A DNA stretch of 64,000 nt from Candidatus Nitrosocosmicus arcticus (GTDB taxonomy: Archaea; Thermoproteota; Nitrososphaeria; Nitrososphaerales; Nitrososphaeraceae): NCBI RefSeq assembly GCF_007826885.1, contig NZ_ML675590.1, positions 1 through 64,000 on the forward strand, given 5' to 3'. A program made the translations under genes and the position numbers. How positions within the stretch are numbered: position 1 is the stretch's first letter; every line of letters starts with the position of its first letter. Of the stretch, positions 1 through 64,000 are shown one piece after another. The notes beneath the pieces are model-generated. The model was not told where the DNA came from. It saw only the letters and a list, made by a program, of their open reading frames with translations, and did not search any database.

Positions 1-229
1 AAATCTATTGAATCTCAATTTCAGGTCTAAACAATTAGGTTGTATTCAAAAAGAATATTCAAATAGAGAACGCATAGAAATATTTATTGATAAATCAATC
101 CAAAATATCTTGAAATGCATTCGATCATTTATAAAGAAATTAGCTTTGCTAGATTTCAATGATTTGTGTCTTAAATGGCTCGCCAGTTTACGCCATGACA
201 TCAAATAATATAGTGTTAAAAAAAAGAGG

Positions 230-511
230 TTATTGTTGGCCTAATGCCAAATTGCCTAACTGGTCTTGTAATTGCAAGTTCACGTTATTTCCACATATTA
301 AAGAAAAGTCTCCAGATACACATTGTGCATTTTGTTCACTTGCTTGACCTTGTTCAATTTCTTGCTCTGCATCGTTGTGTTTCTTGTTTTTTCCGCCTGC
401 ATATGCCAAATTATCACCAAGGGCCACGACTGAACCAATCAAGGCTGCTGCAATAAACATTGCAAATATTCCGACTTTATAGTTTTTTGTTATGTTACTC
501 ATTATAATCAT
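230..511 (-). CDS. Small secreted Q/N-rich protein, one-repeat member of a local family
   Basis: The product is 93 residues. Residues 13-38 form a signal peptide (hydrophobic run, then LAYAGG), followed by a short basic linker and a single C-terminal unit of about 45 residues. The unit pattern is EIEQGQASEQNAQC...C.NN...Q.Q...GN.ALGQQ, with two cysteines ten residues apart and many Gln/Asn. The same unit ends the proteins at 2531-2893 and 3411-3677 and is repeated several times in the protein at 18179-19216. Function is unknown; the spacing of Q, N and G resembles beta-strand repeats of surface fibres, which is inference. The exported location is well supported. The gene stands alone with a T-rich upstream region. 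Confidence 0.72.
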   Translation of the reverse strand: MIIMSNITKNYKVGIFAMFIAAALIGSVVALGDNLAYAGGKNKKHNDAEQEIEQGQASEQNAQCVSGDFSLICGNNVNLQLQDQLGNLALGQQ

Positions 512-668
512 AATGTCTAGTTGAAATTAATTATATTATAGTTTAGATACTTATTACTAGTTTTTTTTATTAGAATTTAATGAAGGTATTAAGTTACTAT
601 ATTAGTTTGTATTAGTTATTATTAACCTGGTTACTTTGTTTCAACTTTTTTGTTAGTTTCTTTCATTA

Positions 669-1148
669 TTACTTAAATCTGTACCTTTTGTTGTATTCCA
701 ATATCCTTTGTCTTGTTTCTGGTTGAGAAAAGACTTCGTCCAATCTCCTTGGCTTTTTGTCCTCGAAAACAATATCAGAATACCATTTGGACCCAAATGC
801 CGTTAACATAAGTAAAATGGGTAGAATATCTTCTCCCTTTTCGGTTAAACTCCATAATATCATTACTTGATCTTTTCTCACCTCCTTACACCTTATGATC
901 CCTTCCTTTTCTAACTCCTTTAAGCGCATGGATAATACTCTTGGTGTAAGGCCTGGAATCGATTCTAGTATTCTATTAAATCTCTTGATCTTTAGAAAAC
1001 CAATATCTCTTATTATTAGCATAGTCCACTTCTTGCCCAATACCCCTAAGCTTGTTTTGATGGGGCAGTTGACTATTTTGACTTGAGGTCTAATTATACA
1101 ATCCTCTTTCTCATATCCTTTTTCCTCGTATTCGTTTGGGTATCTCAA
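669..1148 (-). CDS. HxlR-family winged-helix transcriptional regulator
   Basis: This 159-residue protein has the HxlR layout: a conserved Cys near the front (C28 in NCPIKTSLGVLGKKWTMLII), then a winged helix over about residues 28-105 with the recognition region GLTPRVLSMRLKELEKEG. Family members are DNA-binding repressors or activators that often sense reactive aldehydes or redox state through that Cys. The N-terminal 25 residues are longer than usual and charged. Translation appears to start at TTG; no in-frame ATG lies nearby. No neighbouring gene is clearly its target. Family assignment is firm; the regulon is unknown. Confidence 0.85.
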   Translation of the reverse strand: MRYPNEYEEKGYEKEDCIIRPQVKIVNCPIKTSLGVLGKKWTMLIIRDIGFLKIKRFNRILESIPGLTPRVLSMRLKELEKEGIIRCKEVRKDQVMILWSLTEKGEDILPILLMLTAFGSKWYSDIVFEDKKPRRLDEVFSQPETRQRILEYNKRYRFK

Positions 1149-1541
1149 CTATACTTTCACTCCACTATCAGATCTTATGGTATATTTTGTATATCTTAAA
1201 GTATTTGAATATTGGACTACTACGAATGGTTGAATTTTGAATCATTGAACGGTGGACAATGTCATTTTATGTAATTATATTAAATGCGAAGCGATATTTA
1301 TAGAAGTATTGTTTATGATCTTCATAGTATAAAATCATACACCCCTCAAAAATTGCCTTCCTGTCTTGTAAATTTCATTGACATTTAAAAATCAAGATAG
1401 GTTGAATTGGATTGTCCACTCATACCATACGTGATTCGGCATTATTTTTATGACATGCGGGTAGAAAAACTCATCACGTTGTAAGCGATTCTGGCTCCAT
1501 TTTGTAGACGGTTATATACTAGTGATGTTATATATATTTAT
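1149..1541. other. Intergenic region without a gene
   Basis: No supported coding frame lies here. The last 40 bases are A/T-only and include TATATACTAG and TTATATATATTTAT just before the start at 1542, so the promoter of that gene probably lies at the right end. The left end must hold the promoter of the divergent HxlR gene. Confidence 0.5.
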
Positions 1542-1814
1542 ATGAAATATAGAAGCCGTACCGAAATTGTAGCAATGGTTCTTGAGGCAGCCAATGGTGG
1601 CGCTACTAAAACTAAAATCATGTACAAAGCTTTTTTAAGCTACGCACAACTTAAAGAATATCTCTCTGTTCTTATAGAAAATGACTTGATCGAATATATA
1701 GAAGGATCGGTATACAAAACCACCCAAAAAGGATTGGTTTTCTTAAAGATGAATAGTGAGATCGAAGAATTACTTGCGACACCAACCAGAAATTATAAAA
1801 CCATAATTAATTAG
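1542..1814 (+). CDS. ArnR1-like winged-helix DNA-binding protein
   Basis: The 90-residue product is a single winged helix of the ArnR1/HTH_45 type common in archaea. Its opening (YRSRTEIVAMVLEAANGGAT) and the following TKIMYKAFLSYAQLKEYL helix-turn-helix, wing (GSVYKTTQKG) and tail helix all match the family. Such small proteins act as local transcription regulators. There is no sensor domain, so the ligand and target genes cannot be read from the sequence. The start ATG sits directly after a TATATATTTAT stretch, suggesting a short or leaderless transcript. Confidence 0.82.
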   Translation: MKYRSRTEIVAMVLEAANGGATKTKIMYKAFLSYAQLKEYLSVLIENDLIEYIEGSVYKTTQKGLVFLKMNSEIEELLATPTRNYKTIIN

Positions 1815-2071
1815 AAAAAAAATTTTTTATCAACTTTTTCAAAGTTGTTTAACAGTTGTAGTCAAACCTATTGCTTTTTTATGGTTTTTATTATAAATAG
1901 TCCTTTTAAGAATAAATTTTTGATTTAATCTCTAATCTCTGAAAATCAAGTTTTAAGCAGCATTAAAAGCTTCATTGATCGATTTCGTGTTTACAATTAA
2001 CCTAATAACAGTCTAATTGAAAGATTCCATCGTTAGGCCAATAAAAATTTTTTTTGGTTTGTAAAAGTTTA

Positions 2072-2392
2072 TCATTTGATTTTTTTTATGGTGATGTCAT
2101 TTACATCGTTCTTAATTCTGTCCATACGTCTACTAAGCATCTTAAAAGAATCTAGCGTATCCATTTCGATCATCCCTGGTAAATGTGTGATCTCTGACAC
2201 ATAATTGTTCATAACAAAAAAATCATTGATCCTGGTTTCTATGATTATATTATCTCCTTTCAGGTCTTCTGATGATGATCTATTTATCACTTTAACAAGT
2301 TTTGACCTTTGTTTTTCAGTTTCTTGTGTTAAAGGATATTTTCCCGAACGAAATGAATCTTCAATCATTTCACATAATTCTGATATCTTCAA
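2072..2392 (-). CDS. Hypothetical small soluble protein
   Basis: This frame of 106 residues has no signal peptide or membrane segment and is mostly helical and charged (KISELCEMIEDSFRSGKYPL at the start, a basic C-terminus KNDVNDITIKKIK). I do not recognise a family. The reading starts at TTG; an internal ATG at MIEDSF is an alternative. It stands alone between an ArnR1-like gene and a secreted-protein gene. It is plausible as a real gene because of its length and even codon use, but function is unknown. Confidence 0.55.
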   Translation of the reverse strand: MKISELCEMIEDSFRSGKYPLTQETEKQRSKLVKVINRSSSEDLKGDNIIIETRINDFFVMNNYVSEITHLPGMIEMDTLDSFKMLSRRMDRIKNDVNDITIKKIK

Positions 2393-2530
2393 CCATATTC
2401 TAATAATTATTACTATATTTTAACATGTTTGATAGTAAAAAAAGTCCTGGATGTGATGTTTGATTATGGTGTCTAACCTGTCTAACCGGCCGACTATGGT
2501 GCCAAGCCTAAACAAAAAAAAGAATGGGAT

Positions 2531-2893
2531 TTACTGTTGTGCTAATGCGTTATTTCCTGAATTTTCTTGATTTTGGAAGCTAAAGTTATTTCCTGAATTT
2601 TCTGTATCGCCACCAGAAACTACTTGGCTGTTTTGACTTGAGGATTGGCTTTGACCAATACCTTGTGATGCTCTATTTCCATCATTGTCATCATCATCAT
2701 CATCGTCATGATTCTTGAAATATTTCTTGCACCAGTTATTACTATGATCGTCTCTACAATCCTCCCAATCGTTGTATTTTTGTTTCGCAAGTACATCGCC
2801 AATGCTCGATATCTGAGGACCCATTATCATGACTGTTGCTAATGCTACTACAATTAATACTGTAGTAGTTTTTGTATTATTTGACCTAATCAT
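2531..2893 (-). CDS. Small secreted Q/N-rich protein with Asp-rich linker
   Basis: The 120-residue protein has a signal peptide (about residues 10-36), a Cys/Trp/charged middle section (WEDCRDDHSNNWCKKYFKNH) followed by a seven-Asp run, and a C-terminal Q/N-rich unit (ASQGIGQSQSSSQNSQVVSG...NSGNNALAQQ). The unit belongs to the same family as the 18179-19216 repeat protein, but its two Cys positions are Val and Ser-like here, so it is a Cys-less variant. The Asp run could bind divalent cations. The role is unknown; export is well supported. Confidence 0.7.
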   Translation of the reverse strand: MIRSNNTKTTTVLIVVALATVMIMGPQISSIGDVLAKQKYNDWEDCRDDHSNNWCKKYFKNHDDDDDDDNDGNRASQGIGQSQSSSQNSQVVSGGDTENSGNNFSFQNQENSGNNALAQQ

Positions 2894-3410
2894 TTTAGTA
2901 TTAAATTCTATAACTAAAATATATGATATAATAATTTTCTAAGATCTTTAGCATATTTAGTTCTATCCGATAAATTTAGAATAATTTTATAGAACGTTTA
3001 TTTATAACCATTCTGGGAACTTGGGCTTTATCATTCTAAATGAATGATATTGGACCATTAAGCACTCACAGATCCAACTCTATCTGCAGTAGCATACTAC
3101 TTCCGGTCATTTTCGGTAAGTTGAGAGGAGAGTTTGCATTTTTTATCTTTAATTTATTTTTCAAAACGATTGTTCCATTTGTTCATCTATTGATTAAATA
3201 AATGGTATATTGGATATAGCCCTAGGCAAAGATTTGTTATTATTACATTTCTTCCATGTAGGTGGTTTCATCTTACAATGCTATTTAATCATGTAGCATT
3301 ATAAATTGAATCAATTGGAGTCAAATGCAATAAAAGTGGCATTTAAAATGGAGTTTGGAAATTATACAAGAGAAAAATATACATATCGTATATTAAAAAA
3401 AATAAGTCTA
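2894..3410. other. Intergenic region without a gene
   Basis: About 500 A/T-rich bases with no supported coding frame between two minus-strand secreted-protein genes. The part next to 2893 should carry the promoter of the gene to its left. I see no repeat or RNA gene. Confidence 0.45.
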
Positions 3411-3677
3411 TTACTGACCTAAGGAGTTCTGGCCTTCGTTTAGGTTAAATGATAAATCAACGTTATTACCCGAAGCAGTACTGGTTCCATTTTCTGAAAA
3501 TACATCACTAGATTGTTCGGACAATTGACCATGGAAGAGATCTTGTGATGCGCTGTCTAATTTCTTATTTGCATAGACATTTAGTTCATCCATACTCATT
3601 GTTACCGGGCCTGCAACAAATAATGATACAATAGCAATTACTGCAATAATTATTGGTGTTTTAGTTATAGTAGACAT
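3411..3677 (-). CDS. Small secreted Q/N-rich protein, divergent family member
   Basis: This 88-residue protein starts with a signal peptide (about residues 8-36, ending near NVYA) and continues with one degenerate unit of the family seen at 230-511, 2531-2893 and 18179-19216: ASQDLFHGQLSEQSSDVFSE, then SGNNVDL and EGQNSLGQ at the end. It has no cysteine in the mature part. The unit keeps the spaced Gln and the Gly-Asn ending, which is why I group it with the others. Function is unknown. Confidence 0.65.
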   Translation of the reverse strand: MSTITKTPIIIAVIAIVSLFVAGPVTMSMDELNVYANKKLDSASQDLFHGQLSEQSSDVFSENGTSTASGNNVDLSFNLNEGQNSLGQ

Positions 3678-4282
3678 TTAGACCATTATTACAGCGATGA
3701 ACTTTAGATATTTGACTTTTCAATCTAAAAACTGTAAAATTTTTGTGTACTTGTAAACTGAAAACTTTATATTTGAATGCTAATTCTAACTTGTTGTTAT
3801 GATACTTTGACTGCGAACGTTATTTGTTAATCCAATATAAAATGATGTCACCTAGACATATATTCTTTTCAATCAGAATTTCTGGATTAATCCGCTCTAT
3901 TATGTTGTTCAATACGAAAATATTAGAAATCGACCATTTCTAAAATAAATACTAATCAGCAATATTCAAACTAAATATTCTAAAGTATTGAGACGTTTCC
4001 TTTCTTGATCCCATTCATGTTCTATCAAGAAAGTGATTCCATATATTTAATGATATCACCAAACAAGCACAGTGCGAATTTTTCCTTTAGTCAAATTCAT
4101 TGGATAATAATTATACTACGGTTTTAATAAATCAAATATAAAGTCAAATTATAGTATGGACCTAGTTATTTCTTTTATTTGTTCATCTTTTAATTGCCTG
4201 TCACTTTTTTAAGTATCTTAGTTTTATTGATTAAAGAATTATATTAGAAAATCATCTATTTGGTTGTTACCTTTTTTGATAT
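3678..4282. other. Intergenic region without a gene
   Basis: About 600 A/T-rich bases. No coding frame, RNA gene or clear repeat was found. The end near 3678 should contain the promoter of the adjoining minus-strand gene. Confidence 0.45.
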
Positions 4283-4669
4283 TCACAAACCCAATATAAC
4301 AAAGCCCATTATTATTGTGATTATGAATTGGGGTAAAGTTGGTGTTACTATTTTAAAGTTATTATATGAACTCGGTAAATGAGGTGTTACAAAGGTAGAA
4401 ACCATTACAGATGACGCAATTATGACCCCTCCTGCAATTAGAATAAACGTTATGATTCTTGATTTTATGCCTATTCCAGTTATGAAGGAAATGATGAAAA
4501 GTGCGATAGATGTTCCTCCCAACAGTGTACCCCTGTCTTTAGAAGAAAGTGGCAAAAATCCAGACTTATCATTGATGACGACTGCTATAACATCAGCTAT
4601 ATAGATTAGCAAAATAATGATGGCGATGGTCCCCAGAATTTCAGAAATTTTTTTCCTGGTACTTTGCAT
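4283..4669 (-). CDS. Hypothetical four-helix membrane protein
   Basis: The 128-residue product contains four hydrophobic segments at about residues 12-33, 48-66, 70-93 and 108-128, joined by short loops; the second loop carries SSKDRGTLLGG. There are no conserved catalytic or ligand-binding motifs that I recognise. It is an integral membrane protein of unknown function. The last helix runs to the stop codon with no tail. It stands alone on the minus strand. Confidence 0.6.
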   Translation of the reverse strand: MQSTRKKISEILGTIAIIILLIYIADVIAVVINDKSGFLPLSSKDRGTLLGGTSIALFIISFITGIGIKSRIITFILIAGGVIIASSVMVSTFVTPHLPSSYNNFKIVTPTLPQFIITIIMGFVILGL

Positions 4670-5155
4670 AATATATAATACTATCGAACTATATTAATCA
4701 ATATTATGTTCTTGCGAAAGAATATATGTACATGATTGCCTTTTTTATTTTGGTATCTTATACATTCTAGTTTTATTAGGGATTAATGTTATCATCTATC
4801 CACATTATTCTGTGATTAAACAACCCAAAAACAATGATCTCTATTATAGGGATACAATATAACTGAACTTAAATCAATATCATGTTGTCCTGATATCAAT
4901 CAAAATCTATATCTATATTCGTATGGATCAAGGCAAGGAGGATAGAGTGATAATTGATACACTTGCACTGTCAACAACGAGACCTTGAATGGACCGTTTC
5001 AAAGAAATACTGAAAATAGGATAAAAGGATAAAAAAATTATTCTTGTCACGCTTTGCTAAATGCTATCATTGCACAATAGTAGTTTAATTTATTAGAAAA
5101 ATCAAACAAAATGAAAAACTCTTGACTCAAATAGAGGCCAAAAGTTGTATCTTAT
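4670..5155. other. Intergenic region without a gene
   Basis: Nearly 490 bases with no supported gene. I saw no RNA gene or inverted repeat of note. Confidence 0.4.
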
Positions 5156-5746
5156 TTATCGGCTATTTCTGTTATCTCTTTCAAAAGACTCGTAAACTCT
5201 TGCGTTTCTCTTTCCTATTTCTGCAAATTGCTTTGATTGTTCTTTTGTGTTGTTGATTACGCTTTTTACTATGTCAACATTTGAAAATGCGATATTGTTC
5301 ATGATTCGACTTAAGGCTACTGTATTTTCTGCATAATTATTGGCTATTTTTGAATATATTTCTGGAATTCTTCTAAATATACCTTGGTTGTTCCACAACT
5401 GGTTATTTGCATTTTCAAAATATGGTGTGACAATAGATTGAAAAGAATCAATGGTTTGTTTTTGATAGTCCAGGTAGTTTTCTGCTATATCTCTTGTAGC
5501 TTGTACTGCTTGTTCTTGAACCTCATTTATCGTCTTTGTGTACAATGGGATCTGATTTCTTGCTTCGTTGATGTTTCTTTCAATGCTTTTTTTGGACTCA
5601 TCGAATACCTGGTTTAGAGATTGTGTAGTCTCTTTAACAGCTCGATTGAATATTTCGGTATTGTTTTGAACTACTTGATCTAAATTATCTCTTGTAGTTG
5701 AATCGGTTGTAGAAGTGGTTGTTTCTTTTTTATCTTGTTTCGACAT
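5156..5746 (-). CDS. Phasin-like coiled-coil protein
   Basis: The 196-residue protein has a short Thr/Ser-rich head and then an almost continuous amphipathic helix from about residue 20 to 185, with no signal peptide or membrane segment. The pattern (NNTEIFNRAVKETTQSLNQV, later QKQTIDSFQSIVTPYFENAN) resembles phasins and PhaE-type partners that coat polyhydroxyalkanoate granules. Some thaumarchaea are known to carry PHA synthase genes, which makes this attractive, but no synthase is in the window. It could instead be a general apolipoprotein-like or stress coiled-coil protein. Assignment by pattern only. Confidence 0.55.
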   Translation of the reverse strand: MSKQDKKETTTSTTDSTTRDNLDQVVQNNTEIFNRAVKETTQSLNQVFDESKKSIERNINEARNQIPLYTKTINEVQEQAVQATRDIAENYLDYQKQTIDSFQSIVTPYFENANNQLWNNQGIFRRIPEIYSKIANNYAENTVALSRIMNNIAFSNVDIVKSVINNTKEQSKQFAEIGKRNARVYESFERDNRNSR

Positions 5747-6185
5747 TACTCATAGTTACCAATCGTTTTATATAAATATTGGTAGGAAATGGTTGTTATT
5801 ACCATGAGATTCATATACAAAAGATTAATGAACCATTGTTTATATTAAATAACCTTTGGAAGATAGGGCTATTAACTATCCTGGTTATTCACAGAATTAT
5901 AAATACTATCAAACTAATCTGGGATGGGGCTATACTATCTTGAGCTTAGTATACTAGAAATACTTCCTTACTGTGCTGCCACCCCCTTTTTTGACATAGT
6001 TTTTGATGATCTTTAGATATTAACACAATATGATTAGGCAAAGCTCGACAATTTCTTTTTTTGCGGGAAAATGGAAGATGTTTCCAATCAAAGTTTAGAT
6101 TGGTATTTTACACACAAAACTTAAAACATATAATATAGTAACATTCATTGAATAAGTTTTTTATCTTTTGACTGTATTATAGAAT
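5747..6185. other. Divergent intergenic region
   Basis: The gap lies between the minus-strand phasin-like gene and the plus-strand gene at 6186, so it must carry both promoters. No coding frame or RNA gene was found. Confidence 0.4.
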
Positions 6186-6407
6186 GTGTTTCAAGATAAT
6201 ATGACCTGCAAGACCCATTTTAGGCAAGTACCGGGGTTGGGACTCACTGCCGTGGTACCTAAAGAGTGGTTGAATAAAAAGGTCAAATTTGAATATGGAG
6301 AAAGGGAGTTTGAAACTTATGTTATGTATCGTGGAAAACGATCAATTATCCGTTTGGAACAAAAAACTCTTAGCGGAGGGCCTGTTACGATTAAATTGTT
6401 GGACTAG
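6186..6407 (+). CDS. Hypothetical small beta-rich protein
   Basis: The frame gives 73 residues from a GTG; an ATG at 6201 gives 68. The sequence (FRQVPGLGLTAVVPKEWLNK, then EYGEREFETYVMYRGKRSII) looks like a compact beta protein, with no signal peptide and no cysteine pair. I do not recognise a family. Its neat composition and position ahead of the LpxD-like gene support a real gene, but nothing shows its role. Confidence 0.55.
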   Translation: MFQDNMTCKTHFRQVPGLGLTAVVPKEWLNKKVKFEYGEREFETYVMYRGKRSIIRLEQKTLSGGPVTIKLLD

Positions 6408-6684
6408 AAGTCAACGTAATTTTGAATATTATTACAAATCCATTATGGGTTAAAAAAATAGCCATCCGTGGACTTGTTGTTCAAATTTTTAAGGAATTTT
6501 CTTGAAATCGTGTATGTATTTAAGTAGGTTTCTGAACTCTATTTTGCATTCACAAGATAACAATTACCTACCGTTGAATGGAATCATATAGATCCCCAAA
6601 ATTATCATATCCGATTTTATAATATCATTTCTCTAATAGAATAATATAGAAAACAATTATATTAAAAAGAAAAATATACTCGTT

Positions 6685-7677
6685 ATGGTTCAATGGACCG
6701 TTGAATCACTATTGCAGCACATAACTGATTCACATTATACGATTGAAGGACAAAAATCTAACTCAAAATCAAAATCAATAAGAAATGTGTCATCATTACT
6801 TACTGGGACACGGGATGATGTTTCATTTTGTTCATCCGAGGAATACGGAGGCATGCTCTCTATATCACAATCAAAAGCTGGTGTAATACTTTGTAAAAAA
6901 AGTATGGAAGGACTGGTATATCCAAATCACAAGGAAGGACAACTATTGATATTTGTTGATAATCCTAGACTTGAATTTACAAGACTTGCAAAGCGAATTA
7001 CCATTAATCCACCTATGGTTGGTATATCTAAAAGTTCTGTTATAGCAGATTCAGCTAAGATCGGGAGAGAATGCTATATTGGCGACTACGTAGTTATAGG
7101 TGATGATTGTACAGTCGGCAATAATACTATAATAGAATCAAAAACAAATTTGCAAAATTGTAAAGTAGGTGATAATTGCACCATTCAACCAAACACCACT
7201 ATAGGTTCTGATGGATTTGCATTTGAAAGAGCAGGTGATACTTTAGATCTAGAAAAATTTCCTCATTATGGTAAGGTAGTGATAGAAAACGACGTAGAGA
7301 TATTTGCAAATTGTTCTATCGCACGAGGATCGCTCTCTGACACGATCATAGGACAGGGCACCAAAATTGATGCTTTATGTCATATAGCCCATAATGTTGA
7401 CATTGGAAAAAATACTGAACTAACAGCTGGAACAATAGTAGGTGGTAGTACTTTTATTGGCGACAATTGTTGGTTAGGGCTAAACAGTACAATAAAAAAC
7501 AAGATAAAAATAGGCAATAAAGTTATTGTGGGTTCAGGCAGTTCTGTAATCTATGACATAATAGATGAAGATATTGTTGCAGGCGTACCAGCAAAATCTA
7601 TAAAAAAGAAGGTAACTGCTAATAAAGAGAAACTCTTTTTGATGGCTGGACAACTAAAATCTGACTTTATGCCATAA
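6685..7677 (+). CDS. LpxD-like UDP-amino-sugar N-acyltransferase, left-handed beta-helix
   Basis: The 330-residue protein follows LpxD architecture. An N-terminal nucleotide-binding-like domain (about 1-110, with VSFCSSEEYGGML and FVDNPRLEFTRLAK) is followed by hexapeptide repeats forming a left-handed beta helix (about 115-300) and a C-terminal helix ending LFLMAGQL. The catalytic His context IAHNVDIG is present, as is GFAFE before it. In bacteria LpxD transfers an acyl chain to the 2-amino group of a UDP-linked glucosamine for lipid A. Archaea have no lipid A, so here it more likely acylates an amino sugar for a surface glycan; that is inference. A paralog lies at 36932-37876. Confidence 0.8.
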   Translation: MVQWTVESLLQHITDSHYTIEGQKSNSKSKSIRNVSSLLTGTRDDVSFCSSEEYGGMLSISQSKAGVILCKKSMEGLVYPNHKEGQLLIFVDNPRLEFTRLAKRITINPPMVGISKSSVIADSAKIGRECYIGDYVVIGDDCTVGNNTIIESKTNLQNCKVGDNCTIQPNTTIGSDGFAFERAGDTLDLEKFPHYGKVVIENDVEIFANCSIARGSLSDTIIGQGTKIDALCHIAHNVDIGKNTELTAGTIVGGSTFIGDNCWLGLNSTIKNKIKIGNKVIVGSGSSVIYDIIDEDIVAGVPAKSIKKKVTANKEKLFLMAGQLKSDFMP

Positions 7678-7729
7678 AAACACATTTAATTTTATTGATT
7701 TTGTATTTGCTCATACAGGTATGTCCAAT

Positions 7730-8199
7730 TCATTCATAGGTCTCCTCACGTCTTTTTCCTACTTTTGGAATTCGAGGTACTATTAGGGCAAAAGCTATTG
7801 AAACTGTGGCTATAAAGTAAAAGTTAAATCCTATCGCCATTCCGATTGCACCGGAAAACCATATACTTGCTGCTGTCGTTAAATTGACTACTTTCTGATT
7901 TGAGGTACTGTCTGAATCTTTGCGGTCAAATAATTCCCCTTTTAGTATTATTCCAGCCCCTAGGAATCCTATTCCAGTCACGATCTGGGCAGCGATCCTC
8001 GATGTGGAATAGGGGTCAACTAGTGCGGAAATATATGTAAATATCATAGAACCCCCTACCACAAAACAATGGGTTCCAATCCCTGCTGCTTTACCTCTTG
8101 ATTCTCTCTCTCTGCTCCAATCAGAAAACCGGCCACTAGTGACAACCCCATACCTAACGCAAAATCAAGCTCGTTTACGCTAAATAGCCCTGGAACCAT
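7730..8199 (-). pseudogene. MgtC/SapB family membrane protein, frameshifted in a GA repeat
   Basis: The intact downstream frame (110 residues from 8062) encodes the MgtC hydrophobic core with GIGFLGAGIILKG and three or four membrane helices. Upstream, the missing N-terminus is in another frame: from ATG at 8199 it reads ELDFALGMGLSLVAGFLIGA and ERE. Joining the two (ERE to SRGKAAGIGTHCFVVGGSM) needs removal of two bases from the dinucleotide tract at 8103-8113. Without the shift the protein would be about 155 residues, normal for the short family type. MgtC-like proteins affect Mg and membrane energetics. It may be a pseudogene, a slippage-controlled gene or a sequencing error. Confidence 0.75.
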
Positions 8200-8728
8200 T
8201 GAACCTGATAACGTAATACAACATTGTATTTAACTTCATTATTCCATCATCATAAAATAGAATATTTTTGATTCTGGTGTGAACTGATAATTTCATATAT
8301 AGTCTTTTGATTTCAAACAGAATGCAATCGGGATTGATTAGAAACGTTGTGATTTCTAGTAATGTAATGGTAATGCCATTACTATTTGATTATTCTATGA
8401 AAAACACTTTTCTACATCTAGAGTATCTAATAAGGCTCCACAGAAACAAGTAATCAGGCTTTGATATACCTCACTACGACAATAGCTTGACCAATTCATG
8501 TACCTGTAGAGGATCAAGTCGATATCTTAATTTTAGGCCCAGTCCAATATTTTACTATGAACCGCAAACAAATAGGAACTTCATCCATCTCGTAGTACTG
8601 TTTGATCCGGATTTCGTATTATTTCATAATTGCATTTATTTTCCGTTTGACGGGTGTTTAAAGGCCTATGCTATTAGGTCTTTCATATAATGGAACAAAC
8701 CTTGTATCAGTATTGTAGTATTTAGTAA
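8200..8728. other. Intergenic region without a convincing gene
   Basis: About 530 bases between a minus-strand and a plus-strand gene. A 67-codon frame at 8487-8690 has a composition unlike a protein. The region presumably contains two divergent promoters. Confidence 0.4.
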
Positions 8729-9205
8729 ATGCTCATGTCAAGAAAAGCATTATATGATTTATTTGATTATGGAAGAACTGTGGTTTTTGATAACCCCAAG
8801 AACAATTATTTGCGTTATACCGATATAATTCACTGTGCATTTGAATACTATAGGGAAAGATTAAAGCGAGAAATTAAGAATGAGCGCGAAAACAGTAATA
8901 ACTTTGCTCTCATTGATTTCTTTGAACGACTTGAAAAGACATTGAACAAAACTAAAGACTATTATTTACAAAATATTGGTAACATTATTGGGTCCTCGGA
9001 GGAGCCTAATAAACATGCGCATATCGGTATTCTTAGAAGTGTGCTATTTGTTTATGATAAGGATCTGGACCGCTGTAATGATTTACTAAATCAGCAATAC
9101 AACTTATATCCTGTTGGGGACGGCTCCATAAAAGAGAAATCAATCTTAGTAAAAGAAATATTGCATAAAATTATTCAAAACCCTGGATCGTCTGAGTCGA
9201 ACTAA
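8729..9205 (+). CDS. Hypothetical helical cytoplasmic protein
   Basis: The 158-residue product is helical and charged with no signal peptide or membrane span. Notable parts are ALYDLFDYGRTVVFDNPKNN near the start, a Lys/Arg/Glu-rich helix at 45-65, and EEPNKHAHIGILRSVLFVYD in the middle. I do not recognise a family. The start could be the first ATG or the second (M3). It has normal codon use and no overlapping alternative frame, so it is probably real. Confidence 0.62.
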   Translation: MLMSRKALYDLFDYGRTVVFDNPKNNYLRYTDIIHCAFEYYRERLKREIKNERENSNNFALIDFFERLEKTLNKTKDYYLQNIGNIIGSSEEPNKHAHIGILRSVLFVYDKDLDRCNDLLNQQYNLYPVGDGSIKEKSILVKEILHKIIQNPGSSESN

Positions 9206-9425
9206 TTTTTTCTTGGTGATTTTAACGCTGACATGATATCGTTGTTATTATCATTAACAGTCGCATGAAGGGATTTTGAAGCAATATGTCATATGATCGT
9301 TATCCAACCTGCTTTCATTCTCATACTTTCTCTGTTTATCCTGATGCTAACAGACATCTTACTGAAATAAACTGGTGATTATACTTGGTAACAAATTTTA
9401 ACGTTGTATGAGTAAGCAAACAAGT

Positions 9426-10016
9426 CTAATTCTTAATTAGGTTTTTTCTAGTTTTTATGGCATGACAATTAGGACAAAGTGCTTGACAGTTATTTTCTCT
9501 ATTGTCCGATCTATTGCTATTCTTATGATGATAATCTATGACCGTTAAATTCTTTCTACAATATGCGCATCTATGATTTTGCTTTCTTAGAATTCTTTCT
9601 CGTGTCCCTTGAGAAAACCCTTTTCTTGCCTTATTCGGATCTTTCTTCAACTTTTTAAGATAATTCAAAACTATTCCAGTGGCCAAAATTGAAAATAAGA
9701 GTACAAATGATGAAGGCCGAACGAACAAATCAAAAACCTTTGAAAAAAATATTACCATAAGATTATTTAGTTCGACATTGCCAGAAAAAGCATTTACAAA
9801 TACGTCTAGATTATTATTTGTATTTATGATCTGGTTTGAACAATCTTCACCTCCATCCAAATTTTTAGTAGATGACTCCGATGAATAATCTGCAAATTCT
9901 CTTCCCAGATAATTGACATATTGGTCTAAAAGCCCAATTGAATCATTCCTTAAGCAAAGAATATCATAAGCATAACTGGAATGAACTTGGGCGAGCGTGG
10001 GGACTGAAAAAAGCAT
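9426..10016 (-). CDS. Membrane-anchored HNH endonuclease-like protein
   Basis: The 196-residue frame has a C-terminal HNH zinc domain: C150/C153 (CAYC), H163-H164 (IDYHHKN), N176, C181/C184 (CPNC) and H185, the usual metal-binding and catalytic set. Ahead of it are a hydrophobic helix (about 104-120) and a basic linker. The N-terminus looks like the end of a signal peptide (VPTLAQ). In-frame codons upstream of 10016 extend the hydrophobic run (VIFTFALLAIINT) but offer no ATG/GTG/TTG, so the start is uncertain. The topology would put a mainly extracytoplasmic domain before an HNH domain. Function is unknown; nuclease activity is inferred from the motif. Confidence 0.7.
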   Translation of the reverse strand: MLFSVPTLAQVHSSYAYDILCLRNDSIGLLDQYVNYLGREFADYSSESSTKNLDGGEDCSNQIINTNNNLDVFVNAFSGNVELNNLMVIFFSKVFDLFVRPSSFVLLFSILATGIVLNYLKKLKKDPNKARKGFSQGTRERILRKQNHRCAYCRKNLTVIDYHHKNSNRSDNRENNCQALCPNCHAIKTRKNLIKN

Positions 10017-10385
10017 CGTATTTATAATGGCGAGTAGGGCAAAAGTGAAAATGACTATGATCAGATTGGAACGACACTTGTAATGGTATATATGAAAAAT
10101 GTTAAATCTGGTTAATAATGATTGTTGAATTTTTATCTACCTAAATCAAAAGTACAAGATTTTCATGAATATAGATACTCTTAAGCTTTTCTAGTCGGTT
10201 TTAACATGTGTTCATATTTATTCTAGGGTAATTCGTCTAAAATAAAAAAATGTAGTGTCAGGATTTAGATTTTAAATGACTAATATACAGGATTTTCTAA
10301 CTCAGTTCAAATTCTAGCATATGAAAATACCGGGATATTTTGAGCTCTATCCAGAGAACTGCATGTTGCTCTCTTAATTCCTAAC
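10017..10385. other. Intergenic region without a gene
   Basis: The first 100 bases may hold the real N-terminus and promoter of the HNH protein; the remainder shows no coding frame, RNA gene or repeat. Confidence 0.4.
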
Positions 10386-10970
10386 CTACGGTTCTCCTGG
10401 CGAGGCCCCTTGATCCACGTTAATTGTATTAATAATTTCGCAGCTTTGTAGGTTACCGTTGAATATCATTCCTTTTGCTGCCTGAAAGGTGTCTACTTGG
10501 TTAAATTGAGATGAGCAATCACCATTAGAATCTGTTAGAATGGTTACAATCGCCGATTCTCCTAACTGATTTTCAATATCCATAGTATCAAATGGAGTTT
10601 CTGAAATGGTATAATTTCCAGGATCTAGAGAAATATTTGTTCCATTAGCCGATCCTTGAAAACTAGTTATATTTGGGTTATTTCCTGTTACTACCAAATT
10701 AGACTGATTTGCATCAACATTTTCGAGGACAAACTGACAGACAGAATCATCACTTGGAATACCTAATGAGGAATCACAACGAACAATTTTAGTTACTGTA
10801 ACAGTAGCCTGTTGTTCTTGAGTCGTGTTTGCTACTACTGGTTGCCCCTTAGTGTCAGACGTTGAGTTATTTTGACCATATATATCCCAACTGACCTGAG
10901 GATAACCTCCTATTGAAACCGTATTCAAAATGAAAAAGATTGCAGTTGATATACCTAATAATTTAATCAA
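10386..10970 (-). CDS. Secreted protein with prealbumin-like/collagen-binding B-type repeat
   Basis: The 194-residue protein starts with a signal peptide (about 1-25) and a Ser/Thr/Gln linker. One beta domain then begins at TVTKIVRCDSSLGIPSDDSV. The pattern VTK..RC, SLDPGNYTISETP and NGNLQSCEIINTI matches the prealbumin-like folds of archaeal surface proteins in which a Gly-rich loop precedes TISE. Four cysteines probably form two disulfides. It most likely works outside the cell as an adhesion or matrix module. No neighbours form an operon with it. Confidence 0.6.
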   Translation of the reverse strand: MIKLLGISTAIFFILNTVSIGGYPQVSWDIYGQNNSTSDTKGQPVVANTTQEQQATVTVTKIVRCDSSLGIPSDDSVCQFVLENVDANQSNLVVTGNNPNITSFQGSANGTNISLDPGNYTISETPFDTMDIENQLGESAIVTILTDSNGDCSSQFNQVDTFQAAKGMIFNGNLQSCEIINTINVDQGASPGEP

Positions 10971-11374
10971 TTACTTAGTATGCATGAAGGGGATTAATTA
11001 ATATTTAAAAAAAATATTGTCAGCATTCTTCTGCCCAGCACCAGCATTTTTCAATAATTCCACTAAGGTAAGAATTGAGATGTGATATGAACAAGGTGTC
11101 AGTGATTCCTTAAACTTTCAAAATTAAAGATTGGTAATCATGTTGGAGTTAATGGTAAATTTCTACTATTATTTGAAATCTCTATCTAGATTTTGATATA
11201 TGGTTATACAATGGACTGATAAACAACGAATTTTAATGGATATAATGCTCTGTTAGACACGTTTCAACGAACGATCTGATTATTTGCTATATTGTTAATT
11301 TAATATCTAATTTGTTTTACCAATTGTAACATTTTTCTGACTGTCTGTATTTAAATATCAATACATCAAGCTAA
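10971..11374. other. Divergent intergenic region
   Basis: About 400 A/T-rich bases between genes transcribed apart, so both promoters should lie here. No coding frame or RNA gene was seen. Confidence 0.4.
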
Positions 11375-11737
11375 ATGAAGATGCAAGAATTAAAATTTTC
11401 TATCATTATATTTTGTGCCCTTGGGATATTGGGCTTATTGATTGGGTCTCCAGATATATCTACTATAATCGCCACCTCTTTACCATCACCATCACCATCA
11501 CCATCACCACAACAAGATTCTGCTGGAATATCTGACAGTATCGAAGATTCCGCACTCGTAAACCTTTCACAAGCATTACAAGAAGACAAAGAAGATGGTG
11601 ATCAAAATGGTGGAGAAAATTGGGATAAGGCTATAGATAACTTAGAAGAGGAACTGGGATTTCCAGTCGATGATGATGTCGAAGAAGCATTGATGAATAT
11701 AACGGAGGTTCATTTGAATAACATGTCAAACCAATGA
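11375..11737 (+). CDS. Small secreted acidic protein with Ser-Pro repeat
   Basis: The 120-residue product has an N-terminal hydrophobic segment (about 7-28) followed by a perfect (Ser-Pro)5 tract from the repeated codons ATCACC. An acidic tail follows, rich in Asp/Glu (EDKEDGDQNGGENWDKAIDN) and ending with N-glycosylation-like NIT and NMS sites. The Ser-Pro stretch should act as a stiff spacer and the acidic part may bind cations. I do not recognise a family. Export is likely; function is unknown. Confidence 0.6.
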   Translation: MKMQELKFSIIIFCALGILGLLIGSPDISTIIATSLPSPSPSPSPQQDSAGISDSIEDSALVNLSQALQEDKEDGDQNGGENWDKAIDNLEEELGFPVDDDVEEALMNITEVHLNNMSNQ

Positions 11738-12146
11738 GGCTTTATTTATAATTCTATCACATGACAGTAAAAGTTGATTGTTAGCCGTACTATTTGGTCG
11801 CCAAGAGGGCTAGCATATATTTAATCGAATCATGAATATTTTTCATATCGATCAATAGAATCATCTAGAACTATGGAGTAACTCTACCATATTGGCCCGT
11901 CCTTATTAGAGATCCAGTTGTTACTAGACTATTATTGTTTGAAAATATTTTTATGCAATTGTAATTATATCTCTCAGGCAAATGCTCTTTCCTATGGGTA
12001 TGAAATTGATTTACTAACTTTACTACAACTACGAAATAAAATAATAAAAATATTCTCTGCTCTAAAAAGTATGTGATATGCTAGGCAGCCGACCAAATGA
12101 GTGCATTCCTTTTTATGTCTACATTTTGAGTACTAGTAATTCTAAA
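11738..12146. other. Intergenic region without a gene
   Basis: About 400 A/T-rich bases with no supported coding frame, RNA gene or repeat. Confidence 0.4.
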
Positions 12147-12284
12147 TTATTTTGCTGGTCTTCTCATTGAAAACATTGTTTTAATTCCTTCAGATAACAA
12201 ACAGGCTAAGAATACGACCATCGCGGTGTCATTGCCCGTATTATTGTAGACATGCAAAACTCCAATCGTCGTGGCTTGATACAT
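12147..12284 (-). CDS. Possible 45-residue membrane microprotein
   Basis: On the minus strand an ATG at 12284 opens a 45-codon frame ending in TAA at 12147. It reads MYQATTIGVLHVYNNTGND, a hydrophobic stretch AMVVFLACLLSEG, and a basic end (MRRPAK). Its composition is more protein-like than the surrounding sequence. It overlaps the first 33 bases of the plus-strand gene at 12252, so at most one of the two starts is correct as drawn. Weak evidence. Confidence 0.3.
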   Translation of the reverse strand: MYQATTIGVLHVYNNTGNDTAMVVFLACLLSEGIKTMFSMRRPAK

Positions 12285-12749
12285 TACTTTATCATTTTAA
12301 AATTATGTGATGACCGTCCTGAAGAATTGTATACAGCAAATGTCATATCCAAAAGACCTATAGTCATTCTAATGATTTCTAGAGAGTTGAATATACTATT
12401 AAAGAACTATAAAACTCACTGCATTTTACATAGAGGTTTAAATTTTTTTCTATTCAAAATTAATCTTAATACTTTAATATTTCAAATTCCTTGCATAACA
12501 AGGAATATAATTCCTTTATTGGAAAATATAGCCAATTTCAAAAATCTTTTCGAAAGAGTTATATATGTAAATTGCGTATTATTGGCAATGTCAAACAATA
12601 TCAACATATTGGATAATATAAAAAAATATGTCATTTTAGCGGATCAACCTTCAGTTGGCATAGTAAGAGGGTTGCCTTCAGTGACCTTGGAGATTTTATT
12701 AAAGAAATTCTCAAAATTATTGTTTTTTTTGGGGGTAGGCAATAAATGA
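12252..12749 (+). CDS. Hypothetical protein translationally coupled to the cyclase gene
   Basis: The 165-residue frame is rich in Ile, Leu and Asn and has no signal peptide or clear family motif; a central segment (LNFFLFKINLNTLIFQI) could be beta strands. Its stop overlaps the start of the cyclase-receiver gene in an ATGA, which argues for coupled translation and a shared role. It may be a sensory partner of the following signalling proteins, but nothing in its sequence proves that. The start may lie further in than 12252, since a minus-strand frame overlaps there. Confidence 0.5.
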   Translation: MQNSNRRGLIHYFIILKLCDDRPEELYTANVISKRPIVILMISRELNILLKNYKTHCILHRGLNFFLFKINLNTLIFQIPCITRNIIPLLENIANFKNLFERVIYVNCVLLAMSNNINILDNIKKYVILADQPSVGIVRGLPSVTLEILLKKFSKLLFFLGVGNK

Positions 12750-13900
12750 ACTGTATTGGTTTTGACTCACCAATTTACTATCGAAGTATGAATCAACCAG
12801 AGGAAAACGTTTTAGATAATTCTAATAATTCTAACTCTAATATCGAACAGGTTACTTTTATTAATTGTGCTCACAAGTACTGTGTATGTTTTATTGATAT
12901 TGTTGATTCTACCAAAAATACTTGTGACATCAATGGCGCTATCAAGATACGAGGTTATTATTCTATTTTTCTGAATACAATGTCGTCGATAATTAAGAGG
13001 CATAATGGGAGAGTGATTAAGAACGCTGGCGATGGTTTGTTGTACTATTTTCCTAAAACTGTGGACTCTAAGAATGAGTTGGCATTTCAGGATGTCCTAG
13101 ATTGCGGTTTAGCGATGATCGAGGCAAACAAGTCCATTAACCAAAACTTTAACCAAAAAGGATTGTCGTCGGTATGTTATAGGATCAGTGCCAATTATGG
13201 GAAAGTTGAATTAGCGATATCCGTAAATTCTTACAACGTAGATCTTTTTGGACCAACTGTCAATATATGTTCCAAAATAAATCATTTAGCATCTTCAAAT
13301 GAAATGGTTGTTAACGGTGATTTGTATGAAGTCTTAAAAGGTACCTCATTTTACCAAGAATACTCTTTCAGAGCTTTAGATAAGAACTGTAATGAAGATG
13401 GACCATCTAACTATGTCGCATATTCAGTTCATCCAATAGATGATGCAAGCAGGAGAAAAGAGATCGAAGATAAAAGGAAAAGAAAATTTTTTGAAAATCA
13501 ACAAAATCACAAAAATTTAACCAATTCGTCATTTAATATCTTATTGATTGACGATGACGAAGATATCCTTTTTGCATTCAATTCAATAATTTCAAGTGAA
13601 GGCTATAACGTTACCTCTTTCTCAAGTTCATCAAATGCATTAATTCATTTTTCAGATAAGAATCCCTATTTTTATCATCTAGTGATAATGGACATACGCA
13701 TGCCTGAGTTAAATGGTATCAAGCTATATTCTCAGCTTAAAGTTTTGAATCCTGATGTAAAAGTCCTTTTCCTATCTGCACTAAATGCACTAGATGAGGT
13801 GCTTAGTATATTTCCAGAAATCAAGCATAGTGAAATTATTCGCAAGCCTATTGAATCCAATGCTCTCCTTACTATTATAAAATCTATATTGTGTCGGTGA
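12746..13900 (+). CDS. Class III nucleotidyl cyclase fused to a response-regulator receiver domain
   Basis: The 384-residue protein has a class III cyclase homology domain (about 42-225) and a receiver domain (about 262-384). In the cyclase, both metal-binding Asp are present: D51 in CFIDIVDST and D96 in KNAGDGLLYY. The VN.....R motif reads VNICSKIN, with Lys at the usual transition-state Arg. The receiver has the acidic pair IDDDED, phospho-acceptor D316 (VIMDIRMPELNG) and K367 (IRKP). It probably makes cAMP or a related signal under control of phosphorylation, perhaps by the histidine kinase encoded at 14100. The order cyclase then receiver is opposite to the common receiver-first layout. 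It is soluble. Confidence 0.85.
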   Translation: MNCIGFDSPIYYRSMNQPEENVLDNSNNSNSNIEQVTFINCAHKYCVCFIDIVDSTKNTCDINGAIKIRGYYSIFLNTMSSIIKRHNGRVIKNAGDGLLYYFPKTVDSKNELAFQDVLDCGLAMIEANKSINQNFNQKGLSSVCYRISANYGKVELAISVNSYNVDLFGPTVNICSKINHLASSNEMVVNGDLYEVLKGTSFYQEYSFRALDKNCNEDGPSNYVAYSVHPIDDASRRKEIEDKRKRKFFENQQNHKNLTNSSFNILLIDDDEDILFAFNSIISSEGYNVTSFSSSSNALIHFSDKNPYFYHLVIMDIRMPELNGIKLYSQLKVLNPDVKVLFLSALNALDEVLSIFPEIKHSEIIRKPIESNALLTIIKSILCR

Positions 13901-14099
13901 CTAATGAATGGAGCTTTTATAATACAAATGCTGAGGATTAGGTTGAATGCATATGGTTTGCTGAATCCATTTTCCTTACCGAGATCAACCATTATCGAGC
14001 AAATTTCATTGACTGACTTTAATCGAGCTCCACTATCTACATTAGGACCAAATCAATTATTACAAATAGTTGAGACAACTAGCGTAGCCGGGGTTTCTC

Positions 14100-15806
14100 T
14101 TGATTAATCAATATTCAAATGACTATATCCAAAAGTCTTTGACGGTCTTAGATTTATTGTCTAATAGGATATTTATAAAATATACTCTTATCCCTGCCAT
14201 CCCCCTTTTCTTATTTGCTATTATTGCAGTCGATCCTTATCTGTGGACCAGTTCGGAAATTCATCACTTTTACATAGAGTTGTTTGCTGTAGTATTTTCT
14301 GGAGTTATAGCGTTTTACTATATCTTACACGCTCGAAACTTAAATGATAAGTTTAGTTTATTCATTGGAATCGGTTTTTCTGTAAGCGCTTCAATCGATT
14401 TGTTACATGTGGCGGTATCATTTAGTTTAATGGAAAAGGTCGATTTCCTAAAATACTTTATTCCCCAAACATGGTTTGCAGGTAGAATTTTTCTTAGCAG
14501 TATGCTATTAGTTGCAATAGCGAAATATTCTTCCCTGGTTCCAGAAGAATTGGTATTATCCAAAATAGATCAATCTGATAATAAAGAGAACCGAATTACA
14601 AGAAAATTACCTCCTTTAAATATCGATCAAAAAAAATTAGATGAAAAGCCTCAAAAAAACCTTATAATTTATCTTATTTTTCTAGGAATCGTTGCAGGAA
14701 GTATCGCAATAGTCTCTTTTTTTTTGGTCTTTCCGGCAAGTGTTTTAGATGATTATTCTTTACATAGGCCATACGAAATTCCTCCTTTAATTTTATTTAC
14801 AATAGCCTTAATTTTCTTTTATAAGAAACGACTTTACTTAAAAAAAGATGTAATTTACAAGGGGATACTTATTTATTTATTGGTAGATATTTTTTCACAA
14901 ATTATTATGTCTTACTCTACCCGATCATTTGACACAGCTCATAATGTAGCACACCTACTTAAGGACGTAGGATATTTCGTCAACATAATCGCCCTGGCAT
15001 TATCTGGAATAAGATATACAATTAATCTCAAGGAGAGGAGTGAGTTAATACAAAATCAATACGAAAAGATCAAAGAATCAGAAAAACTAAAGGATGAATT
15101 TATTAATATCGCCGCTCATGAATTAAGAACACCAATTCAACCAATACTTGCACTTTCGATTTTCTTGGCTAATAAAAAGGGGATGATAGAAGAGTACAAG
15201 GATCATATTGAAATAATCATAAAAAATTCAAAAAGACTTCAGAAACTTTCTGAAGAAATTCTGGATGCGGCAAGAATTGAAAGCCGTTCGTTAGATCTGA
15301 ATTTGGAAAGATTTGATTTGATAGGTTTGATGAGTAACATGTTAGGTGATTATTCCAATCAAACTGATAGAAATAATATCGTCATAAAATTCGTGAATGA
15401 GGGTAAAGATATCGATTGGAATATACAATTAGCGAAACAAGAAAGGGTAAATCTATTTGTCTATGCCGATAAAGACCGAATAGTTCAAGTGTTATCAAAT
15501 ATCTTGATTAACTCAATAAAGTTTACAAAAAAAGGGAGTATTACTATAGATGTTAAAAGGGCTTACAATCGAGTCTTCGTTAAAATTAGGGACTCTGGTC
15601 CAGGAATCGATAAGGAGATACTTCCTAGATTATTTGATAAATTCATAACAGGTTCTCCATCAGGGACTGGCCTTGGACTCTATATTTGCAAAAACATAAT
15701 TGAAGCTCATGGTGGAAATATATGGGCCAAAAACAATGATGAGAATAAGGGAGCAACATTCACGTTTACTTTACCAATTGATTCCCAAACATTGGTGCAA
15801 TTCTAA
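14100..15806 (+). CDS. Membrane sensor histidine kinase with MASE3-like N-terminus
   Basis: The 568-residue protein begins with several membrane helices (about 20-320) of the MASE3 type, including the motif GFSVSASIDLLHVAVSF. A cytoplasmic kinase follows: H-box with H340 (FINIAAHELRTPIQ), N-box (VLSNILINSIKFT, near 465), G1 (RDSGPGID), F-box (PRLFDKF) and G2 (GTGLGLYICKN, near 522). All catalytic boxes are intact. The signal sensed by MASE3 domains is unknown. The cyclase-receiver gene just upstream on the same strand is the likely partner. Translation is read from TTG at 14100; the gap to the previous gene is about 200 bases. Confidence 0.88.
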   Translation: MINQYSNDYIQKSLTVLDLLSNRIFIKYTLIPAIPLFLFAIIAVDPYLWTSSEIHHFYIELFAVVFSGVIAFYYILHARNLNDKFSLFIGIGFSVSASIDLLHVAVSFSLMEKVDFLKYFIPQTWFAGRIFLSSMLLVAIAKYSSLVPEELVLSKIDQSDNKENRITRKLPPLNIDQKKLDEKPQKNLIIYLIFLGIVAGSIAIVSFFLVFPASVLDDYSLHRPYEIPPLILFTIALIFFYKKRLYLKKDVIYKGILIYLLVDIFSQIIMSYSTRSFDTAHNVAHLLKDVGYFVNIIALALSGIRYTINLKERSELIQNQYEKIKESEKLKDEFINIAAHELRTPIQPILALSIFLANKKGMIEEYKDHIEIIIKNSKRLQKLSEEILDAARIESRSLDLNLERFDLIGLMSNMLGDYSNQTDRNNIVIKFVNEGKDIDWNIQLAKQERVNLFVYADKDRIVQVLSNILINSIKFTKKGSITIDVKRAYNRVFVKIRDSGPGIDKEILPRLFDKFITGSPSGTGLGLYICKNIIEAHGGNIWAKNNDENKGATFTFTLPIDSQTLVQF

Positions 15807-15960
15807 AATGGTTAATTATTCAATTTCGAATAATTTTCGATTTCAATAAAAGTTTCAGATGAATAAACATGCTGATGGATGATGGTTATATATGTCATTT
15901 AGCTTAGTATATTTACATCGTTATCTGTACCGGAAATCAGTAATCTATGAATAAATAAAA

Positions 15961-16143
15961 TTATTGAATTGATTTCCAATAAACCGTATTTAAATTCCCG
16001 CACATTTTACACTCAATACTCGTCGGAATTGTCTCTCTGTCAGGATACTTTGTAGATTTCTTGTGATCCGAGTCTGGGGGTGTAGCATTGTACGATTCTC
16101 CACATTTTGGACATGCAAACACTGCCATGGTATTGAATATCAT
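15961..16143 (-). CDS. Small zinc-ribbon protein
   Basis: The 60-residue protein has two Cys pairs, CPKC near residue 11 and CKMC near residue 46, about 32 residues apart, the layout of a zinc ribbon. An ATG at 16128 (MAVFACPKCG) is an equally good or better start than 16143. Such miniature ribbons bind nucleic acid or protein partners; no specific role can be assigned. It stands alone downstream of the histidine kinase on the opposite strand. Confidence 0.65.
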   Translation of the reverse strand: MIFNTMAVFACPKCGESYNATPPDSDHKKSTKYPDRETIPTSIECKMCGNLNTVYWKSIQ

Positions 16144-16562
16144 CTAATCATATGTAAACGTTAAGTCGGGATGTTTTTTCATTGAATTTACCATTACAGC
16201 TTGATCAACAATAATTGATTTTTTCTCCGGTAGATAATGTATCTTTATTAGATTTATTAAATAAGGAATACCAGATAGGAAAGGACCGCTTAACTAGTTT
16301 AGTTTAGGTATCTGGTTAGATTAGGGTAAGCAAATTCATGAGGATTTTTATTACCAAATCAAAAAGGGAAGATACCTTTCTAGGACGAAGGTTTTGAATT
16401 TATGGAGTGGAGGTTCCAATACACTTGATTTTTTCTATTAACTTGTTATTGTTTTCGAAAAAGGACTATATCCATAATATAATCACAGATGATGTGATGT
16501 GATCTTGATCTCTATCTAATAGACAAATCTTTAAGCTACGAAAACCACTAATCGAGAGGATT
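16144..16562. other. Intergenic region and lost 5' end of a pseudogene
   Basis: No intact gene. The right end probably contains the decayed start of the SnoaL-like pseudogene; in-frame codons can be followed back to about 16515 without an ATG. The rest shows nothing recognisable. Confidence 0.4.
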
Positions 16563-17059
16563 GATGAGCCCGATAAACTAGGCAAAATATTTGATAAACA
16601 TATAGAATATGAATTTGAAAAAGAGGATGTAGATGCGACTATGACTACAATGACTGGTGAACCATAAGTTCATCATGTCCCGACATTGACAGGTGGCTTT
16701 GGGTATGGCGAAGTATATAGCTTTTACAAAAATAACTTTGTTGGAAAAATGCCTAAGGACATTAAAATAAAACCTATATCACGTACGGTAGGAAAAGATC
16801 AGGTACTGGATGAAATCATAATTAGTTTTACTCATGATAGAGAGATTGAATATATGTTGCCTGGGGTGGAACCTACCGGCAAATATGTGGAGATACCTCA
16901 TGTAGTTATTATGAAATTTGACGGATCCAAAATTGCTCATGAACACATTTACTGGGATCAAGCTTCAGTTTTAGTTCAAACAGGACTAATCGAGGAAAAA
17001 ATATATCTGTTACGGGGATTCAACAAGCAAGACGACTACTGGAATTATCCAAAAATTAG
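16563..17059 (+). pseudogene. SnoaL-like/NTF2-fold protein, broken by a stop and a frameshift
   Basis: The frame before 16686 reads DEPDKLGKIFDKHIEYEFEK then a TAA where a Tyr or similar codon is expected (GEP, stop, VHHVPTLTGG), and continues as an NTF2-fold protein with GEVYSFYKNNFVGKMP and KFDGSKIAHEHIYWDQASVL. Near the end, a run of six A at about 17001-17006 puts the expected tail out of frame: the shifted frame reads SVTGIQQARRLLELSKN and stops at 17059. Adding one A restores it. Two separate lesions make a true pseudogene likely. Intact relatives are polyketide-cyclase-like proteins of unknown substrate. Confidence 0.72.
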
Positions 17060-17268
17060 TTTCTTTTGTAATCGCCTATTTTGCCTGATTCCTTAGTTCT
17101 TGGAAACTTTAGTATTGGATCGTGATCTTGACTCTTAATCATCAAACATTGTGATCCATTTTAGTGTTCTGAAATAAAGACTGGTTTTAATTGAAAATTG
17201 GAATTCTCATTAATAATTTTAGCAACCTTAATTATACTAAAAAAAGATTGTTCAGGATCGACGAGCTA

Positions 17269-17652
17269 TTAGTTACCTTCATTTGATAAGTCCCATATCA
17301 AATTAGTAGAATTATTTGATATTTGAATCAATTCATTGTATATCTGGCCGAGTAAATTCTCTGCTTCTGTATTATTGTTATTGCTAATCGCGGACCGGGT
17401 TTCATTGACCAAGAATTTGACAGTTTCTATTGAATCGTCTAACTGGAAAAAAGTATCACTTGCCTCACTTGTAGTATTTCCAATGTTAATTCCTGTAATT
17501 GGTTGAGCGGTCACTTCACTATAATTACTACCCAGAAAAAAAATTGCTCCAAATGCTGCCACTATTATAAATACAAAGGGCGTTTTTGAATTCATGGCGT
17601 TTTTCATGTGATTTTGAATATCTTGACCATGAGATCTTCTAAATTTTTTCAT
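17269..17652 (-). CDS. Hypothetical membrane-anchored or secreted protein
   Basis: The 127-residue product has a basic N-terminus, a hydrophobic segment at about 24-44 (FVFIIVAAFGAIFFLGSN) and an Asn/Ser-rich helical ectodomain with several N-glycosylation-like sites. The ectodomain pattern (LDDSIETVKFLVNETRSAIS, then NLLGQIYNELIQISNNSTNL) repeats as two helices, like small helical-hairpin exported proteins. I do not recognise a family. Confidence 0.6.
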   Translation of the reverse strand: MKKFRRSHGQDIQNHMKNAMNSKTPFVFIIVAAFGAIFFLGSNYSEVTAQPITGINIGNTTSEASDTFFQLDDSIETVKFLVNETRSAISNNNNTEAENLLGQIYNELIQISNNSTNLIWDLSNEGN

Positions 17653-18178
17653 AATTTTCTCATTACGTCATGGTTAATAACTAATTATTAACTTTAAACA
17701 CATATGTATACTGTGACGGAGTAGAGATTCTATGCTTTGCCGGAATTTCAAATTTTTTTATTTTAAGATACTTTTGCCTACTGGAATATTCACTATTTGA
17801 CCAAGTTATATTAAGCCTTATAATTGAATTTGGATTATTTCTGAGTAACGGTGCCTTTTTAATGCGATGCTCTTCATGGGTCAAATGTATGTATCTTTAC
17901 CACTAAAAATATTGTTTTTGCGGTAACCTTCAAATGATATAAAAAAACATTGGGAATACAAGAAATAGTCAATCCCTTCTGACAACGGTAATAGTTTCAT
18001 CCAATATTTCCAATAGAAAACAATAACGATTACTAAATCAGGGAAATACCACAGTCAATGTGTTCATATGTTAGCTAACATAATATTAGAAAAATTTTAT
18101 CTATAATTGTCATTGATCATTATTGCGGTTAATTTGAATAAAGTTTAAATATTGAAAAATAATATAAAAAACACTATA
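17653..18178. other. Divergent intergenic region
   Basis: Long A/T-rich gap before the secreted repeat protein. A 67-codon minus-strand frame at 17681-17884 starts at TTG and looks unconvincing. The promoter of the repeat-protein gene should be in the last 60 bases, where TTTAAATATTG lies ahead of the ATG at 18179. Confidence 0.4.
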
Positions 18179-19216
18179 ATGAAACACTTACTAACTATTT
18201 TACCTATACTCATAATGTTAACATTGGCCCCAGCTTTAATGACTGGAAATGGCAACATATTTGCGCAAAGTTCCTCAGAGCAAGCAATCGAACAAGCTCA
18301 AAGTAGTTCACAAGAAGCTCTATGTGCATCTGGTGTAAATACCGCCTTATCATGTAATAATATAAATTTACAAAGTCAAAATAACACAGGCAATAATGCC
18401 TTAGCTCAACAAGGTGGAAATGGAAAAGGTAGCGGTAACTCTGCAGCTCAAGGAATCGGACAGTCACAATCCTCTAACCAAAACGCACAATGTGTAGCAG
18501 GTGGAGACGTAAACAACTCTTGTAACAACACGAGTGTCCAAGACCAAACCAATACCGGAAACAACGCAGCAGCCCAAAGTGGCGGTAACGGAAAAGGTAG
18601 CGGTAACTCTGCAGCTCAAGGAATCGGACAATCACAATCCTCTAACCAAAACGCACAATGTGTTTCTGGTGAAGATGCAATTGTATCATGTGACAATGAA
18701 AGCTTCCAAAACCAAGTCAACAGCGGAAACAATGCCTTAGCTCAACAAGGTGGAAATGGAAAAGGTAGCGGTAACTCTGCAGCTCAAGGAATCGGACAGT
18801 CACAATCCTCTAACCAAAACTCACAATGTGTAGCAGGTGGTAGTCTAGGTGACTCTTGTAACAACACGAGTGTCCAAGACCAAACCAATACCGGAAACAA
18901 CGCAGCAGCCCAACAAGGTGGCAACAACAACGGCAATGGTGACAAATCCAAAACAGCTTCTCAAAGCACTGAAGACGAAAGTGGAGACGAGGAAAACGGA
19001 AACTCTGCAGATCAGGGTATTACTCAAGCACAATCTCTAGGGAATGAAAAAGAAGACAATGGCAACGATGGTGACAATAATGGCGATACCACCACCAACA
19101 ACAACATTGGCAACGGACAAAGAGCAGCTTCTCAAGGCAGTGAGATCGAGGATGACGACGACGAGGATGACGACGACGAAAACACAGATGATGGTAAAGA
19201 AGGACAAAACAACTGA
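18179..19216 (+). CDS. Secreted Cys-paired Q/N-rich tandem-repeat protein
   Basis: I start the protein at ATG 18179 because it gives a clean signal peptide (MKHLLTILPILIMLTLAPAL, cleaved near IFAQ); an upstream TTG at 18152 adds nine polar residues. The mature part holds four units of about 45-56 residues: AAQGIGQSQSSNQNAQC, then a second Cys 9-11 residues on, NN...Q.Q...GNNA.AQ and a Gly-rich linker GNGKGSGNS. Three units repeat almost exactly at the DNA level. The tail is acidic and Asn/Gly-rich, ending in Asp/Glu runs. Units match the single-unit proteins at 230, 2531 and 3411. The regular Q-x-Q and N spacing suggests stacked beta strands, like curli-type fibres; this is inference. Confidence 0.75.
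   Translation: MKHLLTILPILIMLTLAPALMTGNGNIFAQSSSEQAIEQAQSSSQEALCASGVNTALSCNNINLQSQNNTGNNALAQQGGNGKGSGNSAAQGIGQSQSSNQNAQCVAGGDVNNSCNNTSVQDQTNTGNNAAAQSGGNGKGSGNSAAQGIGQSQSSNQNAQCVSGEDAIVSCDNESFQNQVNSGNNALAQQGGNGKGSGNSAAQGIGQSQSSNQNSQCVAGGSLGDSCNNTSVQDQTNTGNNAAAQQGGNNNGNGDKSKTASQSTEDESGDEENGNSADQGITQAQSLGNEKEDNGNDGDNNGDTTTNNNIGNGQRAASQGSEIEDDDDEDDDDENTDDGKEGQNN
18422..18925 (+). repeat. Three 168-bp tandem repeats
   Basis: Units begin at 18422, 18590 and 18758 with exactly 168 bp spacing (56 codons). The linker and first half of each unit are nearly identical in DNA, while the central region around the second Cys varies. The first and third units also share long identical blocks. In-frame expansion or contraction by recombination is possible. 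Confidence 0.85.
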
Positions 19217-19446
19217 CCATCCAATTATTGTTGTTTAATCTTAAAAAATTAGAAAAAAATAATACCTGACAAACTTAACTTTCCAAATTTTTATATGTTA
19301 ATTAACAATTATTAAATCAAAATTCAATCCCAATTTAATTACGTTGAATATCTTCAAAATTGAGGTAATCTCGTAGATTGAGGATTACTACTTTAAAAAT
19401 GTAATAGTGTTACGGACTTCTAGTAGTCCCTAATAATTATCAATTA

Positions 19447-19635
19447 TTATTTATCTTTACAAGGTTCTCTTACGTGGTGTAACCTTTCTTTTTCACTAAT
19501 AAACTGTTTACCACATTTATGACACCTTAAAACTACTTTATGATGTACTTTTCGACTGTGGTCAATAAATTTCTCATAAGTATCAAATTTTTCTCCATCC
19601 TTTTCGCACTTGTATTTTTTCTGAAGAATATTCAC
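19447..19635 (-). CDS. Two-finger C2H2 zinc-finger protein
   Basis: The 62-residue protein has two finger-like motifs: C.KDGEKFDTYEKFIDHSRKVHH (first Cys at residue 10, with Asp-Gly where the second Cys would be) and CHKCGKQFISEKERLHHVRE. The second finger has a complete C-x2-C...H-H set. The first lacks one Cys, so only one zinc site is fully formed. Small C2H2 proteins occur in archaea as DNA or protein binders. Targets are unknown. Confidence 0.65.
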   Translation of the reverse strand: MNILQKKYKCEKDGEKFDTYEKFIDHSRKVHHKVVLRCHKCGKQFISEKERLHHVREPCKDK

Positions 19636-19908
19636 AAATACCTTGATTCAAAGATATTATTAAATACATTGATTCTCAGTCATTATGTTGATTCTTTTTG
19701 ATAAATTTTCAAATTTGTTTAAATTTTTTTTAGATAATTGACTCATAATTACAATAACTGGGTTTGCCCTGGAGAACCATCGTGGATCATGGCTAAATAA
19801 AGCTACATCCGCTTTGTGCAATTTGCCGCTGCATTAGATGATTAACGGATTAATTTTGGCCAAGAAATTGTGATGATTAAATATGGCTAATTAAATTTCT
19901 TCTCTTTT

Positions 19909-20562
19909 CTAACATTCCATATAGTTTTCTTTTGGTAGATACATCGTGTCTCCGTTATTTACCTTCCAGGCATTGGCTATGTGTACTGCCTCTATTTCGC
20001 AAGATGATATTGTAGGACTCCCTATATCGACTCTTTCTGTCATGAGATTTCCCCTAAAATTGGCGTGGTCAAGCCCAAGTACGTGACCAAGCTCATGTAG
20101 TGTTATTTGTTCGATTTGTGAGGGACTAAAATCACGATTATAAGATTCTTCCGATACTGTAATGTGAGATTGTCTGATGAATCCAAACTGATCGAAATAG
20201 TTTACAGTTTTCCCAGCTATTTTTTTCCCATCATTTTTGAAAGAAATTTCAATATCTTCATTATCATCTGTTTCAACCAAGGTGATTCCTGTCAAACCCT
20301 CGTTCCAAGAATCAACGGCATTTCCTACCGCGCCCTGTAGATCATCATCATCCTCGTCAGTGTCCATCGAGTATGTTAAGAGACCATCTGCTAATTCATA
20401 GCCCCATGTACAACAGATTTGAATAACGTCTTTATCAGAGAAATTGTTATCATCATCCTCGTCATCATCATCCTCCGCAAAAGAAGGATTAGTAATACTA
20501 ATTGTAGTAAACAGAAGTATCGTCATAAAAGATAATAGCAAAAACTTGATCGAACTGTTCAT
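19909..20562 (-). CDS. Secreted matrixin-like zinc metalloprotease
   Basis: The 217-residue protein has a signal peptide (about 5-29), an Asp/Glu-rich stretch directly after it, and a matrixin-type catalytic domain. The zinc motif HELGHVLGLDH gives ligands H156, H160 and H166 with catalytic E157; the Met-turn is NLM (M174). An internal segment (WNEGLTGITLVE, then VNYFDQFGFIRQSHITVSEE) also fits the fold. Several Asp-rich patches may bind calcium. It is short for a metzincin and has no propeptide Cys switch that I can identify. It probably cleaves surface or environmental proteins. Confidence 0.8.
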   Translation of the reverse strand: MNSSIKFLLLSFMTILLFTTISITNPSFAEDDDDEDDDNNFSDKDVIQICCTWGYELADGLLTYSMDTDEDDDDLQGAVGNAVDSWNEGLTGITLVETDDNEDIEISFKNDGKKIAGKTVNYFDQFGFIRQSHITVSEESYNRDFSPSQIEQITLHELGHVLGLDHANFRGNLMTERVDIGSPTISSCEIEAVHIANAWKVNNGDTMYLPKENYMEC

Positions 20563-20732
20563 ACTATCCTATAACTTTGTACTTGTAGTATTTAACATAT
20601 GTTTTAGTTAAATACTAATAACAGTTTTATCTTCTATAACATTTTAGCATAATATAATTACAGTATATTTATTTACCATTTTTCAACTTCACCAATTTGA
20701 TAAATTCTCTAAATTTGTAATATCTAATACTA

Positions 20733-21542
20733 TTATTCCGTAACAAGAAAATCCACCAATAATTGATATGTGATAGCCGGCTTTTCAATAAACGGTGAAT
20801 GTCCAGCGTCCCTAATTATCAGAATTCTAGCGTTGTCTAATATTGTCTTGAATTTTTCTGCAAATGTTACTGGAATGAGTTTGTCTTTTTCTCCCCAAAT
20901 AATCAGACAAGGAATCCCTTTAATCTCTTTAATCAAGTCCAGATCCAAAGTTGTTGAAGTACTATTTTCAAATGCGGACTCAAATGCATGCTTTGCACCA
21001 GGCATATTGATTGTTGAAATAAACATGTCTACAATGATTGGAAGAAGTCTGATTCGATCTGCTAGTAAGTTTTCAAACACAGTTTTAAGTTTGTTATATC
21101 TCAAAACAGGATCACTAGTCAATGCAGCTTCCAAATAGTCTTTAAGTAAAGGCGTGGGTTTATCTAAAAGGCCAGAAGAATTAAATAATATCAATTTATT
21201 GATTCTAGTTTTGTTACTGATTGAGTATTCTAAAGCTATGTATCCACCTAATGAATGTGCTATAACATTTATCTTCTTAAGGCCGTCTATCCCTATTTTG
21301 TTTAAGAATTTATCTAGGAATTGACAAAAATAATTTATAGTATAATTTTCGTGAGGTTTATCGGTTCCTCCAAATCCAACTAGATCCAAAGCTATCGTAT
21401 GAAAATACTTTGATAAGGCTTCGGGAATATCACGCCATACTATGTAGGAAGATCCTAGCCCATGTAAAAATAGAACAATTTTCTCATTATCTTTTCCAAA
21501 CTCGTCATATTTTACGTTAATTCCTTCAACATTGATATACAA
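20733..21542 (-). CDS. Alpha/beta-hydrolase fold enzyme
   Basis: The 269-residue protein is a full alpha/beta hydrolase. The oxyanion segment is HGLGSS, the nucleophile elbow AHSLGG (S97), the acid IWGEKD (D220) and the base DAGHSPF (H248). The cap is helical (about 125-190). The sequence resembles esterases and the MhpC-type C-C bond hydrolases; the substrate cannot be told from the sequence. It has no signal peptide, so it acts in the cytoplasm. The ATG start at 21542 is followed at once by the first beta strand ([14 protein letters not shown]), typical for the family. Confidence 0.85.
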
Positions 21543-21791
21543 TTATAAAAAATAGTTAAACACCCAACAGTAAATAAGGTGTTCGTATTGACAACATTTC
21601 GTAGTATTCTCACGGATTTTGGTAAATTCCCTCTTAAATACTGTTATTCTACAAATCCATTGTGGCGATTGACAATTGGAATGGTTTCTAAATTTATTTG
21701 TCTCTTCTGCTTCCATATCTTTCCAAGAATTTTTTTTATCTTGACAAATCGAAATAATGTTATATATTTGCAAATTTATTGATATTATTAT

Positions 21792-22055
21792 TTGAATAAC
21801 TATGCGAATTGTGATCCAAGAACCAGAGCTTATAAAAATGGAAAGACATTCGAGGAATGTAAAGAGGAAGCACGGGGTCTGGTTACAAAACTGTCTCGTG
21901 AAACTCTAGATAACGAAGAGATTTCATGGAGTAGTATATTAGAAATTGCAGATCATGATGAGATAGTTTATAAATTAATCTTAAAATATTTTAGGGAAAT
22001 GGGTTATGATATAGGCAATTATACAAAACCCCGAGTGGTAAAGCATACCAGTTAA
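21792..22055 (+). CDS. Hypothetical small helical protein
   Basis: The 87-residue product, read from TTG, is helical and charged. Key parts are RTRAYKNGKTFEECKEEARG and the final segment KLILKYFREMGYDIGNYTKP. There is no membrane segment or zinc motif. I do not recognise a family. The frame has no competing frames and its composition is protein-like, so it is probably a gene; the TTG start is uncertain. Confidence 0.5.
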   Translation: MNNYANCDPRTRAYKNGKTFEECKEEARGLVTKLSRETLDNEEISWSSILEIADHDEIVYKLILKYFREMGYDIGNYTKPRVVKHTS

Positions 22056-22207
22056 CATGTCAGAGAAACGCAGGATTCAAAACATAAAAGTTTGATATAT
22101 TCTTTGCTCAATGTAGTTTCGAAATCTCCAACGTAATTCGTCATTTTTTCGCACATGGGGGAGAATTAGCACATCACTTAAGTATAACAAAAAATTGATT
22201 ACTATGA

Positions 22208-22783
22208 ATGTCAAAACCAATTTCAAAAGGTTTGTTTATAGTTTTAACTCTTGTTGCAGGAGTATTTATGGCACCGAGTTTAATGTTTTGTGGATCGGTG
22301 CAAGCAACTGAATCGATGGCTGGCTTTAGTGATGATGCAACGTCTGACGGATCTGATAGTTCATCCTCTGTGATGCAGTCCTCCTCTGGTAACAAAGGAT
22401 CACCGACTCACGTACAAGCGAAAAATACTCAACAATCCGTTTATAACTGCGCAACCGGACAAAAGGGAGTTATAATTTCCCCTGGTAACTTCAAAGTTAA
22501 TGCCGACAAGAAGAACGGTAAATGGTACGGAACTATTTCTATTAAAGGATCGACTGGAGAAAAAAGTGGGCATATTGTCAGCGGAAAAGCAAATGGTATC
22601 TCGTATACATTTAAGGGGAATTTGAATACTAAGAATACCTTATGCCATTTTCCAGGTTTACAACTAAGCGGTACCTCATTTGATTTGGGTTCTCTCACTT
22701 GTGGTACACTTAAGACAGTAAAATATACTGAAATATCTACTGGCAATACCAATCACTTTAAAGTTCTTATAACCTGCAGATAA
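22208..22783 (+). CDS. Secreted beta-rich hypothetical protein
   Basis: The 191-residue protein has a signal peptide (about 7-34), a Ser/Asp-rich linker (to about 68) and a beta domain with alternating strands (KWYGTISIKG, HIVSGKANGISYTFKGNL). Four mature cysteines (in YNCATG, TLCHFP, LTCGT and the final ITCR) could make two disulfides. The pattern of short Gly-bordered strands suggests a beta sandwich. No family is recognised. Single gene, own promoter. Confidence 0.6.
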   Translation: MSKPISKGLFIVLTLVAGVFMAPSLMFCGSVQATESMAGFSDDATSDGSDSSSSVMQSSSGNKGSPTHVQAKNTQQSVYNCATGQKGVIISPGNFKVNADKKNGKWYGTISIKGSTGEKSGHIVSGKANGISYTFKGNLNTKNTLCHFPGLQLSGTSFDLGSLTCGTLKTVKYTEISTGNTNHFKVLITCR

Positions 22784-22893
22784 TTATCCCCAATCTTTCC
22801 ATTTCTTTTCAGGAATTTCTTTGACCAAATTGTATTTATCCCAGAAACATATTAAAGATAAATAAAAACATTGAAAATAGATAATGATGTGCC

Positions 22894-23883
22894 TTGAAAA
22901 TTAAAGCAATGATCCAGAGCCTGGAGTTTAAACAACAATTAGCAAGAAAGGCTGACAAGTCCAACATTAGACTAGAGTTTGTAAATTATAACGAACCACT
23001 CATACCGCAAATTCAAGATACTGATATATTGATTAACAGTTTTGATAAAATAGACAAATCTTTCATTGATTCATGTCCAAATATTAAATTAGTACAACAA
23101 TCCGGTATCGGAGTTGACAGCATTGACATCGACTATTGCTCTAGGAAGGGTATTTACGTTGCAAATGTTCCCATGGCTAATGCAATTTCTGTTGCAGAAC
23201 ATACGTTCTTGTTGATGCTTTATTTGGTTAAGAATATAAAAATAAGCCTATTTAACTCTCCGACAAATACAGGTTCGTTCGTTAGAAGGCAACAAGATAG
23301 AATGGGATCCGAATTACTAGGAAAGACATTATTAATAATTGGATTGGGGGTTACAGGAATAGAAGTAGCTAAACGAGCGAAAGCATTTGGGATGAAAGTT
23401 ATTGCCGTAACAAAACATCCTTTCACAAAAACTGAAGGTGGAGATAAGAAATATTTTGTAGATAATTTGTATGGTGTAGATAAACTCTCTGAAGCTATTC
23501 CACGAGCAGACATACTATCAATTCATGCTCCCTTAAATAGAGAAACTGAAAACATGATAGGAAGTAACGAATTAAATTTGATGAAACAATCTGCTTATTT
23601 AATTAATGTGGCCCGAGCTCAAGTGGTAAGCAAGGATGCGTTGATAAAATCTTTGAAGGAAGGGAAAATTGCAGGAGCCGCATTTGATGTATTTTGGAAA
23701 GAACCAGTAGACCCAAAGGATGAATTGCTGCTTCTTGATAATTTCCTATTAACACCACATATTGCTGGATGGACCCATGAGGCAATTGATTCTATATCCG
23801 ATATCATATTCATTAACATTGAAAGAATAATGCGAGGACAAATTCCACTGACATTGGTCAACAAAGTAGATGAAAACCTCTAG
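22894..23883 (+). CDS. NAD-dependent D-2-hydroxyacid dehydrogenase
   Basis: The 329-residue protein has both domains of the D-isomer 2-hydroxyacid dehydrogenase family. The nucleotide-binding motif is GLGVTG with an acidic/polar end. The catalytic set is R241 (NVARAQVV), E270 (FWKEP) and H289 (TPHIAGWTHEA), in the same spacing as phosphoglycerate dehydrogenase. It reduces a 2-oxoacid (or the reverse) using NAD(P)H. It lacks the C-terminal ACT domain of serine-pathway SerA, so glyoxylate, hydroxypyruvate or similar substrates are likelier. It starts with TTG. It is not in an operon. Confidence 0.85.
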   Translation: MKIKAMIQSLEFKQQLARKADKSNIRLEFVNYNEPLIPQIQDTDILINSFDKIDKSFIDSCPNIKLVQQSGIGVDSIDIDYCSRKGIYVANVPMANAISVAEHTFLLMLYLVKNIKISLFNSPTNTGSFVRRQQDRMGSELLGKTLLIIGLGVTGIEVAKRAKAFGMKVIAVTKHPFTKTEGGDKKYFVDNLYGVDKLSEAIPRADILSIHAPLNRETENMIGSNELNLMKQSAYLINVARAQVVSKDALIKSLKEGKIAGAAFDVFWKEPVDPKDELLLLDNFLLTPHIAGWTHEAIDSISDIIFINIERIMRGQIPLTLVNKVDENL

Positions 23884-24149
23884 GAAAGGATATACTTGAA
23901 TTTATAAAAAAAACTACCCCATTTCAACTTGCTTCTCAAGTTGTATTATAGCATTAGTCTGGATAAGATAACTCCAATTATATTGAGAATTGAACCACGA
24001 TCGCTAACTTTTTTTACCAATACTTTCTTCAATCATCCTTTGTCCTTTTTTCTTTAGTATTAGAATTCGCAAAATTACATTTGTAATCTGCAAGTAACTC
24101 AAATTATTCAAATCCATTATATACCTCACTATTTTATTTATTTGTATTT

Positions 24150-25769
24150 GTGGTAGATAGTAAGGAAGAAGACAGTGAGGATTCATTCCATAAAAAATTC
24201 AAAAGGTTTACGATTAGTCATGTCCATGAAAAAGAATCATCTGGAACCATCGATCAAGCGTTACTCAATCAAGTAGCATATAAAGAAAAGATTCGAATTG
24301 CTATAACATCTATTATTGCTTCGGCCTCACTTACCATTGCCAAGGTCATAATTGCAATTTTTACTAATAGTCTGGGCCTACTCTCTGAAGGAATGCATTC
24401 AGGTTTAGATGTTCTTGCTGCCTCGATGACATTATATGCAATTAGAATATCAAGGAAACCACCTGATCCTGAACATAATTATGGATATGCAAAATTTGAA
24501 AGCCTGACGAGTTTAGGGGCTGTTTTGCTTTTATTCATCGTTGCTGGCTGGATTTTTTACGAAGGTTTGGAGAGAATATTCTTTAAACATGTAGTTCCTG
24601 AAATCACTGTTTTTTCGTTCGGTGTCTTGATAGCATCGATATTAGTTGATTATGGCCGATCTAGGGCTCTTTACAAGGTTGCTGATAAATATGGTAGCCA
24701 GGCTATAGAGGCAGATGCATTACACTTCCGAGTTGATATGCTTACTTCTTCTGTTGTACTTGTCGGTCTAGCAATTGTATATTTTCTTGGAATTCCTAAT
24801 GCTGATGCATATTCTGCAATCACGGTTGCTGGTCTTATTGTATTCACTTCATTAGGACTTGGCAGACGAACACTAGATGTGCTATTGGATAAGGCACCAA
24901 AAGGAATTCAAGGACAAATACATGAATCGATAACAGGTTTTGAAGGAATAAAAAAGGCCCATAGCATCAGGGTAAGGAAGGTGGGAAAAGATACTTTTGT
25001 AGATTTACACATAGAAGTTCCAAGAATATTCACCCACGATAAAGCACATCGAATAGCTACTAACGTAGAGAATAAAATCAAGAATGAAATCCTGCCAAAT
25101 TCTGATGTTGTTGTTCATGTAGATGCGGTAGAAGATTATCTGACAGAAACCATCAAAGACAAAATAAGACTTATCTCCGAAGATTTTCCTTCAATAAAAA
25201 ATGTTCATTCAATTTATCTTTCAAATATTGTAGGTAATCAAACGAATGATGGATCAAAGAACGATGAAAATGGTGAGAATTCTTTACATCTTTTGCATCT
25301 TTATCTGGATGTTCAGATGGATGATAAATTAAGTTTCAAAATAGCTCATGGAGTTGTTGATGATTTTGAAAAGAAAATAAAGGAAGAGGTTCAAAATATA
25401 AAACGGATTACCACTCATATTGAAACAGATTTGGATACAGAATCAACGGTGGGACATGAGGAGTTTGCTGATCAGACCTTCTTGGAAAGAATAAAAAAAA
25501 TTGCACTGTCCATTGAAGGAGTTGCTGATTGCGATGAAATTTCCCTGGTCTATGTAAAAAACGAACTTCACATTACTTTGACTATTAAAATAAATCCTTT
25601 ATCAGTTAGATCTAATAGTAAATCTGGTGATTCGATTCCCTCCTCTTCCTCTAACCCCGATGATAGTCTTTCAGTGGAAAAAGCTCATGATATTTCTACC
25701 CAGGTTCAAAATCTTCTTTTGGAGAATACGAATGCTGCACGAGTAGTTGTACATGCAGAGCCTGTCTAG
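24150..25769 (+). CDS. Cation diffusion facilitator with three-module cytoplasmic tail
   Basis: The 539-residue protein has six membrane helices (about 48-240) with the CDF metal site: H83/D87 in helix 2 (GMHSGLD) and H192/D196 in helix 5 (DALHFRVD). This HD-HD set is typical of Zn-type transporters. The usual family length is about 300; here the cytoplasmic part holds three successive CDF C-terminal-like modules (about 255-330, 335-430, 445-539). Each has a long helix with AH...V.. and ends in a strand such as VVVHVDAVED or VVVHAEPV. The protein exports Zn, Co, Fe or Mn by proton exchange. It starts with GTG and stands alone. Confidence 0.88.
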   Translation: MVDSKEEDSEDSFHKKFKRFTISHVHEKESSGTIDQALLNQVAYKEKIRIAITSIIASASLTIAKVIIAIFTNSLGLLSEGMHSGLDVLAASMTLYAIRISRKPPDPEHNYGYAKFESLTSLGAVLLLFIVAGWIFYEGLERIFFKHVVPEITVFSFGVLIASILVDYGRSRALYKVADKYGSQAIEADALHFRVDMLTSSVVLVGLAIVYFLGIPNADAYSAITVAGLIVFTSLGLGRRTLDVLLDKAPKGIQGQIHESITGFEGIKKAHSIRVRKVGKDTFVDLHIEVPRIFTHDKAHRIATNVENKIKNEILPNSDVVVHVDAVEDYLTETIKDKIRLISEDFPSIKNVHSIYLSNIVGNQTNDGSKNDENGENSLHLLHLYLDVQMDDKLSFKIAHGVVDDFEKKIKEEVQNIKRITTHIETDLDTESTVGHEEFADQTFLERIKKIALSIEGVADCDEISLVYVKNELHITLTIKINPLSVRSNSKSGDSIPSSSSNPDDSLSVEKAHDISTQVQNLLLENTNAARVVVHAEPV

Positions 25770-26174
25770 GAATAAAAAGTCATTTAATATATTTGAAAAT
25801 CCACCATATTACGATCCTCTATCTTAGTGCATGGCTTTTTCCTTTTCAAACAATTTACAGCTTCTCAAAGTAGAAGGGCGGGTGGGCTTTCATACTCTTT
25901 TAATAGATTCTGAAATGTCATAATATATAGCGATAATTGTGTTTAGCTCCAAGCACAGGTAATTATCCTTGTTTACTAACATTGTATTTATTTTAATTAA
26001 TGGCAATTAGTGTTCTCTCGAATGGGAAAATGGTGCTTTGGTTACCTTCCCTTATTATTATCCGAGTCAATGGGATTTATTTGATCTTTTCTAAAAAAGT
26101 GATTAATATGCGTTAGGCTAGTTAATTCATACAAATGAAAAAACTATTAACTCCTATAATTTAATCTGCCTAAT
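25770..26174. other. Intergenic region without a gene
   Basis: About 400 bases with no supported coding frame or RNA gene; a TAATTTAATC A/T-rich stretch just ahead of 26175 may be a promoter. Confidence 0.4.
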
Positions 26175-27350
26175 ATGAATGAATTTTACGTGAGTTTTTG
26201 GAATGTTAACAATTTATTTGATACTCTTCCCACATCAATAGGATCTACTATTGAATTTACTCCTGACAGAGGATGGAATAATGTAGTAAAGAACAAGAAA
26301 ATTGAAAATCTGGCTCGTGTAATAAATTCTCTGCATGATAACCAGGGACCAGACATAATCGGTCTATGTGAAATTGAGAGTGAAAAATTAGCCCTTAATT
26401 TAATAGATAAACTACGAGCGGAAAAAGAATATTCAATTGCACAATATCTTAATAGCCCAGACATTCGGGGGATTGATACATGTTTGTTATACTCTAAAAA
26501 ACTATTTAGACTAAATGCCGTTAAGGGCTATAGTACCCAACTAAGATACCCAACAAGAGATATTTTGGCAGCAAATTTTACTGTTTTATCAAATGATGCA
26601 GATCTAAATATAATTGTTAATCATTGGCCCTCACGAGCTGGGGGGCGATTCGAAACTGAACCGCTTAGAATTGCAGTTGCTGAAAATTGTGCACGTGCTG
26701 TTGAAGATATTTTGAAAATAAACCAGAATGAATTGCAGAGCCTTCCAGGGGATTTAAGGTATGATAAAAGGTCACTTTCACTGTTGAATCAACGATGGAA
26801 TAAGAATATTTTGCTAATGGGCGATTTTAATGATAATCCTTATGATAGAAGTATTTTGAGCTATTTGCGTGCTACAGCTGACAGACGAAAGCTAATGAAT
26901 TGGGATGAAATATTCGAACATCCAATTCAAAAAAGATGGCCCTCAAATAGACAGACCGATAAACACAATTATTTATTTTATCAAGGATATCTATTTAATT
27001 GCATGTGGTCACTCATACCGGATGGAACTATTTTCTATGACGGTGGGTACGATTTATTTGATCAATTTATTGTCTCTCGTGGGTTGCTAAATGGAGAACA
27101 AGAACTGAAAATAGATTTAGATAAAATTCAAATAAATAAAAAAATTCAATTAGATCGCAATATTTCCTATGATTTTTTCGATACCAGGGATCGAAACAAA
27201 ATTCATCCTTCTTATGGACAAAGTCCTATGAGATTTGAATATCAGCGAATTAAGCCAAACGGAGATCTTGAAGAAATATCTCCGGGAAGAACAATTCTCA
27301 CAGGGTATAGCGATCACTTTCCAATCGAATCCACCATTGACCTTCTTTAA
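26175..27350 (+). CDS. Endonuclease/exonuclease/phosphatase (EEP) superfamily protein
   Basis: The 391-residue protein has the EEP catalytic series: N-terminal Asn (WNVNNLFD), the metal Glu (LCEIESE), VNHWPSR with its His, MGDFNDNP (Asp and Asn), and YSDHFPI with the final Asp-His. The whole length matches a single catalytic domain with an insertion at about 230-300. No signal peptide is seen. EEP enzymes cleave phosphodiester bonds in DNA, RNA, phosphoinositides or sphingomyelin; the substrate cannot be read here. It resembles stand-alone bacterial extracellular nuclease-type members in motif order. Confidence 0.82.
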   Translation: MNEFYVSFWNVNNLFDTLPTSIGSTIEFTPDRGWNNVVKNKKIENLARVINSLHDNQGPDIIGLCEIESEKLALNLIDKLRAEKEYSIAQYLNSPDIRGIDTCLLYSKKLFRLNAVKGYSTQLRYPTRDILAANFTVLSNDADLNIIVNHWPSRAGGRFETEPLRIAVAENCARAVEDILKINQNELQSLPGDLRYDKRSLSLLNQRWNKNILLMGDFNDNPYDRSILSYLRATADRRKLMNWDEIFEHPIQKRWPSNRQTDKHNYLFYQGYLFNCMWSLIPDGTIFYDGGYDLFDQFIVSRGLLNGEQELKIDLDKIQINKKIQLDRNISYDFFDTRDRNKIHPSYGQSPMRFEYQRIKPNGDLEEISPGRTILTGYSDHFPIESTIDLL

Positions 27351-27598
27351 TATGATACAAAACCAGGTACAACCGTCAATTTTTTGATTAATCCGAATCA
27401 ATACAGAAATAATACTAAATCTTAGATGAATACGTTGGTGCTAAAACCGTTAATGTATTGTATTCCTTTTTACTAGAATTAGTGATTCAAATAGGATACA
27501 ATCTGGAATGGAAATACCTAAATCAACACAAAAACAAAAACAAAAACAAATAATTAATGAACCTTTATTATTATGATTCTCGCAAAATAAACTAGAAT

Positions 27599-28027
27599 AT
27601 GAAAAATTGGGACGAGGATCTGGCAAAGATAATGGAAAAAAAGAGGAAAGAATACAAAGAACAAATTGACAATAATCTTCAATCAAACACTAATCACGAT
27701 AAGGATTTCAGTGGCCCAATTACGTTAAGTGATTATGATTTTGACGAAACAACTAGAAAATACCCACTTTTAGTAGTGGATTTCTGGGCTCCTTGGTGTG
27801 GCCCTTGTAAATTGGTATCGCCTATAATTGACCAATTGGCCATCGAATTCAGAGGAAAAGCAGTGTTTGGTAAACTAAATGTTGATGAAAATCCGACCGT
27901 GGCCAATATTTTTGGGATCCAAAGTATTCCTACTTTGATGATATTTAAGAATGGAGAAGCAGTAGATGGCATTATGGGTGCTGTGCCAAAAGAGCAACTG
28001 ATGTCTACAATATCTCGGTATTTTTAG
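27599..28027 (+). CDS. trxA: Thioredoxin
   Basis: The 142-residue protein contains a classical thioredoxin fold with WCGPC (C67, C70) preceded by VVDFWAPWC and the cis-Pro loop SIPTLMIFKNG. A charged N-terminal extension of about 40 residues (KIMEKKRKEYKEQIDNN) is longer than usual and probably helical. It reduces disulfides in cytoplasmic proteins. It converges with the CBS-domain gene on the other strand, only 26 bases away. Confidence 0.9.
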   Translation: MKNWDEDLAKIMEKKRKEYKEQIDNNLQSNTNHDKDFSGPITLSDYDFDETTRKYPLLVVDFWAPWCGPCKLVSPIIDQLAIEFRGKAVFGKLNVDENPTVANIFGIQSIPTLMIFKNGEAVDGIMGAVPKEQLMSTISRYF

Positions 28028-28053
28028 ACATGAGTTGACGAATAATAGTGCGC

Positions 28054-29274
28054 TTATTCCTTTGGCGAGTATCTTACTGATTCTTTATGCTTTTCTCCGG
28101 ATTTTTTGCGAGAAATCTGGTTCTTAAAGCTGTCACTCATTTCATCAAAAATTTTTGCAATGTCATATTCGTTTGTAGATGTATATGTATATCTTCTGTG
28201 AGGGGAGATAATGTTTGCAGATATCTCGTATCTCTTTCGTTCCCCCGTGACATCTTTAATTTTGATTTTACATCTGGCTTCTATAATCTCTGGAGATATT
28301 TTATGCATTAATTTTATTATATTAGTAAATTTTGATTTTACCAATTCTGATTCAAATGGATCCTCTGGTAAGCCTATTATGTAGGCAGGAATTTCGCTCT
28401 CAACCTGTTCTCCTAATAGTGAAATAATATCTCTGAAAGTAATTATACCTAACACAGTATCAAGTGACTTTACTAATGCATAGGATGAATTGGAATTTAG
28501 CAATAAGTTTATTACAGAATTAATATCTTCATTTGGGCCAATCGTTACTATATCTCTGTCCGCAATACCACTTACTTCGAGTTCAAGTCTGTGTTTATCA
28601 TGTTCTGATACAATTGCATCCCTTGCAATCCTCTCTGATGGAATCAATATGTGCATAATGTCACTTGACGTAACAATACCCCTAACCATATTTTTCCCCT
28701 CATGCATTTGTTCTACGATTGGCAGGTGATCTATCATGTCTCTTACCATTATGTTCCTTGCGGTCGCCACTTTATCCTTTGGTTCAGTTGTGATAAGCTC
28801 GGGAGTCATCAAGTCAGAAGCGATAATCCGTTTGTCAAAGTTTATTTTCTTCTTATCAAAAGTTTCAAGGATGTATTGTAATATTCTTTTTGACGATACT
28901 TGCCCTATAATTTCATGACTGCTTTCGGCAACAATAGGCAGCGCTCGCAATCTATGAAGGCTCATTATCCTTGCAGCATTTCCAACAGAGTCAGTTTGTT
29001 TGAGACTTGGGATTCTCTTCCCTATTGTGGAAGATTTCATTGTGTTAATATCTCTAGCAACTAAAATGTCTCTAGTATTCAGGCAAAATAGTGATTTATC
29101 TGATAATTGAACAAATACCTCGTGGGATTTTTCTTTAGTCATTATTCCGATGATTTTAGATATAGGAACATCTTCCTTAACTAACACCGGCTTCTCAATA
29201 AGATCTCTTAATTCCTTACTTCGAATGTCTTTTAAATGACTATATAATTGTCTACTGACCTCTTGTGAAATCAT
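28054..29274 (-). CDS. Four-CBS-domain protein with HPF-like C-terminal domain
   Basis: The 406-residue protein has four CBS repeats (about 22-76, 82-140, 150-212, 222-285), seen as paired Bateman modules with motifs such as DLMTPELITTEP and GIVTSSDI. The C-terminal part (about 295-395) resembles the ribosome-binding fold of HPF/YfiA: a first helix, strands in ARCKIKIKDVTG and RYEISANII, then DIAKIFDEMSDSFKNQI. CBS pairs bind adenylates. The combination suggests a ribosome or translation factor controlled by ATP/AMP level. The HPF-like reading is my inference from pattern. It has no signal peptide. Confidence 0.75.
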   Translation of the reverse strand: MISQEVSRQLYSHLKDIRSKELRDLIEKPVLVKEDVPISKIIGIMTKEKSHEVFVQLSDKSLFCLNTRDILVARDINTMKSSTIGKRIPSLKQTDSVGNAARIMSLHRLRALPIVAESSHEIIGQVSSKRILQYILETFDKKKINFDKRIIASDLMTPELITTEPKDKVATARNIMVRDMIDHLPIVEQMHEGKNMVRGIVTSSDIMHILIPSERIARDAIVSEHDKHRLELEVSGIADRDIVTIGPNEDINSVINLLLNSNSSYALVKSLDTVLGIITFRDIISLLGEQVESEIPAYIIGLPEDPFESELVKSKFTNIIKLMHKISPEIIEARCKIKIKDVTGERKRYEISANIISPHRRYTYTSTNEYDIAKIFDEMSDSFKNQISRKKSGEKHKESVRYSPKE

Positions 29275-29365
29275 GTTATTGTATATATCCTATATTATTT
29301 TATATTTGCGTAATTAACATGGCTCTGGCAGGTTTTAATTGCGTTTTTTTAAGGTTAATGTTTTA

Positions 29366-29401
29366 TCTCTACCGTAGATAGCTGCATGTTTACGGTAGAG
29401 A
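29366..29401. promoter_or_regulatory. 11-bp perfect inverted repeat upstream of the CBS gene
   Basis: TCTCTACCGTA at 29366-29376 is followed after 14 bases by its exact reverse complement TACGGTAGAGA at 29391-29401. It lies about 92 bases before the start of the minus-strand CBS gene and after the end of the coiled-coil gene at 29561. It could be an operator for a dimeric regulator or a terminator hairpin; no T-run follows it on the minus strand, which favours an operator. Confidence 0.45.
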
Positions 29402-29560
29402 GATTGTTTAAGAAATCGATCACTTGCACAAGTTAGTACGATATATATCAAAAGCTAAAATATTACTGAAACTGCTATTTTCAATCCTTATTGTTACTCA
29501 AGTATTGATTTTCCTTTTCAAATTGTAGCTACTAACTAAAAGAAAGAAATGACGATTTAT

Positions 29561-29845
29561 TCAATTAATACTTTGTTCTTTATATCTTCTCGTGAACTCT
29601 TTTTCAATTTCTTCTTTCTTAATTACTTCCCCTCGTCTGCCTGGGGTTCTAATCGCTTGTTGGTTCACCTGTCGCCTTTCTTCTTCTAATTCATTAAATC
29701 CTCTTTGGTAATCATTTATTTGTTGCTTTTTCTTTTGAAGCTCCAAAGCATAGGATTTTCTAAAGAATTCTTCTTCGGAATTAATAATAACATTGTTATT
29801 CCCTAGTTCCACATACTTATATACTCGGTCTTGATATATCAACAT
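29561..29845 (-). CDS. Hypothetical coiled-coil protein
   Basis: The 94-residue protein begins with a short beta section (MLIYQDRVYKYVELGNNNVI) and continues as a charged helix (ELQKKKQQINDYQRGFNELE and onward), ending IEKEFTRRYKEQ. It has no membrane segment or Cys. It looks like a small structural or adaptor protein. No family recognised. It is upstream of the CBS-domain gene on the same strand, with 286 bases between. Confidence 0.5.
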   Translation of the reverse strand: MLIYQDRVYKYVELGNNNVIINSEEEFFRKSYALELQKKKQQINDYQRGFNELEEERRQVNQQAIRTPGRRGEVIKKEEIEKEFTRRYKEQSIN

Positions 29846-29967
29846 TTAATTTTCCTAGTTAAGACCATCAACATACTTTGTAGATCTTGATTTCTATCAA
29901 TAACTTTAATGATTTGTGTGTTCTTTTATAATTACAATTGAATCAGAGAATTTTTGTCAAAATATCT

Positions 29968-30549
29968 ATGAATAATTTATTCTTGGCGGCAATTTTAATG
30001 CCTTTGTTGGCCTTGGCCCCGGTTGCGTACGCCCAAAACAATGAAACTAATTTTATAAACGATGAAACCATTAACGAAGCCAAAAATACTTCAATGGGCC
30101 TTGTAAACCAAGCTCCTGGTGCATTAAAAAGTGCTTATAACGAAGCCAAAAATACTTCAATGGGCCTTGTAAACCAAGCTCCTGGTGCATTAAAAAGTGC
30201 TTATAACGAAGCCAAAAATACTTCAATGGGCCTTGTAAACCAAGCTCCTGGTGCATTAAAAAGTGCTTATAACGAAGCCAAAAATACTTCAATGGGCCTT
30301 GTAAACCAAGCTCCTGGTGCATTAAAAAGTGCTTATAACGAAGCCAAAAATACTTCAATGGGCCTTGTAAACCAAGCTCCTGGTGCATTAAAAAGTGCTT
30401 ATAACGAAGCCAAAAATACTTCAATGGGCCTTGTAAACCAAGCCTCAAATCTTATTAAGAACGATACTAATTCAAGTAAGCTGTTTAATCAATTGGAAGG
30501 TGACGTTGGGAATTTGATCAAGGAGTTCTCCAGTTTCCTTTCAAGATAG
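29968..30549 (+). CDS. Secreted protein with perfect 22-residue helical repeats
   Basis: I place the start at ATG 29968, which gives a signal peptide (MNNLFLAAILMPLLALAPV, cut near AYAQ); a TTG at 29938 adds ten residues. The mature protein contains five exact copies of a 22-residue unit (NEAKNTSMGLVNQAPGALKS plus AY) and a partial sixth, then a short unique tail (SSKLFNQLEGDVGNLIKEFS). Each unit looks like an amphipathic helix closed by Pro-Gly, so the protein is probably a rod or spacer outside the cell. Each unit also has one Asn-Thr-Ser sequon that could be N-glycosylated. Confidence 0.72.
   Translation: MNNLFLAAILMPLLALAPVAYAQNNETNFINDETINEAKNTSMGLVNQAPGALKSAYNEAKNTSMGLVNQAPGALKSAYNEAKNTSMGLVNQAPGALKSAYNEAKNTSMGLVNQAPGALKSAYNEAKNTSMGLVNQAPGALKSAYNEAKNTSMGLVNQASNLIKNDTNSSKLFNQLEGDVGNLIKEFSSFLSR
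30073..30442 (+). repeat. 66-bp perfect tandem repeat, five and a half copies
   Basis: Copies start at 30073, 30139, 30205, 30271 and 30337, identical as far as I compared them, and a sixth at 30403 is cut short at the shared GTAAACCAAGC. Identity at silent positions points to very recent expansion. Confidence 0.92.
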
Positions 30550-30844
30550 TCTAAAATTAGATTCTATACTTTCCCTTTTTTTTACGTTGTCACACGGTTT
30601 GTTATAGATCATTAAGTCACAATATCATAGCATCGCTCCCTATTGACACGATAAGATAGCAGCTGTACTAAATTGTGATTAATCATATAATTACCTAAAA
30701 ATTCTTTAAATAATCAAATGATAAAGTATAGATGATTCCTTTGGCTATATTAACCGTTTTAACTCTAATCCCTATAAATATGAAAAAGTATACATCTAGA
30801 CTGACTTTATTTATATTTATATAAATCAGGTTCAAAACATACTC

Positions 30845-31159
30845 ATGAAAGGGTTGATCATTTATGTTAAGGAAAATAATTTTAATGCAGTTAAACAAGT
30901 CCTAGTCGACAACCAAGTAGATGGTATTACATACTTTGATATCATGGGACAGGGTCCTCTTGACAGGGAAGCTACCGAAAGGATTGTACAAGGTTATAAA
31001 ACTGGAGAAAAATATACACCTGAATTCGCTCGTCGTACTCGAATCGAAACCATCGTGTCTGATTCAAAAGCGAACTCTATTATTGAAGCATTAAAGGGGG
31101 ATGCAAATATACATGGTAAAATCTTTATTTTTGATGTATCTGAATCACATGACTTGTAG
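30845..31159 (+). CDS. Divergent PII-like nitrogen regulatory protein
   Basis: The 104-residue product has the PII ferredoxin-like fold: first strand MKGLIIYVKENNFNAVKQVL, then VDGITYFDIMGQG leading to the T-loop, RRTRIETIVSDSKAN after it, and GKIFIFDV near the end. It differs from GlnB/GlnK in three points: the T-loop lacks the usual Tyr context, the B-loop TGxxGDGKIF is reduced to ANIHGKIF, and the C-terminal Arg pair (IRTGE) is missing. ATP/2-oxoglutarate binding may therefore be changed. No ammonium transporter is adjacent, so it is an orphan. Confidence 0.78.
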   Translation: MKGLIIYVKENNFNAVKQVLVDNQVDGITYFDIMGQGPLDREATERIVQGYKTGEKYTPEFARRTRIETIVSDSKANSIIEALKGDANIHGKIFIFDVSESHDL

Positions 31160-31505
31160 TTTAAAACCCTAGAACTACATAATTATCTTTTGTGTAATGT
31201 TTTAGCATCAAATAGTTTTTATTGTGTTTAAAATTTGGTAAGTTAGTAAGTTAGTCGATGTCGACACATTAAATCTTTCCGGGCTTTTATCTGTTTGTTT
31301 TCACAATCTGGATTCAACCATGTTAATCTGCCAGTTCGTTCTTTTTTGAACTCGTAGGATAGACCTGTTACTATTACATCATCATTTGAATGCAATTATG
31401 ATATGTCTAATTCAATTCTGTCGATAGTGTTGAGAAGTCTGGAATGTTTATGCACTGATTTCAAATATATAACTTTTTATAATTTACTAATAGTTCTTCA
31501 TATAT
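31160..31505. other. Intergenic region without a gene
   Basis: About 345 A/T-rich bases; no coding frame, RNA gene or repeat seen. A TATAACTTTTTATAATTT stretch near 31467 is a possible promoter for the RDD gene. Confidence 0.4.
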
Positions 31506-32054
31506 ATGAGTGATAACAAGAACGGGGATTCCACCTCCTCAAACAATTCTTATAAGAAATATTCGAGGGAAGTCGTTTTGGCAAAATGGGAGGATAGATT
31601 CGTAGCTTGGCTCATTGACTTTGTTATAATATCGATAATGATAAACATCCTGTTCTTCATCTTTTCAGCCCATTACTCTTTTCCATTCTGGGGAATTTAC
31701 ATTGATGGTGAAAATGGAGTGGGTATCAGGCAGCCATACGAGTATATTATTGCTAGTTCCATATTTTTTCTTTATTGGGTAGTCCTAGAATTTTTAAGTG
31801 GACAGACTATTGGAAAAAGGGTTGTTCACATTAAGACTACAAATTTGTTTGGTGAAAGAGCAAATATCATAAATATAGCTATTGAGGCCTTCGGAAAATC
31901 TTTCTTATTGCCGATTGATATTGTATTAGGACTTATTTTTTCAAGTAAGAGGCGACAAAGGATTTTCAATAAAGTAAGTGGAACTATTGTGATCAAGCTG
32001 AAGAAAACAGAAGACGACGAGAACGATAGCATAAAATATATCAAAGACTATTAA
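31506..32054 (+). CDS. RDD-family membrane protein
   Basis: The 182-residue protein has the RDD signature (RFVAWLIDFVII, and GQTIGKRVVHIKT) and three membrane helices (about 30-52, 78-98, 120-145). RDD proteins are small integral membrane proteins of uncertain role; some have Na+/H+ antiport activity. A soluble N-terminus of about 24 residues and a charged C-terminus surround the core. It stands alone. Confidence 0.82.
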   Translation: MSDNKNGDSTSSNNSYKKYSREVVLAKWEDRFVAWLIDFVIISIMINILFFIFSAHYSFPFWGIYIDGENGVGIRQPYEYIIASSIFFLYWVVLEFLSGQTIGKRVVHIKTTNLFGERANIINIAIEAFGKSFLLPIDIVLGLIFSSKRRQRIFNKVSGTIVIKLKKTEDDENDSIKYIKDY

Positions 32055-32107
32055 AAAACCTATCTTCATAACTAAAGAAAAGTGGTGATCCATTCCTATT
32101 ATTGGAA

Positions 32108-32650
32108 TCAATCTTTTGATTTGTTAGCAAAGTCTATGGTGATGATGGCGTTATTTTCCAAAATTGTATTTTTGTAATTAACTGACATACTTTGGGTGCT
32201 GTTTTCTGATATCATCGAAACATTTGCTAATATATCATTTTTTAAAATATTTTCAATGAAAGTTGAGTTATCAAAATTATCCCATACTTTAAAAAATTGA
32301 TCAAGTGAGAATTCAGTTCTAATTGGCGATTCGATATGAATAATGCCTGAATCATCATGGGTATGCAACCAGAATATGCAATTATTTGGGATAATGCCTA
32401 CTCCCGCAGGGATATTGTGAGTCTCATTTTGAATATTTATAATTAATTTCGTATGGTTATGATAAACTAGATGTTCAACCTTATCACAAGTAATTCCAGA
32501 AATGTTGTTAGGGATCGTTCTAAAAATATTATTGTTATTATCTGATTGGTCATCTTGACCAAAAACTGTGGTATTCTGACTCGTAATTATAAATAATATT
32601 AAAAAAAAGAGCAAGTTTAAGGGAATTATCTTCCCGTAGATTTTATTCAA
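32108..32650 (-). CDS. Secreted protein with conserved His-rich motif
   Basis: The 180-residue product has a signal peptide (about 8-32) and a beta-rich domain with CDKVEHLVYHNHTKLIINI, NIPAGVGIIPNNCIFWLHTH and DDSGIIHIESP. The His cluster (H-N-H, LHTHDD, GIIHIE) and the two Cys look like a metal site or redox centre, but I cannot name the family. I recall similar proteins in thaumarchaeal genomes, though I could not check this. Location is outside the cell. Function unknown. Confidence 0.65.
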   Translation of the reverse strand: MNKIYGKIIPLNLLFFLILFIITSQNTTVFGQDDQSDNNNNIFRTIPNNISGITCDKVEHLVYHNHTKLIINIQNETHNIPAGVGIIPNNCIFWLHTHDDSGIIHIESPIRTEFSLDQFFKVWDNFDNSTFIENILKNDILANVSMISENSTQSMSVNYKNTILENNAIITIDFANKSKD

Positions 32651-32861
32651 TGAAGTAAAATTGATCTCCTATTATTTAAATTACTAAATGCCTTCGTGAA
32701 TTAACAATTGTAGCTGAGTTATTCCTCTTACAGGTCTACTCTATGTTGTTTTAACCAAAAGGGAATAAATAAAAGACTGAGACTTGAAATAGTACAATCT
32801 GAACAAAAATTATCCAATTTGGCCTTTTTGGAGTGGAATAGGCTTTGCGCTATTTGGGATA

Positions 32862-33110
32862 TTGCTAGTGGCTCTAAGAGCAAATGTAAGGGTCTCATTT
32901 GTTTTCTTTGCTGTTGCATTATTCCTCTTTATAATTTGGATATACTTAATTTTAAAAACTGATAGGAAGAAAAAATTAGGCGAAACCAAACTCCAAAAGT
33001 GCTTGTGTCCTATATGTAAACATGAAGTTACAAATGACTGTGTTAAACAAAAATGCCCTTGTTGTATAGATCTGAAAGATAATTCAGTTATCGGACATTC
33101 TGTAGATTAG
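32862..33110 (+). CDS. Small membrane protein with cytoplasmic zinc ribbon
   Basis: The 82-residue frame from TTG begins with a hydrophobic helix (about 8-30) and ends with a Cys-rich domain CLCPICKHEV and CVKQKCPCC. Upstream in-frame codons back to 32808 add another hydrophobic piece (IWPFWSGIGFALFGILL) but contain no better start codon; an extra helix is therefore possible. The zinc site would be C-x2-C followed by CPCC. Function unknown. Low certainty on the start. Confidence 0.5.
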   Translation: MLVALRANVRVSFVFFAVALFLFIIWIYLILKTDRKKKLGETKLQKCLCPICKHEVTNDCVKQKCPCCIDLKDNSVIGHSVD

Positions 33111-33873
33111 TTCTGGCAAGAGCATGTCTGTTGTCCAATCAACTATAACCTTCGTTTTGTAGAAATACGTCGTGATTTATCCTTTTCATAATGGCTATAA
33201 ATAATTCTCCAACTTTTGATTGGAACGGTAATTAAATCTCTCACCGTCTTGAAAACTGTTTGTATTTCGAGATGAAAGTGCACGATTATCTTGACCAACG
33301 AGAAGTTAGATTCGGATAACTCCTCGAAGGCATGAAATACCTGCTACTCATATTCGAATATTTTCAAATATGATTATATATGATAATACAATTCAAATAT
33401 TTAAATTTTATTTGAATGAATATGGGGATATTCTTAGGAATTAATCAGATTATGAGAATAATGAATTCGATTTAAAGACGATGAATTATCCGAAATCACA
33501 AATCGCCCCACATTTTGGAGAGGATATAACAAGCAGTAAGACTGTAATTTCACTTCTGACAAAATCATTATATGGATATATATTTTAGAGATTGAGAACA
33601 ACAACGATCAACCGATGATTCTTAAAGAATCTACAATATACGTCAGTTATAACACTTTGAAACTCATATAGCAAAAACACGGAATGATGAATATATCATC
33701 CCGGTAAATGTCCTTCTTCTCAAACTAAAGCTATTGATATTATTACAAGTGGTTTTCATTCCACCATTTTAATAAAACAATAATTGTTCGAAATTATGTT
33801 TTTTGGTTTAATTTGGGTGAAGAAAAAAGTTATTTTAATGGTGAAAATAAAGTTTGAAAATTTGGAATATGAA
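33111..33873. other. Intergenic region without a gene
   Basis: About 760 A/T-rich bases between a small membrane protein and the decayed glycosyltransferase. I found no coding frame over 50 codons of convincing composition and no RNA gene. The last 30 bases (GAAAATTTGGAATATGAA) align loosely with the 5' end of the intact glycosyltransferase at 50919-52289 and may be its remnant. Confidence 0.4.
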
Positions 33874-35150
33874 ATGAAATGGAAATCGTTATTTGTTATT
33901 ATATTATTTATATAATTTTCTTTAATTTCAATATATTATTACTTTTTATCGGACAAGAGTTATTTGTTGATTATGATATTGACATTTACTTTATAGCATT
34001 GCTATTATTGGAAGTAATATTGCTTATAACTTTTTGGCATATTCGTATCTTCGATTTACGTACTCGAATATGGTAAAATCAAAGAGTGATAACATAAGGA
34101 ATGTATGAAAAGCAATAATTTTAAGTCTAGTATTAAGTTATGTGGTATAATGGTTGGTGCCCGAAAAGAGGAAACTTTTATCAGGAAAAATGTAATAGAG
34201 CGCCTTGGACAAACACATCAAAATATTAAAATAATCATTATGTGTCATACCTATGCAGACAAGGCCTTTGAAGTAGCAAATATTTCCGATCCGCAACTAA
34301 GACCATTTAATCGATGAGATAGAAACAACAAGGAAAGGAGTAGCATTAAAATTCGGAGAGGAAAAACCCGATAGTGAATATATCTTGATTCTGGATACAA
34401 CCAAAATGATTTCACCTGATTTTATTCAATATGTCTTACCACTTTTAGGAATATCTGAGCGGTACGGGGATGATATATCCATGACAACAGGGTTTATAGT
34501 TCTTTATCCCCGTTATTATCTTTGTAAGGTGATCTTTGGTCCACGCCTTATATGACTGCAAAAATTGTAATCGATAAGGGAGGCCTTGGTGGAACTGGTT
34601 ATTTGATTAGCAAGGAATCCTTATGGATGTATGTGGCATTTCAAATCATTTGGTGGGCGATCATGACCTTACTATACACCTTTTAAAAAATAAATAAAGA
34701 ATTGTATTCGTACCTTACAGAATAAATTATGACGAAAAATTAGCGAGTTTGGAAATTATGTTTAGACCCTATATATGGTGAACAAGGTTTATCGATATGA
34801 TAAAGACCGGGGTTCCCGAACCCACTGATATAATTGGCTTTTTTATAGTAGAGTAGTCCAATTGTTATTTTTTAATCTCGATGTGATATTAATTGTAGAT
34901 TTTGGATGTATTTTCAACTTCATGCGTGGCTGCCTCTCATTCTACCACGCATCTTTTATAAATAAATATGAATTGTCATAACCTTGGGTTCGTATCTATT
35001 ACGATCCATGGTCACAATACGATGGGGGGATTGTGATATTTAATACATCTACTGTATACAGCCACTTTTTTCTTATATGTTTGTTATCTTTATAACAGCA
35101 TTTGGGTTGAATCTAGGTGACATAAAAACTCAACATGAGTTCGTAAAAAA
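33874..35150 (+). pseudogene. Decayed GT2 glycosyltransferase (cellulose-synthase-like)
   Basis: Fragments in different frames match the intact protein at 50955-52289 in order: a membrane start (MKWKSLFVIILFI), the nucleotide-binding segment SNNFKSSIKLCGIMVGARKE with NVIERLGQTHQNIKIIIMCH, then GVALKFGEEKP with YILILDTTKMISPDFIQYVL where DADG is replaced by DTTK, then PYMTAKIVIDKGGLGGTGYL, then VPEPTDIIGFF, and a damaged membrane tail to about 35150. Stops and frameshifts occur throughout and the DxD motif is lost, so it is inactive. Its position just before wecB mirrors the second copy of the module. Confidence 0.82.
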
Positions 35151-35170
35151 AACCCTCCAACCGCTAAAAT

Positions 35171-35196
35171 TCTAATAAAGATAAATTTTTATAAAA
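35171..35196 (+). promoter_or_regulatory. Likely promoter of wecB
   Basis: TCTAATAAAG is followed by ATTTTTATAAAAC, an archaeal TATA-like box centred about 25 bases before the ATG at 35216. The same pattern (TCTAATAAAGTTAACTTTCTATAAAC) precedes the wecB pseudogene at 48883, so it was copied with the gene and conserved. Confidence 0.55.
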
Positions 35197-35215
35197 CTTA
35201 AAACATACAACTAAA

Positions 35216-36250
35216 ATGAAATTAGTTACTATAGCAGGGACTAGGCCTGAAATAATTAAATTGGCTCATCTAGTTCCCCTATTAAATAATAATTTTGACC
35301 ACAAATTTGTTTACACTGGACAACATTATTCACCTAATATGAGTGATATATTTATCGATGAATTAAATATAACACCTGACTATGACCTTCAATCAAATAC
35401 ATCTGAAATAAATGTAATAAAAGATAAAATGTTACCCATTCTGAAACAATTGCAACCCGATTGGGTAGTTGTTTATGGAGACACGAACTCAAGCATGGCT
35501 GCAGCTTTAGCGGCAGATGAAATTAAAAGTAAGATAATCCATGTTGAGGCCGGGGTAAGGGATTTTGATATGCACGTACCTGAAGAAGCCCTTCGAATTC
35601 GTATCGATGAAATGTCGGAATATCTTTTTTCACCCTCTAGTTTCTGTACTGCCGTGTTATCTTATGAAAACATAAAAGGCAAGGTATTTACTTCTGGCAA
35701 TTTGGTGGTAGATGTATGTAAGAATCTGTCCAATATTGCATCAAACAAATCATTACCCCCATCAGTCCCAAAAGAATTTCTTTTGTTGACCTTGCATCGA
35801 CCAGAAAATGTGGACAATCCTCGAAATCTTGAACTTTTGATGAATCATGTTTGCTCTACTGATAAAAGTATCGTATTCCCAGTTCATCCACGGACACAGA
35901 AGAATCTTCAGAAATTTGGTATAAAGGTTCCATCTAATGTACTCTTAATTGATCCTCTCGGATATATCGAATTCTTGTCCCTTATGCTAAAGTCTCGACT
36001 TATTTTAACAGATTCCGGGGGCATTCAAGAAGAATCAATAACAATAAAGAAACCATGCATAACTTTGCGTCATACATCAGCTCGATGGGAAACAATTCTT
36101 TTAGGATCAAACATATTATTTCCCCCCGACAGAGAAGATTCATTAGATGAAGTAATTAGGAAGATGATTGACAAAAAGATATTTAAGAATCCATATGGTG
36201 AAAATGTAGCGCAGAAAATAATTGAAGTTTTAAAAAATGAATTAAAATGA
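35216..36250 (+). CDS. wecB: UDP-N-acetylglucosamine 2-epimerase (non-hydrolysing, WecB-type)
   Basis: The 344-residue protein has the complete epimerase pattern: GTRPEIIKLA, YTGQHYSPNM, VVYGDTNSSMAAALAA, HVEAGVRDFD, TLHRPENVDN, FPVHPRTQKNL and LTDSGGIQEES, ending with CITLRHTSARWETILLGSN. It converts UDP-GlcNAc to UDP-ManNAc in the cytoplasm, feeding surface glycan synthesis. It follows a dead glycosyltransferase and faces an LpxD-like gene on the other strand. A broken paralog lies at 48883-49915. The start ATG is supported by the conserved upstream TATA-like box. Confidence 0.92.
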   Translation: MKLVTIAGTRPEIIKLAHLVPLLNNNFDHKFVYTGQHYSPNMSDIFIDELNITPDYDLQSNTSEINVIKDKMLPILKQLQPDWVVVYGDTNSSMAAALAADEIKSKIIHVEAGVRDFDMHVPEEALRIRIDEMSEYLFSPSSFCTAVLSYENIKGKVFTSGNLVVDVCKNLSNIASNKSLPPSVPKEFLLLTLHRPENVDNPRNLELLMNHVCSTDKSIVFPVHPRTQKNLQKFGIKVPSNVLLIDPLGYIEFLSLMLKSRLILTDSGGIQEESITIKKPCITLRHTSARWETILLGSNILFPPDREDSLDEVIRKMIDKKIFKNPYGENVAQKIIEVLKNELK

Positions 36251-36931
36251 TATTTTAATCTAATTTTTTTTTATTTGGTATTCTATAGGCGCTATTAACA
36301 GTCATCTAAACTGGTACGTATTTTCTTCTTGTAATCGATAATGTTTGTTTTGAGCCTTGCTTTGTTGCCACTCCGTTCACCCATTGACTATTCCCTATTA
36401 TTGTGATCGATAAAAAAAATTCAAACAACTAGTACGTTCGTTAGATGTTCAATCTTTTTTTTACAAGCAAAACAGTAATCTATATTGGGTTCTTTCATCG
36501 ATATATTACAGGCTTGGTCATGACACTAACTAGGTTCATCAGCTGATAAAGGGGACTATGTCTAAACTGTCTATAGTTCGTACAGATTTTTCTGGAAATT
36601 CAATATCGTTTATCCAATTATTAGAAAAATATGCCCGTTATTAGCAATTATGACTCAGTCTCAATTAATTCCATTTCCTTATTTCTACTTTTATACCTAG
36701 TCCTATAAGAATCTAGGAAAATTCAACAGTGTTGATATCGGATTCATTTAGTCATTTTTGTCCTGCATTAGGATAACAACTGTATGAAAAGACTGCTTGT
36801 GATAGCGAATTCATTTTAATAGAGTAACTCGCCAAAAGGATTGATGTGTACAAATTATTATAAGTTTGAGAATCCCGATGACGAATATTCAGTAAAAAAT
36901 TATTAAAGATATAACGGGAAGATAACATAAA
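36251..36931. other. Intergenic region without a gene
   Basis: About 680 bases between convergent wecB and the LpxD-like gene. I found no convincing coding frame, RNA gene or repeat; it may be decayed island DNA. Confidence 0.4.
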
Positions 36932-37876
36932 TTACTCTTTTTGACCCGCCATCAGAAAAGTTAGATTGGTATTTATTTTATTCTTTATAGACTTTGCAGG
37001 TACCCCAGCTACGATATCTTTGTTCTCAACGTCCCTAATCACCATGGCAGCCGCTCCTACTATTACATTATCGCCTACTCTAATATTATCTTTAAGAGTG
37101 GAATTTAGCCCAGTCCATGTTGAATCTCCTACAGTTGTACTGCCTCCAATAATTGTACCTGCAGTGAGTTCACAATTTTTTCCTATTTTTACATTGTGAG
37201 CTAAGTGTACCAAAGCATCTAATTTTGTTCCTTTTCCTATTATTGTATTTGATAAAGAACCTCTTGCAATGGAACAGTTAGCACAAATTTCCACATTATC
37301 GGATATTATAACTTTTCCGATATGAGGAAAGCGTATTAGTTCATTAGTATCATGTCTTTCATAAGCAAATCCATCTTCGCCTATAACCGTTCCTGTTTGT
37401 ATAATACAATTATCCCCAATGATGCAATTCTTTAAACTGACTCGACTACCAATAATACAATTATCCCCAATGACGCAATCTTTGTCTATTACAGAGTAAG
37501 GTCCAATAGAACAGCCTCCTCCAATCTTAGCCGAGTCGTGCATTATTGTGTATCGAGATACTTCTTTTGTTGAAGCAGTATTACTGTATTTATGAAACAA
37601 TTGAACAAATGCAAGACGAGGATTATTTAAAAAATATAGTTGTTGTCCATTCTTGGGATTAACTTTACCGATCATTGATTCTTTACATAAAATAATTCCT
37701 GCATTTGATTTGGATATATAATTTATCGCTTTATCTCCCTCATGATAACAAAAACTAATATCTGTTGATCCTGAATCTGTAATTGAAGAAAATTTTGTCA
37801 CTTGTACTTTTCTACTACCTTCAGATTCAAATGAATATCCTAATTGATTTAATTCTTGTTCTATGTCAATAGACAT
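36932..37876 (-). CDS. LpxD-like UDP-amino-sugar N-acyltransferase, second copy
   Basis: The 314-residue protein is a paralog of the one at 6685-7677 with the same layout: an N-terminal domain with ISFCYHEGDKAI and FLNNPRLAFVQLFHKY, hexapeptide beta-helix (about 105-290) and a short tail. The catalytic context is LAHNVKIG with GEDGFAYE before it. It should transfer an acyl group to the amino group of a UDP-sugar. Its place between wecB and the surface-protein segment links it to glycan assembly. It faces away from the IS copy at 37927, only 50 bases from its start, so that element lies in its promoter region. Confidence 0.8.
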   Translation of the reverse strand: MSIDIEQELNQLGYSFESEGSRKVQVTKFSSITDSGSTDISFCYHEGDKAINYISKSNAGIILCKESMIGKVNPKNGQQLYFLNNPRLAFVQLFHKYSNTASTKEVSRYTIMHDSAKIGGGCSIGPYSVIDKDCVIGDNCIIGSRVSLKNCIIGDNCIIQTGTVIGEDGFAYERHDTNELIRFPHIGKVIISDNVEICANCSIARGSLSNTIIGKGTKLDALVHLAHNVKIGKNCELTAGTIIGGSTTVGDSTWTGLNSTLKDNIRVGDNVIVGAAAMVIRDVENKDIVAGVPAKSIKNKINTNLTFLMAGQKE

Positions 37877-37926
37877 AGGTAATGACTTATCTGTTAATCT
37901 ATAAAAACAATAAGATTAGAAATAAG

Positions 37927-38572
37927 GCGCTGTCAATAGATGTCCTATCACTTTTATGGTTATCAAAAGAAACAGAACACCTCATCAAATATTAGTCGCG
38001 CATTGTATTTGTACTTTCTTGGATTATCAACTAGATGTGTTTCCATAGCAATATTTTATCTACTCGAGGTCATAAGAAGCCGTGTCGCAATTTGGTAGTG
38101 GATTTAGAAATTTCGTCCTAGAAATATATCCTCAAAGAGAAAGAAAATTTAGTAATTCATAGTTGATCAAACACTAATCAAGGCCGGGTCGGAGTTGCTA
38201 TGGCTTTGGATTGCTATAGAACCTCAAAAAAGACAAATTCCAGCACTATCCATTTCTAAGGGGAGAAACACCTTTTGGCAGAAAGTTATATTTCTGGCTA
38301 GTGAGGGTTCGTAGTAAGCATCCTGTTTCTGCAGATATAGGTATATGGAATCCTCAAGTATCACAATTCCTAAAACTCGATGACCATATCCATTCCTTCC
38401 TTTGCAAAAAAAAGCCTAATTGAGAGAACTATGCAATACATAAAAGACAGGACAGAATATTTGGATGTCTGCTTTCCATGTAAACTAAAGAATTGCAAAC
38501 TAAAACATGGGGGCAAATGATTGAATATTTTTGAAAATTACCACAACAAGGAGGTGATCAATACTTAAGTTA
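37927..38572 (+). mobile_element. Degenerate DDE insertion sequence, left copy (A)
   Basis: The element begins with GGCGCTGTCAA and ends near CTTAAGTTAT. Frame-shifted pieces of one transposase can be read: VDQTLIKAGSELLWLWIAIE (first Asp), HPVSADIGIWNP (second Asp), LIERTMQYIKDRTE (Glu) and CKLKNCKLKHGGK then a TGA, LNIFENYHNKEVINT. Stops and shifts make it inactive. Compared with copy B (48069-48736) it lacks about 27 bp near the left end and the outer right terminal repeat. The DDE pattern resembles IS6-like elements of archaea; the family name is a guess. Confidence 0.8.
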
Positions 38573-38614
38573 TCAACGTCTCATGACAAATATAAAAACT
38601 TATATTGGTCATAT

Positions 38615-40987
38615 TTGAATTTTCTCAATATAAATAACTTTATCAATTTCATAGATTCAGAGCGAACCATGCTCTACTTTTTTATTTTGGTTATTATATT
38701 TATTCCTTTTGTAGTCTTCGCACCTTTGAGCGTTAATGGTAGTAGTAACGATATAGGTCAAGAACATATGTTTAACAAAAGTAGTTTTTATAGTTGTCAG
38801 GATTATGGTAAAGATATACAATGTGCTTTATCCAAAAGCGAATTTGAGGGATTTTCTGTAGATGCTACAAGTAATCAGATTACTCCAATAACACGAGAAG
38901 CTGATTATGTGGACGGAAAAAGTGGTAACGCCGTAATATTTCAAGAAAAGTTTAGGGATTTTATAGAAATATCTAACATTACTGCCTATAAATCCGATGT
39001 GTTTTCTATCTCTTTTTGGGTAGAAAAAATTAGCACACCGATTCAATCAACACCAGATGCCCATGTCATTTCTCATACTACTGTTAATAAGGATGAGGGT
39101 TGGTTTTTTAGCACAAATAATGCACAAGATCAAGACATTGTTTTTGGTTTGACAACTAAGTCGGGTAACGAGCCTTTAATGTCCAAACCTCTTCCCATCT
39201 CCAATTCATCATTTACCAACATAGTGGCCACTTTTGATGGTTCAGATATTAGGGTTTATGGTAATGGCAGTCTATATGATAGCATTGAATATAATGGAAC
39301 ATATACCCCCACTCAAAATCTGCCAATTCATATTGGTGTCGCATCCTATTGTTCAGAATGCACTAAATTTCAGGGTATGGTTGATGATGTTCGTTTTTAT
39401 GATAGAATACTAACCCCTATGGAGATTAGTCAGATTTATAACGATAATGAATCGATGACCACTTCTAATGGGCTAGTCGGACACTGGGAATTCGATAACA
39501 CGATGAATGATTCATCCGTATATAAAAACAATGGACGGATGTTAACAATGACTTCTAGCCTGGTAACTTCTCCAGATGGAAGAATATTCATAGCCGAAAA
39601 AAATACTGGAAAGATAAGAATCCTGCAGAATGATATTTTATTAGATAGACCATTTGCTACGATTGACAACTTAGACGTTAATTGGGAAACTGGATTGTTG
39701 GGATTAGCAATAGATCCAGAATTTGAGAAGAACCATTTTGTATATGCGTACTATTCCACTTTTGATGTTAATGATAAACCAATTAACAGAGTTGTAAGAT
39801 TCACTGAAAAAGACAATTTATCTTTTAACAAGACCGTTATTTTTGATAATATTCCTTCCTCTGCGGCATTTCATGCTGGAGGTTCGCTCGCAATAGGGCC
39901 GGATGATAAATTATATATTTCAATTGGAGACGCTAGAGCGTCTATTTATTCTCAATCCAAGGATATATTGGTAGGAAAAATACTTAGAATTAATAAAGAT
40001 GGAACCATTCCATCAGATAATCCGTTTCCAAATTCTCCTGTGTATACACTGGGACATCGAAACATATTTGGCATTGCATTTAACGAGAAGGATGGTATTG
40101 GGATATTTACAGAAAATAATGATAAACTGTTTGATGAAATCAATGTCCTAAAGAAAGGAGGCAACTACGGATTTCCAAATATGCAACCTGAAAATAATCA
40201 TTGGAAGGCGTCAAACAGTACAATCGACATAAAACCTCTACGGTCATTTTATTATTCAATTGCTCCTACACAAACAATTTATTATATAAGTGATCATTTT
40301 CCCTATCTAAAAGACACATTCCTTGTTGGTACGTATACAGGAGATATATATAGTATTGAAATTAACAACAAAACTAAAAAAATAAGTTCTGAAGTAACTC
40401 CCCATAATGACCCCGAAACTATAGATTCTGAAAAGCATATTCAAATAAATCTTTACCCCTTTGAATCGGTCATCGGATTAACTCAAACTCCGGGTGGAGA
40501 TATTTACTTTGGAGGGTATCATATTTACAAGCTAGATTCAATCATTGCAGATGACCCTGAACAAATACTATTTTCGCTACAATTGGATTATCCTGATAAT
40601 ATTACTATAGACAACGTATTTGCAGGCTATCAGAAGTATATAGTTGTAGATATACAAAACAATGACATTAAAAAACTAGACAATTCTCAATATAATTTGA
40701 GTAATTCTTATTCGCTTATCAAATTAAAAATTCCAAAATCCCTCCTTAGTGACATTGTAAACATAAACGCTACGGTAGTATCTCCTATTAAAGGAGAAAA
40801 CACATATGACATTACGGATTACTTGTTGAACGACACTTCACCCAAATCTAACGAATTATCTATTCCTTTACCAAACGACAGTATAACCACTACTTTGAGC
40901 ATATATGGTGAAGAATCATCAAGCGATAGTGAAGAAGAATCATCAAGCGATAGTGAAGAAGAATCATCAAGCGATAGTGAAGAATAA
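38615..40987 (+). CDS. Secreted LamG-domain plus PQQ-type sugar dehydrogenase-fold protein
   Basis: The 790-residue protein has an N-terminal hydrophobic signal (LYFFILVIIFIPFVVFAP), a LamG/concanavalin domain (about 90-285, with FQGMVDDVRFYDRILTP), and a glucose/sorbosone dehydrogenase six-blade propeller (about 305-645). The propeller keeps the active His context AAFHAGGSLAIGPDDKLYI and GHRNIFGIAF. A beta domain (to about 765) and three copies of EESSSDSE follow. It probably binds and may oxidise sugars outside the cell; PQQ use is not shown. The start may be TTG 38615 or ATG 38669. Confidence 0.78.
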   Translation: MNFLNINNFINFIDSERTMLYFFILVIIFIPFVVFAPLSVNGSSNDIGQEHMFNKSSFYSCQDYGKDIQCALSKSEFEGFSVDATSNQITPITREADYVDGKSGNAVIFQEKFRDFIEISNITAYKSDVFSISFWVEKISTPIQSTPDAHVISHTTVNKDEGWFFSTNNAQDQDIVFGLTTKSGNEPLMSKPLPISNSSFTNIVATFDGSDIRVYGNGSLYDSIEYNGTYTPTQNLPIHIGVASYCSECTKFQGMVDDVRFYDRILTPMEISQIYNDNESMTTSNGLVGHWEFDNTMNDSSVYKNNGRMLTMTSSLVTSPDGRIFIAEKNTGKIRILQNDILLDRPFATIDNLDVNWETGLLGLAIDPEFEKNHFVYAYYSTFDVNDKPINRVVRFTEKDNLSFNKTVIFDNIPSSAAFHAGGSLAIGPDDKLYISIGDARASIYSQSKDILVGKILRINKDGTIPSDNPFPNSPVYTLGHRNIFGIAFNEKDGIGIFTENNDKLFDEINVLKKGGNYGFPNMQPENNHWKASNSTIDIKPLRSFYYSIAPTQTIYYISDHFPYLKDTFLVGTYTGDIYSIEINNKTKKISSEVTPHNDPETIDSEKHIQINLYPFESVIGLTQTPGGDIYFGGYHIYKLDSIIADDPEQILFSLQLDYPDNITIDNVFAGYQKYIVVDIQNNDIKKLDNSQYNLSNSYSLIKLKIPKSLLSDIVNINATVVSPIKGENTYDITDYLLNDTSPKSNELSIPLPNDSITTTLSIYGEESSSDSEEESSSDSEEESSSDSEE

Positions 40988-41007
40988 TGCCCAAACCTAG
41001 TAATAAT

Positions 41008-41260
41008 AGATCTCTTGTGTAATTAGAACAGTTAGTATCTTGATTTAACTATTTTTCTACCGTTTTAACTATGCGATATTCACTGTTCCGTTGTAGTCTA
41101 CCAGTCCTTATACTATTCTTGATATCCTATTGTATCTTTTGAGCCTTTTTCTAAACACTTCGTTCATTATTCTGTACTTCATTAATTTGGCAATGGCCTG
41201 TTCTCTACTATTATTCTCTTTGCAGAATGGTTCTTATTGAACTTGATCTTTATCCCATAC
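41008..41260 (-). mobile_element. 3'-end fragment of an IS5-like (DDE_Tnp_4-type) transposase
   Basis: On the minus strand the fragment encodes the final part of a transposase: IIVEN with its catalytic Glu, a shift, then LMKYRIMNEVFRKRLKRYNR and ISRIV before a stop. The outer boundary AGATCTCTTG at 41008 recurs at 45184, where a longer copy lies in the same orientation. The 5' part is missing, replaced by an IS3-like remnant. Confidence 0.6.
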
Positions 41261-41599
41261 CCGCAAGGCAGTATTAGGCAATTTTTAAGAGATACTTTGG
41301 AAGCTACATTACATGCCATGTAGAAATTGGACTGAAGAAGAGAATGCTAATATAGTTATGAAACTATTGGCCAAAAGTACTTTGACTGCCGAAGATGAGT
41401 TTTAAAAAAAGGGCCGGAAAAGACATTGAGAAAAGGATGCCTTTCAGGAAATGTTGATGATGACGAAAAGAAGAATAGATTCCGGAAAGCATCTATTATT
41501 TCTGGCCATCTCAGAAGTTCATGTTCTTATATACCAAAACAATAACAAAACAACAAAAACACTTTATCAGTAGTTGTTGTAGTAACAGCAGTAGCAGCA

Positions 41600-42319
41600 C
41601 TGCTTAAAGTCACAGAAAAAGTGGTATTGGAGTAGCCATCTTATGGTGCTAGAAGAATAACAGCCATGGTTGATAGAAGTGAGATAATAACTAAGAGAAA
41701 AATGGCATATCAACTCATGAAGCTTGCTAAACTTGTAAGGAAAAAAAGTGTAAGAAAGTACGTTATCATGAAGTGGATCCTTGCAATACTAGAAAGACTA
41801 GACCAGCTTTGGCGATAGGATTCAACCTATATCTGGTCTGGTGGTCATGACAGGTGGTGCCATCTGTTCCTCACCTCGGACCGATACACCACTGTGATTG
41901 GTTGGCATTCACATTCAGTATCTGGTGTGATACAGATAAGTCGATACAGATATTGGGAATGGCAGTATTGGAAGGTTTCCAAATAAAATTGTTCCTGCTT
42001 CTTCATGTAATTACGGTCTGGCAACGAGCAGTGATGCTGGCTCGCAGCATGCGCCTGTTATGTTTATAAATATTTAAAGTACGAATTGAGACAGGAAGTT
42101 ACTGGAAAGAATAGAGATCAGAATGCGAACATAGAAGCATTTCACGAATCAATAAAGAATGAAGACTGCATTTGGCAGCATGACTTTTATATCTTCCAAG
42201 AAACCAAACCTGTAACCCACAAGTTCTTGTACGGATTTAATTGACATATGTCACATTCATCCATTAAAGTATATGATACTAAAGAAGTTTATGCTATAAT
42301 GACTGAAGGTAATAAATAA
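41600..42319 (+). mobile_element. IS3-family orfB transposase pseudogene
   Basis: Pieces in three frames form an IS3 OrfB: GARRITAMVDRSEI, KRKMAYQLMKLAKLVRKKS, YVIMKWILAILERLDQLWR then a stop at the DDE Asp (DSTYIWSGGHD), VIGWHS, and the C-terminus NANIEAFHESIKNEDCIWQH, SSIKVYDTKEVYAIM with the catalytic Glu. The last stop is at 42319. At least three frameshifts and several stops are present. Traces of OrfA may extend left to about 41300. It is dead. Confidence 0.72.
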
Positions 42320-42429
42320 ATGGGTAGTAGTAGACTGTCTCTTGCTAAGATGCCCAGTTTGGAGGGAGATACTCCCGAGGTTCTCTTGTTGTGCGTTCAT
42401 CTATAGAATGATAATTTTGGGATAGACTA

Positions 42430-43008
42430 TCAGACACAATCGACTTCAGACCCCAACAAGTAAAATGCCTTGTCACCATCTGGTGGTGTAATTGATCCGA
42501 CTTTTTCATTATTAGAATCTGAATACCATATTCTTGTATTTTCTCCGCATCCGCCTGTCAAAGTAATAATATTCCCTATATTATTACATACATTGTCAAA
42601 AGTTTTTTCCCCTAAAAGCGTATACGTGTCACGATCCAAATTCGATTCAATTATTTGTCCACCTATCCTCACTGGACTTAGCGAATTTTCTGCTGTAAAC
42701 TCGATTACCCATGACCCTAAGGATGTGCCGGAATTCTTACCTACCGCAGAATTGTCACTTAAAGACGTTTCAAAATGAATAGTTGAACCTTTGAAATAAT
42801 GGACTTCATCAGTCTCAGAACAGCTTATGAAAGAGCCAAAACGTTCCCCACTGTTTCCATAACCAGTACCAGAAATAATTCCCTGGTTTATAGAATAGAC
42901 AGTATTACCATTGTTGAATAAAATAGCTGAAATAACAAAAAAGGCTACAAATATATAAACTGATTTTTGCATTTTTGAATTTAAGGACGAATCAGTTTTT
43001 TCATTCAT
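42430..43008 (-). CDS. Secreted beta-sandwich hypothetical protein
   Basis: The 192-residue protein has a basic start, a hydrophobic signal (about 14-33) and a beta domain with six Cys (for example SCSETDEVHY, NVCNNIGNIITLTGGCGEN, SEVDCV). The strand pattern (GSTIHFETSLSDNS, SWVIEFTAENS) suggests a carbohydrate- or matrix-binding beta sandwich. I do not recognise a family. It lies inside the segment flanked by the inverted IS copies, oriented opposite to its neighbours. Confidence 0.62.
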   Translation of the reverse strand: MNEKTDSSLNSKMQKSVYIFVAFFVISAILFNNGNTVYSINQGIISGTGYGNSGERFGSFISCSETDEVHYFKGSTIHFETSLSDNSAVGKNSGTSLGSWVIEFTAENSLSPVRIGGQIIESNLDRDTYTLLGEKTFDNVCNNIGNIITLTGGCGENTRIWYSDSNNEKVGSITPPDGDKAFYLLGSEVDCV

Positions 43009-43169
43009 TCTAACTAGAATATTATATCCTATTAGTTATAAATATATATTGAAACATTCAAAAATAGTTTTTTAATATAAAATAATATTAGAATATCAAA
43101 ACGAAACTTGAACTATTATACTTTAATATTATAGATAATTCAATCTAATTAATAGAGTTTAAGAAAGGA

Positions 43170-43925
43170 ATGAACGTAAGATTATCATTCGTTGCTACAT
43201 TTTTTATCATTTCTTGTTTATTCCTCTCGATGTTGTTAATTATACCAATGATAAATTATAATATTGAAGCTACTACTGAGGATTCTTGTGATGTGCATCT
43301 GTATGATAATTTTGATAGTCCATACTTTTTGGGTGAAGGCCAGACATCACCAAACGGAGAGTGGAAGAATGTTTACTCGGGTTATGGGTCAACGGGGGTT
43401 GAAGTAATAGATGGGAAATCCGTTTTTTATCTCAAACCTAACGCATCATCAACACCATATGATACGCACACTCATGCTGCATTAGTAAAGTCTACAGACA
43501 AATTCTGTGATTTTGAAATGGAGTTTGATATAAATACTGTAAAACAATTGCGAAAGAACTCTCCACCCAATGTATGGGAAGTAGGTTGGATAGACTTTAG
43601 GTATGTAGATAAATTTCACCATTATTCACTATTGTTTAAGCCAAACGGAATTGAGCTTGGAAAAAAAGATTGCGACAGCTGCTCAGACCCAGTTGATGGT
43701 CAACAGTTTCACGAAACAAAGTCCACTCCAAAGATGAATCTAAATACTTGGAATCATATAAAGGTCGATATGGTTGACAACCACATCAAGGTATTTATCA
43801 ATGGAAATTTGGAGGTTGACTATATCGATACGGAAATGTCTCCTGAGATGGCGTCTGGCTCAGTAGCAATGTATTCGGAGGATGCCTATGTGTTATACAA
43901 CAACATGGATGTTTCGCCCAAATAA
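43170..43925 (+). CDS. Secreted LamG/DUF1080-like jelly-roll protein, copy 1
   Basis: The 251-residue protein has a signal peptide (about 5-34) and one concanavalin-like domain beginning YDNFDSPYFLGEGQTSPNGE and ending YSEDAYVLYNNMDVSPK. The layout matches 3-keto-disaccharide hydrolase (DUF1080)/LamG-type sugar-binding folds. Two Cys (DCDSCSDP) could form a disulfide loop. It is a tandem duplicate of the next gene, with long near-identical DNA blocks. Likely role is binding or trimming of glycans outside the cell; the enzyme function is not proven. Confidence 0.7.
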   Translation: MNVRLSFVATFFIISCLFLSMLLIIPMINYNIEATTEDSCDVHLYDNFDSPYFLGEGQTSPNGEWKNVYSGYGSTGVEVIDGKSVFYLKPNASSTPYDTHTHAALVKSTDKFCDFEMEFDINTVKQLRKNSPPNVWEVGWIDFRYVDKFHHYSLLFKPNGIELGKKDCDSCSDPVDGQQFHETKSTPKMNLNTWNHIKVDMVDNHIKVFINGNLEVDYIDTEMSPEMASGSVAMYSEDAYVLYNNMDVSPK

Positions 43926-44153
43926 ACGTGAGAAACTTTTAAATAATCAAATAGGAGTTCAGTGATTCAAATTGATTCGAATTATTAAAATCGAGTACCA
44001 ACCAGGCAATGTTGTTCATAGTTAAACCAACAACCCATAAAAGCAATTGATTTTAGTACTTAGTGAACAAGATTATGCAATGGGGTTAGAGAATCGTGTT
44101 ATTGTGAATAGCTAGGTTTCCTCTAAATTCAATCAATTTTATAACTAAAACAA

Positions 44154-45080
44154 TTGTTCAATCAGAAGGAACCAAATTACAATCGCTTCATAATGATTCA
44201 CTCGGTCGGAATCTTGGCAGTAATTTTAGTGTTGGTTCCAATTTTGGGAATACATACATACAATACCGCCTATTCCAGCACATCATTTTCAATATATGAC
44301 AATATTCAGACGAACTTTGACAATCCATTGCCATTACCATTGCCATTTGAAGTACCTCAACTAGATCAGGAAGAGAAGATTGATACTCAAATAGAAGATG
44401 ATTCTGAATCTCAACCCGCAGAGATGGCTGCCACTGCTAGTACCTCTTGCATGGCAAGTGTATATGATAATTTTGATAGTCAATACTTTTTAGGTGAAGG
44501 CCAGACATCACCAAACGGAGAGTGGAAGAATGTTTACTCCGGCTTGGGGTCAACAGGAGTAAAAAATGTCGACTGGAGGTCTGTATTTTATTTGAGTCCA
44601 AAAGCTTCTACTAGCCCATCTGAAACACATGCTGCGTTGGTAGAGTCTACGGACAAATTTTGCAACTTTAATATGAAGGTTGATATGAATACCGTAAAAC
44701 AATTGAGACAGAACTCTCCGGATAATACGTGGGAAGTGGGTTGGTTATTCTTCAGGTATTCAGATACATTTCACTATTACTGGCTTGCAGTAAAACCAAA
44801 CGGAATAGAGCTTGGAAAGAAAGATTGTGGCAGCTGCACAAACCCAGTTGATGGTCAGAAATTCCTAGTAACAAAGTCCACTCCAACGTTGAAGATGAAT
44901 ACTTGGAATAAGATAACGGTCGATATGGTTGGTAATCAAATCAAGGTATATTTCAATGGAAACTTAGTAATAAATTATATTGATAAAACGATGTCTCCAA
45001 AGTTGGCTTCTGGCTCACTAGCAATGTATTCGGAGGATGCCTATGTGTTATACAACAACATGGATGTTTCCCCAAAGTAA
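44154..45080 (+). CDS. Secreted LamG/DUF1080-like jelly-roll protein, copy 2
   Basis: The 308-residue protein shares its last 210 residues with the gene before it (start YDNFDSQYFLGEGQTSPNGE, end MYSEDAYVLYNNMDVSPK). It differs at the front: a signal peptide from ATG 44193 (MIHSVGILAVILVLVPILG; TTG 44154 adds 13 residues) and a Pro/Leu/Gln-rich linker (PLPLPLPFEVPQLDQEEK). DCGSCTNP keeps the two Cys. The duplicate pair indicates a recent copy event, followed by a new linker. Surface glycan binding is the best guess. Confidence 0.7.
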   Translation: MFNQKEPNYNRFIMIHSVGILAVILVLVPILGIHTYNTAYSSTSFSIYDNIQTNFDNPLPLPLPFEVPQLDQEEKIDTQIEDDSESQPAEMAATASTSCMASVYDNFDSQYFLGEGQTSPNGEWKNVYSGLGSTGVKNVDWRSVFYLSPKASTSPSETHAALVESTDKFCNFNMKVDMNTVKQLRQNSPDNTWEVGWLFFRYSDTFHYYWLAVKPNGIELGKKDCGSCTNPVDGQKFLVTKSTPTLKMNTWNKITVDMVGNQIKVYFNGNLVINYIDKTMSPKLASGSLAMYSEDAYVLYNNMDVSPK

Positions 45081-45183
45081 CAATACTTTTTTTAGGTGAC
45101 ACATTTTTGGTAAGACCAATCTTATGACTTCAACCTACGATTAAAGCAAGTAGTAAAAAGTTTGGCCATGTTAGCTTGACCGT

Positions 45184-46130
45184 AGATCTCTTGCGTAATT
45201 AGCAGTGTTTAATAATATTTTTTAACCCTACATTATTGTTGTACTTAACAGGTATTCATTATTCAGTTATAGTTTACCAGTCCTTATACTATTCTTGATA
45301 TCCTATTGTATCTTTTGAGCCTTTTTCTAAACACTTCGTTCATTATTCTGTACTTTTTTGGCTTACAAATGCCATGTTCTCTATTACTATCCTTTTTGCA
45401 GGATGGTGTTTGTTGTACTCTTTCTGTCCTGGTGTTAACTCGCAGCCTTTCTCCTTTTTGATAGGTAATGATGATTTTTGTTCCGTATCGCCTTGTTGTA
45501 CTCCAAAGAAGCAAGGTCACACACCCTTTGCACTTCTTATGGGATATGAGGATGATTATTTTTATAGACGCTATAACTACACCTTCTACCTCTTTTTTGT
45601 TTTGTAGATTAACAATCCTTTTAGGTTAACTAATGCATATAGATTCACTACAGTTGTGTCTCCTTTTCTTCTAGTCTAAAGAGTACATGTTTCTGGTCTT
45701 CCTGTTCTTTATTGGTCTGGGTATAGGCAGTTCAGTACTCTATTTAAAGGCCATAAAGCCTGCGGAATATTCTTCTTTCACTCCTTTGGTTTTCAGCCTT
45801 TTAGATATTTTGCATAGTTTCTGTGGAAGAGGCAAGCAAACAGGATCGTATCGACCTTACTATCTTTTGAATATCCCTGCATACGTTACTTTTGTTCAAA
45901 TCAAAAAAAAGTTCATTAAGGTATAGGTAATATATAGGCAAAATATAGGCGAAAGTACACAAGAACATAATGCTTCTGTCTTTTACAGCAAATTTAAAGT
46001 GTCTAACAGCACCAATATCTCATCCTCTAACTCTGTCTTTTCTTCTTGCAGATGAAAGACGTTTTTTCTCATCTTTTGGATACCTCTTCTCTATATATTT
46101 ATAGACGACATCTAACCGTTTGACTGAAAG
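45184..46130 (-). mobile_element. Degenerate IS5-like (DDE_Tnp_4-type) insertion sequence
   Basis: The minus strand carries, in scattered frames, a transposase: an N-terminal helix region (RLDVVYKYIEKRYPKDEKK), TLLLWSTTRRYGTKIIITYQ with KGERLRVNTRTERVQQTP, IVIENMAF (catalytic Glu), and KYRIMNEVFRKRLKRYNRIS. Stops and shifts occur throughout. Its end AGATCTCTTG at 45184 matches the fragment at 41008. The two lie in direct orientation and flank the IS3 remnant and the paired LamG genes. The left end near 46130 is not precise. Confidence 0.55.
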
Positions 46131-46202
46131 ACCGGTAATGATTTGAAAACAATGGTTTTCTGAATACTTATATATATATAATAATTTAATAGTGTCTATA
46201 AA

Positions 46203-47477
46203 TTGAAAACATTCATCATATGTGGTCTCTTAGTATTTGCTCTTATATTTTATATTAAACCTATTGAAGTATTAGCAATTCCTTCCGACCAAAATATCGC
46301 GATGATTAAGAGTTGGGCTCTTCCGCTGCCTGGTGATCAAAATAGCGGTTTTCCTATTACTAGTTCATTTAGTGGTAATGACATTTATTTTGCAGACAGT
46401 AGCTCAAACACTATTGGAAGTCTTGATGTGAATACTAATACAATTACAACATGGAATATACCTACTGCTAATAGCCTTCCCAGTTCAATTAAATATCACT
46501 CTTCGGGTAATGTATACTTTATAGAAAGCAATGCAAATACTATTGGAAGGCTTGCTCCGCAAACTAATACCATTACAGAATGGGCTATACAATCAAACTC
46601 TTCTGCTTCCTCTGCAGGCAATAACTCTGCAGCAAATGACAACATCAGACAATTTAACTCAGTGGATGTAGATCCTTCAAATGGTAATGTATACTTTATA
46701 GAAAGCAATGCAAACACTATTGGAAGGCTTGCTCCGCAAACTAATACCATTACAGAATGGGCTATACAATCAAACTCTTCTGCTTCCTCTGCAGGCAATA
46801 ACTCTGCAGCAAATGACAACATCAGACAATTTAACTCAGTGGATGTAGATCCTTCAAATGGTAATGTATACTTTATAGAAAGCAATGCAAACACTATTGG
46901 AAGGCTTGCTCCGCAAACTAATACCATTACAGAATGGGCTATACAATCAAACTCTTCTGCTTCCTCTGCAGGCAATAACTCTGCAGCAAATGACAACATC
47001 AGACAATTTAACTCAGTGGATGTAGATCCTTCAAATGGTAATGTATACTTTATAGAAAGCAATGCAAATACTATTGGAAGGCTTGCTCCGCAAAATAATA
47101 CCATTACAGAATGGGCTATACAATCAAACTCGACTAGCATAAATTCGATTGCTTTGGGCTTTACTGGCAGTAACGAGATTTATTTTGCAGACAGTAGCTC
47201 AAACACTATTGGAAGTCTTGATGTGAATACTAATACAATTACAAAATGGAATATACCTACTGCTAATAGCCTTCCCAGTTCAATTAAATTTGATAGTACC
47301 ACGGGTAATGTATACTTTATAGAAAGCAATGCAAACACTATTGGAAGGCTTACGCCTATTTCCAGTGAATTTACTGAATGGAAATTGCAGGAACAACCCT
47401 CGGCTATCGAAATTGACTCTGCTGGAAGCGTACACTACATTGACGAGAATGGTTCTAAAATCGTCAGAATGGATTAA
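46203..47477 (+). CDS. Secreted repeat beta-propeller protein (Vgb/NHL-like)
   Basis: The 424-residue product, read from TTG, has a signal peptide (about 2-24) and a beta propeller whose blades carry NGNVYFIESNANTIGRLAPQ followed by TNTITEWAIQSN, the pattern of virginiamycin B lyase/NHL repeats. Three and a half blades are nearly identical and contain an inserted Ser/Ala/Asn loop (SSASSAGNNSAANDNIRQF) not usual in such propellers. Lyase activity is unlikely to be readable from this. It probably sits on the surface as a binding module. The next gene follows after 6 bases. Confidence 0.7.
   Translation: MKTFIICGLLVFALIFYIKPIEVLAIPSDQNIAMIKSWALPLPGDQNSGFPITSSFSGNDIYFADSSSNTIGSLDVNTNTITTWNIPTANSLPSSIKYHSSGNVYFIESNANTIGRLAPQTNTITEWAIQSNSSASSAGNNSAANDNIRQFNSVDVDPSNGNVYFIESNANTIGRLAPQTNTITEWAIQSNSSASSAGNNSAANDNIRQFNSVDVDPSNGNVYFIESNANTIGRLAPQTNTITEWAIQSNSSASSAGNNSAANDNIRQFNSVDVDPSNGNVYFIESNANTIGRLAPQNNTITEWAIQSNSTSINSIALGFTGSNEIYFADSSSNTIGSLDVNTNTITKWNIPTANSLPSSIKFDSTTGNVYFIESNANTIGRLTPISSEFTEWKLQEQPSAIEIDSAGSVHYIDENGSKIVRMD
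46504..47128 (+). repeat. 177-bp tandem repeat inside the propeller gene
   Basis: Units are spaced exactly 177 bp (59 codons), with matching points at 46524, 46701, 46878 and 47055. DNA is almost identical, with differences limited to single bases such as AATACT/AACACT. Recent duplication or continuing length change is implied. Confidence 0.9.
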
Positions 47478-47483
47478 ACCGAC

Positions 47484-47891
47484 ATGGCTAACTTTGGAAA
47501 CAAAATTGATTCTACGGGATTAGTATTCCTGGTATCTATTATTATCTTATTTTCGTTGATATTTGTAAAATCTAATACCGATATTGCTTTCTCTCAAACC
47601 ACGTCTTTGGCCACAACTTTTGAGGTAAATGAATCCACATATACGGCTAACTCTTCTCTAAGGGGGAATCAAATCATAGAAAATGAAACCACATCTAAAG
47701 ATTACGATATAACAAATACCTCTACAGTATTGAATCCCTTATTAAATAATCCCACATACAGCGTCACTAATGCTACAGTAACTCTTAAAACAGACATTCT
47801 AGAGGGTTTGGACAGTAACAAACCGACCCTAGTTAATCAGACTCAGACTATAATAGCACCTCAAGAAAATGTAATTATCGGACAAAATTAA
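47484..47891 (+). CDS. Small secreted or membrane-anchored Thr/Asn-rich protein
   Basis: The 135-residue protein has a hydrophobic segment (about 11-32) and a Thr/Ser/Asn-rich ectodomain with many N-glycosylation-like sites (NES, NSS, NET, NTS, NAT). It starts 6 bases after the propeller gene, so the two are probably one operon. No family recognised. It ends just before inverted IS copy B. Confidence 0.55.
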   Translation: MANFGNKIDSTGLVFLVSIIILFSLIFVKSNTDIAFSQTTSLATTFEVNESTYTANSSLRGNQIIENETTSKDYDITNTSTVLNPLLNNPTYSVTNATVTLKTDILEGLDSNKPTLVNQTQTIIAPQENVIIGQN

Positions 47892-48068
47892 TTAAGATAA
47901 CGGGTTGAGATCATTGGATTTTTTAATACAGGTTAAACCTGAAAATTCTTGTCCGGATAAAAAACATGTTTTGGTTGATAATGCTAGAACGTTTTTGGAT
48001 CGGGCTTCTCTCAGGTAATGGGCATTAAAAGTACAACTACAGACCGTGGCTTGATTAACCTTTAGTCA

Positions 48069-48736
48069 CCCCGAGAGCGACTGTTAACTTAAGTATAGAT
48101 CACCTCCTTGTTGTGGTAATTTTCAAAAATATTCAATCATTTGCCCCCATGTTTTAGTTTGCAATTCTTTAGTTTACATGGAAAGCAGACATCCAAATAT
48201 TCTGTCCTGTCTTTTATGTATTGCATAGTTCTCTCAATTAGGCTTTTTTTTGCAAAGGAAGGAATGGATATGGTCATCGAGTTTTAGGAATTGTGATACT
48301 TGAGGATTCCATATACCTATATCTGCAGAAACAGGATGCTTACTACGAACCCTCACTAGCCAGAAATATAACTTTCTGCCAAAAGGTGTTTCTCCCCTTA
48401 GAAATGGATAGTGCTGGAATTTGTCTTTTTTGAGGTTCTATAGCAATCCAAAGCCATAGCAACTCCGACCCGGCCTTGATTAGTGTTTGATCAACTATGA
48501 ATTACTAAATTTTCTTTCTCTTTGAGGATATATTTCTAGGACGAAATTTCTAAATCCACTACCAAATTGCGACACGGCTTCTTATGACCTCGAGTAGATA
48601 AAATATTGCTATGGAAACACATCTAGTTGATAATCCAAGAAAGTACAAATACAATGCGCGACTAATATTTGATAACCATAAAAGTGATAGGACATCTTTG
48701 AGCTTTAGATGATTTTTTGTAAAGTTGACAGCGCCC
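48069..48736 (-). mobile_element. Degenerate DDE insertion sequence, right inverted copy (B)
   Basis: The element is the reverse complement of copy A (37927-38572). Blocks of over 60 bases that I compared are identical, including the same premature stops. It is more complete: its ends GCGACTGTTAACTTAAG and (complement) GGGCGCTGTCAACTTTAC are imperfect terminal inverted repeats. With copy A it encloses 38573-48068. The transposase is inactive in both. Confidence 0.82.
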
Positions 48737-48882
48737 ACAAAGCCCTACACGTATTCTCTATTTAATGTGGGTCTCTGAGGGTGAATTGAACACATCAAGT
48801 CTAACGTAAATTTATATAAAATTGGTACATATGGGATTCTAATAAAGTTAACTTTCTATAAACATTCTTGCATACAATTGAA

Positions 48883-49915
48883 ATGAAATTAGTTACTATT
48901 GCAGGGACTAGGCCTGAAATAATCAAACTAGCATATTTGGTTCCGTTGTTAAATAACAACTTTGATCACAAATTTGTATACGGGTCAACATTTTTCTCCA
49001 AATATGAGTGACATCTGCATTGATGAATTAAAAGTCAAGCCTGATTATGATCTTCAATCAAAATTCATCAGACATTTTCACAATGAAAACTAATTTATTG
49101 CCTGTGTTAAAAGCTATTAATCATGGTTATGTTGTTATCTATAGTGACACTGACTCTAATATGGCCGCGGCCTTAGCAGCTGAGGATATTCCGAGTAAAA
49201 TTATTCATGTTGAAGCGGAGGTTAGAGATTTTGACCTACATGTACCCGAGGAACCACTTTGGATCCAAATAGATGAAATGTCTGACTATTTTTTTCCTCC
49301 ATCAAACTTTTGTACGACCGTTCTATCATATGAAAATACAAGGGGTAAAATCTTCACTACAGCAAATCTAATAGTGGATGTTTGTAAAGATTTGTTAAGA
49401 ATTGCAATTTCAAGAAAACTTTCAGAGTCTCTTCCGCAAGAATATCTTTTGTCGACTTTACACAGGCCAGAAAATGTCGATAATCCCCACAATCTTAGAT
49501 TACTGATGAACCATATTGCCCCTACTAATCATCCTGTTGTATTCCCCGTTCATCCCAGGACAAAAAAGAACTTACAACACTTTAACATTGGTATTCCTTC
49601 AAATATAACAATAATAGATCCCCTTGGATACATGGATTTTCTTTCTTGAATGTCAAAATCAAAGTTGATGTTGACGTATTCTCGGGTATTCCACAAGAAT
49701 CTCTTACAATAAAAAAGCCTTGCATTACCCTGAGACATACGTCAGCAAGATGAGAAACTATCTTACTAAAAGCAAACACTTTTGTTTCCCCACGATAGGG
49801 AAGACAACCTGGACAAAGTTATAAAAAAATGCTCACCACAAAAATACACAAAAATCCTTATGATGACCATGTAGCCCAAAACTTTCATGAAATAATGCAA
49901 TCGGAGCTAACCTAA
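48883..49915 (+). pseudogene. Decayed UDP-GlcNAc 2-epimerase (WecB-type) copy
   Basis: The sequence matches the intact protein at 35216-36250 from its first codon (MKLVTIAGTRPEIIKLAYLV). One-base losses near 48985 and 49060 and a TGA at about 49647 break it, and a shifted tail can be read to ELT at 49915. Key residues are also lost (HVEAEVRDFD for HVEAG, IYSDTDS for VYGDT, EEPLWIQID for EEALRIRID). The middle frame (49047-49649) is open but lacks both ends. It is a pseudogene of the second copy of the glycan module. Confidence 0.85.
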
Positions 49916-50433
49916 TATATTAGTAATACCTCTTTTTACAGAAACTAAAGACTATATCAATACCCACAGAGTGATCTCATCCTTTTCTCTATCACTCAAT
50001 GACAAGTTCTGGTAAAACTATTTGCTTCTTGGTTTAGTTCCTTTGTTTTAACTTACATGTTGAGATTACGTTAGCAAAACGATCAATTCTATCGAAAAAT
50101 GTTTAGATCATGAGAAATGGTTATCGTAAGTACTAATTTCTTTTGTAATTGAGATATTTAATTGATTTTACAGATGATTCTCTAATAGCTGGAACGTACT
50201 TCAAGATTTCAAATTAGACTTTAATGAAGATAAAATTAACAGAACTATACAGTGCCAGCTGATTGTGGAAGATGTAACCACGGGCTCATGTTCTTTCAAT
50301 TTCAGCATAGCACTCCTCTTTAAGCAGAAAAAGATTATACTAGTACCAATATTCACACAAGGATAGAAAGGTCACAAACCTATATTCAAATAAAGGTATC
50401 TAAATATATGGACATTCCCTTTTCCATACTAAA
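49916..50433. other. Intergenic region without a gene
   Basis: About 520 A/T-rich bases with no supported coding frame. A CTAAATATATGGAC stretch about 25 bases before 50434 may be the promoter of the secreted-protein and glycosyltransferase genes. Confidence 0.4.
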
Positions 50434-50958
50434 ATGAATCAAAGTATGTACATACCTATTATGTTTACATCTTTTTTCATTTTTATCCTTTTACTTATTT
50501 TTTATAATGATCATTTATCGTATGCTCAATGGGTTATGCAGCCCTTACCTCTTCCTGGTCCTCCGGGCCCAGATTGCTGTAGTACTAGTAATTTAAGAAA
50601 TGATACTACTCCTCCAAGAATAATTATAATAACAAATATACTACATGAGGGTAATAACGTATTGAAGTTAAAGATAGAGGATGAATCTCCATTGAAGCTT
50701 AGAGGAATAAATTTCACCCAAGGTAACAAGAATATTGAAACTTATTTGGCAAAAGAGCAAAATCAAGAATACATTGCACTTGTTAAGGTTGTTCCCCCTT
50801 TTACAGAAATACAAGTACGGGCAGTAGACGTAAACGATAATTCTGCAAGACTGGTTCAGCAGATAAAGGTGGAAAATTGGTTTAACATGATCATATCCTC
50901 CATTACAAACAATCCAATTTGGAAAAATACTCAAAGTCTTTTCGGGGAATATCGTTGA
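50434..50958 (+). CDS. Secreted or anchored Ig-like protein ahead of the glycosyltransferase
   Basis: The 174-residue protein has a signal peptide (about 9-31), a Pro/Gly linker (PLPLPGPPGPDCC) and one Ig-like beta domain (about 55-150) with pattern DDTTPPR...NNVLKLKIEDES and EIQVRAVDVNDNSARL. It overlaps the next gene by a few bases at its stop, so both are translated together. Such an exported companion may help pass on or anchor the product of the membrane glycosyltransferase, which is inference. Confidence 0.6.
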   Translation: MNQSMYIPIMFTSFFIFILLLIFYNDHLSYAQWVMQPLPLPGPPGPDCCSTSNLRNDTTPPRIIIITNILHEGNNVLKLKIEDESPLKLRGINFTQGNKNIETYLAKEQNQEYIALVKVVPPFTEIQVRAVDVNDNSARLVQQIKVENWFNMIISSITNNPIWKNTQSLFGEYR

Positions 50959-52289
50959 AAGACAAAAGATGGAAATTTATGTATTCTGTATTATTGGTAA
51001 TATGGATTACAGTAATCTTAAATACCATTTATTATTGGTATACGGGAAACGAAATTCTGATTGATACCGATGTAAATCTCTATTATGTGACTTTGCCGCC
51101 ATTAATTATTATTATTATTTATACGGCACTAACATTATTCATTCTCATTACCTATCTCGCAATGGATAAAAAGGTAAAAACTATTCAAGAAAAAGCTTAC
51201 GAAAACTTCAAGGAAGCAATTATCAAAAAGAACTTATTATGCTCTATAATAATAGCAGCACACAATGAAGACACGGTAATAAAAAAAACAGTAACAGAAT
51301 TACTAAAACAAACATATCACAATATGGAAATTATTATCGTGTGTCACAACTGCAGTGACAATACTTTTGCTGAAGCATCTGTCAAAGATCCGCGAGTAAA
51401 GCCACTTGACTATAAAACAAAAGATTCTGGAAAAGGAATAGCATTAAATTTTGGAGTTTCAAAATCCCATGGAGAATACATATTAGTTCTTGATGCAGAT
51501 GGAATTCTAAGTCCTGACTTTATAGAGAAAGGACTCCCGTTGTTAGAAAAATATGCTGCAGTACAAGGGAGATATGTGCCAAGTAATAGAAATTACAGTT
51601 TCGTTACTAGATTGTTGTCAATAGAAGGTGATTTATGGTCAACACCCTACATGACAGCTAGGACTGCATTGGATCAAAGGGGAGGTCTTGGTGGAACAGG
51701 TTATATTTTAAGAAAAGATATCCTTCTGGAAGTTGGGGGATTTACAAACCATCTGGTAGATGATTATGAACTTACTTCTAGATTATTGAGAAAAGGCCAT
51801 AGAATCGTTTTTGGACCTCAATGTATTAATTATGATGAAAAACCTCCCACCATAGAAATTCTGTTAAAACAAAGAGCCAGATGGGCCAAAGGGTTCATTG
51901 ATCTTTTGAAAAATCGAGTTTGCGAACCTACTGATATACTGGGTATCATTTTTTGGGCCAGTCCTATAGTTATATTTACTGCGCTAGGTTTGTTTGTGAC
52001 CATTGGATTTGGAATGATCTTTAATTTAGTGTTTGGATACTTCCCTTTTAACTATGCTACAATAACAATTAACCAATGGCTTTTGCTTACCGCTTTTATT
52101 TGGATAATTCAAACGACTGTATTAGCAAAAGAATATGGGTGGACCGGGTTTAAATATGCAATATTTATACCAATTTACAATTCGTTTGTATTGTACGTTT
52201 TTGTGGTTTTTGTTAGGGCATGGACCATTAAATCATGGGGTGCGACGAAAACAACTCATGGGTTTACCACAAAATCAAACAGCATCTAG
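50955..52289 (+). CDS. Membrane GT2 glycosyltransferase, cellulose-synthase-like
   Basis: The protein is about 445 residues from TTG 50955, whose TTGA overlaps the stop of the previous gene; TTG 50919 or ATG 50979 are alternatives. It has two membrane helices at the front, a GT-A domain with IIIAAHNED, LDADG (DxD), GGLGGTGYIL, DDYELTSRLL and QRARWAKGF, then four membrane helices. All motifs of a processive-type family 2 enzyme are present (D, DxD, ED, QxxRW). It probably makes a surface polysaccharide from UDP-sugars, possibly using UDP-ManNAc. The sister copy at 33874 is dead. Confidence 0.88.
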   Translation: MKDKRWKFMYSVLLVIWITVILNTIYYWYTGNEILIDTDVNLYYVTLPPLIIIIIYTALTLFILITYLAMDKKVKTIQEKAYENFKEAIIKKNLLCSIIIAAHNEDTVIKKTVTELLKQTYHNMEIIIVCHNCSDNTFAEASVKDPRVKPLDYKTKDSGKGIALNFGVSKSHGEYILVLDADGILSPDFIEKGLPLLEKYAAVQGRYVPSNRNYSFVTRLLSIEGDLWSTPYMTARTALDQRGGLGGTGYILRKDILLEVGGFTNHLVDDYELTSRLLRKGHRIVFGPQCINYDEKPPTIEILLKQRARWAKGFIDLLKNRVCEPTDILGIIFWASPIVIFTALGLFVTIGFGMIFNLVFGYFPFNYATITINQWLLLTAFIWIIQTTVLAKEYGWTGFKYAIFIPIYNSFVLYVFVVFVRAWTIKSWGATKTTHGFTTKSNSI

Positions 52290-52845
52290 CAGAAGAAGGT
52301 CATAGTCATTTTAGTATTCTAGTCATCATCTCCAAATCGACTAACAGTCTATATCTTTTAGCCTAATTACCTAAGCATTTAATGACCAGTCCAGGAATGA
52401 AATATTTCTATGCTAGTCCAAATATATGCGAAATGGGATATGATGTACTTGATTGTTCGTAGACTGTTTCTTTTATCTTGTCGTTATGATAATAAGTATT
52501 CGATAGTGTAATGTGGAAAATAGTATGATATTACGTATTTTACTGTCCATTCCTTTGGTATTGGAATATTCTATAAATTGAAGATGTAGATTCCATACTG
52601 ATGTACATACTGATGTATCTGATCTAGGTCTACTTCTTAAGTCAGGTTTAATATTACAATGGCATCCAAAGGCACTTTTATTACATTCTGTACACAAATT
52701 CTCAGAAATAACAGCCTACCATCATCAGGTCTTTAATACAATTACAACCAGTTTTATTAACAGGGCAATAGATCATGCCGCACTAGACCATGATTCCATA
52801 GTCGGCACAATTCCTGGTCTAAACAGGAATTGTATGATCAAATTT
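52290..52845. other. Intergenic region, one weak Cys-rich frame
   Basis: A minus-strand frame at about 52473-52697 reads CTECNKSAFGCHC and then a polar stretch, but it starts at TTG and has no support from neighbours. It may be decayed. The rest holds nothing I recognise. Confidence 0.35.
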
Positions 52846-53446
52846 GGGCGCTGTTAACATAAGGAAATCCTATAGCTAAGGTTGCTCTATTTCCTCTACG
52901 GTTAGCAGAAGAAACAGAACTCCTTCAAAAGTTATTGAGTGTGCTTTGTATTGTACTTTCTTGGTTTACCATTTAGAAATACATCCAGAGCCCTCCATAT
53001 CTACAAATTATTAAAATAAGTTGTGGTTCAATCTGGAAAATGATCCAGAAATAATTATCCACAAGAAATAAAGTCAAGGAAACGAGATTTCGGAGTATGT
53101 TATTAATGAAACCTTTGCACTAAACGTGTCCAAGGAAAATAACATGCTTGTAGCAAAAAGATTCATTTCAGGTTTAGTCGAGAATCATGGAAGTATCCTG
53201 TTTCAACAGATGGAGGCACCTGGGTATCCCCACCAAGCCTGAAGATTCCAAACTAAAAAAAATTATATTTATTCCCCATAGGAGAAAAGCCCGATAGAGA
53301 GAACCATATAGTACATCAAGGATAGAACTGAATATTTTGACAAGCACTCTCCTTGTCGAAAAGGAAAAAAGTAGTCTCTATCATGTTAAAAACTGGTTCA
53401 ATCTATTTGTAAATATGCATAACAACGAGGTGATTAATGCTTAAGT
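52846..53446 (+). mobile_element. Degenerate DDE insertion sequence, third copy (C)
   Basis: The element starts GGGCGCTGTTAAC and ends near TGCTTAAG. It is a diverged relative of copies A and B with the same transposase traces: KYPVSTDGGTWVSPPS (second Asp region) and RTEYFDKHSPCRKGK, NWFNLFVNMHNNEVINA before the stop. It has its own stop pattern, so it decayed independently. It lies just before the PIG-L gene and could supply or cut that gene's promoter. Confidence 0.7.
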
Positions 53447-53500
53447 AAATATCACTTTTTCTTACATTAATTTAAAATAAGGATATATTACAATATTTAT

Positions 53501-54190
53501 GTGAATATTTTGGCCATTGGCGCGCATCCTGATGACATTGAACTTGGATGTGGCGGATCACTACTGAAGGCCTCCAGAAAAGGCGTCAACGTTTTCATGT
53601 ATATAGTAACACGAGGATCAAGTGCTGGCTCAGTAGTTAAACGATCGAACGAAATAATAAATTCTGCCAAATATATAGGTGCCAAAAAATTGTGGATAGA
53701 TAACTATGAGGATACTGCAGTGTATTTGACTAAAGAACTGATCAATTCAATTGAATTTTTTATCAGAAAGACACAGGCCGATGTTATATATACACATCCA
53801 TTAAAGGATAATCATCATGATCATAGGGCAGTATCGGAAGCAACAGTTGAGGCAGCAAGATTTACACCTAATATACTTGCCTACGAGAATCCATCCACAA
53901 AAAATTTTTTACCCGTTTTGTTCAGTGATATCTCTGATGTTATTTTCGAAAAAATTAGATTAATTGAGCTTTATGGTTCTCAAAAATCAAAGCTATTTCT
54001 GAGCTCTAATTCAGTAAAGGGTTTGGCAGAGTATCGGGCATTTCAAACTCGACTTGATCCGAATTTAACACATATGGAAGCATTTGAGGTCTTGAAAATG
54101 ATGATAGATACTGATTATGCTTTGTTACCAACAAGAAGGCTGAGAGAGGATCTCAAACCATCTCAGGATATTATTGAATTTATCTTATGA
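53501..54190 (+). CDS. PIG-L/LmbE-family deacetylase
   Basis: The 229-residue protein begins LAIGAHPDDIELGCGG, the zinc motif HPDD of this family, and has HPLKDNHHDHRAVSEAT further on with the other ligand His. These enzymes remove N-acetyl groups from GlcNAc-type sugars. A deacetylated amino sugar is the substrate needed by an LpxD-like N-acyltransferase, which fits the nearby genes. It starts at GTG 53501 directly after IS copy C. Confidence 0.85.
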   Translation: MNILAIGAHPDDIELGCGGSLLKASRKGVNVFMYIVTRGSSAGSVVKRSNEIINSAKYIGAKKLWIDNYEDTAVYLTKELINSIEFFIRKTQADVIYTHPLKDNHHDHRAVSEATVEAARFTPNILAYENPSTKNFLPVLFSDISDVIFEKIRLIELYGSQKSKLFLSSNSVKGLAEYRAFQTRLDPNLTHMEAFEVLKMMIDTDYALLPTRRLREDLKPSQDIIEFIL

Positions 54191-54470
54191 ATTAGTTATC
54201 ACCTTCTTAATTCTTAAAACTGAAAAAACCTTGCTGAAATAGATAATAACCATGTACTTTGGATTTTTTTTCTAGATACTAGAAATGGTTTATCGTGACT
54301 ATGAAAAGTTGGGATAATTGTTTTTTGTATTAGTGCGACAAGAGTTTGGATTTGAAAAACTACTTCTCTTATTCCATCTAAAAAAATAAATAGAAAATAA
54401 CGTAAGCCTGCTTTTTCTATTGAACATCACGTGGATGCTAATTGAGTTATTCAGGGGCTATGTGGAAAAA

Positions 54471-54923
54471 TTATCCCTTGAAGTAAGATCTTACATGCGG
54501 CCTGTATAGATAGAATATGATAATTCCACTGATAATGATTCCTATTATATGAGTTGCAAGCCCGGAAGCAAGTGATGATGTAAGTAATCCTGTACTGACG
54601 GCAGAAATAATCTGAATCACTATTCCGATAATTGTGACTATGATTGTAATTGTCCATGCCCATCCTTTGCCTTTCAGCAATCCATATGAAACTATCAGAT
54701 ATATGATTCCGATTACGACCATCAATACTCCTAATATCATTGGTAATATGCCCAGAGCCGCAATGTTTGCAGCTTCGGTTGAACTTTCTTCAGAGGATAC
54801 TACAGATAAGACGCCTGCAAAAGCTATAAATCCTAGTCCACCAATTAAAAGTGCGATACCGCCTATGATAGTTAGTATGGCTATAATCGTTACGCCAATT
54901 GGTCTTTTTGTATTTGAATTCAA
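54471..54923 (-). CDS. Four-helix membrane protein of the RPIGVTIIA type
   Basis: The 150-residue protein begins NSNTKRPIGVTIIAILTIIG, a start shared by many archaeal small membrane proteins, and has four membrane helices (about 8-42, 55-82, 88-108, 118-140) with a Gly-rich pattern. The start is TTG at 54923. Function is unknown. It stands alone. Confidence 0.6.
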   Translation of the reverse strand: MNSNTKRPIGVTIIAILTIIGGIALLIGGLGFIAFAGVLSVVSSEESSTEAANIAALGILPMILGVLMVVIGIIYLIVSYGLLKGKGWAWTITIIVTIIGIVIQIISAVSTGLLTSSLASGLATHIIGIIISGIIIFYLYRPHVRSYFKG

Positions 54924-55023
54924 ATTAATATCAAGGTTTATTGATACTTCAATATAAATAATGAGTTTGATAATACATTTAGAGAATTAAAAAAACTTAA
55001 TATTGGATTTTACAATTCTCTAA

Positions 55024-55161
55024 ATTACGAAAAAAACGATTTATGGGAAATGCCCAAACTGTAGGACAAAAGGTCAACTAGATGTAGTTTCGAGTAGTCC
55101 TGGAAAGGAAAAATTCAAATGCAATTCGTGTTACTTCAAATTTGGAATTAATGATTTATAA
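55024..55161 (+). CDS. Short zinc-ribbon protein
   Basis: The frame after a TAA at 55021 reads TIYGKCPNCRTKGQLDVVSS, then KFKCNSCYFKFGIND and stop. Two C-x2-C pairs are 20 residues apart, a zinc ribbon. No ATG/GTG/TTG is available before the first Cys pair, so the start (perhaps ATT 55024) is unclear; it could also be a decayed gene. Confidence 0.45.
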   Translation: MTKKTIYGKCPNCRTKGQLDVVSSSPGKEKFKCNSCYFKFGINDL

Positions 55162-55483
55162 CTACCTCTTTAAGTTCATATCTTATTATCATATCTCCAC
55201 TAAAGAATGAATCATTCTAAAGAAACATCTATTGTCAAATTATCTGAGATTTTATGGAATGTGGATGGTTTGATGATCAGGATTCAGCGAGGAATATAAT
55301 ATTAATTGTTAATCTACTAGTAAATTAAACAGATGATAGAACTGACACTCATTTTCAAAATGACTCGATTTTAACTCCAACCAATGAATTCGAGGATTTA
55401 AAAAAATAAAAGCTAAAATTTTAATATAAAAAAATTAAATCCAAATCAGTAAAACTTAAAATGTAATCCTCATAATAAAAATC
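55162..55483. other. Intergenic region without a gene
   Basis: About 320 A/T-rich bases. TTTTAATATAAAAAAATT near 55420 is a possible TATA region for the gene at 55484. Nothing else seen. Confidence 0.4.
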
Positions 55484-55759
55484 ATGAGTGCTACCTTTCT
55501 AGTTTTCTATAGATTTAAAACTATGACTCCTGAAGAAGCAAAAAAAGCTAATGAACAATGGAGAGAGATGAAAAAGAGTTTGCCACAAGGAATTGAATTG
55601 ATGGGTGAATACAGCCATGCATGGGGGACTGAATATAATGGCTTTTTGCTCTTCGAATCAGAAAGTAGCGACGGTTTTATGGATTGGTGGTCCAGTTTTA
55701 AGGATAGTATTAGATGGTATGTAGATCATACGCATACTATAACTGCACGGAGAAAATAA
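55484..55759 (+). CDS. DUF3303-like small protein
   Basis: The 91-residue protein is a single alpha-beta domain: MSATFLVFYRFKTMTPEEAK, LPQGIELMGEYSHAWGTEYN, GFLLFESESSDGFMDWWSSF. The pattern matches DUF3303-type ferredoxin-like proteins of unknown function. It is followed 53 bases later by a Lrp ligand-domain gene. Confidence 0.65.
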   Translation: MSATFLVFYRFKTMTPEEAKKANEQWREMKKSLPQGIELMGEYSHAWGTEYNGFLLFESESSDGFMDWWSSFKDSIRWYVDHTHTITARRK

Positions 55760-55812
55760 ATTATTTTGTTAAAAGGACAACAGTTTTATTTAATATCTAA
55801 GGTGAATATCCT

Positions 55813-56052
55813 ATGAAGCATAACGCCTTTGTTTTGATCAATTGTACTCTTGGAAGTGAGGCAAAGGTAATGGAACAAATTAAAGATCTTGAATATGTGG
55901 ATAAGGCTTATCGTGTTTATGGTGTTTACGATATTATAGTTAAGGTTAACGCCATTGACAAGGAGGATTTACAAAGAAAAGTCCTCCTGATAAGACGACT
56001 TGATGATATTAAGTCTACATTGACTCTTCTCGAAATCAATAGCTTAAATTAA
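55813..56052 (+). CDS. Stand-alone Lrp/AsnC ligand-binding (RAM) domain protein
   Basis: The 79-residue protein is an Lrp-type effector domain with no DNA-binding part: NAFVLINCTLGSEAKVMEQI, then YRVYGVYDIIVKVNAIDKED. Such domains bind amino acids and form rings. It may modulate a partner regulator. It sits downstream of the DUF3303-like gene, perhaps in one operon. Confidence 0.85.
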   Translation: MKHNAFVLINCTLGSEAKVMEQIKDLEYVDKAYRVYGVYDIIVKVNAIDKEDLQRKVLLIRRLDDIKSTLTLLEINSLN

Positions 56053-56478
56053 TTATACTCTTCTTAAAGATACTATCCTTTAATTTATTTTTATCCAATA
56101 TGACTAATATGTAAAATTCTTAATCGATAATCTTTAGTACACAATTCGAAATTTTTAAAAAGAAACGTAGCGGTTTCTTCTATGATTCAATCCGATAGAT
56201 CCTTATTCTTTTCTCAAGTTTTAATCCAAAGATAGAAGATTACCCACGACTAAATTTGGGGAAGGTTCTTAAAATAATATGGATACTACATGATTGATAA
56301 TGTTATAGAAAGATTGTGCTAGGAATGCTTCAATTATCTACTTTGATTGGATCAAAATTTCCTAAATCTAAATCTAGAATGATGTTGACAGGCATCTTGT
56401 TTCTTCATTCGAAATGTCGTTAATTTAGTCATGAATGTTGATCAAATTAGTACTCATTTGAGGTAAAGTTTATACGGA
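56053..56478. other. Intergenic region without a gene
   Basis: About 425 bases between convergent genes. No coding frame, RNA gene or repeat found. Confidence 0.4.
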
Positions 56479-57177
56479 TTATTTTATCATCGACTCTATT
56501 TTTTCATAGGAATGCTGGGTTAGCATGTTTTGACTCTTGAGAAAATCCATGAAATGCTTACTCTGTTCAAATTCGTCAATCAAGTTCAAAAATATTGCTC
56601 GAAAAAAATCCCGCGATTCGTGGTTCAATCCACATTGGGTACAGCAGTAATTTCCCTCATTGCTGGGAGCCCATTTCTCTTTAATCTCTTCGTTGTTGTA
56701 TGCTCTAGATAATACTTTTCTTGCATAATCTAATAAAGTAATAAATAATTCATTCTTCTCCTCCTTTAAAGTCAGCTTACTTAAAGTTTCTGCAAATCCA
56801 TCAGAATATACTGTATGTCCGGGAGGTAGAGGAACTGGTTTATTGCCTTCATAGATGTCATGAACCCCAAATAACTCCTCAATTACTAGCCTTGCCCTTT
56901 TACGAAAAATGAATGGATCTTGTCTTTTGGATGGTCTACCTCTTTGATTTTTCTTTTCTTCCTCAACGTGATTTATGTAATATTCTCTATAAAGTTCGGC
57001 CTTCTGAGCGTACACAGTCTTTATTGGTAGTTTAGTAACTTCACTTAATTCCTCGACTGATAGGCCTATAGGATATGCTTCCCTTAGAGCATTTAGGATT
57101 TTCCGATTGCTATCCTTATTAATTACTTGTAAATGAAGGTCATCTCTGCAATAATATCCTTCAAAATAATTTTTCAT
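56479..57177 (-). CDS. Helix-turn-helix regulator with Cys zinc-binding section
   Basis: The 232-residue protein has an N-terminal winged helix (about 20-70, NALREAYPIGLSVEELSEVT then KLPIKTVYAQKAELYREYYI), a basic linker (KKNQRGRPSKRQ), a helical middle, and a section CCTQCGLNHESRDFFRAIFL with two or three Cys and a His that could bind zinc. The AT-hook-like RGRPSK motif adds DNA affinity. It looks like an archaeal transcription regulator. Targets unknown. Confidence 0.65.
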   Translation of the reverse strand: MKNYFEGYYCRDDLHLQVINKDSNRKILNALREAYPIGLSVEELSEVTKLPIKTVYAQKAELYREYYINHVEEEKKNQRGRPSKRQDPFIFRKRARLVIEELFGVHDIYEGNKPVPLPPGHTVYSDGFAETLSKLTLKEEKNELFITLLDYARKVLSRAYNNEEIKEKWAPSNEGNYCCTQCGLNHESRDFFRAIFLNLIDEFEQSKHFMDFLKSQNMLTQHSYEKIESMIK

Positions 57178-57274
57178 AATCTCTTAAATAATTTCTATTA
57201 TTCTTATACTTTTAGAATTTCGGACTCTGAGAGTATTATTCAGTCAAGACAAAATTTATCTATTTATGATATGA

Positions 57275-57580
57275 ATGGATAATATGACAATAAAAAACTA
57301 CATCAGCTTCATTAGATTGAATACCTTTGTACTCTTCTCGATCAGCATTTTCTTAGTCCTGTCTCTATTTCCAATAACCTTGTCAAACATTAATGCTAAT
57401 CTGGATTCTAACTCCACACTAGCCAATTCTAACTCCACACTAGCCAATTCTAACTCCACACTAGCCAATTCTAACTCCACACTAGCCAATTCTACCTCCA
57501 CCGAGAATAACCAAAATGGCACTATTACTTCATTTCCGGGGTCGGTTGATAGCGATAGACGTCATATGCCTGTCTTGTGA
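57275..57580 (+). CDS. Small secreted protein with Asn-Ser-Thr glycosylation repeats
   Basis: The 101-residue protein has a signal peptide (about 14-38) and four copies of the seven-residue unit NSTLANS in the mature part, each carrying an Asn-Ser-Thr sequon, followed by TSTENNQNGTITSFPGS. A heavily N-glycosylated short surface peptide is the simplest reading. It ends 57 bases before the subtilase gene and may be cotranscribed. Confidence 0.62.
   Translation: MDNMTIKNYISFIRLNTFVLFSISIFLVLSLFPITLSNINANLDSNSTLANSNSTLANSNSTLANSNSTLANSTSTENNQNGTITSFPGSVDSDRRHMPVL
57408..57493 (+). repeat. 21-bp tandem repeat
   Basis: Four perfect copies of TCTAACTCCACACTAGCCAA plus one base, each encoding NSTLANS. 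Length may vary among strains. Confidence 0.88.
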
Positions 57581-57637
57581 TTAGATCGAGAATGAGTAGT
57601 TTTCAGTTGCGAGAAATGTATAATCGTGAAAACATAA

Positions 57638-60454
57638 ATGTTCAATAGAATATTCCTTGTTGCTTTATTTTTTATCCTTTTCTTCTCTCTAATCAATACC
57701 TTTCATTTTTATCCTTTTCTTCCATTCAAAGCAATAGGGGACCTCGAAGTTTCACTAGCATTTGGTGCAACGAGAAATTCTGAAACAGAGGTTGACGAAG
57801 GCGACAACTCCAATTCGTCCACCGGCTCCAGTCCTGAAATTATACGTGAAACAGAGGTTGACGAAGGCGACAACTCCAATTCGTCCACCGGTTCCAGTCC
57901 TGAAATTATTTCTCCTATTGCTGATGCTGGTACAGATATAACTGTACAAAACAATGTGTTGATCCAATTGGATGGTAGCAAAAGCTACGATCCTAATAAT
58001 TATGGTGATGATTCTGTTCGTCCGTCTCTAAACTTCGATTGGACACAGACTGGTGGTCCCGATGTGATCCTGAATAACCCGACATCTGCAAATCCAACAT
58101 TTACATCTCCTCAAGTAGAAGAAGAGACTAGGCTTACCTTCCAATTAGTGGTAAGTAGTGACACCGCAACCAGCGAGCCTGATTCTGTAGCTGTGACTGT
58201 TACTCCACCTACTGTCATTCTAAAACCTATTGCTGATGCTGGTACAGATATAACTGTACAAAACAATGTGTTGATCCAATTGGATGGTAGCAAAAGCTAC
58301 GATCCTAATAATTATGGTGATGATTCTGTTCGTCCGTCTCTAAACTTCGATTGGACACAGACTGGTGGTCCCGATGTGATCCTGAATAACCCGACATCTG
58401 CAAATCCAACATTTACATCTCCTCAAGTAGAAGAAGAGACTAGGCTTACCTTCCAATTAGTGGTAAGTAGTGACACCGCAACCAGCGAGCCTGATTCTGT
58501 AGCTGTGACTGTTACTCCACCTACTGTCATTCTAAAACCTATTGCTGATGCTGGTACAGATATAACTGTACAAAACAATGTGTTGATCCAATTGGATGGT
58601 AGCAAAAGCTACGATCCTAATAATTATGGTGATGATTCTGTTCGTCCGTCTCTAAACTTCGATTGGACACAGACTGGTGGTCCCGATGTGATCCTGAATA
58701 ACCCGACATCTGCAAATCCAACATTTACATCTCCTCAAGTAGAAGAAGAGACTAGGCTTACCTTCCAATTAGTGGTAAGTAGTGACACCGCAACCAGCGA
58801 GCCTGATTCTGTAGCTGTGACTGTTACTCCTGATACCCCACCTGAGACTCCTGATACCCCACCTGAGACTCCTGATACACAGGAATTTCAAACAATAGTG
58901 AAGAACTGTGGAACAGATCCAACAGAAATTTTTACAGGAGGATCATTAACAATTGTTACCGATCAAGATTTTTCCCAAGTATTCAAAATAACTCCTAATC
59001 CATATACGTCTAAAAATTCGCTATATTTTGTAAATAATGATTTTTTCGATTGTGATTCTAATAAATCGGTGATATCACTAAATGGACTAAATTATTCTTG
59101 GTATACTGTAGAAATCCTTGATCAATATAATGCTAATAATACCAAGACATTTGATATCTCCATAAATGAAAACTTTTCCTTTCCTCAGATATACGTGTTT
59201 GACAGGGCCTTTGTTCCAAATCTAATATATGAGCCTATACGTTCACAATTTATTATTTGGTTAAATGAAAGTGTTACTACAAATGCAGCTCTAACATCAC
59301 AAGATTATGTCCAAAATGGTGAAATAAAATTTGTATTTAAAAATCCACCCGGGTTTGTTATCAACATGAATAATAGTGGACAGCTTAATGAGAGGGATTT
59401 TATGAACAAACTGAGTAAAGATCCAAGGATTTTTGCAATTAATCAAGACTTAAACGGGAAGATCGCCTCCTTTAAATACAATAATCAAACTGTCCCTGAT
59501 AGTCTTGAAAGAATTAATGCAAATGTACTAAATATCACAAGTGAAATTTTGCGAGGTGCCTCTCCCAATCAATCCAGTTCTCTGGATTTTTCAAACGTTG
59601 ATATCGCAATTTTGGATACAGGAATAAGTCTTGACCATCCCGATCTGAATGTCTACAAGAATGTTTCTTTTATAGAAGGCACCCTAACCGGTGATGATGA
59701 CTTAGGTCATGGATCACATATTGCTGGAATAGCAGCTGCAAAAGATAATTCAATAGGTATACTAGGTGTTGCACCCGGGGCTAAACTTTGGGCTATCAAG
59801 ATATGTGATGTTAACGGTAACTGTCCTCTATCTTCTCAAATAAAGGGTATACAATACGTTAATGAACATGCTGACGAGATAGACATAGTTAATCTAAGTA
59901 TTGAGAATCCGCCTTCAAACAAATTGGATAAGGCTATTAATGAATCCCTTTCAAAGGGCCTGATATATGTGGTCGCCGCGGGAAACAGTAACATTAACAC
60001 ATCATTAACTTCTCCAGCACGAATTCCTGGAGTAATAGCAGTTTCTGCAATATCTGATAGTGATGGAGAATGTGGAGGTAGGGGCAATGATACTATCGGA
60101 GGTCCTGATGACTATGCTGCTACTTTCAGTAACTATGGGAATAGTATTGATTTTGCAGCACCAGGTGTGAATGTGTTTTCTACTTATAAAGGCGATGGAT
60201 ATGCATTTGATAGTGGTACAAGTATGGCGTCCCCTGTCGTTGCAGGACAAGCCGCTTTGTATAAAAGTTTTAAACCTAACGCTACTTCTGCGGAAGTAAT
60301 TTCTACTTTGCTTAATTCTAGTATTCCATTTACAACTCCTTGTGCAGGAGTTAATCATGGTCATTTTCAAGATGCTCAAAACTATCACAAGGAACCACTG
60401 ATCTATAGGTTAAGTATTCCTGAAGTAGGTGTTATCACTAACCCCTATCAGTAA
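57638..60454 (+). CDS. Secreted subtilisin-like protease with perfect PKD-like repeats
   Basis: The 938-residue protein has a signal (about 5-30), two copies of a 22-residue acidic unit (ETEVDEGDNSNSSTGSSPEI), three copies of a 104-residue PKD/REJ-like beta domain (VIADAG..., LDGSKSYDPN, FDWTQTGGPDV, SEPDSVAVTVTP), a Pro/Thr linker (ETPDTPPETPDT), a middle domain, and a C-terminal S8 domain. The catalytic triad is D660 (AILDTGIS), H691 (LGHGSHIAG) and S862 (GTSMASPVVAG); Asn of VAAGNSN is present. A propeptide-like section (about 565-620) precedes it. It probably matures or degrades surface proteins. Confidence 0.88.
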   Translation: MFNRIFLVALFFILFFSLINTFHFYPFLPFKAIGDLEVSLAFGATRNSETEVDEGDNSNSSTGSSPEIIRETEVDEGDNSNSSTGSSPEIISPIADAGTDITVQNNVLIQLDGSKSYDPNNYGDDSVRPSLNFDWTQTGGPDVILNNPTSANPTFTSPQVEEETRLTFQLVVSSDTATSEPDSVAVTVTPPTVILKPIADAGTDITVQNNVLIQLDGSKSYDPNNYGDDSVRPSLNFDWTQTGGPDVILNNPTSANPTFTSPQVEEETRLTFQLVVSSDTATSEPDSVAVTVTPPTVILKPIADAGTDITVQNNVLIQLDGSKSYDPNNYGDDSVRPSLNFDWTQTGGPDVILNNPTSANPTFTSPQVEEETRLTFQLVVSSDTATSEPDSVAVTVTPDTPPETPDTPPETPDTQEFQTIVKNCGTDPTEIFTGGSLTIVTDQDFSQVFKITPNPYTSKNSLYFVNNDFFDCDSNKSVISLNGLNYSWYTVEILDQYNANNTKTFDISINENFSFPQIYVFDRAFVPNLIYEPIRSQFIIWLNESVTTNAALTSQDYVQNGEIKFVFKNPPGFVINMNNSGQLNERDFMNKLSKDPRIFAINQDLNGKIASFKYNNQTVPDSLERINANVLNITSEILRGASPNQSSSLDFSNVDIAILDTGISLDHPDLNVYKNVSFIEGTLTGDDDLGHGSHIAGIAAAKDNSIGILGVAPGAKLWAIKICDVNGNCPLSSQIKGIQYVNEHADEIDIVNLSIENPPSNKLDKAINESLSKGLIYVVAAGNSNINTSLTSPARIPGVIAVSAISDSDGECGGRGNDTIGGPDDYAATFSNYGNSIDFAAPGVNVFSTYKGDGYAFDSGTSMASPVVAGQAALYKSFKPNATSAEVISTLLNSSIPFTTPCAGVNHGHFQDAQNYHKEPLIYRLSIPEVGVITNPYQ
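57914..58829 (+). repeat. 312-bp perfect tandem repeat (three copies)
   Basis: Copies begin at 57914, 58226 and 58538, each 312 bp (104 codons), identical in every part that I compared, silent sites included. A smaller 66-bp unit (57782 and 57848) sits just before. Very recent duplication, probably unstable. Confidence 0.92.
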
Positions 60455-60642
60455 TAATCGATGCTTTAGTTCCCTTTTTCAGTTGTTTTTTTCAATATTT
60501 GATTAAAGGTATACTCCTGCTGTATAAGATCATTATTCTTTTATGTCCGACTGAATTTTGGGCTGATCAATCGCCAAAATCTCAATTTCATACCAGATAA
60601 AGATGTAATAAAATAAATATAATGTCTGTCCAAAAATAAGGT

Positions 60643-60903
60643 ATGGAATGTGCAGTATATGATACATATGTTACAAAAAAAGATGGAAGAATAATGCATT
60701 TTGATGTAATTGTAGACGCAAATACTCCTCAAGAAAAAGCAATCGAATACGGAAAGGAGTATCTTGACAGTGTTGATCAAGGAGGTCAGAAAATGACTCA
60801 AGAAGAATGTCAGTTCTGTCATATTCAAGAGGCTCCCCCAGTTGTAGCAAAAGACATTAAAGAATCTGGTTACTACATTCAAAAAATGGAAGGTTGTCCT
60901 TAG
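60643..60903 (+). CDS. DUF2024 family protein
   Basis: The 86-residue product (ECAVYDTYVTKKDGRIMHFD, then ECQFCHIQEAPP and a short tail) matches DUF2024, small proteins with a conserved CxxC-H set that may bind metal. Function is unknown. It is alone on the plus strand. Confidence 0.75.
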   Translation: MECAVYDTYVTKKDGRIMHFDVIVDANTPQEKAIEYGKEYLDSVDQGGQKMTQEECQFCHIQEAPPVVAKDIKESGYYIQKMEGCP

Positions 60904-61146
60904 GACCACAAATTCTAATATTTGAATCGTCCTCAAACGACTCATTTATGAACTCCATGTCAGATGATGAATTTTACAAAAATCATTAATTGTTAAAAAA
61001 ATCACTCGGAATTCCTTTGGTACTGACATGTTGCTTTAGTATAAGATAGACTAAAAAACTCGATTACACATCCAAAATAGCTATACTTTGACCATGTCCT
61101 CATTGCTTTTATTATTCATACATCATGTACTGTTGGATTAATCAAC

Positions 61147-62235
61147 ATGACGTTATTCTTTTCAAGCCCGATTGGACTAGGACATATTACACGGGATATT
61201 GCAATTGCAATGGAAATTGGCAAGTCATTTAACTATTATGATTTCGATTTCATTACAGGGTCAAAAGCTTTTGATTTTATATGTAATGAGAATGATTCCT
61301 CGCCAGTATCAAAGTTCAATACCCACAATCTATATTTTCCTCCAGATTTTTCAATAGATGACGGGAAGCTAAGTAATAGTTTTGTATGGTTATTAAAATA
61401 TGTGTCCTACTTTCGAAAATCCAAAATAAAGGTTAAGAAATTGTTATCTACCAGAGACAAAAATTTGGGAATCCCTTCTTTAATTATAACCGACGAAGAT
61501 TTTGCATCTTTATCTGTTGGAAAGGATCTCAATATTCCAAGAATCCTTATTACTGATATACTTAGGACTCATTTTATAAGAAATGGGCTATTGTCCAATA
61601 TTGAAAAATTTCTCAATAATTCGATGTGCAGCTTGATAAAGTCTAGCGATTGTGTTATTATTCCCGAATCTGGAGATAATCGAAACAATTTTTTTTATGT
61701 GGGTCCAATAGTTAGAGAGATAAAAGCAACCAGGGATGAATTGCGAAAGAGATTTTCGTTTAATAAAACGACAATTTTGATTACTACGGGAGGCACCTCA
61801 GCTGGACACTATTTGATAAAAAGGACTATAGAGTCTTTTCTAAGACTTCGGAAACGGTTTGATTGTGATTTGGTAGTATCTTTTCCATCTAATATTTCAC
61901 TTAATTATCAAGGAGATAAATCCTATAGGAATATTGGCTTTGTAAACAATATCCATGAGTATGTGTACGCCGCCGACCTCGTTATATCATTAGCAGGAAA
62001 ATCTACAATTGATGAAAGCTTAGTTTACGGCACTCCTGGTATTTTTATCCCAATTAAGAACCATTTCGAGCAAGAGGATAGGGCCAAAGAAATGGGGTTT
62101 TCATATGAAGATATCAATAAGCTAGATATAATTATGGAAGAAAATCTTTCAGACAGCCGTCTTAAAAAAGAAAGAAAGGCATCAAATGGGGCTGCCATGG
62201 CTGCCGCCCTGATTAGCAAGTATCTGAATAAATAA
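61147..62235 (+). CDS. MurG-like GT-B glycosyltransferase
   Basis: The 362-residue protein has two Rossmann halves. The first begins FFSSPIGLGHITRDIAIAME, with the Gly-rich GLGH loop; the second has LITTGGTSAGHYLIKRTI, VSFPSN and the nucleotide-sugar motif AADLVISLAGKSTIDESLVY then GTPGIFIPIKNHFEQEDRAK, like MurG and UDP-glucuronosyl-type enzymes. It should transfer a sugar from UDP-sugar in the cytoplasm or at the membrane face. It is followed 27 bases later by the aspartate kinase gene, probably one transcript. Confidence 0.8.
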   Translation: MTLFFSSPIGLGHITRDIAIAMEIGKSFNYYDFDFITGSKAFDFICNENDSSPVSKFNTHNLYFPPDFSIDDGKLSNSFVWLLKYVSYFRKSKIKVKKLLSTRDKNLGIPSLIITDEDFASLSVGKDLNIPRILITDILRTHFIRNGLLSNIEKFLNNSMCSLIKSSDCVIIPESGDNRNNFFYVGPIVREIKATRDELRKRFSFNKTTILITTGGTSAGHYLIKRTIESFLRLRKRFDCDLVVSFPSNISLNYQGDKSYRNIGFVNNIHEYVYAADLVISLAGKSTIDESLVYGTPGIFIPIKNHFEQEDRAKEMGFSYEDINKLDIIMEENLSDSRLKKERKASNGAAMAAALISKYLNK

Positions 62236-62262
62236 TAACAAGATATTGTATTAATTTTTGTA

Positions 62263-63678
62263 TTGGAGCCATTAGTAATTGCAAAATTCGGCGGATCAGC
62301 TTTAGGGGTAGATGGTGTTAAGATCCCAATCATAATCGATAGAATTAGAGAACTGAAGAAGAAATCTAAGATCATTTGCGTATTTTCTGCTCCTCTTACA
62401 AATTATGAAGGAAAAAATATGTCAATGACTGATGTAGCAATCCGAATTTCAAAAAATTATGCTTCATCTAATCCGGTAGATATCGATATATTAAAAACTG
62501 TTTATTTAGAAATCTCAAATAGATATTTATCAAATCCTGGTAGACTAAATTTTGAGTCTGAGTTAGAGAGATTTAACAAAACAGTTTTAATATCTCTTAA
62601 GCAGGTGGCAGAAAACCGCCGGTTTGTTGATGTAAGTCGTTCACGAATTCTAGCTTATAGCGGAGAAATAGTGATATCGTCTCTGATGGATTATATTCTA
62701 AAAAGTAACGGCATTAAATCATCAAGTGTGAACATGAATGAATGGCCAATAGTTACAGATGATAATTTCGAAGCAGCTAGTTTCTTGCTAGATGAATCTA
62801 AAAATCAGATGGATTCACTAATTAGGTTAGTAAAAGAGAATGATGTTTTATGTATCGGTGGTTTTATTGGAAAAACAGTAGATGGGCTGGAGACCACTTA
62901 TGAAAGAGGAGGTTCTGATAGATCAGCTGCGGATTTGGGGATTTTATTGTCATCGCAGTTTAATGTTATTCTTGATTTTGAAAAGGATAATTCCGTATTA
63001 AGTGCAGACCCTAAAATAGTTTCCAAAAACCTTCACAACGTGAAGACTCTATCATACAACGAAGCTAAACTTGCAGGCATGTTTGGTATGAAAATTTTGG
63101 ATCCAATTGCAATTAAAGATATAGATGATCATGACTTAAATTTAATCATATTAGTTACTAATATTTCAAACCCTTCTAATTATACACAAATACTGAAACA
63201 TTTGTCAGATGATGAACACGAAACGGAAGCCAAAATTAAGATTGTTACTGGTAAAAAAAACTGTGCGATCGTTAGAATGGAATCCATAGCTGCATCTCAT
63301 ATTGCCGCATTATTTGAGAAGCAACGACAATATCATGATTTTATTAAATTATCTCCTTATAAAAAAGACAATTTGGAAATGACCAGATTCCTATTTTTGG
63401 ATGGCGACTATGTAAAAAGACACGAAAAGGTATTCCGCTCATTTTATTCTAAAGTGGAAATGGTATATGGAAGAGGGGTGGTTACTCTTATTGGCGATTC
63501 CATGTGGAAAATTCCTAAAATAGTTTCTGACACTAGTAGTATCGTTAGTCAGCAAGACATTAATATATTGAACATAGATGCACAAGAAGAGACTTCGAGA
63601 ATTCTCATCCTGGTAGAGGATCAAAATGTTGAAGAAGTCATTAGATCAATACACTCAAAAGGCTCGATCATAAATTAG
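62263..63678 (+). CDS. Aspartate kinase
   Basis: The 471-residue protein, read from TTG, opens with VIAKFGGSALGVDGV, the KFGGS motif of aspartokinase, and has YGRG-type GGSDRSAADL (substrate loop, TYERGGSDRSA) and two ACT-like domains at about 325-470 that normally bind Lys or Thr as feedback inhibitors. It phosphorylates aspartate for threonine, methionine and lysine synthesis. It sits between a glycosyltransferase and the branched-chain aminotransferase. Confidence 0.9.
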   Translation: MEPLVIAKFGGSALGVDGVKIPIIIDRIRELKKKSKIICVFSAPLTNYEGKNMSMTDVAIRISKNYASSNPVDIDILKTVYLEISNRYLSNPGRLNFESELERFNKTVLISLKQVAENRRFVDVSRSRILAYSGEIVISSLMDYILKSNGIKSSSVNMNEWPIVTDDNFEAASFLLDESKNQMDSLIRLVKENDVLCIGGFIGKTVDGLETTYERGGSDRSAADLGILLSSQFNVILDFEKDNSVLSADPKIVSKNLHNVKTLSYNEAKLAGMFGMKILDPIAIKDIDDHDLNLIILVTNISNPSNYTQILKHLSDDEHETEAKIKIVTGKKNCAIVRMESIAASHIAALFEKQRQYHDFIKLSPYKKDNLEMTRFLFLDGDYVKRHEKVFRSFYSKVEMVYGRGVVTLIGDSMWKIPKIVSDTSSIVSQQDINILNIDAQEETSRILILVEDQNVEEVIRSIHSKGSIIN

Positions 63679-63702
63679 TTAGACTATTCTGGTGTACTGT
63701 TT

Positions 63703-64000
63703 ATGATGGAAAGTGATAAAATTTGGATCGATGGTAATTTAATTGATTATACTGAAGCTAAGGTGCACGTATTAACTCATGGATTACACTATGGGACCGG
63801 CGTATTTGAGGGAATTCGTTCGTATACCACTGTAGAAGGTATTGCAATATTTCGATTAGACGATCACATAAAACGATTGTTTAATAGCGGAAAGGCCTAC
63901 TTTATGAAGTTTGAGTATTCATCTGATGAACTCAAGAGAGCTACAGTGAAAGTAGTTAAGGCGAATAGATTGGACGAATGTTATGTCAGGATCATTGCGT
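63703..64000 (+). CDS. ilvE: Branched-chain amino acid aminotransferase (partial, runs off the end)
   Basis: The first 99 residues are present: SDKIWIDGNLIDYTEAKVHV, then THGLHYGTGVFEGIRSYTTV and FRLDDHIKRLFNSGKAYFMK. This is the N-terminal part of class IV PLP-dependent aminotransferases (IlvE). It makes leucine, isoleucine and valine. ATG 63703 is immediately followed by a second ATG (63706), so the exact start is open. It follows the aspartate kinase after 24 bases, same strand. Confidence 0.92.
   Translation, partial: MMESDKIWIDGNLIDYTEAKVHVLTHGLHYGTGVFEGIRSYTTVEGIAIFRLDDHIKRLFNSGKAYFMKFEYSSDELKRATVKVVKANRLDECYVRIIA

Follow-up and report, generated by a model that had tools for sequence, protein, structure and literature searches.

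The four ORFs at positions 230-511 (protein A), 2531-2893 (B), 3411-3677 (C) and 18179-19216 (D) of the window, a 64,000-nucleotide stretch of a Candidatus Nitrosocosmicus genome (2.64 Mb, 22 contigs), encode exported proteins that share a 47-residue unit. They are members of a strongly amplified, genus-specific family whose proteins are exported in Sec-type fashion. On balance we lean towards a new family whose disulfide-stapled β-arch repeats assemble into surface fibres or matrix, in the manner of curli or FapC but as a member of neither.

A check of the window ORFs found all four, and a 47-residue profile built from units outside the window only recovered exactly these proteins among 954 window ORFs, at 38-240 bits. 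The runner-up ORF scored 5.2 bits, and among 2000 composition-preserving shuffles the top score was 9.0 bits. The first-pass annotation had described four exported proteins with a common unit of about 45 residues, present once in three of them and four times in the other. The profile bears out the common unit and the single- and multi-unit forms of one motif, with the length corrected to 47. Protein A (minus strand, 93 residues) has a signal peptide with an AYA-type site and one C-terminal unit (236..376, minus strand, 47 residues, 66.6 bits), in which the second cysteine is shifted by one residue, to column 28 instead of 29. Protein B (minus strand, 120 residues) has an Asp-rich linker and a single unit of the cysteine-free V-G type (2537..2677, minus strand, 47 residues, 72.8 bits). 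Protein C (minus strand, 88 residues), also single-unit, carries the most divergent unit (3414..3557, minus strand, 38.4 bits), again with V-G in place of the cysteines. In protein D (plus strand), which scores 239.9 bits as a whole, a signal peptide is followed by four Cys-paired units, separated by linkers of 9 residues, and by an acidic D/N-rich tail. Its units lie at 18269..18409 (61.6 bits), 18437..18577 (66.5 bits), 18605..18745 (71.9 bits) and 18773..18913 (66.1 bits), all on the plus strand, and there is an additional partial fifth first-half unit, NSADQGITQAQ. The mechanical ORF of D opens with TTG at 18152; a more plausible start is the ATG at 18179, immediately 5' of the signal peptide.

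The unit has the consensus NxAxQxIxQSQSSxQNSQCVSGxxTxxSCNNxxxQxQxNxGNNALAQ, and its anatomy rests on 259 non-redundant units. Columns 19 and 29, the top mutual-information pair of the alignment, hold C/C in 163 of these units, V/G in 89 and I/G in 2; a lone cysteine at either column occurs in only 3. The cysteines, exactly 10 residues from each other, are retained or lost as a pair, so they probably form a disulfide within the unit. A metal site is disfavoured by the joint alternation of C/C with V/G, a verdict that does not extend to the units with His in G405, a divergent Nitrosocosmicus genome. The cysteines had been placed 9-11 residues apart in the first-pass annotation; the pair stands, normally with a spacing of exactly 10, but it is missing from B and C, and the cysteines occur in five of the seven window units, all in A and D. 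Conservation alternates strictly along the unit. Mean entropy in columns 1-21 is 0.51 bits at odd and 2.06 bits at even positions (permutation p=2e-5), and in columns 31-43 it is 0.46 and 2.51 bits (p=0.001). The conserved face is made of Q, N, S, A, G, C and I, with 0.2% charged residues compared to 13.2% on the other face, and the Q, N, G and I columns are near-invariant. Linkers between units are mostly 8-9 residues. If C19 is assumed to pair with C29, the strands would face one another with a column sum of 48, which would place I7 opposite G41 and A3 opposite A45.

AlphaFold2 was applied to the four-unit region of D with an alignment of 63 natural windows from other proteins. It predicts eight strands of 16-20 residues, two per unit (2-21 and 31-48, 58-77 and 87-104, 114-133 and 143-160, 170-189 and 199-214 for units 1 to 4), which coincide with the segments of alternating conservation. 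The best model has a pLDDT of 79 and a pTM of 0.63 and the five models span pLDDT 48-79; the layout of two strands per unit is predicted with moderate confidence. The stacked β structure anticipated from the first reading thus holds for D as a predicted β-rich stacked repeat, and for this tandem protein the outcome was neither a disordered or helical prediction nor a lack of conservation. To a single-unit protein AlphaFold2 assigned no confident fold (pLDDT 51, below 50 in the unit). This result offers no support, yet a lone cross-β rung would not be expected to fold alone.

We propose that each 47-residue unit forms one β-arch rung, in which two facing strands, each some 20 residues long (columns 1-21 and 31-47), would enclose an uncharged interior of Q, N, S, A, I and G contributed by the alternating conserved positions. 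In roughly two thirds of units a disulfide between columns 19 and 29 would staple the turn. With linkers of 8-9 residues between them, tandem units would stack into a two-sheet β-solenoid, and for single-unit proteins the stacking would be intermolecular. Once outside the cell, and with no CsgG-like pore, the proteins would assemble into cross-β-like fibres or matrix that contribute to both the aggregate matrix and the S-layer-free coat of Nitrosocosmicus. CsgG was not found in the source genome by a search whose E. coli control was positive, and an archaeon, which lacks an outer membrane, would not need such a pore. Arch pairing, polymerisation and the coat role are what we infer for the family. 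Its sequences are exported, repetitive, N/Q-patterned and under selection, as is expected of functional amyloids in general.

The likeness to curli CsgA/CsgB lies in the exported repeats, the spaced Q and N, a repeat that comes in major and minor forms, and a two-sheet β-arch stack, which for the unit is a prediction only. In the second strand the curlin spacing N/S-x5-Q-x-G/N-x-G-N-x-A-x3-Q occurs in 62 of 264 units compared to 0.08 expected, a count that comes from a post-hoc test on related sequences. Homology to curlin is rejected: the family did not match PF07012 in Pfam at limits of E 1 and E 10, and hhalign against the K-12 CsgA/CsgB repeats gave 1.4% probability (10.0 versus 9.9 for the best column shuffle). 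The unit's rung also differs from that of curli in being twice as long and Cys-stapled. The curli-like fibre that had been suggested therefore survives as a resemblance of architecture to curli and FapC but not as kinship with curlin, and we regard the fibre idea as a reasonable lead.

The chaplins of Streptomyces, which form a surface amyloid, are short and long exported forms of a Cys-paired unit of ~40 residues. The present family shares the short and long exported forms and the Cys-paired unit but is hydrophilic and Q/N-rich, with the cysteines 10 apart, and it did not match PF03777 in Pfam at limits of E 1 and E 10. Sequence relatives were sought among the chaplins, NCBIfam and the PDB and none were found. 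The unit had been recognised as a member of no familiar family, and with no match in Pfam, NCBIfam or the PDB that impression was correct; no paper describing the family was found in the open-access literature.

A fold search with the model of D placed FapC of Pseudomonas (E 0.066) and CsgA (E 0.16) as the top two PDB entries, neither of them significant, with TM-scores of about 0.11 for both; nothing significant was found in BFVD. FapC, a functional amyloid, has ladders of conserved Asn and Gln (PMC12822426). It differs in being described as a Greek-key arch, and it gave no sequence match in the PDB set. In the archaea, the sheath protein SH of Methanospirillum hungatei forms an extracellular envelope of amyloid-like β-arches, with cysteines proposed to crosslink subunits (PMC10593813). 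Compared by description, SH is a single protein that has a cap domain and whose strands run antiparallel in each sheet (PMC10593813), whereas the unit family has a short repeat in dozens of paralogues, and its disulfide is predicted to lie within the unit.

The first 6 kb of the window is syntenic with the genome of a second species (G354), in which the orthologues of A (L126:5434-5712), B and C have dN/dS values (NG86) of 0.09, 0.19 and 0.18; the orthologue of B has two units compared to one in B. Syntenic orthologues and dN/dS of 0.09-0.19 show A, B and C to be real genes under purifying selection. Syntenic orthologues of D in three other species have 9-10 units compared to four in D. The block around D, kept in four species, contains a histidine kinase and a matrixin-type metalloprotease. 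The latter (19909..20562, minus strand), which is exported and matches Pfam PF00413 at 1.1e-9, is a possible processing enzyme. Since unit number changes between orthologues, the suggested division of the family into nucleator and polymer is weakly supported, and in its strong form, as fixed classes, it is rejected.

The source genome has 82 units over 38 ORFs, contig-end fragments included. A hydrophobic N-terminal core is present in 35 of the 38 and is followed by an AxA-type site in 33; export is well supported by the occurrence of these features nearly throughout the family. The largest ORF has eight units, and in relatives the count per ORF reaches 10. This range of 1 to 10 units with regular linkers, together with counts that differ between orthologues, would also suit β-solenoid units that serve as rods or spacers in separate, non-polymerising surface adhesins or coat proteins, where unit number would set rod length. 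Stacking could be limited by Asp-rich linkers or tails. Two members carry the unit N-terminal of another domain (L055:2134-3186 and L054:1784-2404), so it can act as a module. We nevertheless consider such rods unlikely, as 20 of the 38 ORFs in the source genome are single-unit and too short, the single-unit protein modelled gave no AlphaFold2 fold alone, and a lone cross-β rung would be expected to need partners. Under the polymer model that we prefer, the same fusions suggest that the unit may dock enzymes or adhesins onto the polymer. One of the fused domains is β-helix-like by appearance; the other is a different domain.

N, S, G and Q together make up 60% of the composition, and the proteins could instead form a disordered, hydrated or glycosylated gel, with the β layout an AlphaFold2 artefact of repetitive input. 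The disordered single-unit model, the varying confidence of the tandem models and the published interpretation of the coat as a possible glycocalyx (PMC11559005) are in keeping with this. Strict alternation (p=2e-5 and 0.001) and a covarying Cys pair are, however, signs of folded strands, and the near-invariant Q, N, G and I columns combined with the low dN/dS (0.09-0.19) point to constraint at the level of single residues. N-glycosylation sequons are depleted, at 0.71 per unit compared to 1.68 expected, which also does not favour a heavily N-glycosylated spacer. A disordered gel thus seems improbable, and we retain the folded, polymerising repeat.

Units are found in all 15 of 15 Nitrosocosmicus genomes, at 13-117 per genome, so the profile search called for by the first-pass annotation finds conservation well outside the source genome. 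In a phylum-wide sample searched at E<=0.001, units were present in 4 of 398 genomes, all four of them Nitrosocosmicus and the source genome among them, and absent from the 394 others. Named matches to a single-protein query of the GTDB collection were likewise all Candidatus Nitrosocosmicus. A loose-threshold search of 34 genomes from other genera of the same taxonomic family gave strong matches in one sister-genus MAG (G451) and weak ones in a few. The 11 unit matches in this MAG (L101, L110, L112), whose contamination is about 4%, may reflect transfer or contamination. The weak matches pointed to a remotely related family, with CxTAGxxSxIxxSCNN as its loop, in two other genera (g165, g166; loci L153, L155, L156, L161 and L168); in the phylum-wide sample this family was not detected outside Nitrosocosmicus. 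Its profile aligns with that of the unit at E 8e-8, and intermediate units, which carry His at several positions, are found in genome G405 (loci L154 and L160). From these remote relatives, intermediates and profile alignment, the unit probably arose within the taxonomic family and was then amplified in Nitrosocosmicus. A mobile or viral origin is rejected, as the unit was absent from the phages, plasmids and viral contigs searched. A variable repertoire of surface antigens or recognition proteins, in which the switching or diversification of paralogues would serve cell-cell recognition or escape from grazers or viruses and structure would be secondary, would account for dozens of paralogues per genome, fluid unit numbers, subfamily-specific promoter regions and freely varying exposed even columns, but is very doubtful given syntenic orthologues under purifying selection and a D block kept in four species.

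Members of Nitrosocosmicus, ammonia oxidisers that are common in soil, aggregate and form biofilms fast. They have neither S-layer genes nor a visible S-layer, and cryo-tomography shows a wall of approximately 18 nm with hair-like filaments; the coat has been interpreted as a possible glycocalyx, its composition given by the authors as undetermined (PMC11559005). Cells form aggregates first and attach in that state, and of the AOA tested it was N. franklandianus that made the most biofilm; by SEM its matrix is granular, not thread-like (PMC12448741). It is conceivable, though we would put it forward only tentatively, that this family provides the main structural protein of the S-layer-free envelope, with disulfide-stapled cross-β fibres of tens of paralogous subunits forming the filaments, the thick wall or both. 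Against the fibre reading stand the single-unit model without a fold, the spread of the five tandem models, the non-significant fold matches, the granular biofilm matrix and a link to the coat that consists of a correlation across one genus. If the envelope reading is true, an archaeal cell coat would be built of functional amyloid in place of an S-layer, and the curli-like architecture would have had an independent archaeal origin, with an unusually long disulfide-stapled rung. The family is exported, occurs in all genomes of the genus but hardly elsewhere, and has tens of genes in fully sequenced members. This makes a question about the archaeal envelope testable by proteomics and one purified protein.

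Single-unit paralogues that start with MSNITK (L031, L033, L052 and window positions 511-600) are preceded by a stretch similar to ATCCAAACTATGATATAATTAATTTC, which may serve the subfamily as a shared promoter. One promoter for all family members is rejected, since upstream regions compared by eye are only subfamily-specific. Surface-sugar-like genes are abundant in the window (35216-36250, 36932-37876, 49047-49649, 50919-52289, 53501-54190 and 61147-62235) and, named by sequence appearance, are UDP-GlcNAc epimerase-like, acyltransferase-like, glycosyltransferase-like and PIG-L-like. Three further exported ORFs, at 30072-30443, 46506-47131 and 57914-58830, contain tandem DNA repeats that are 99-100% identical, with units of 66, 177 and 312 bp respectively; those of 57914-58830 are PKD-like repeats in a subtilase-like protein. 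Such near-identical repeats suggest that several surface proteins were recently expanded or homogenised.
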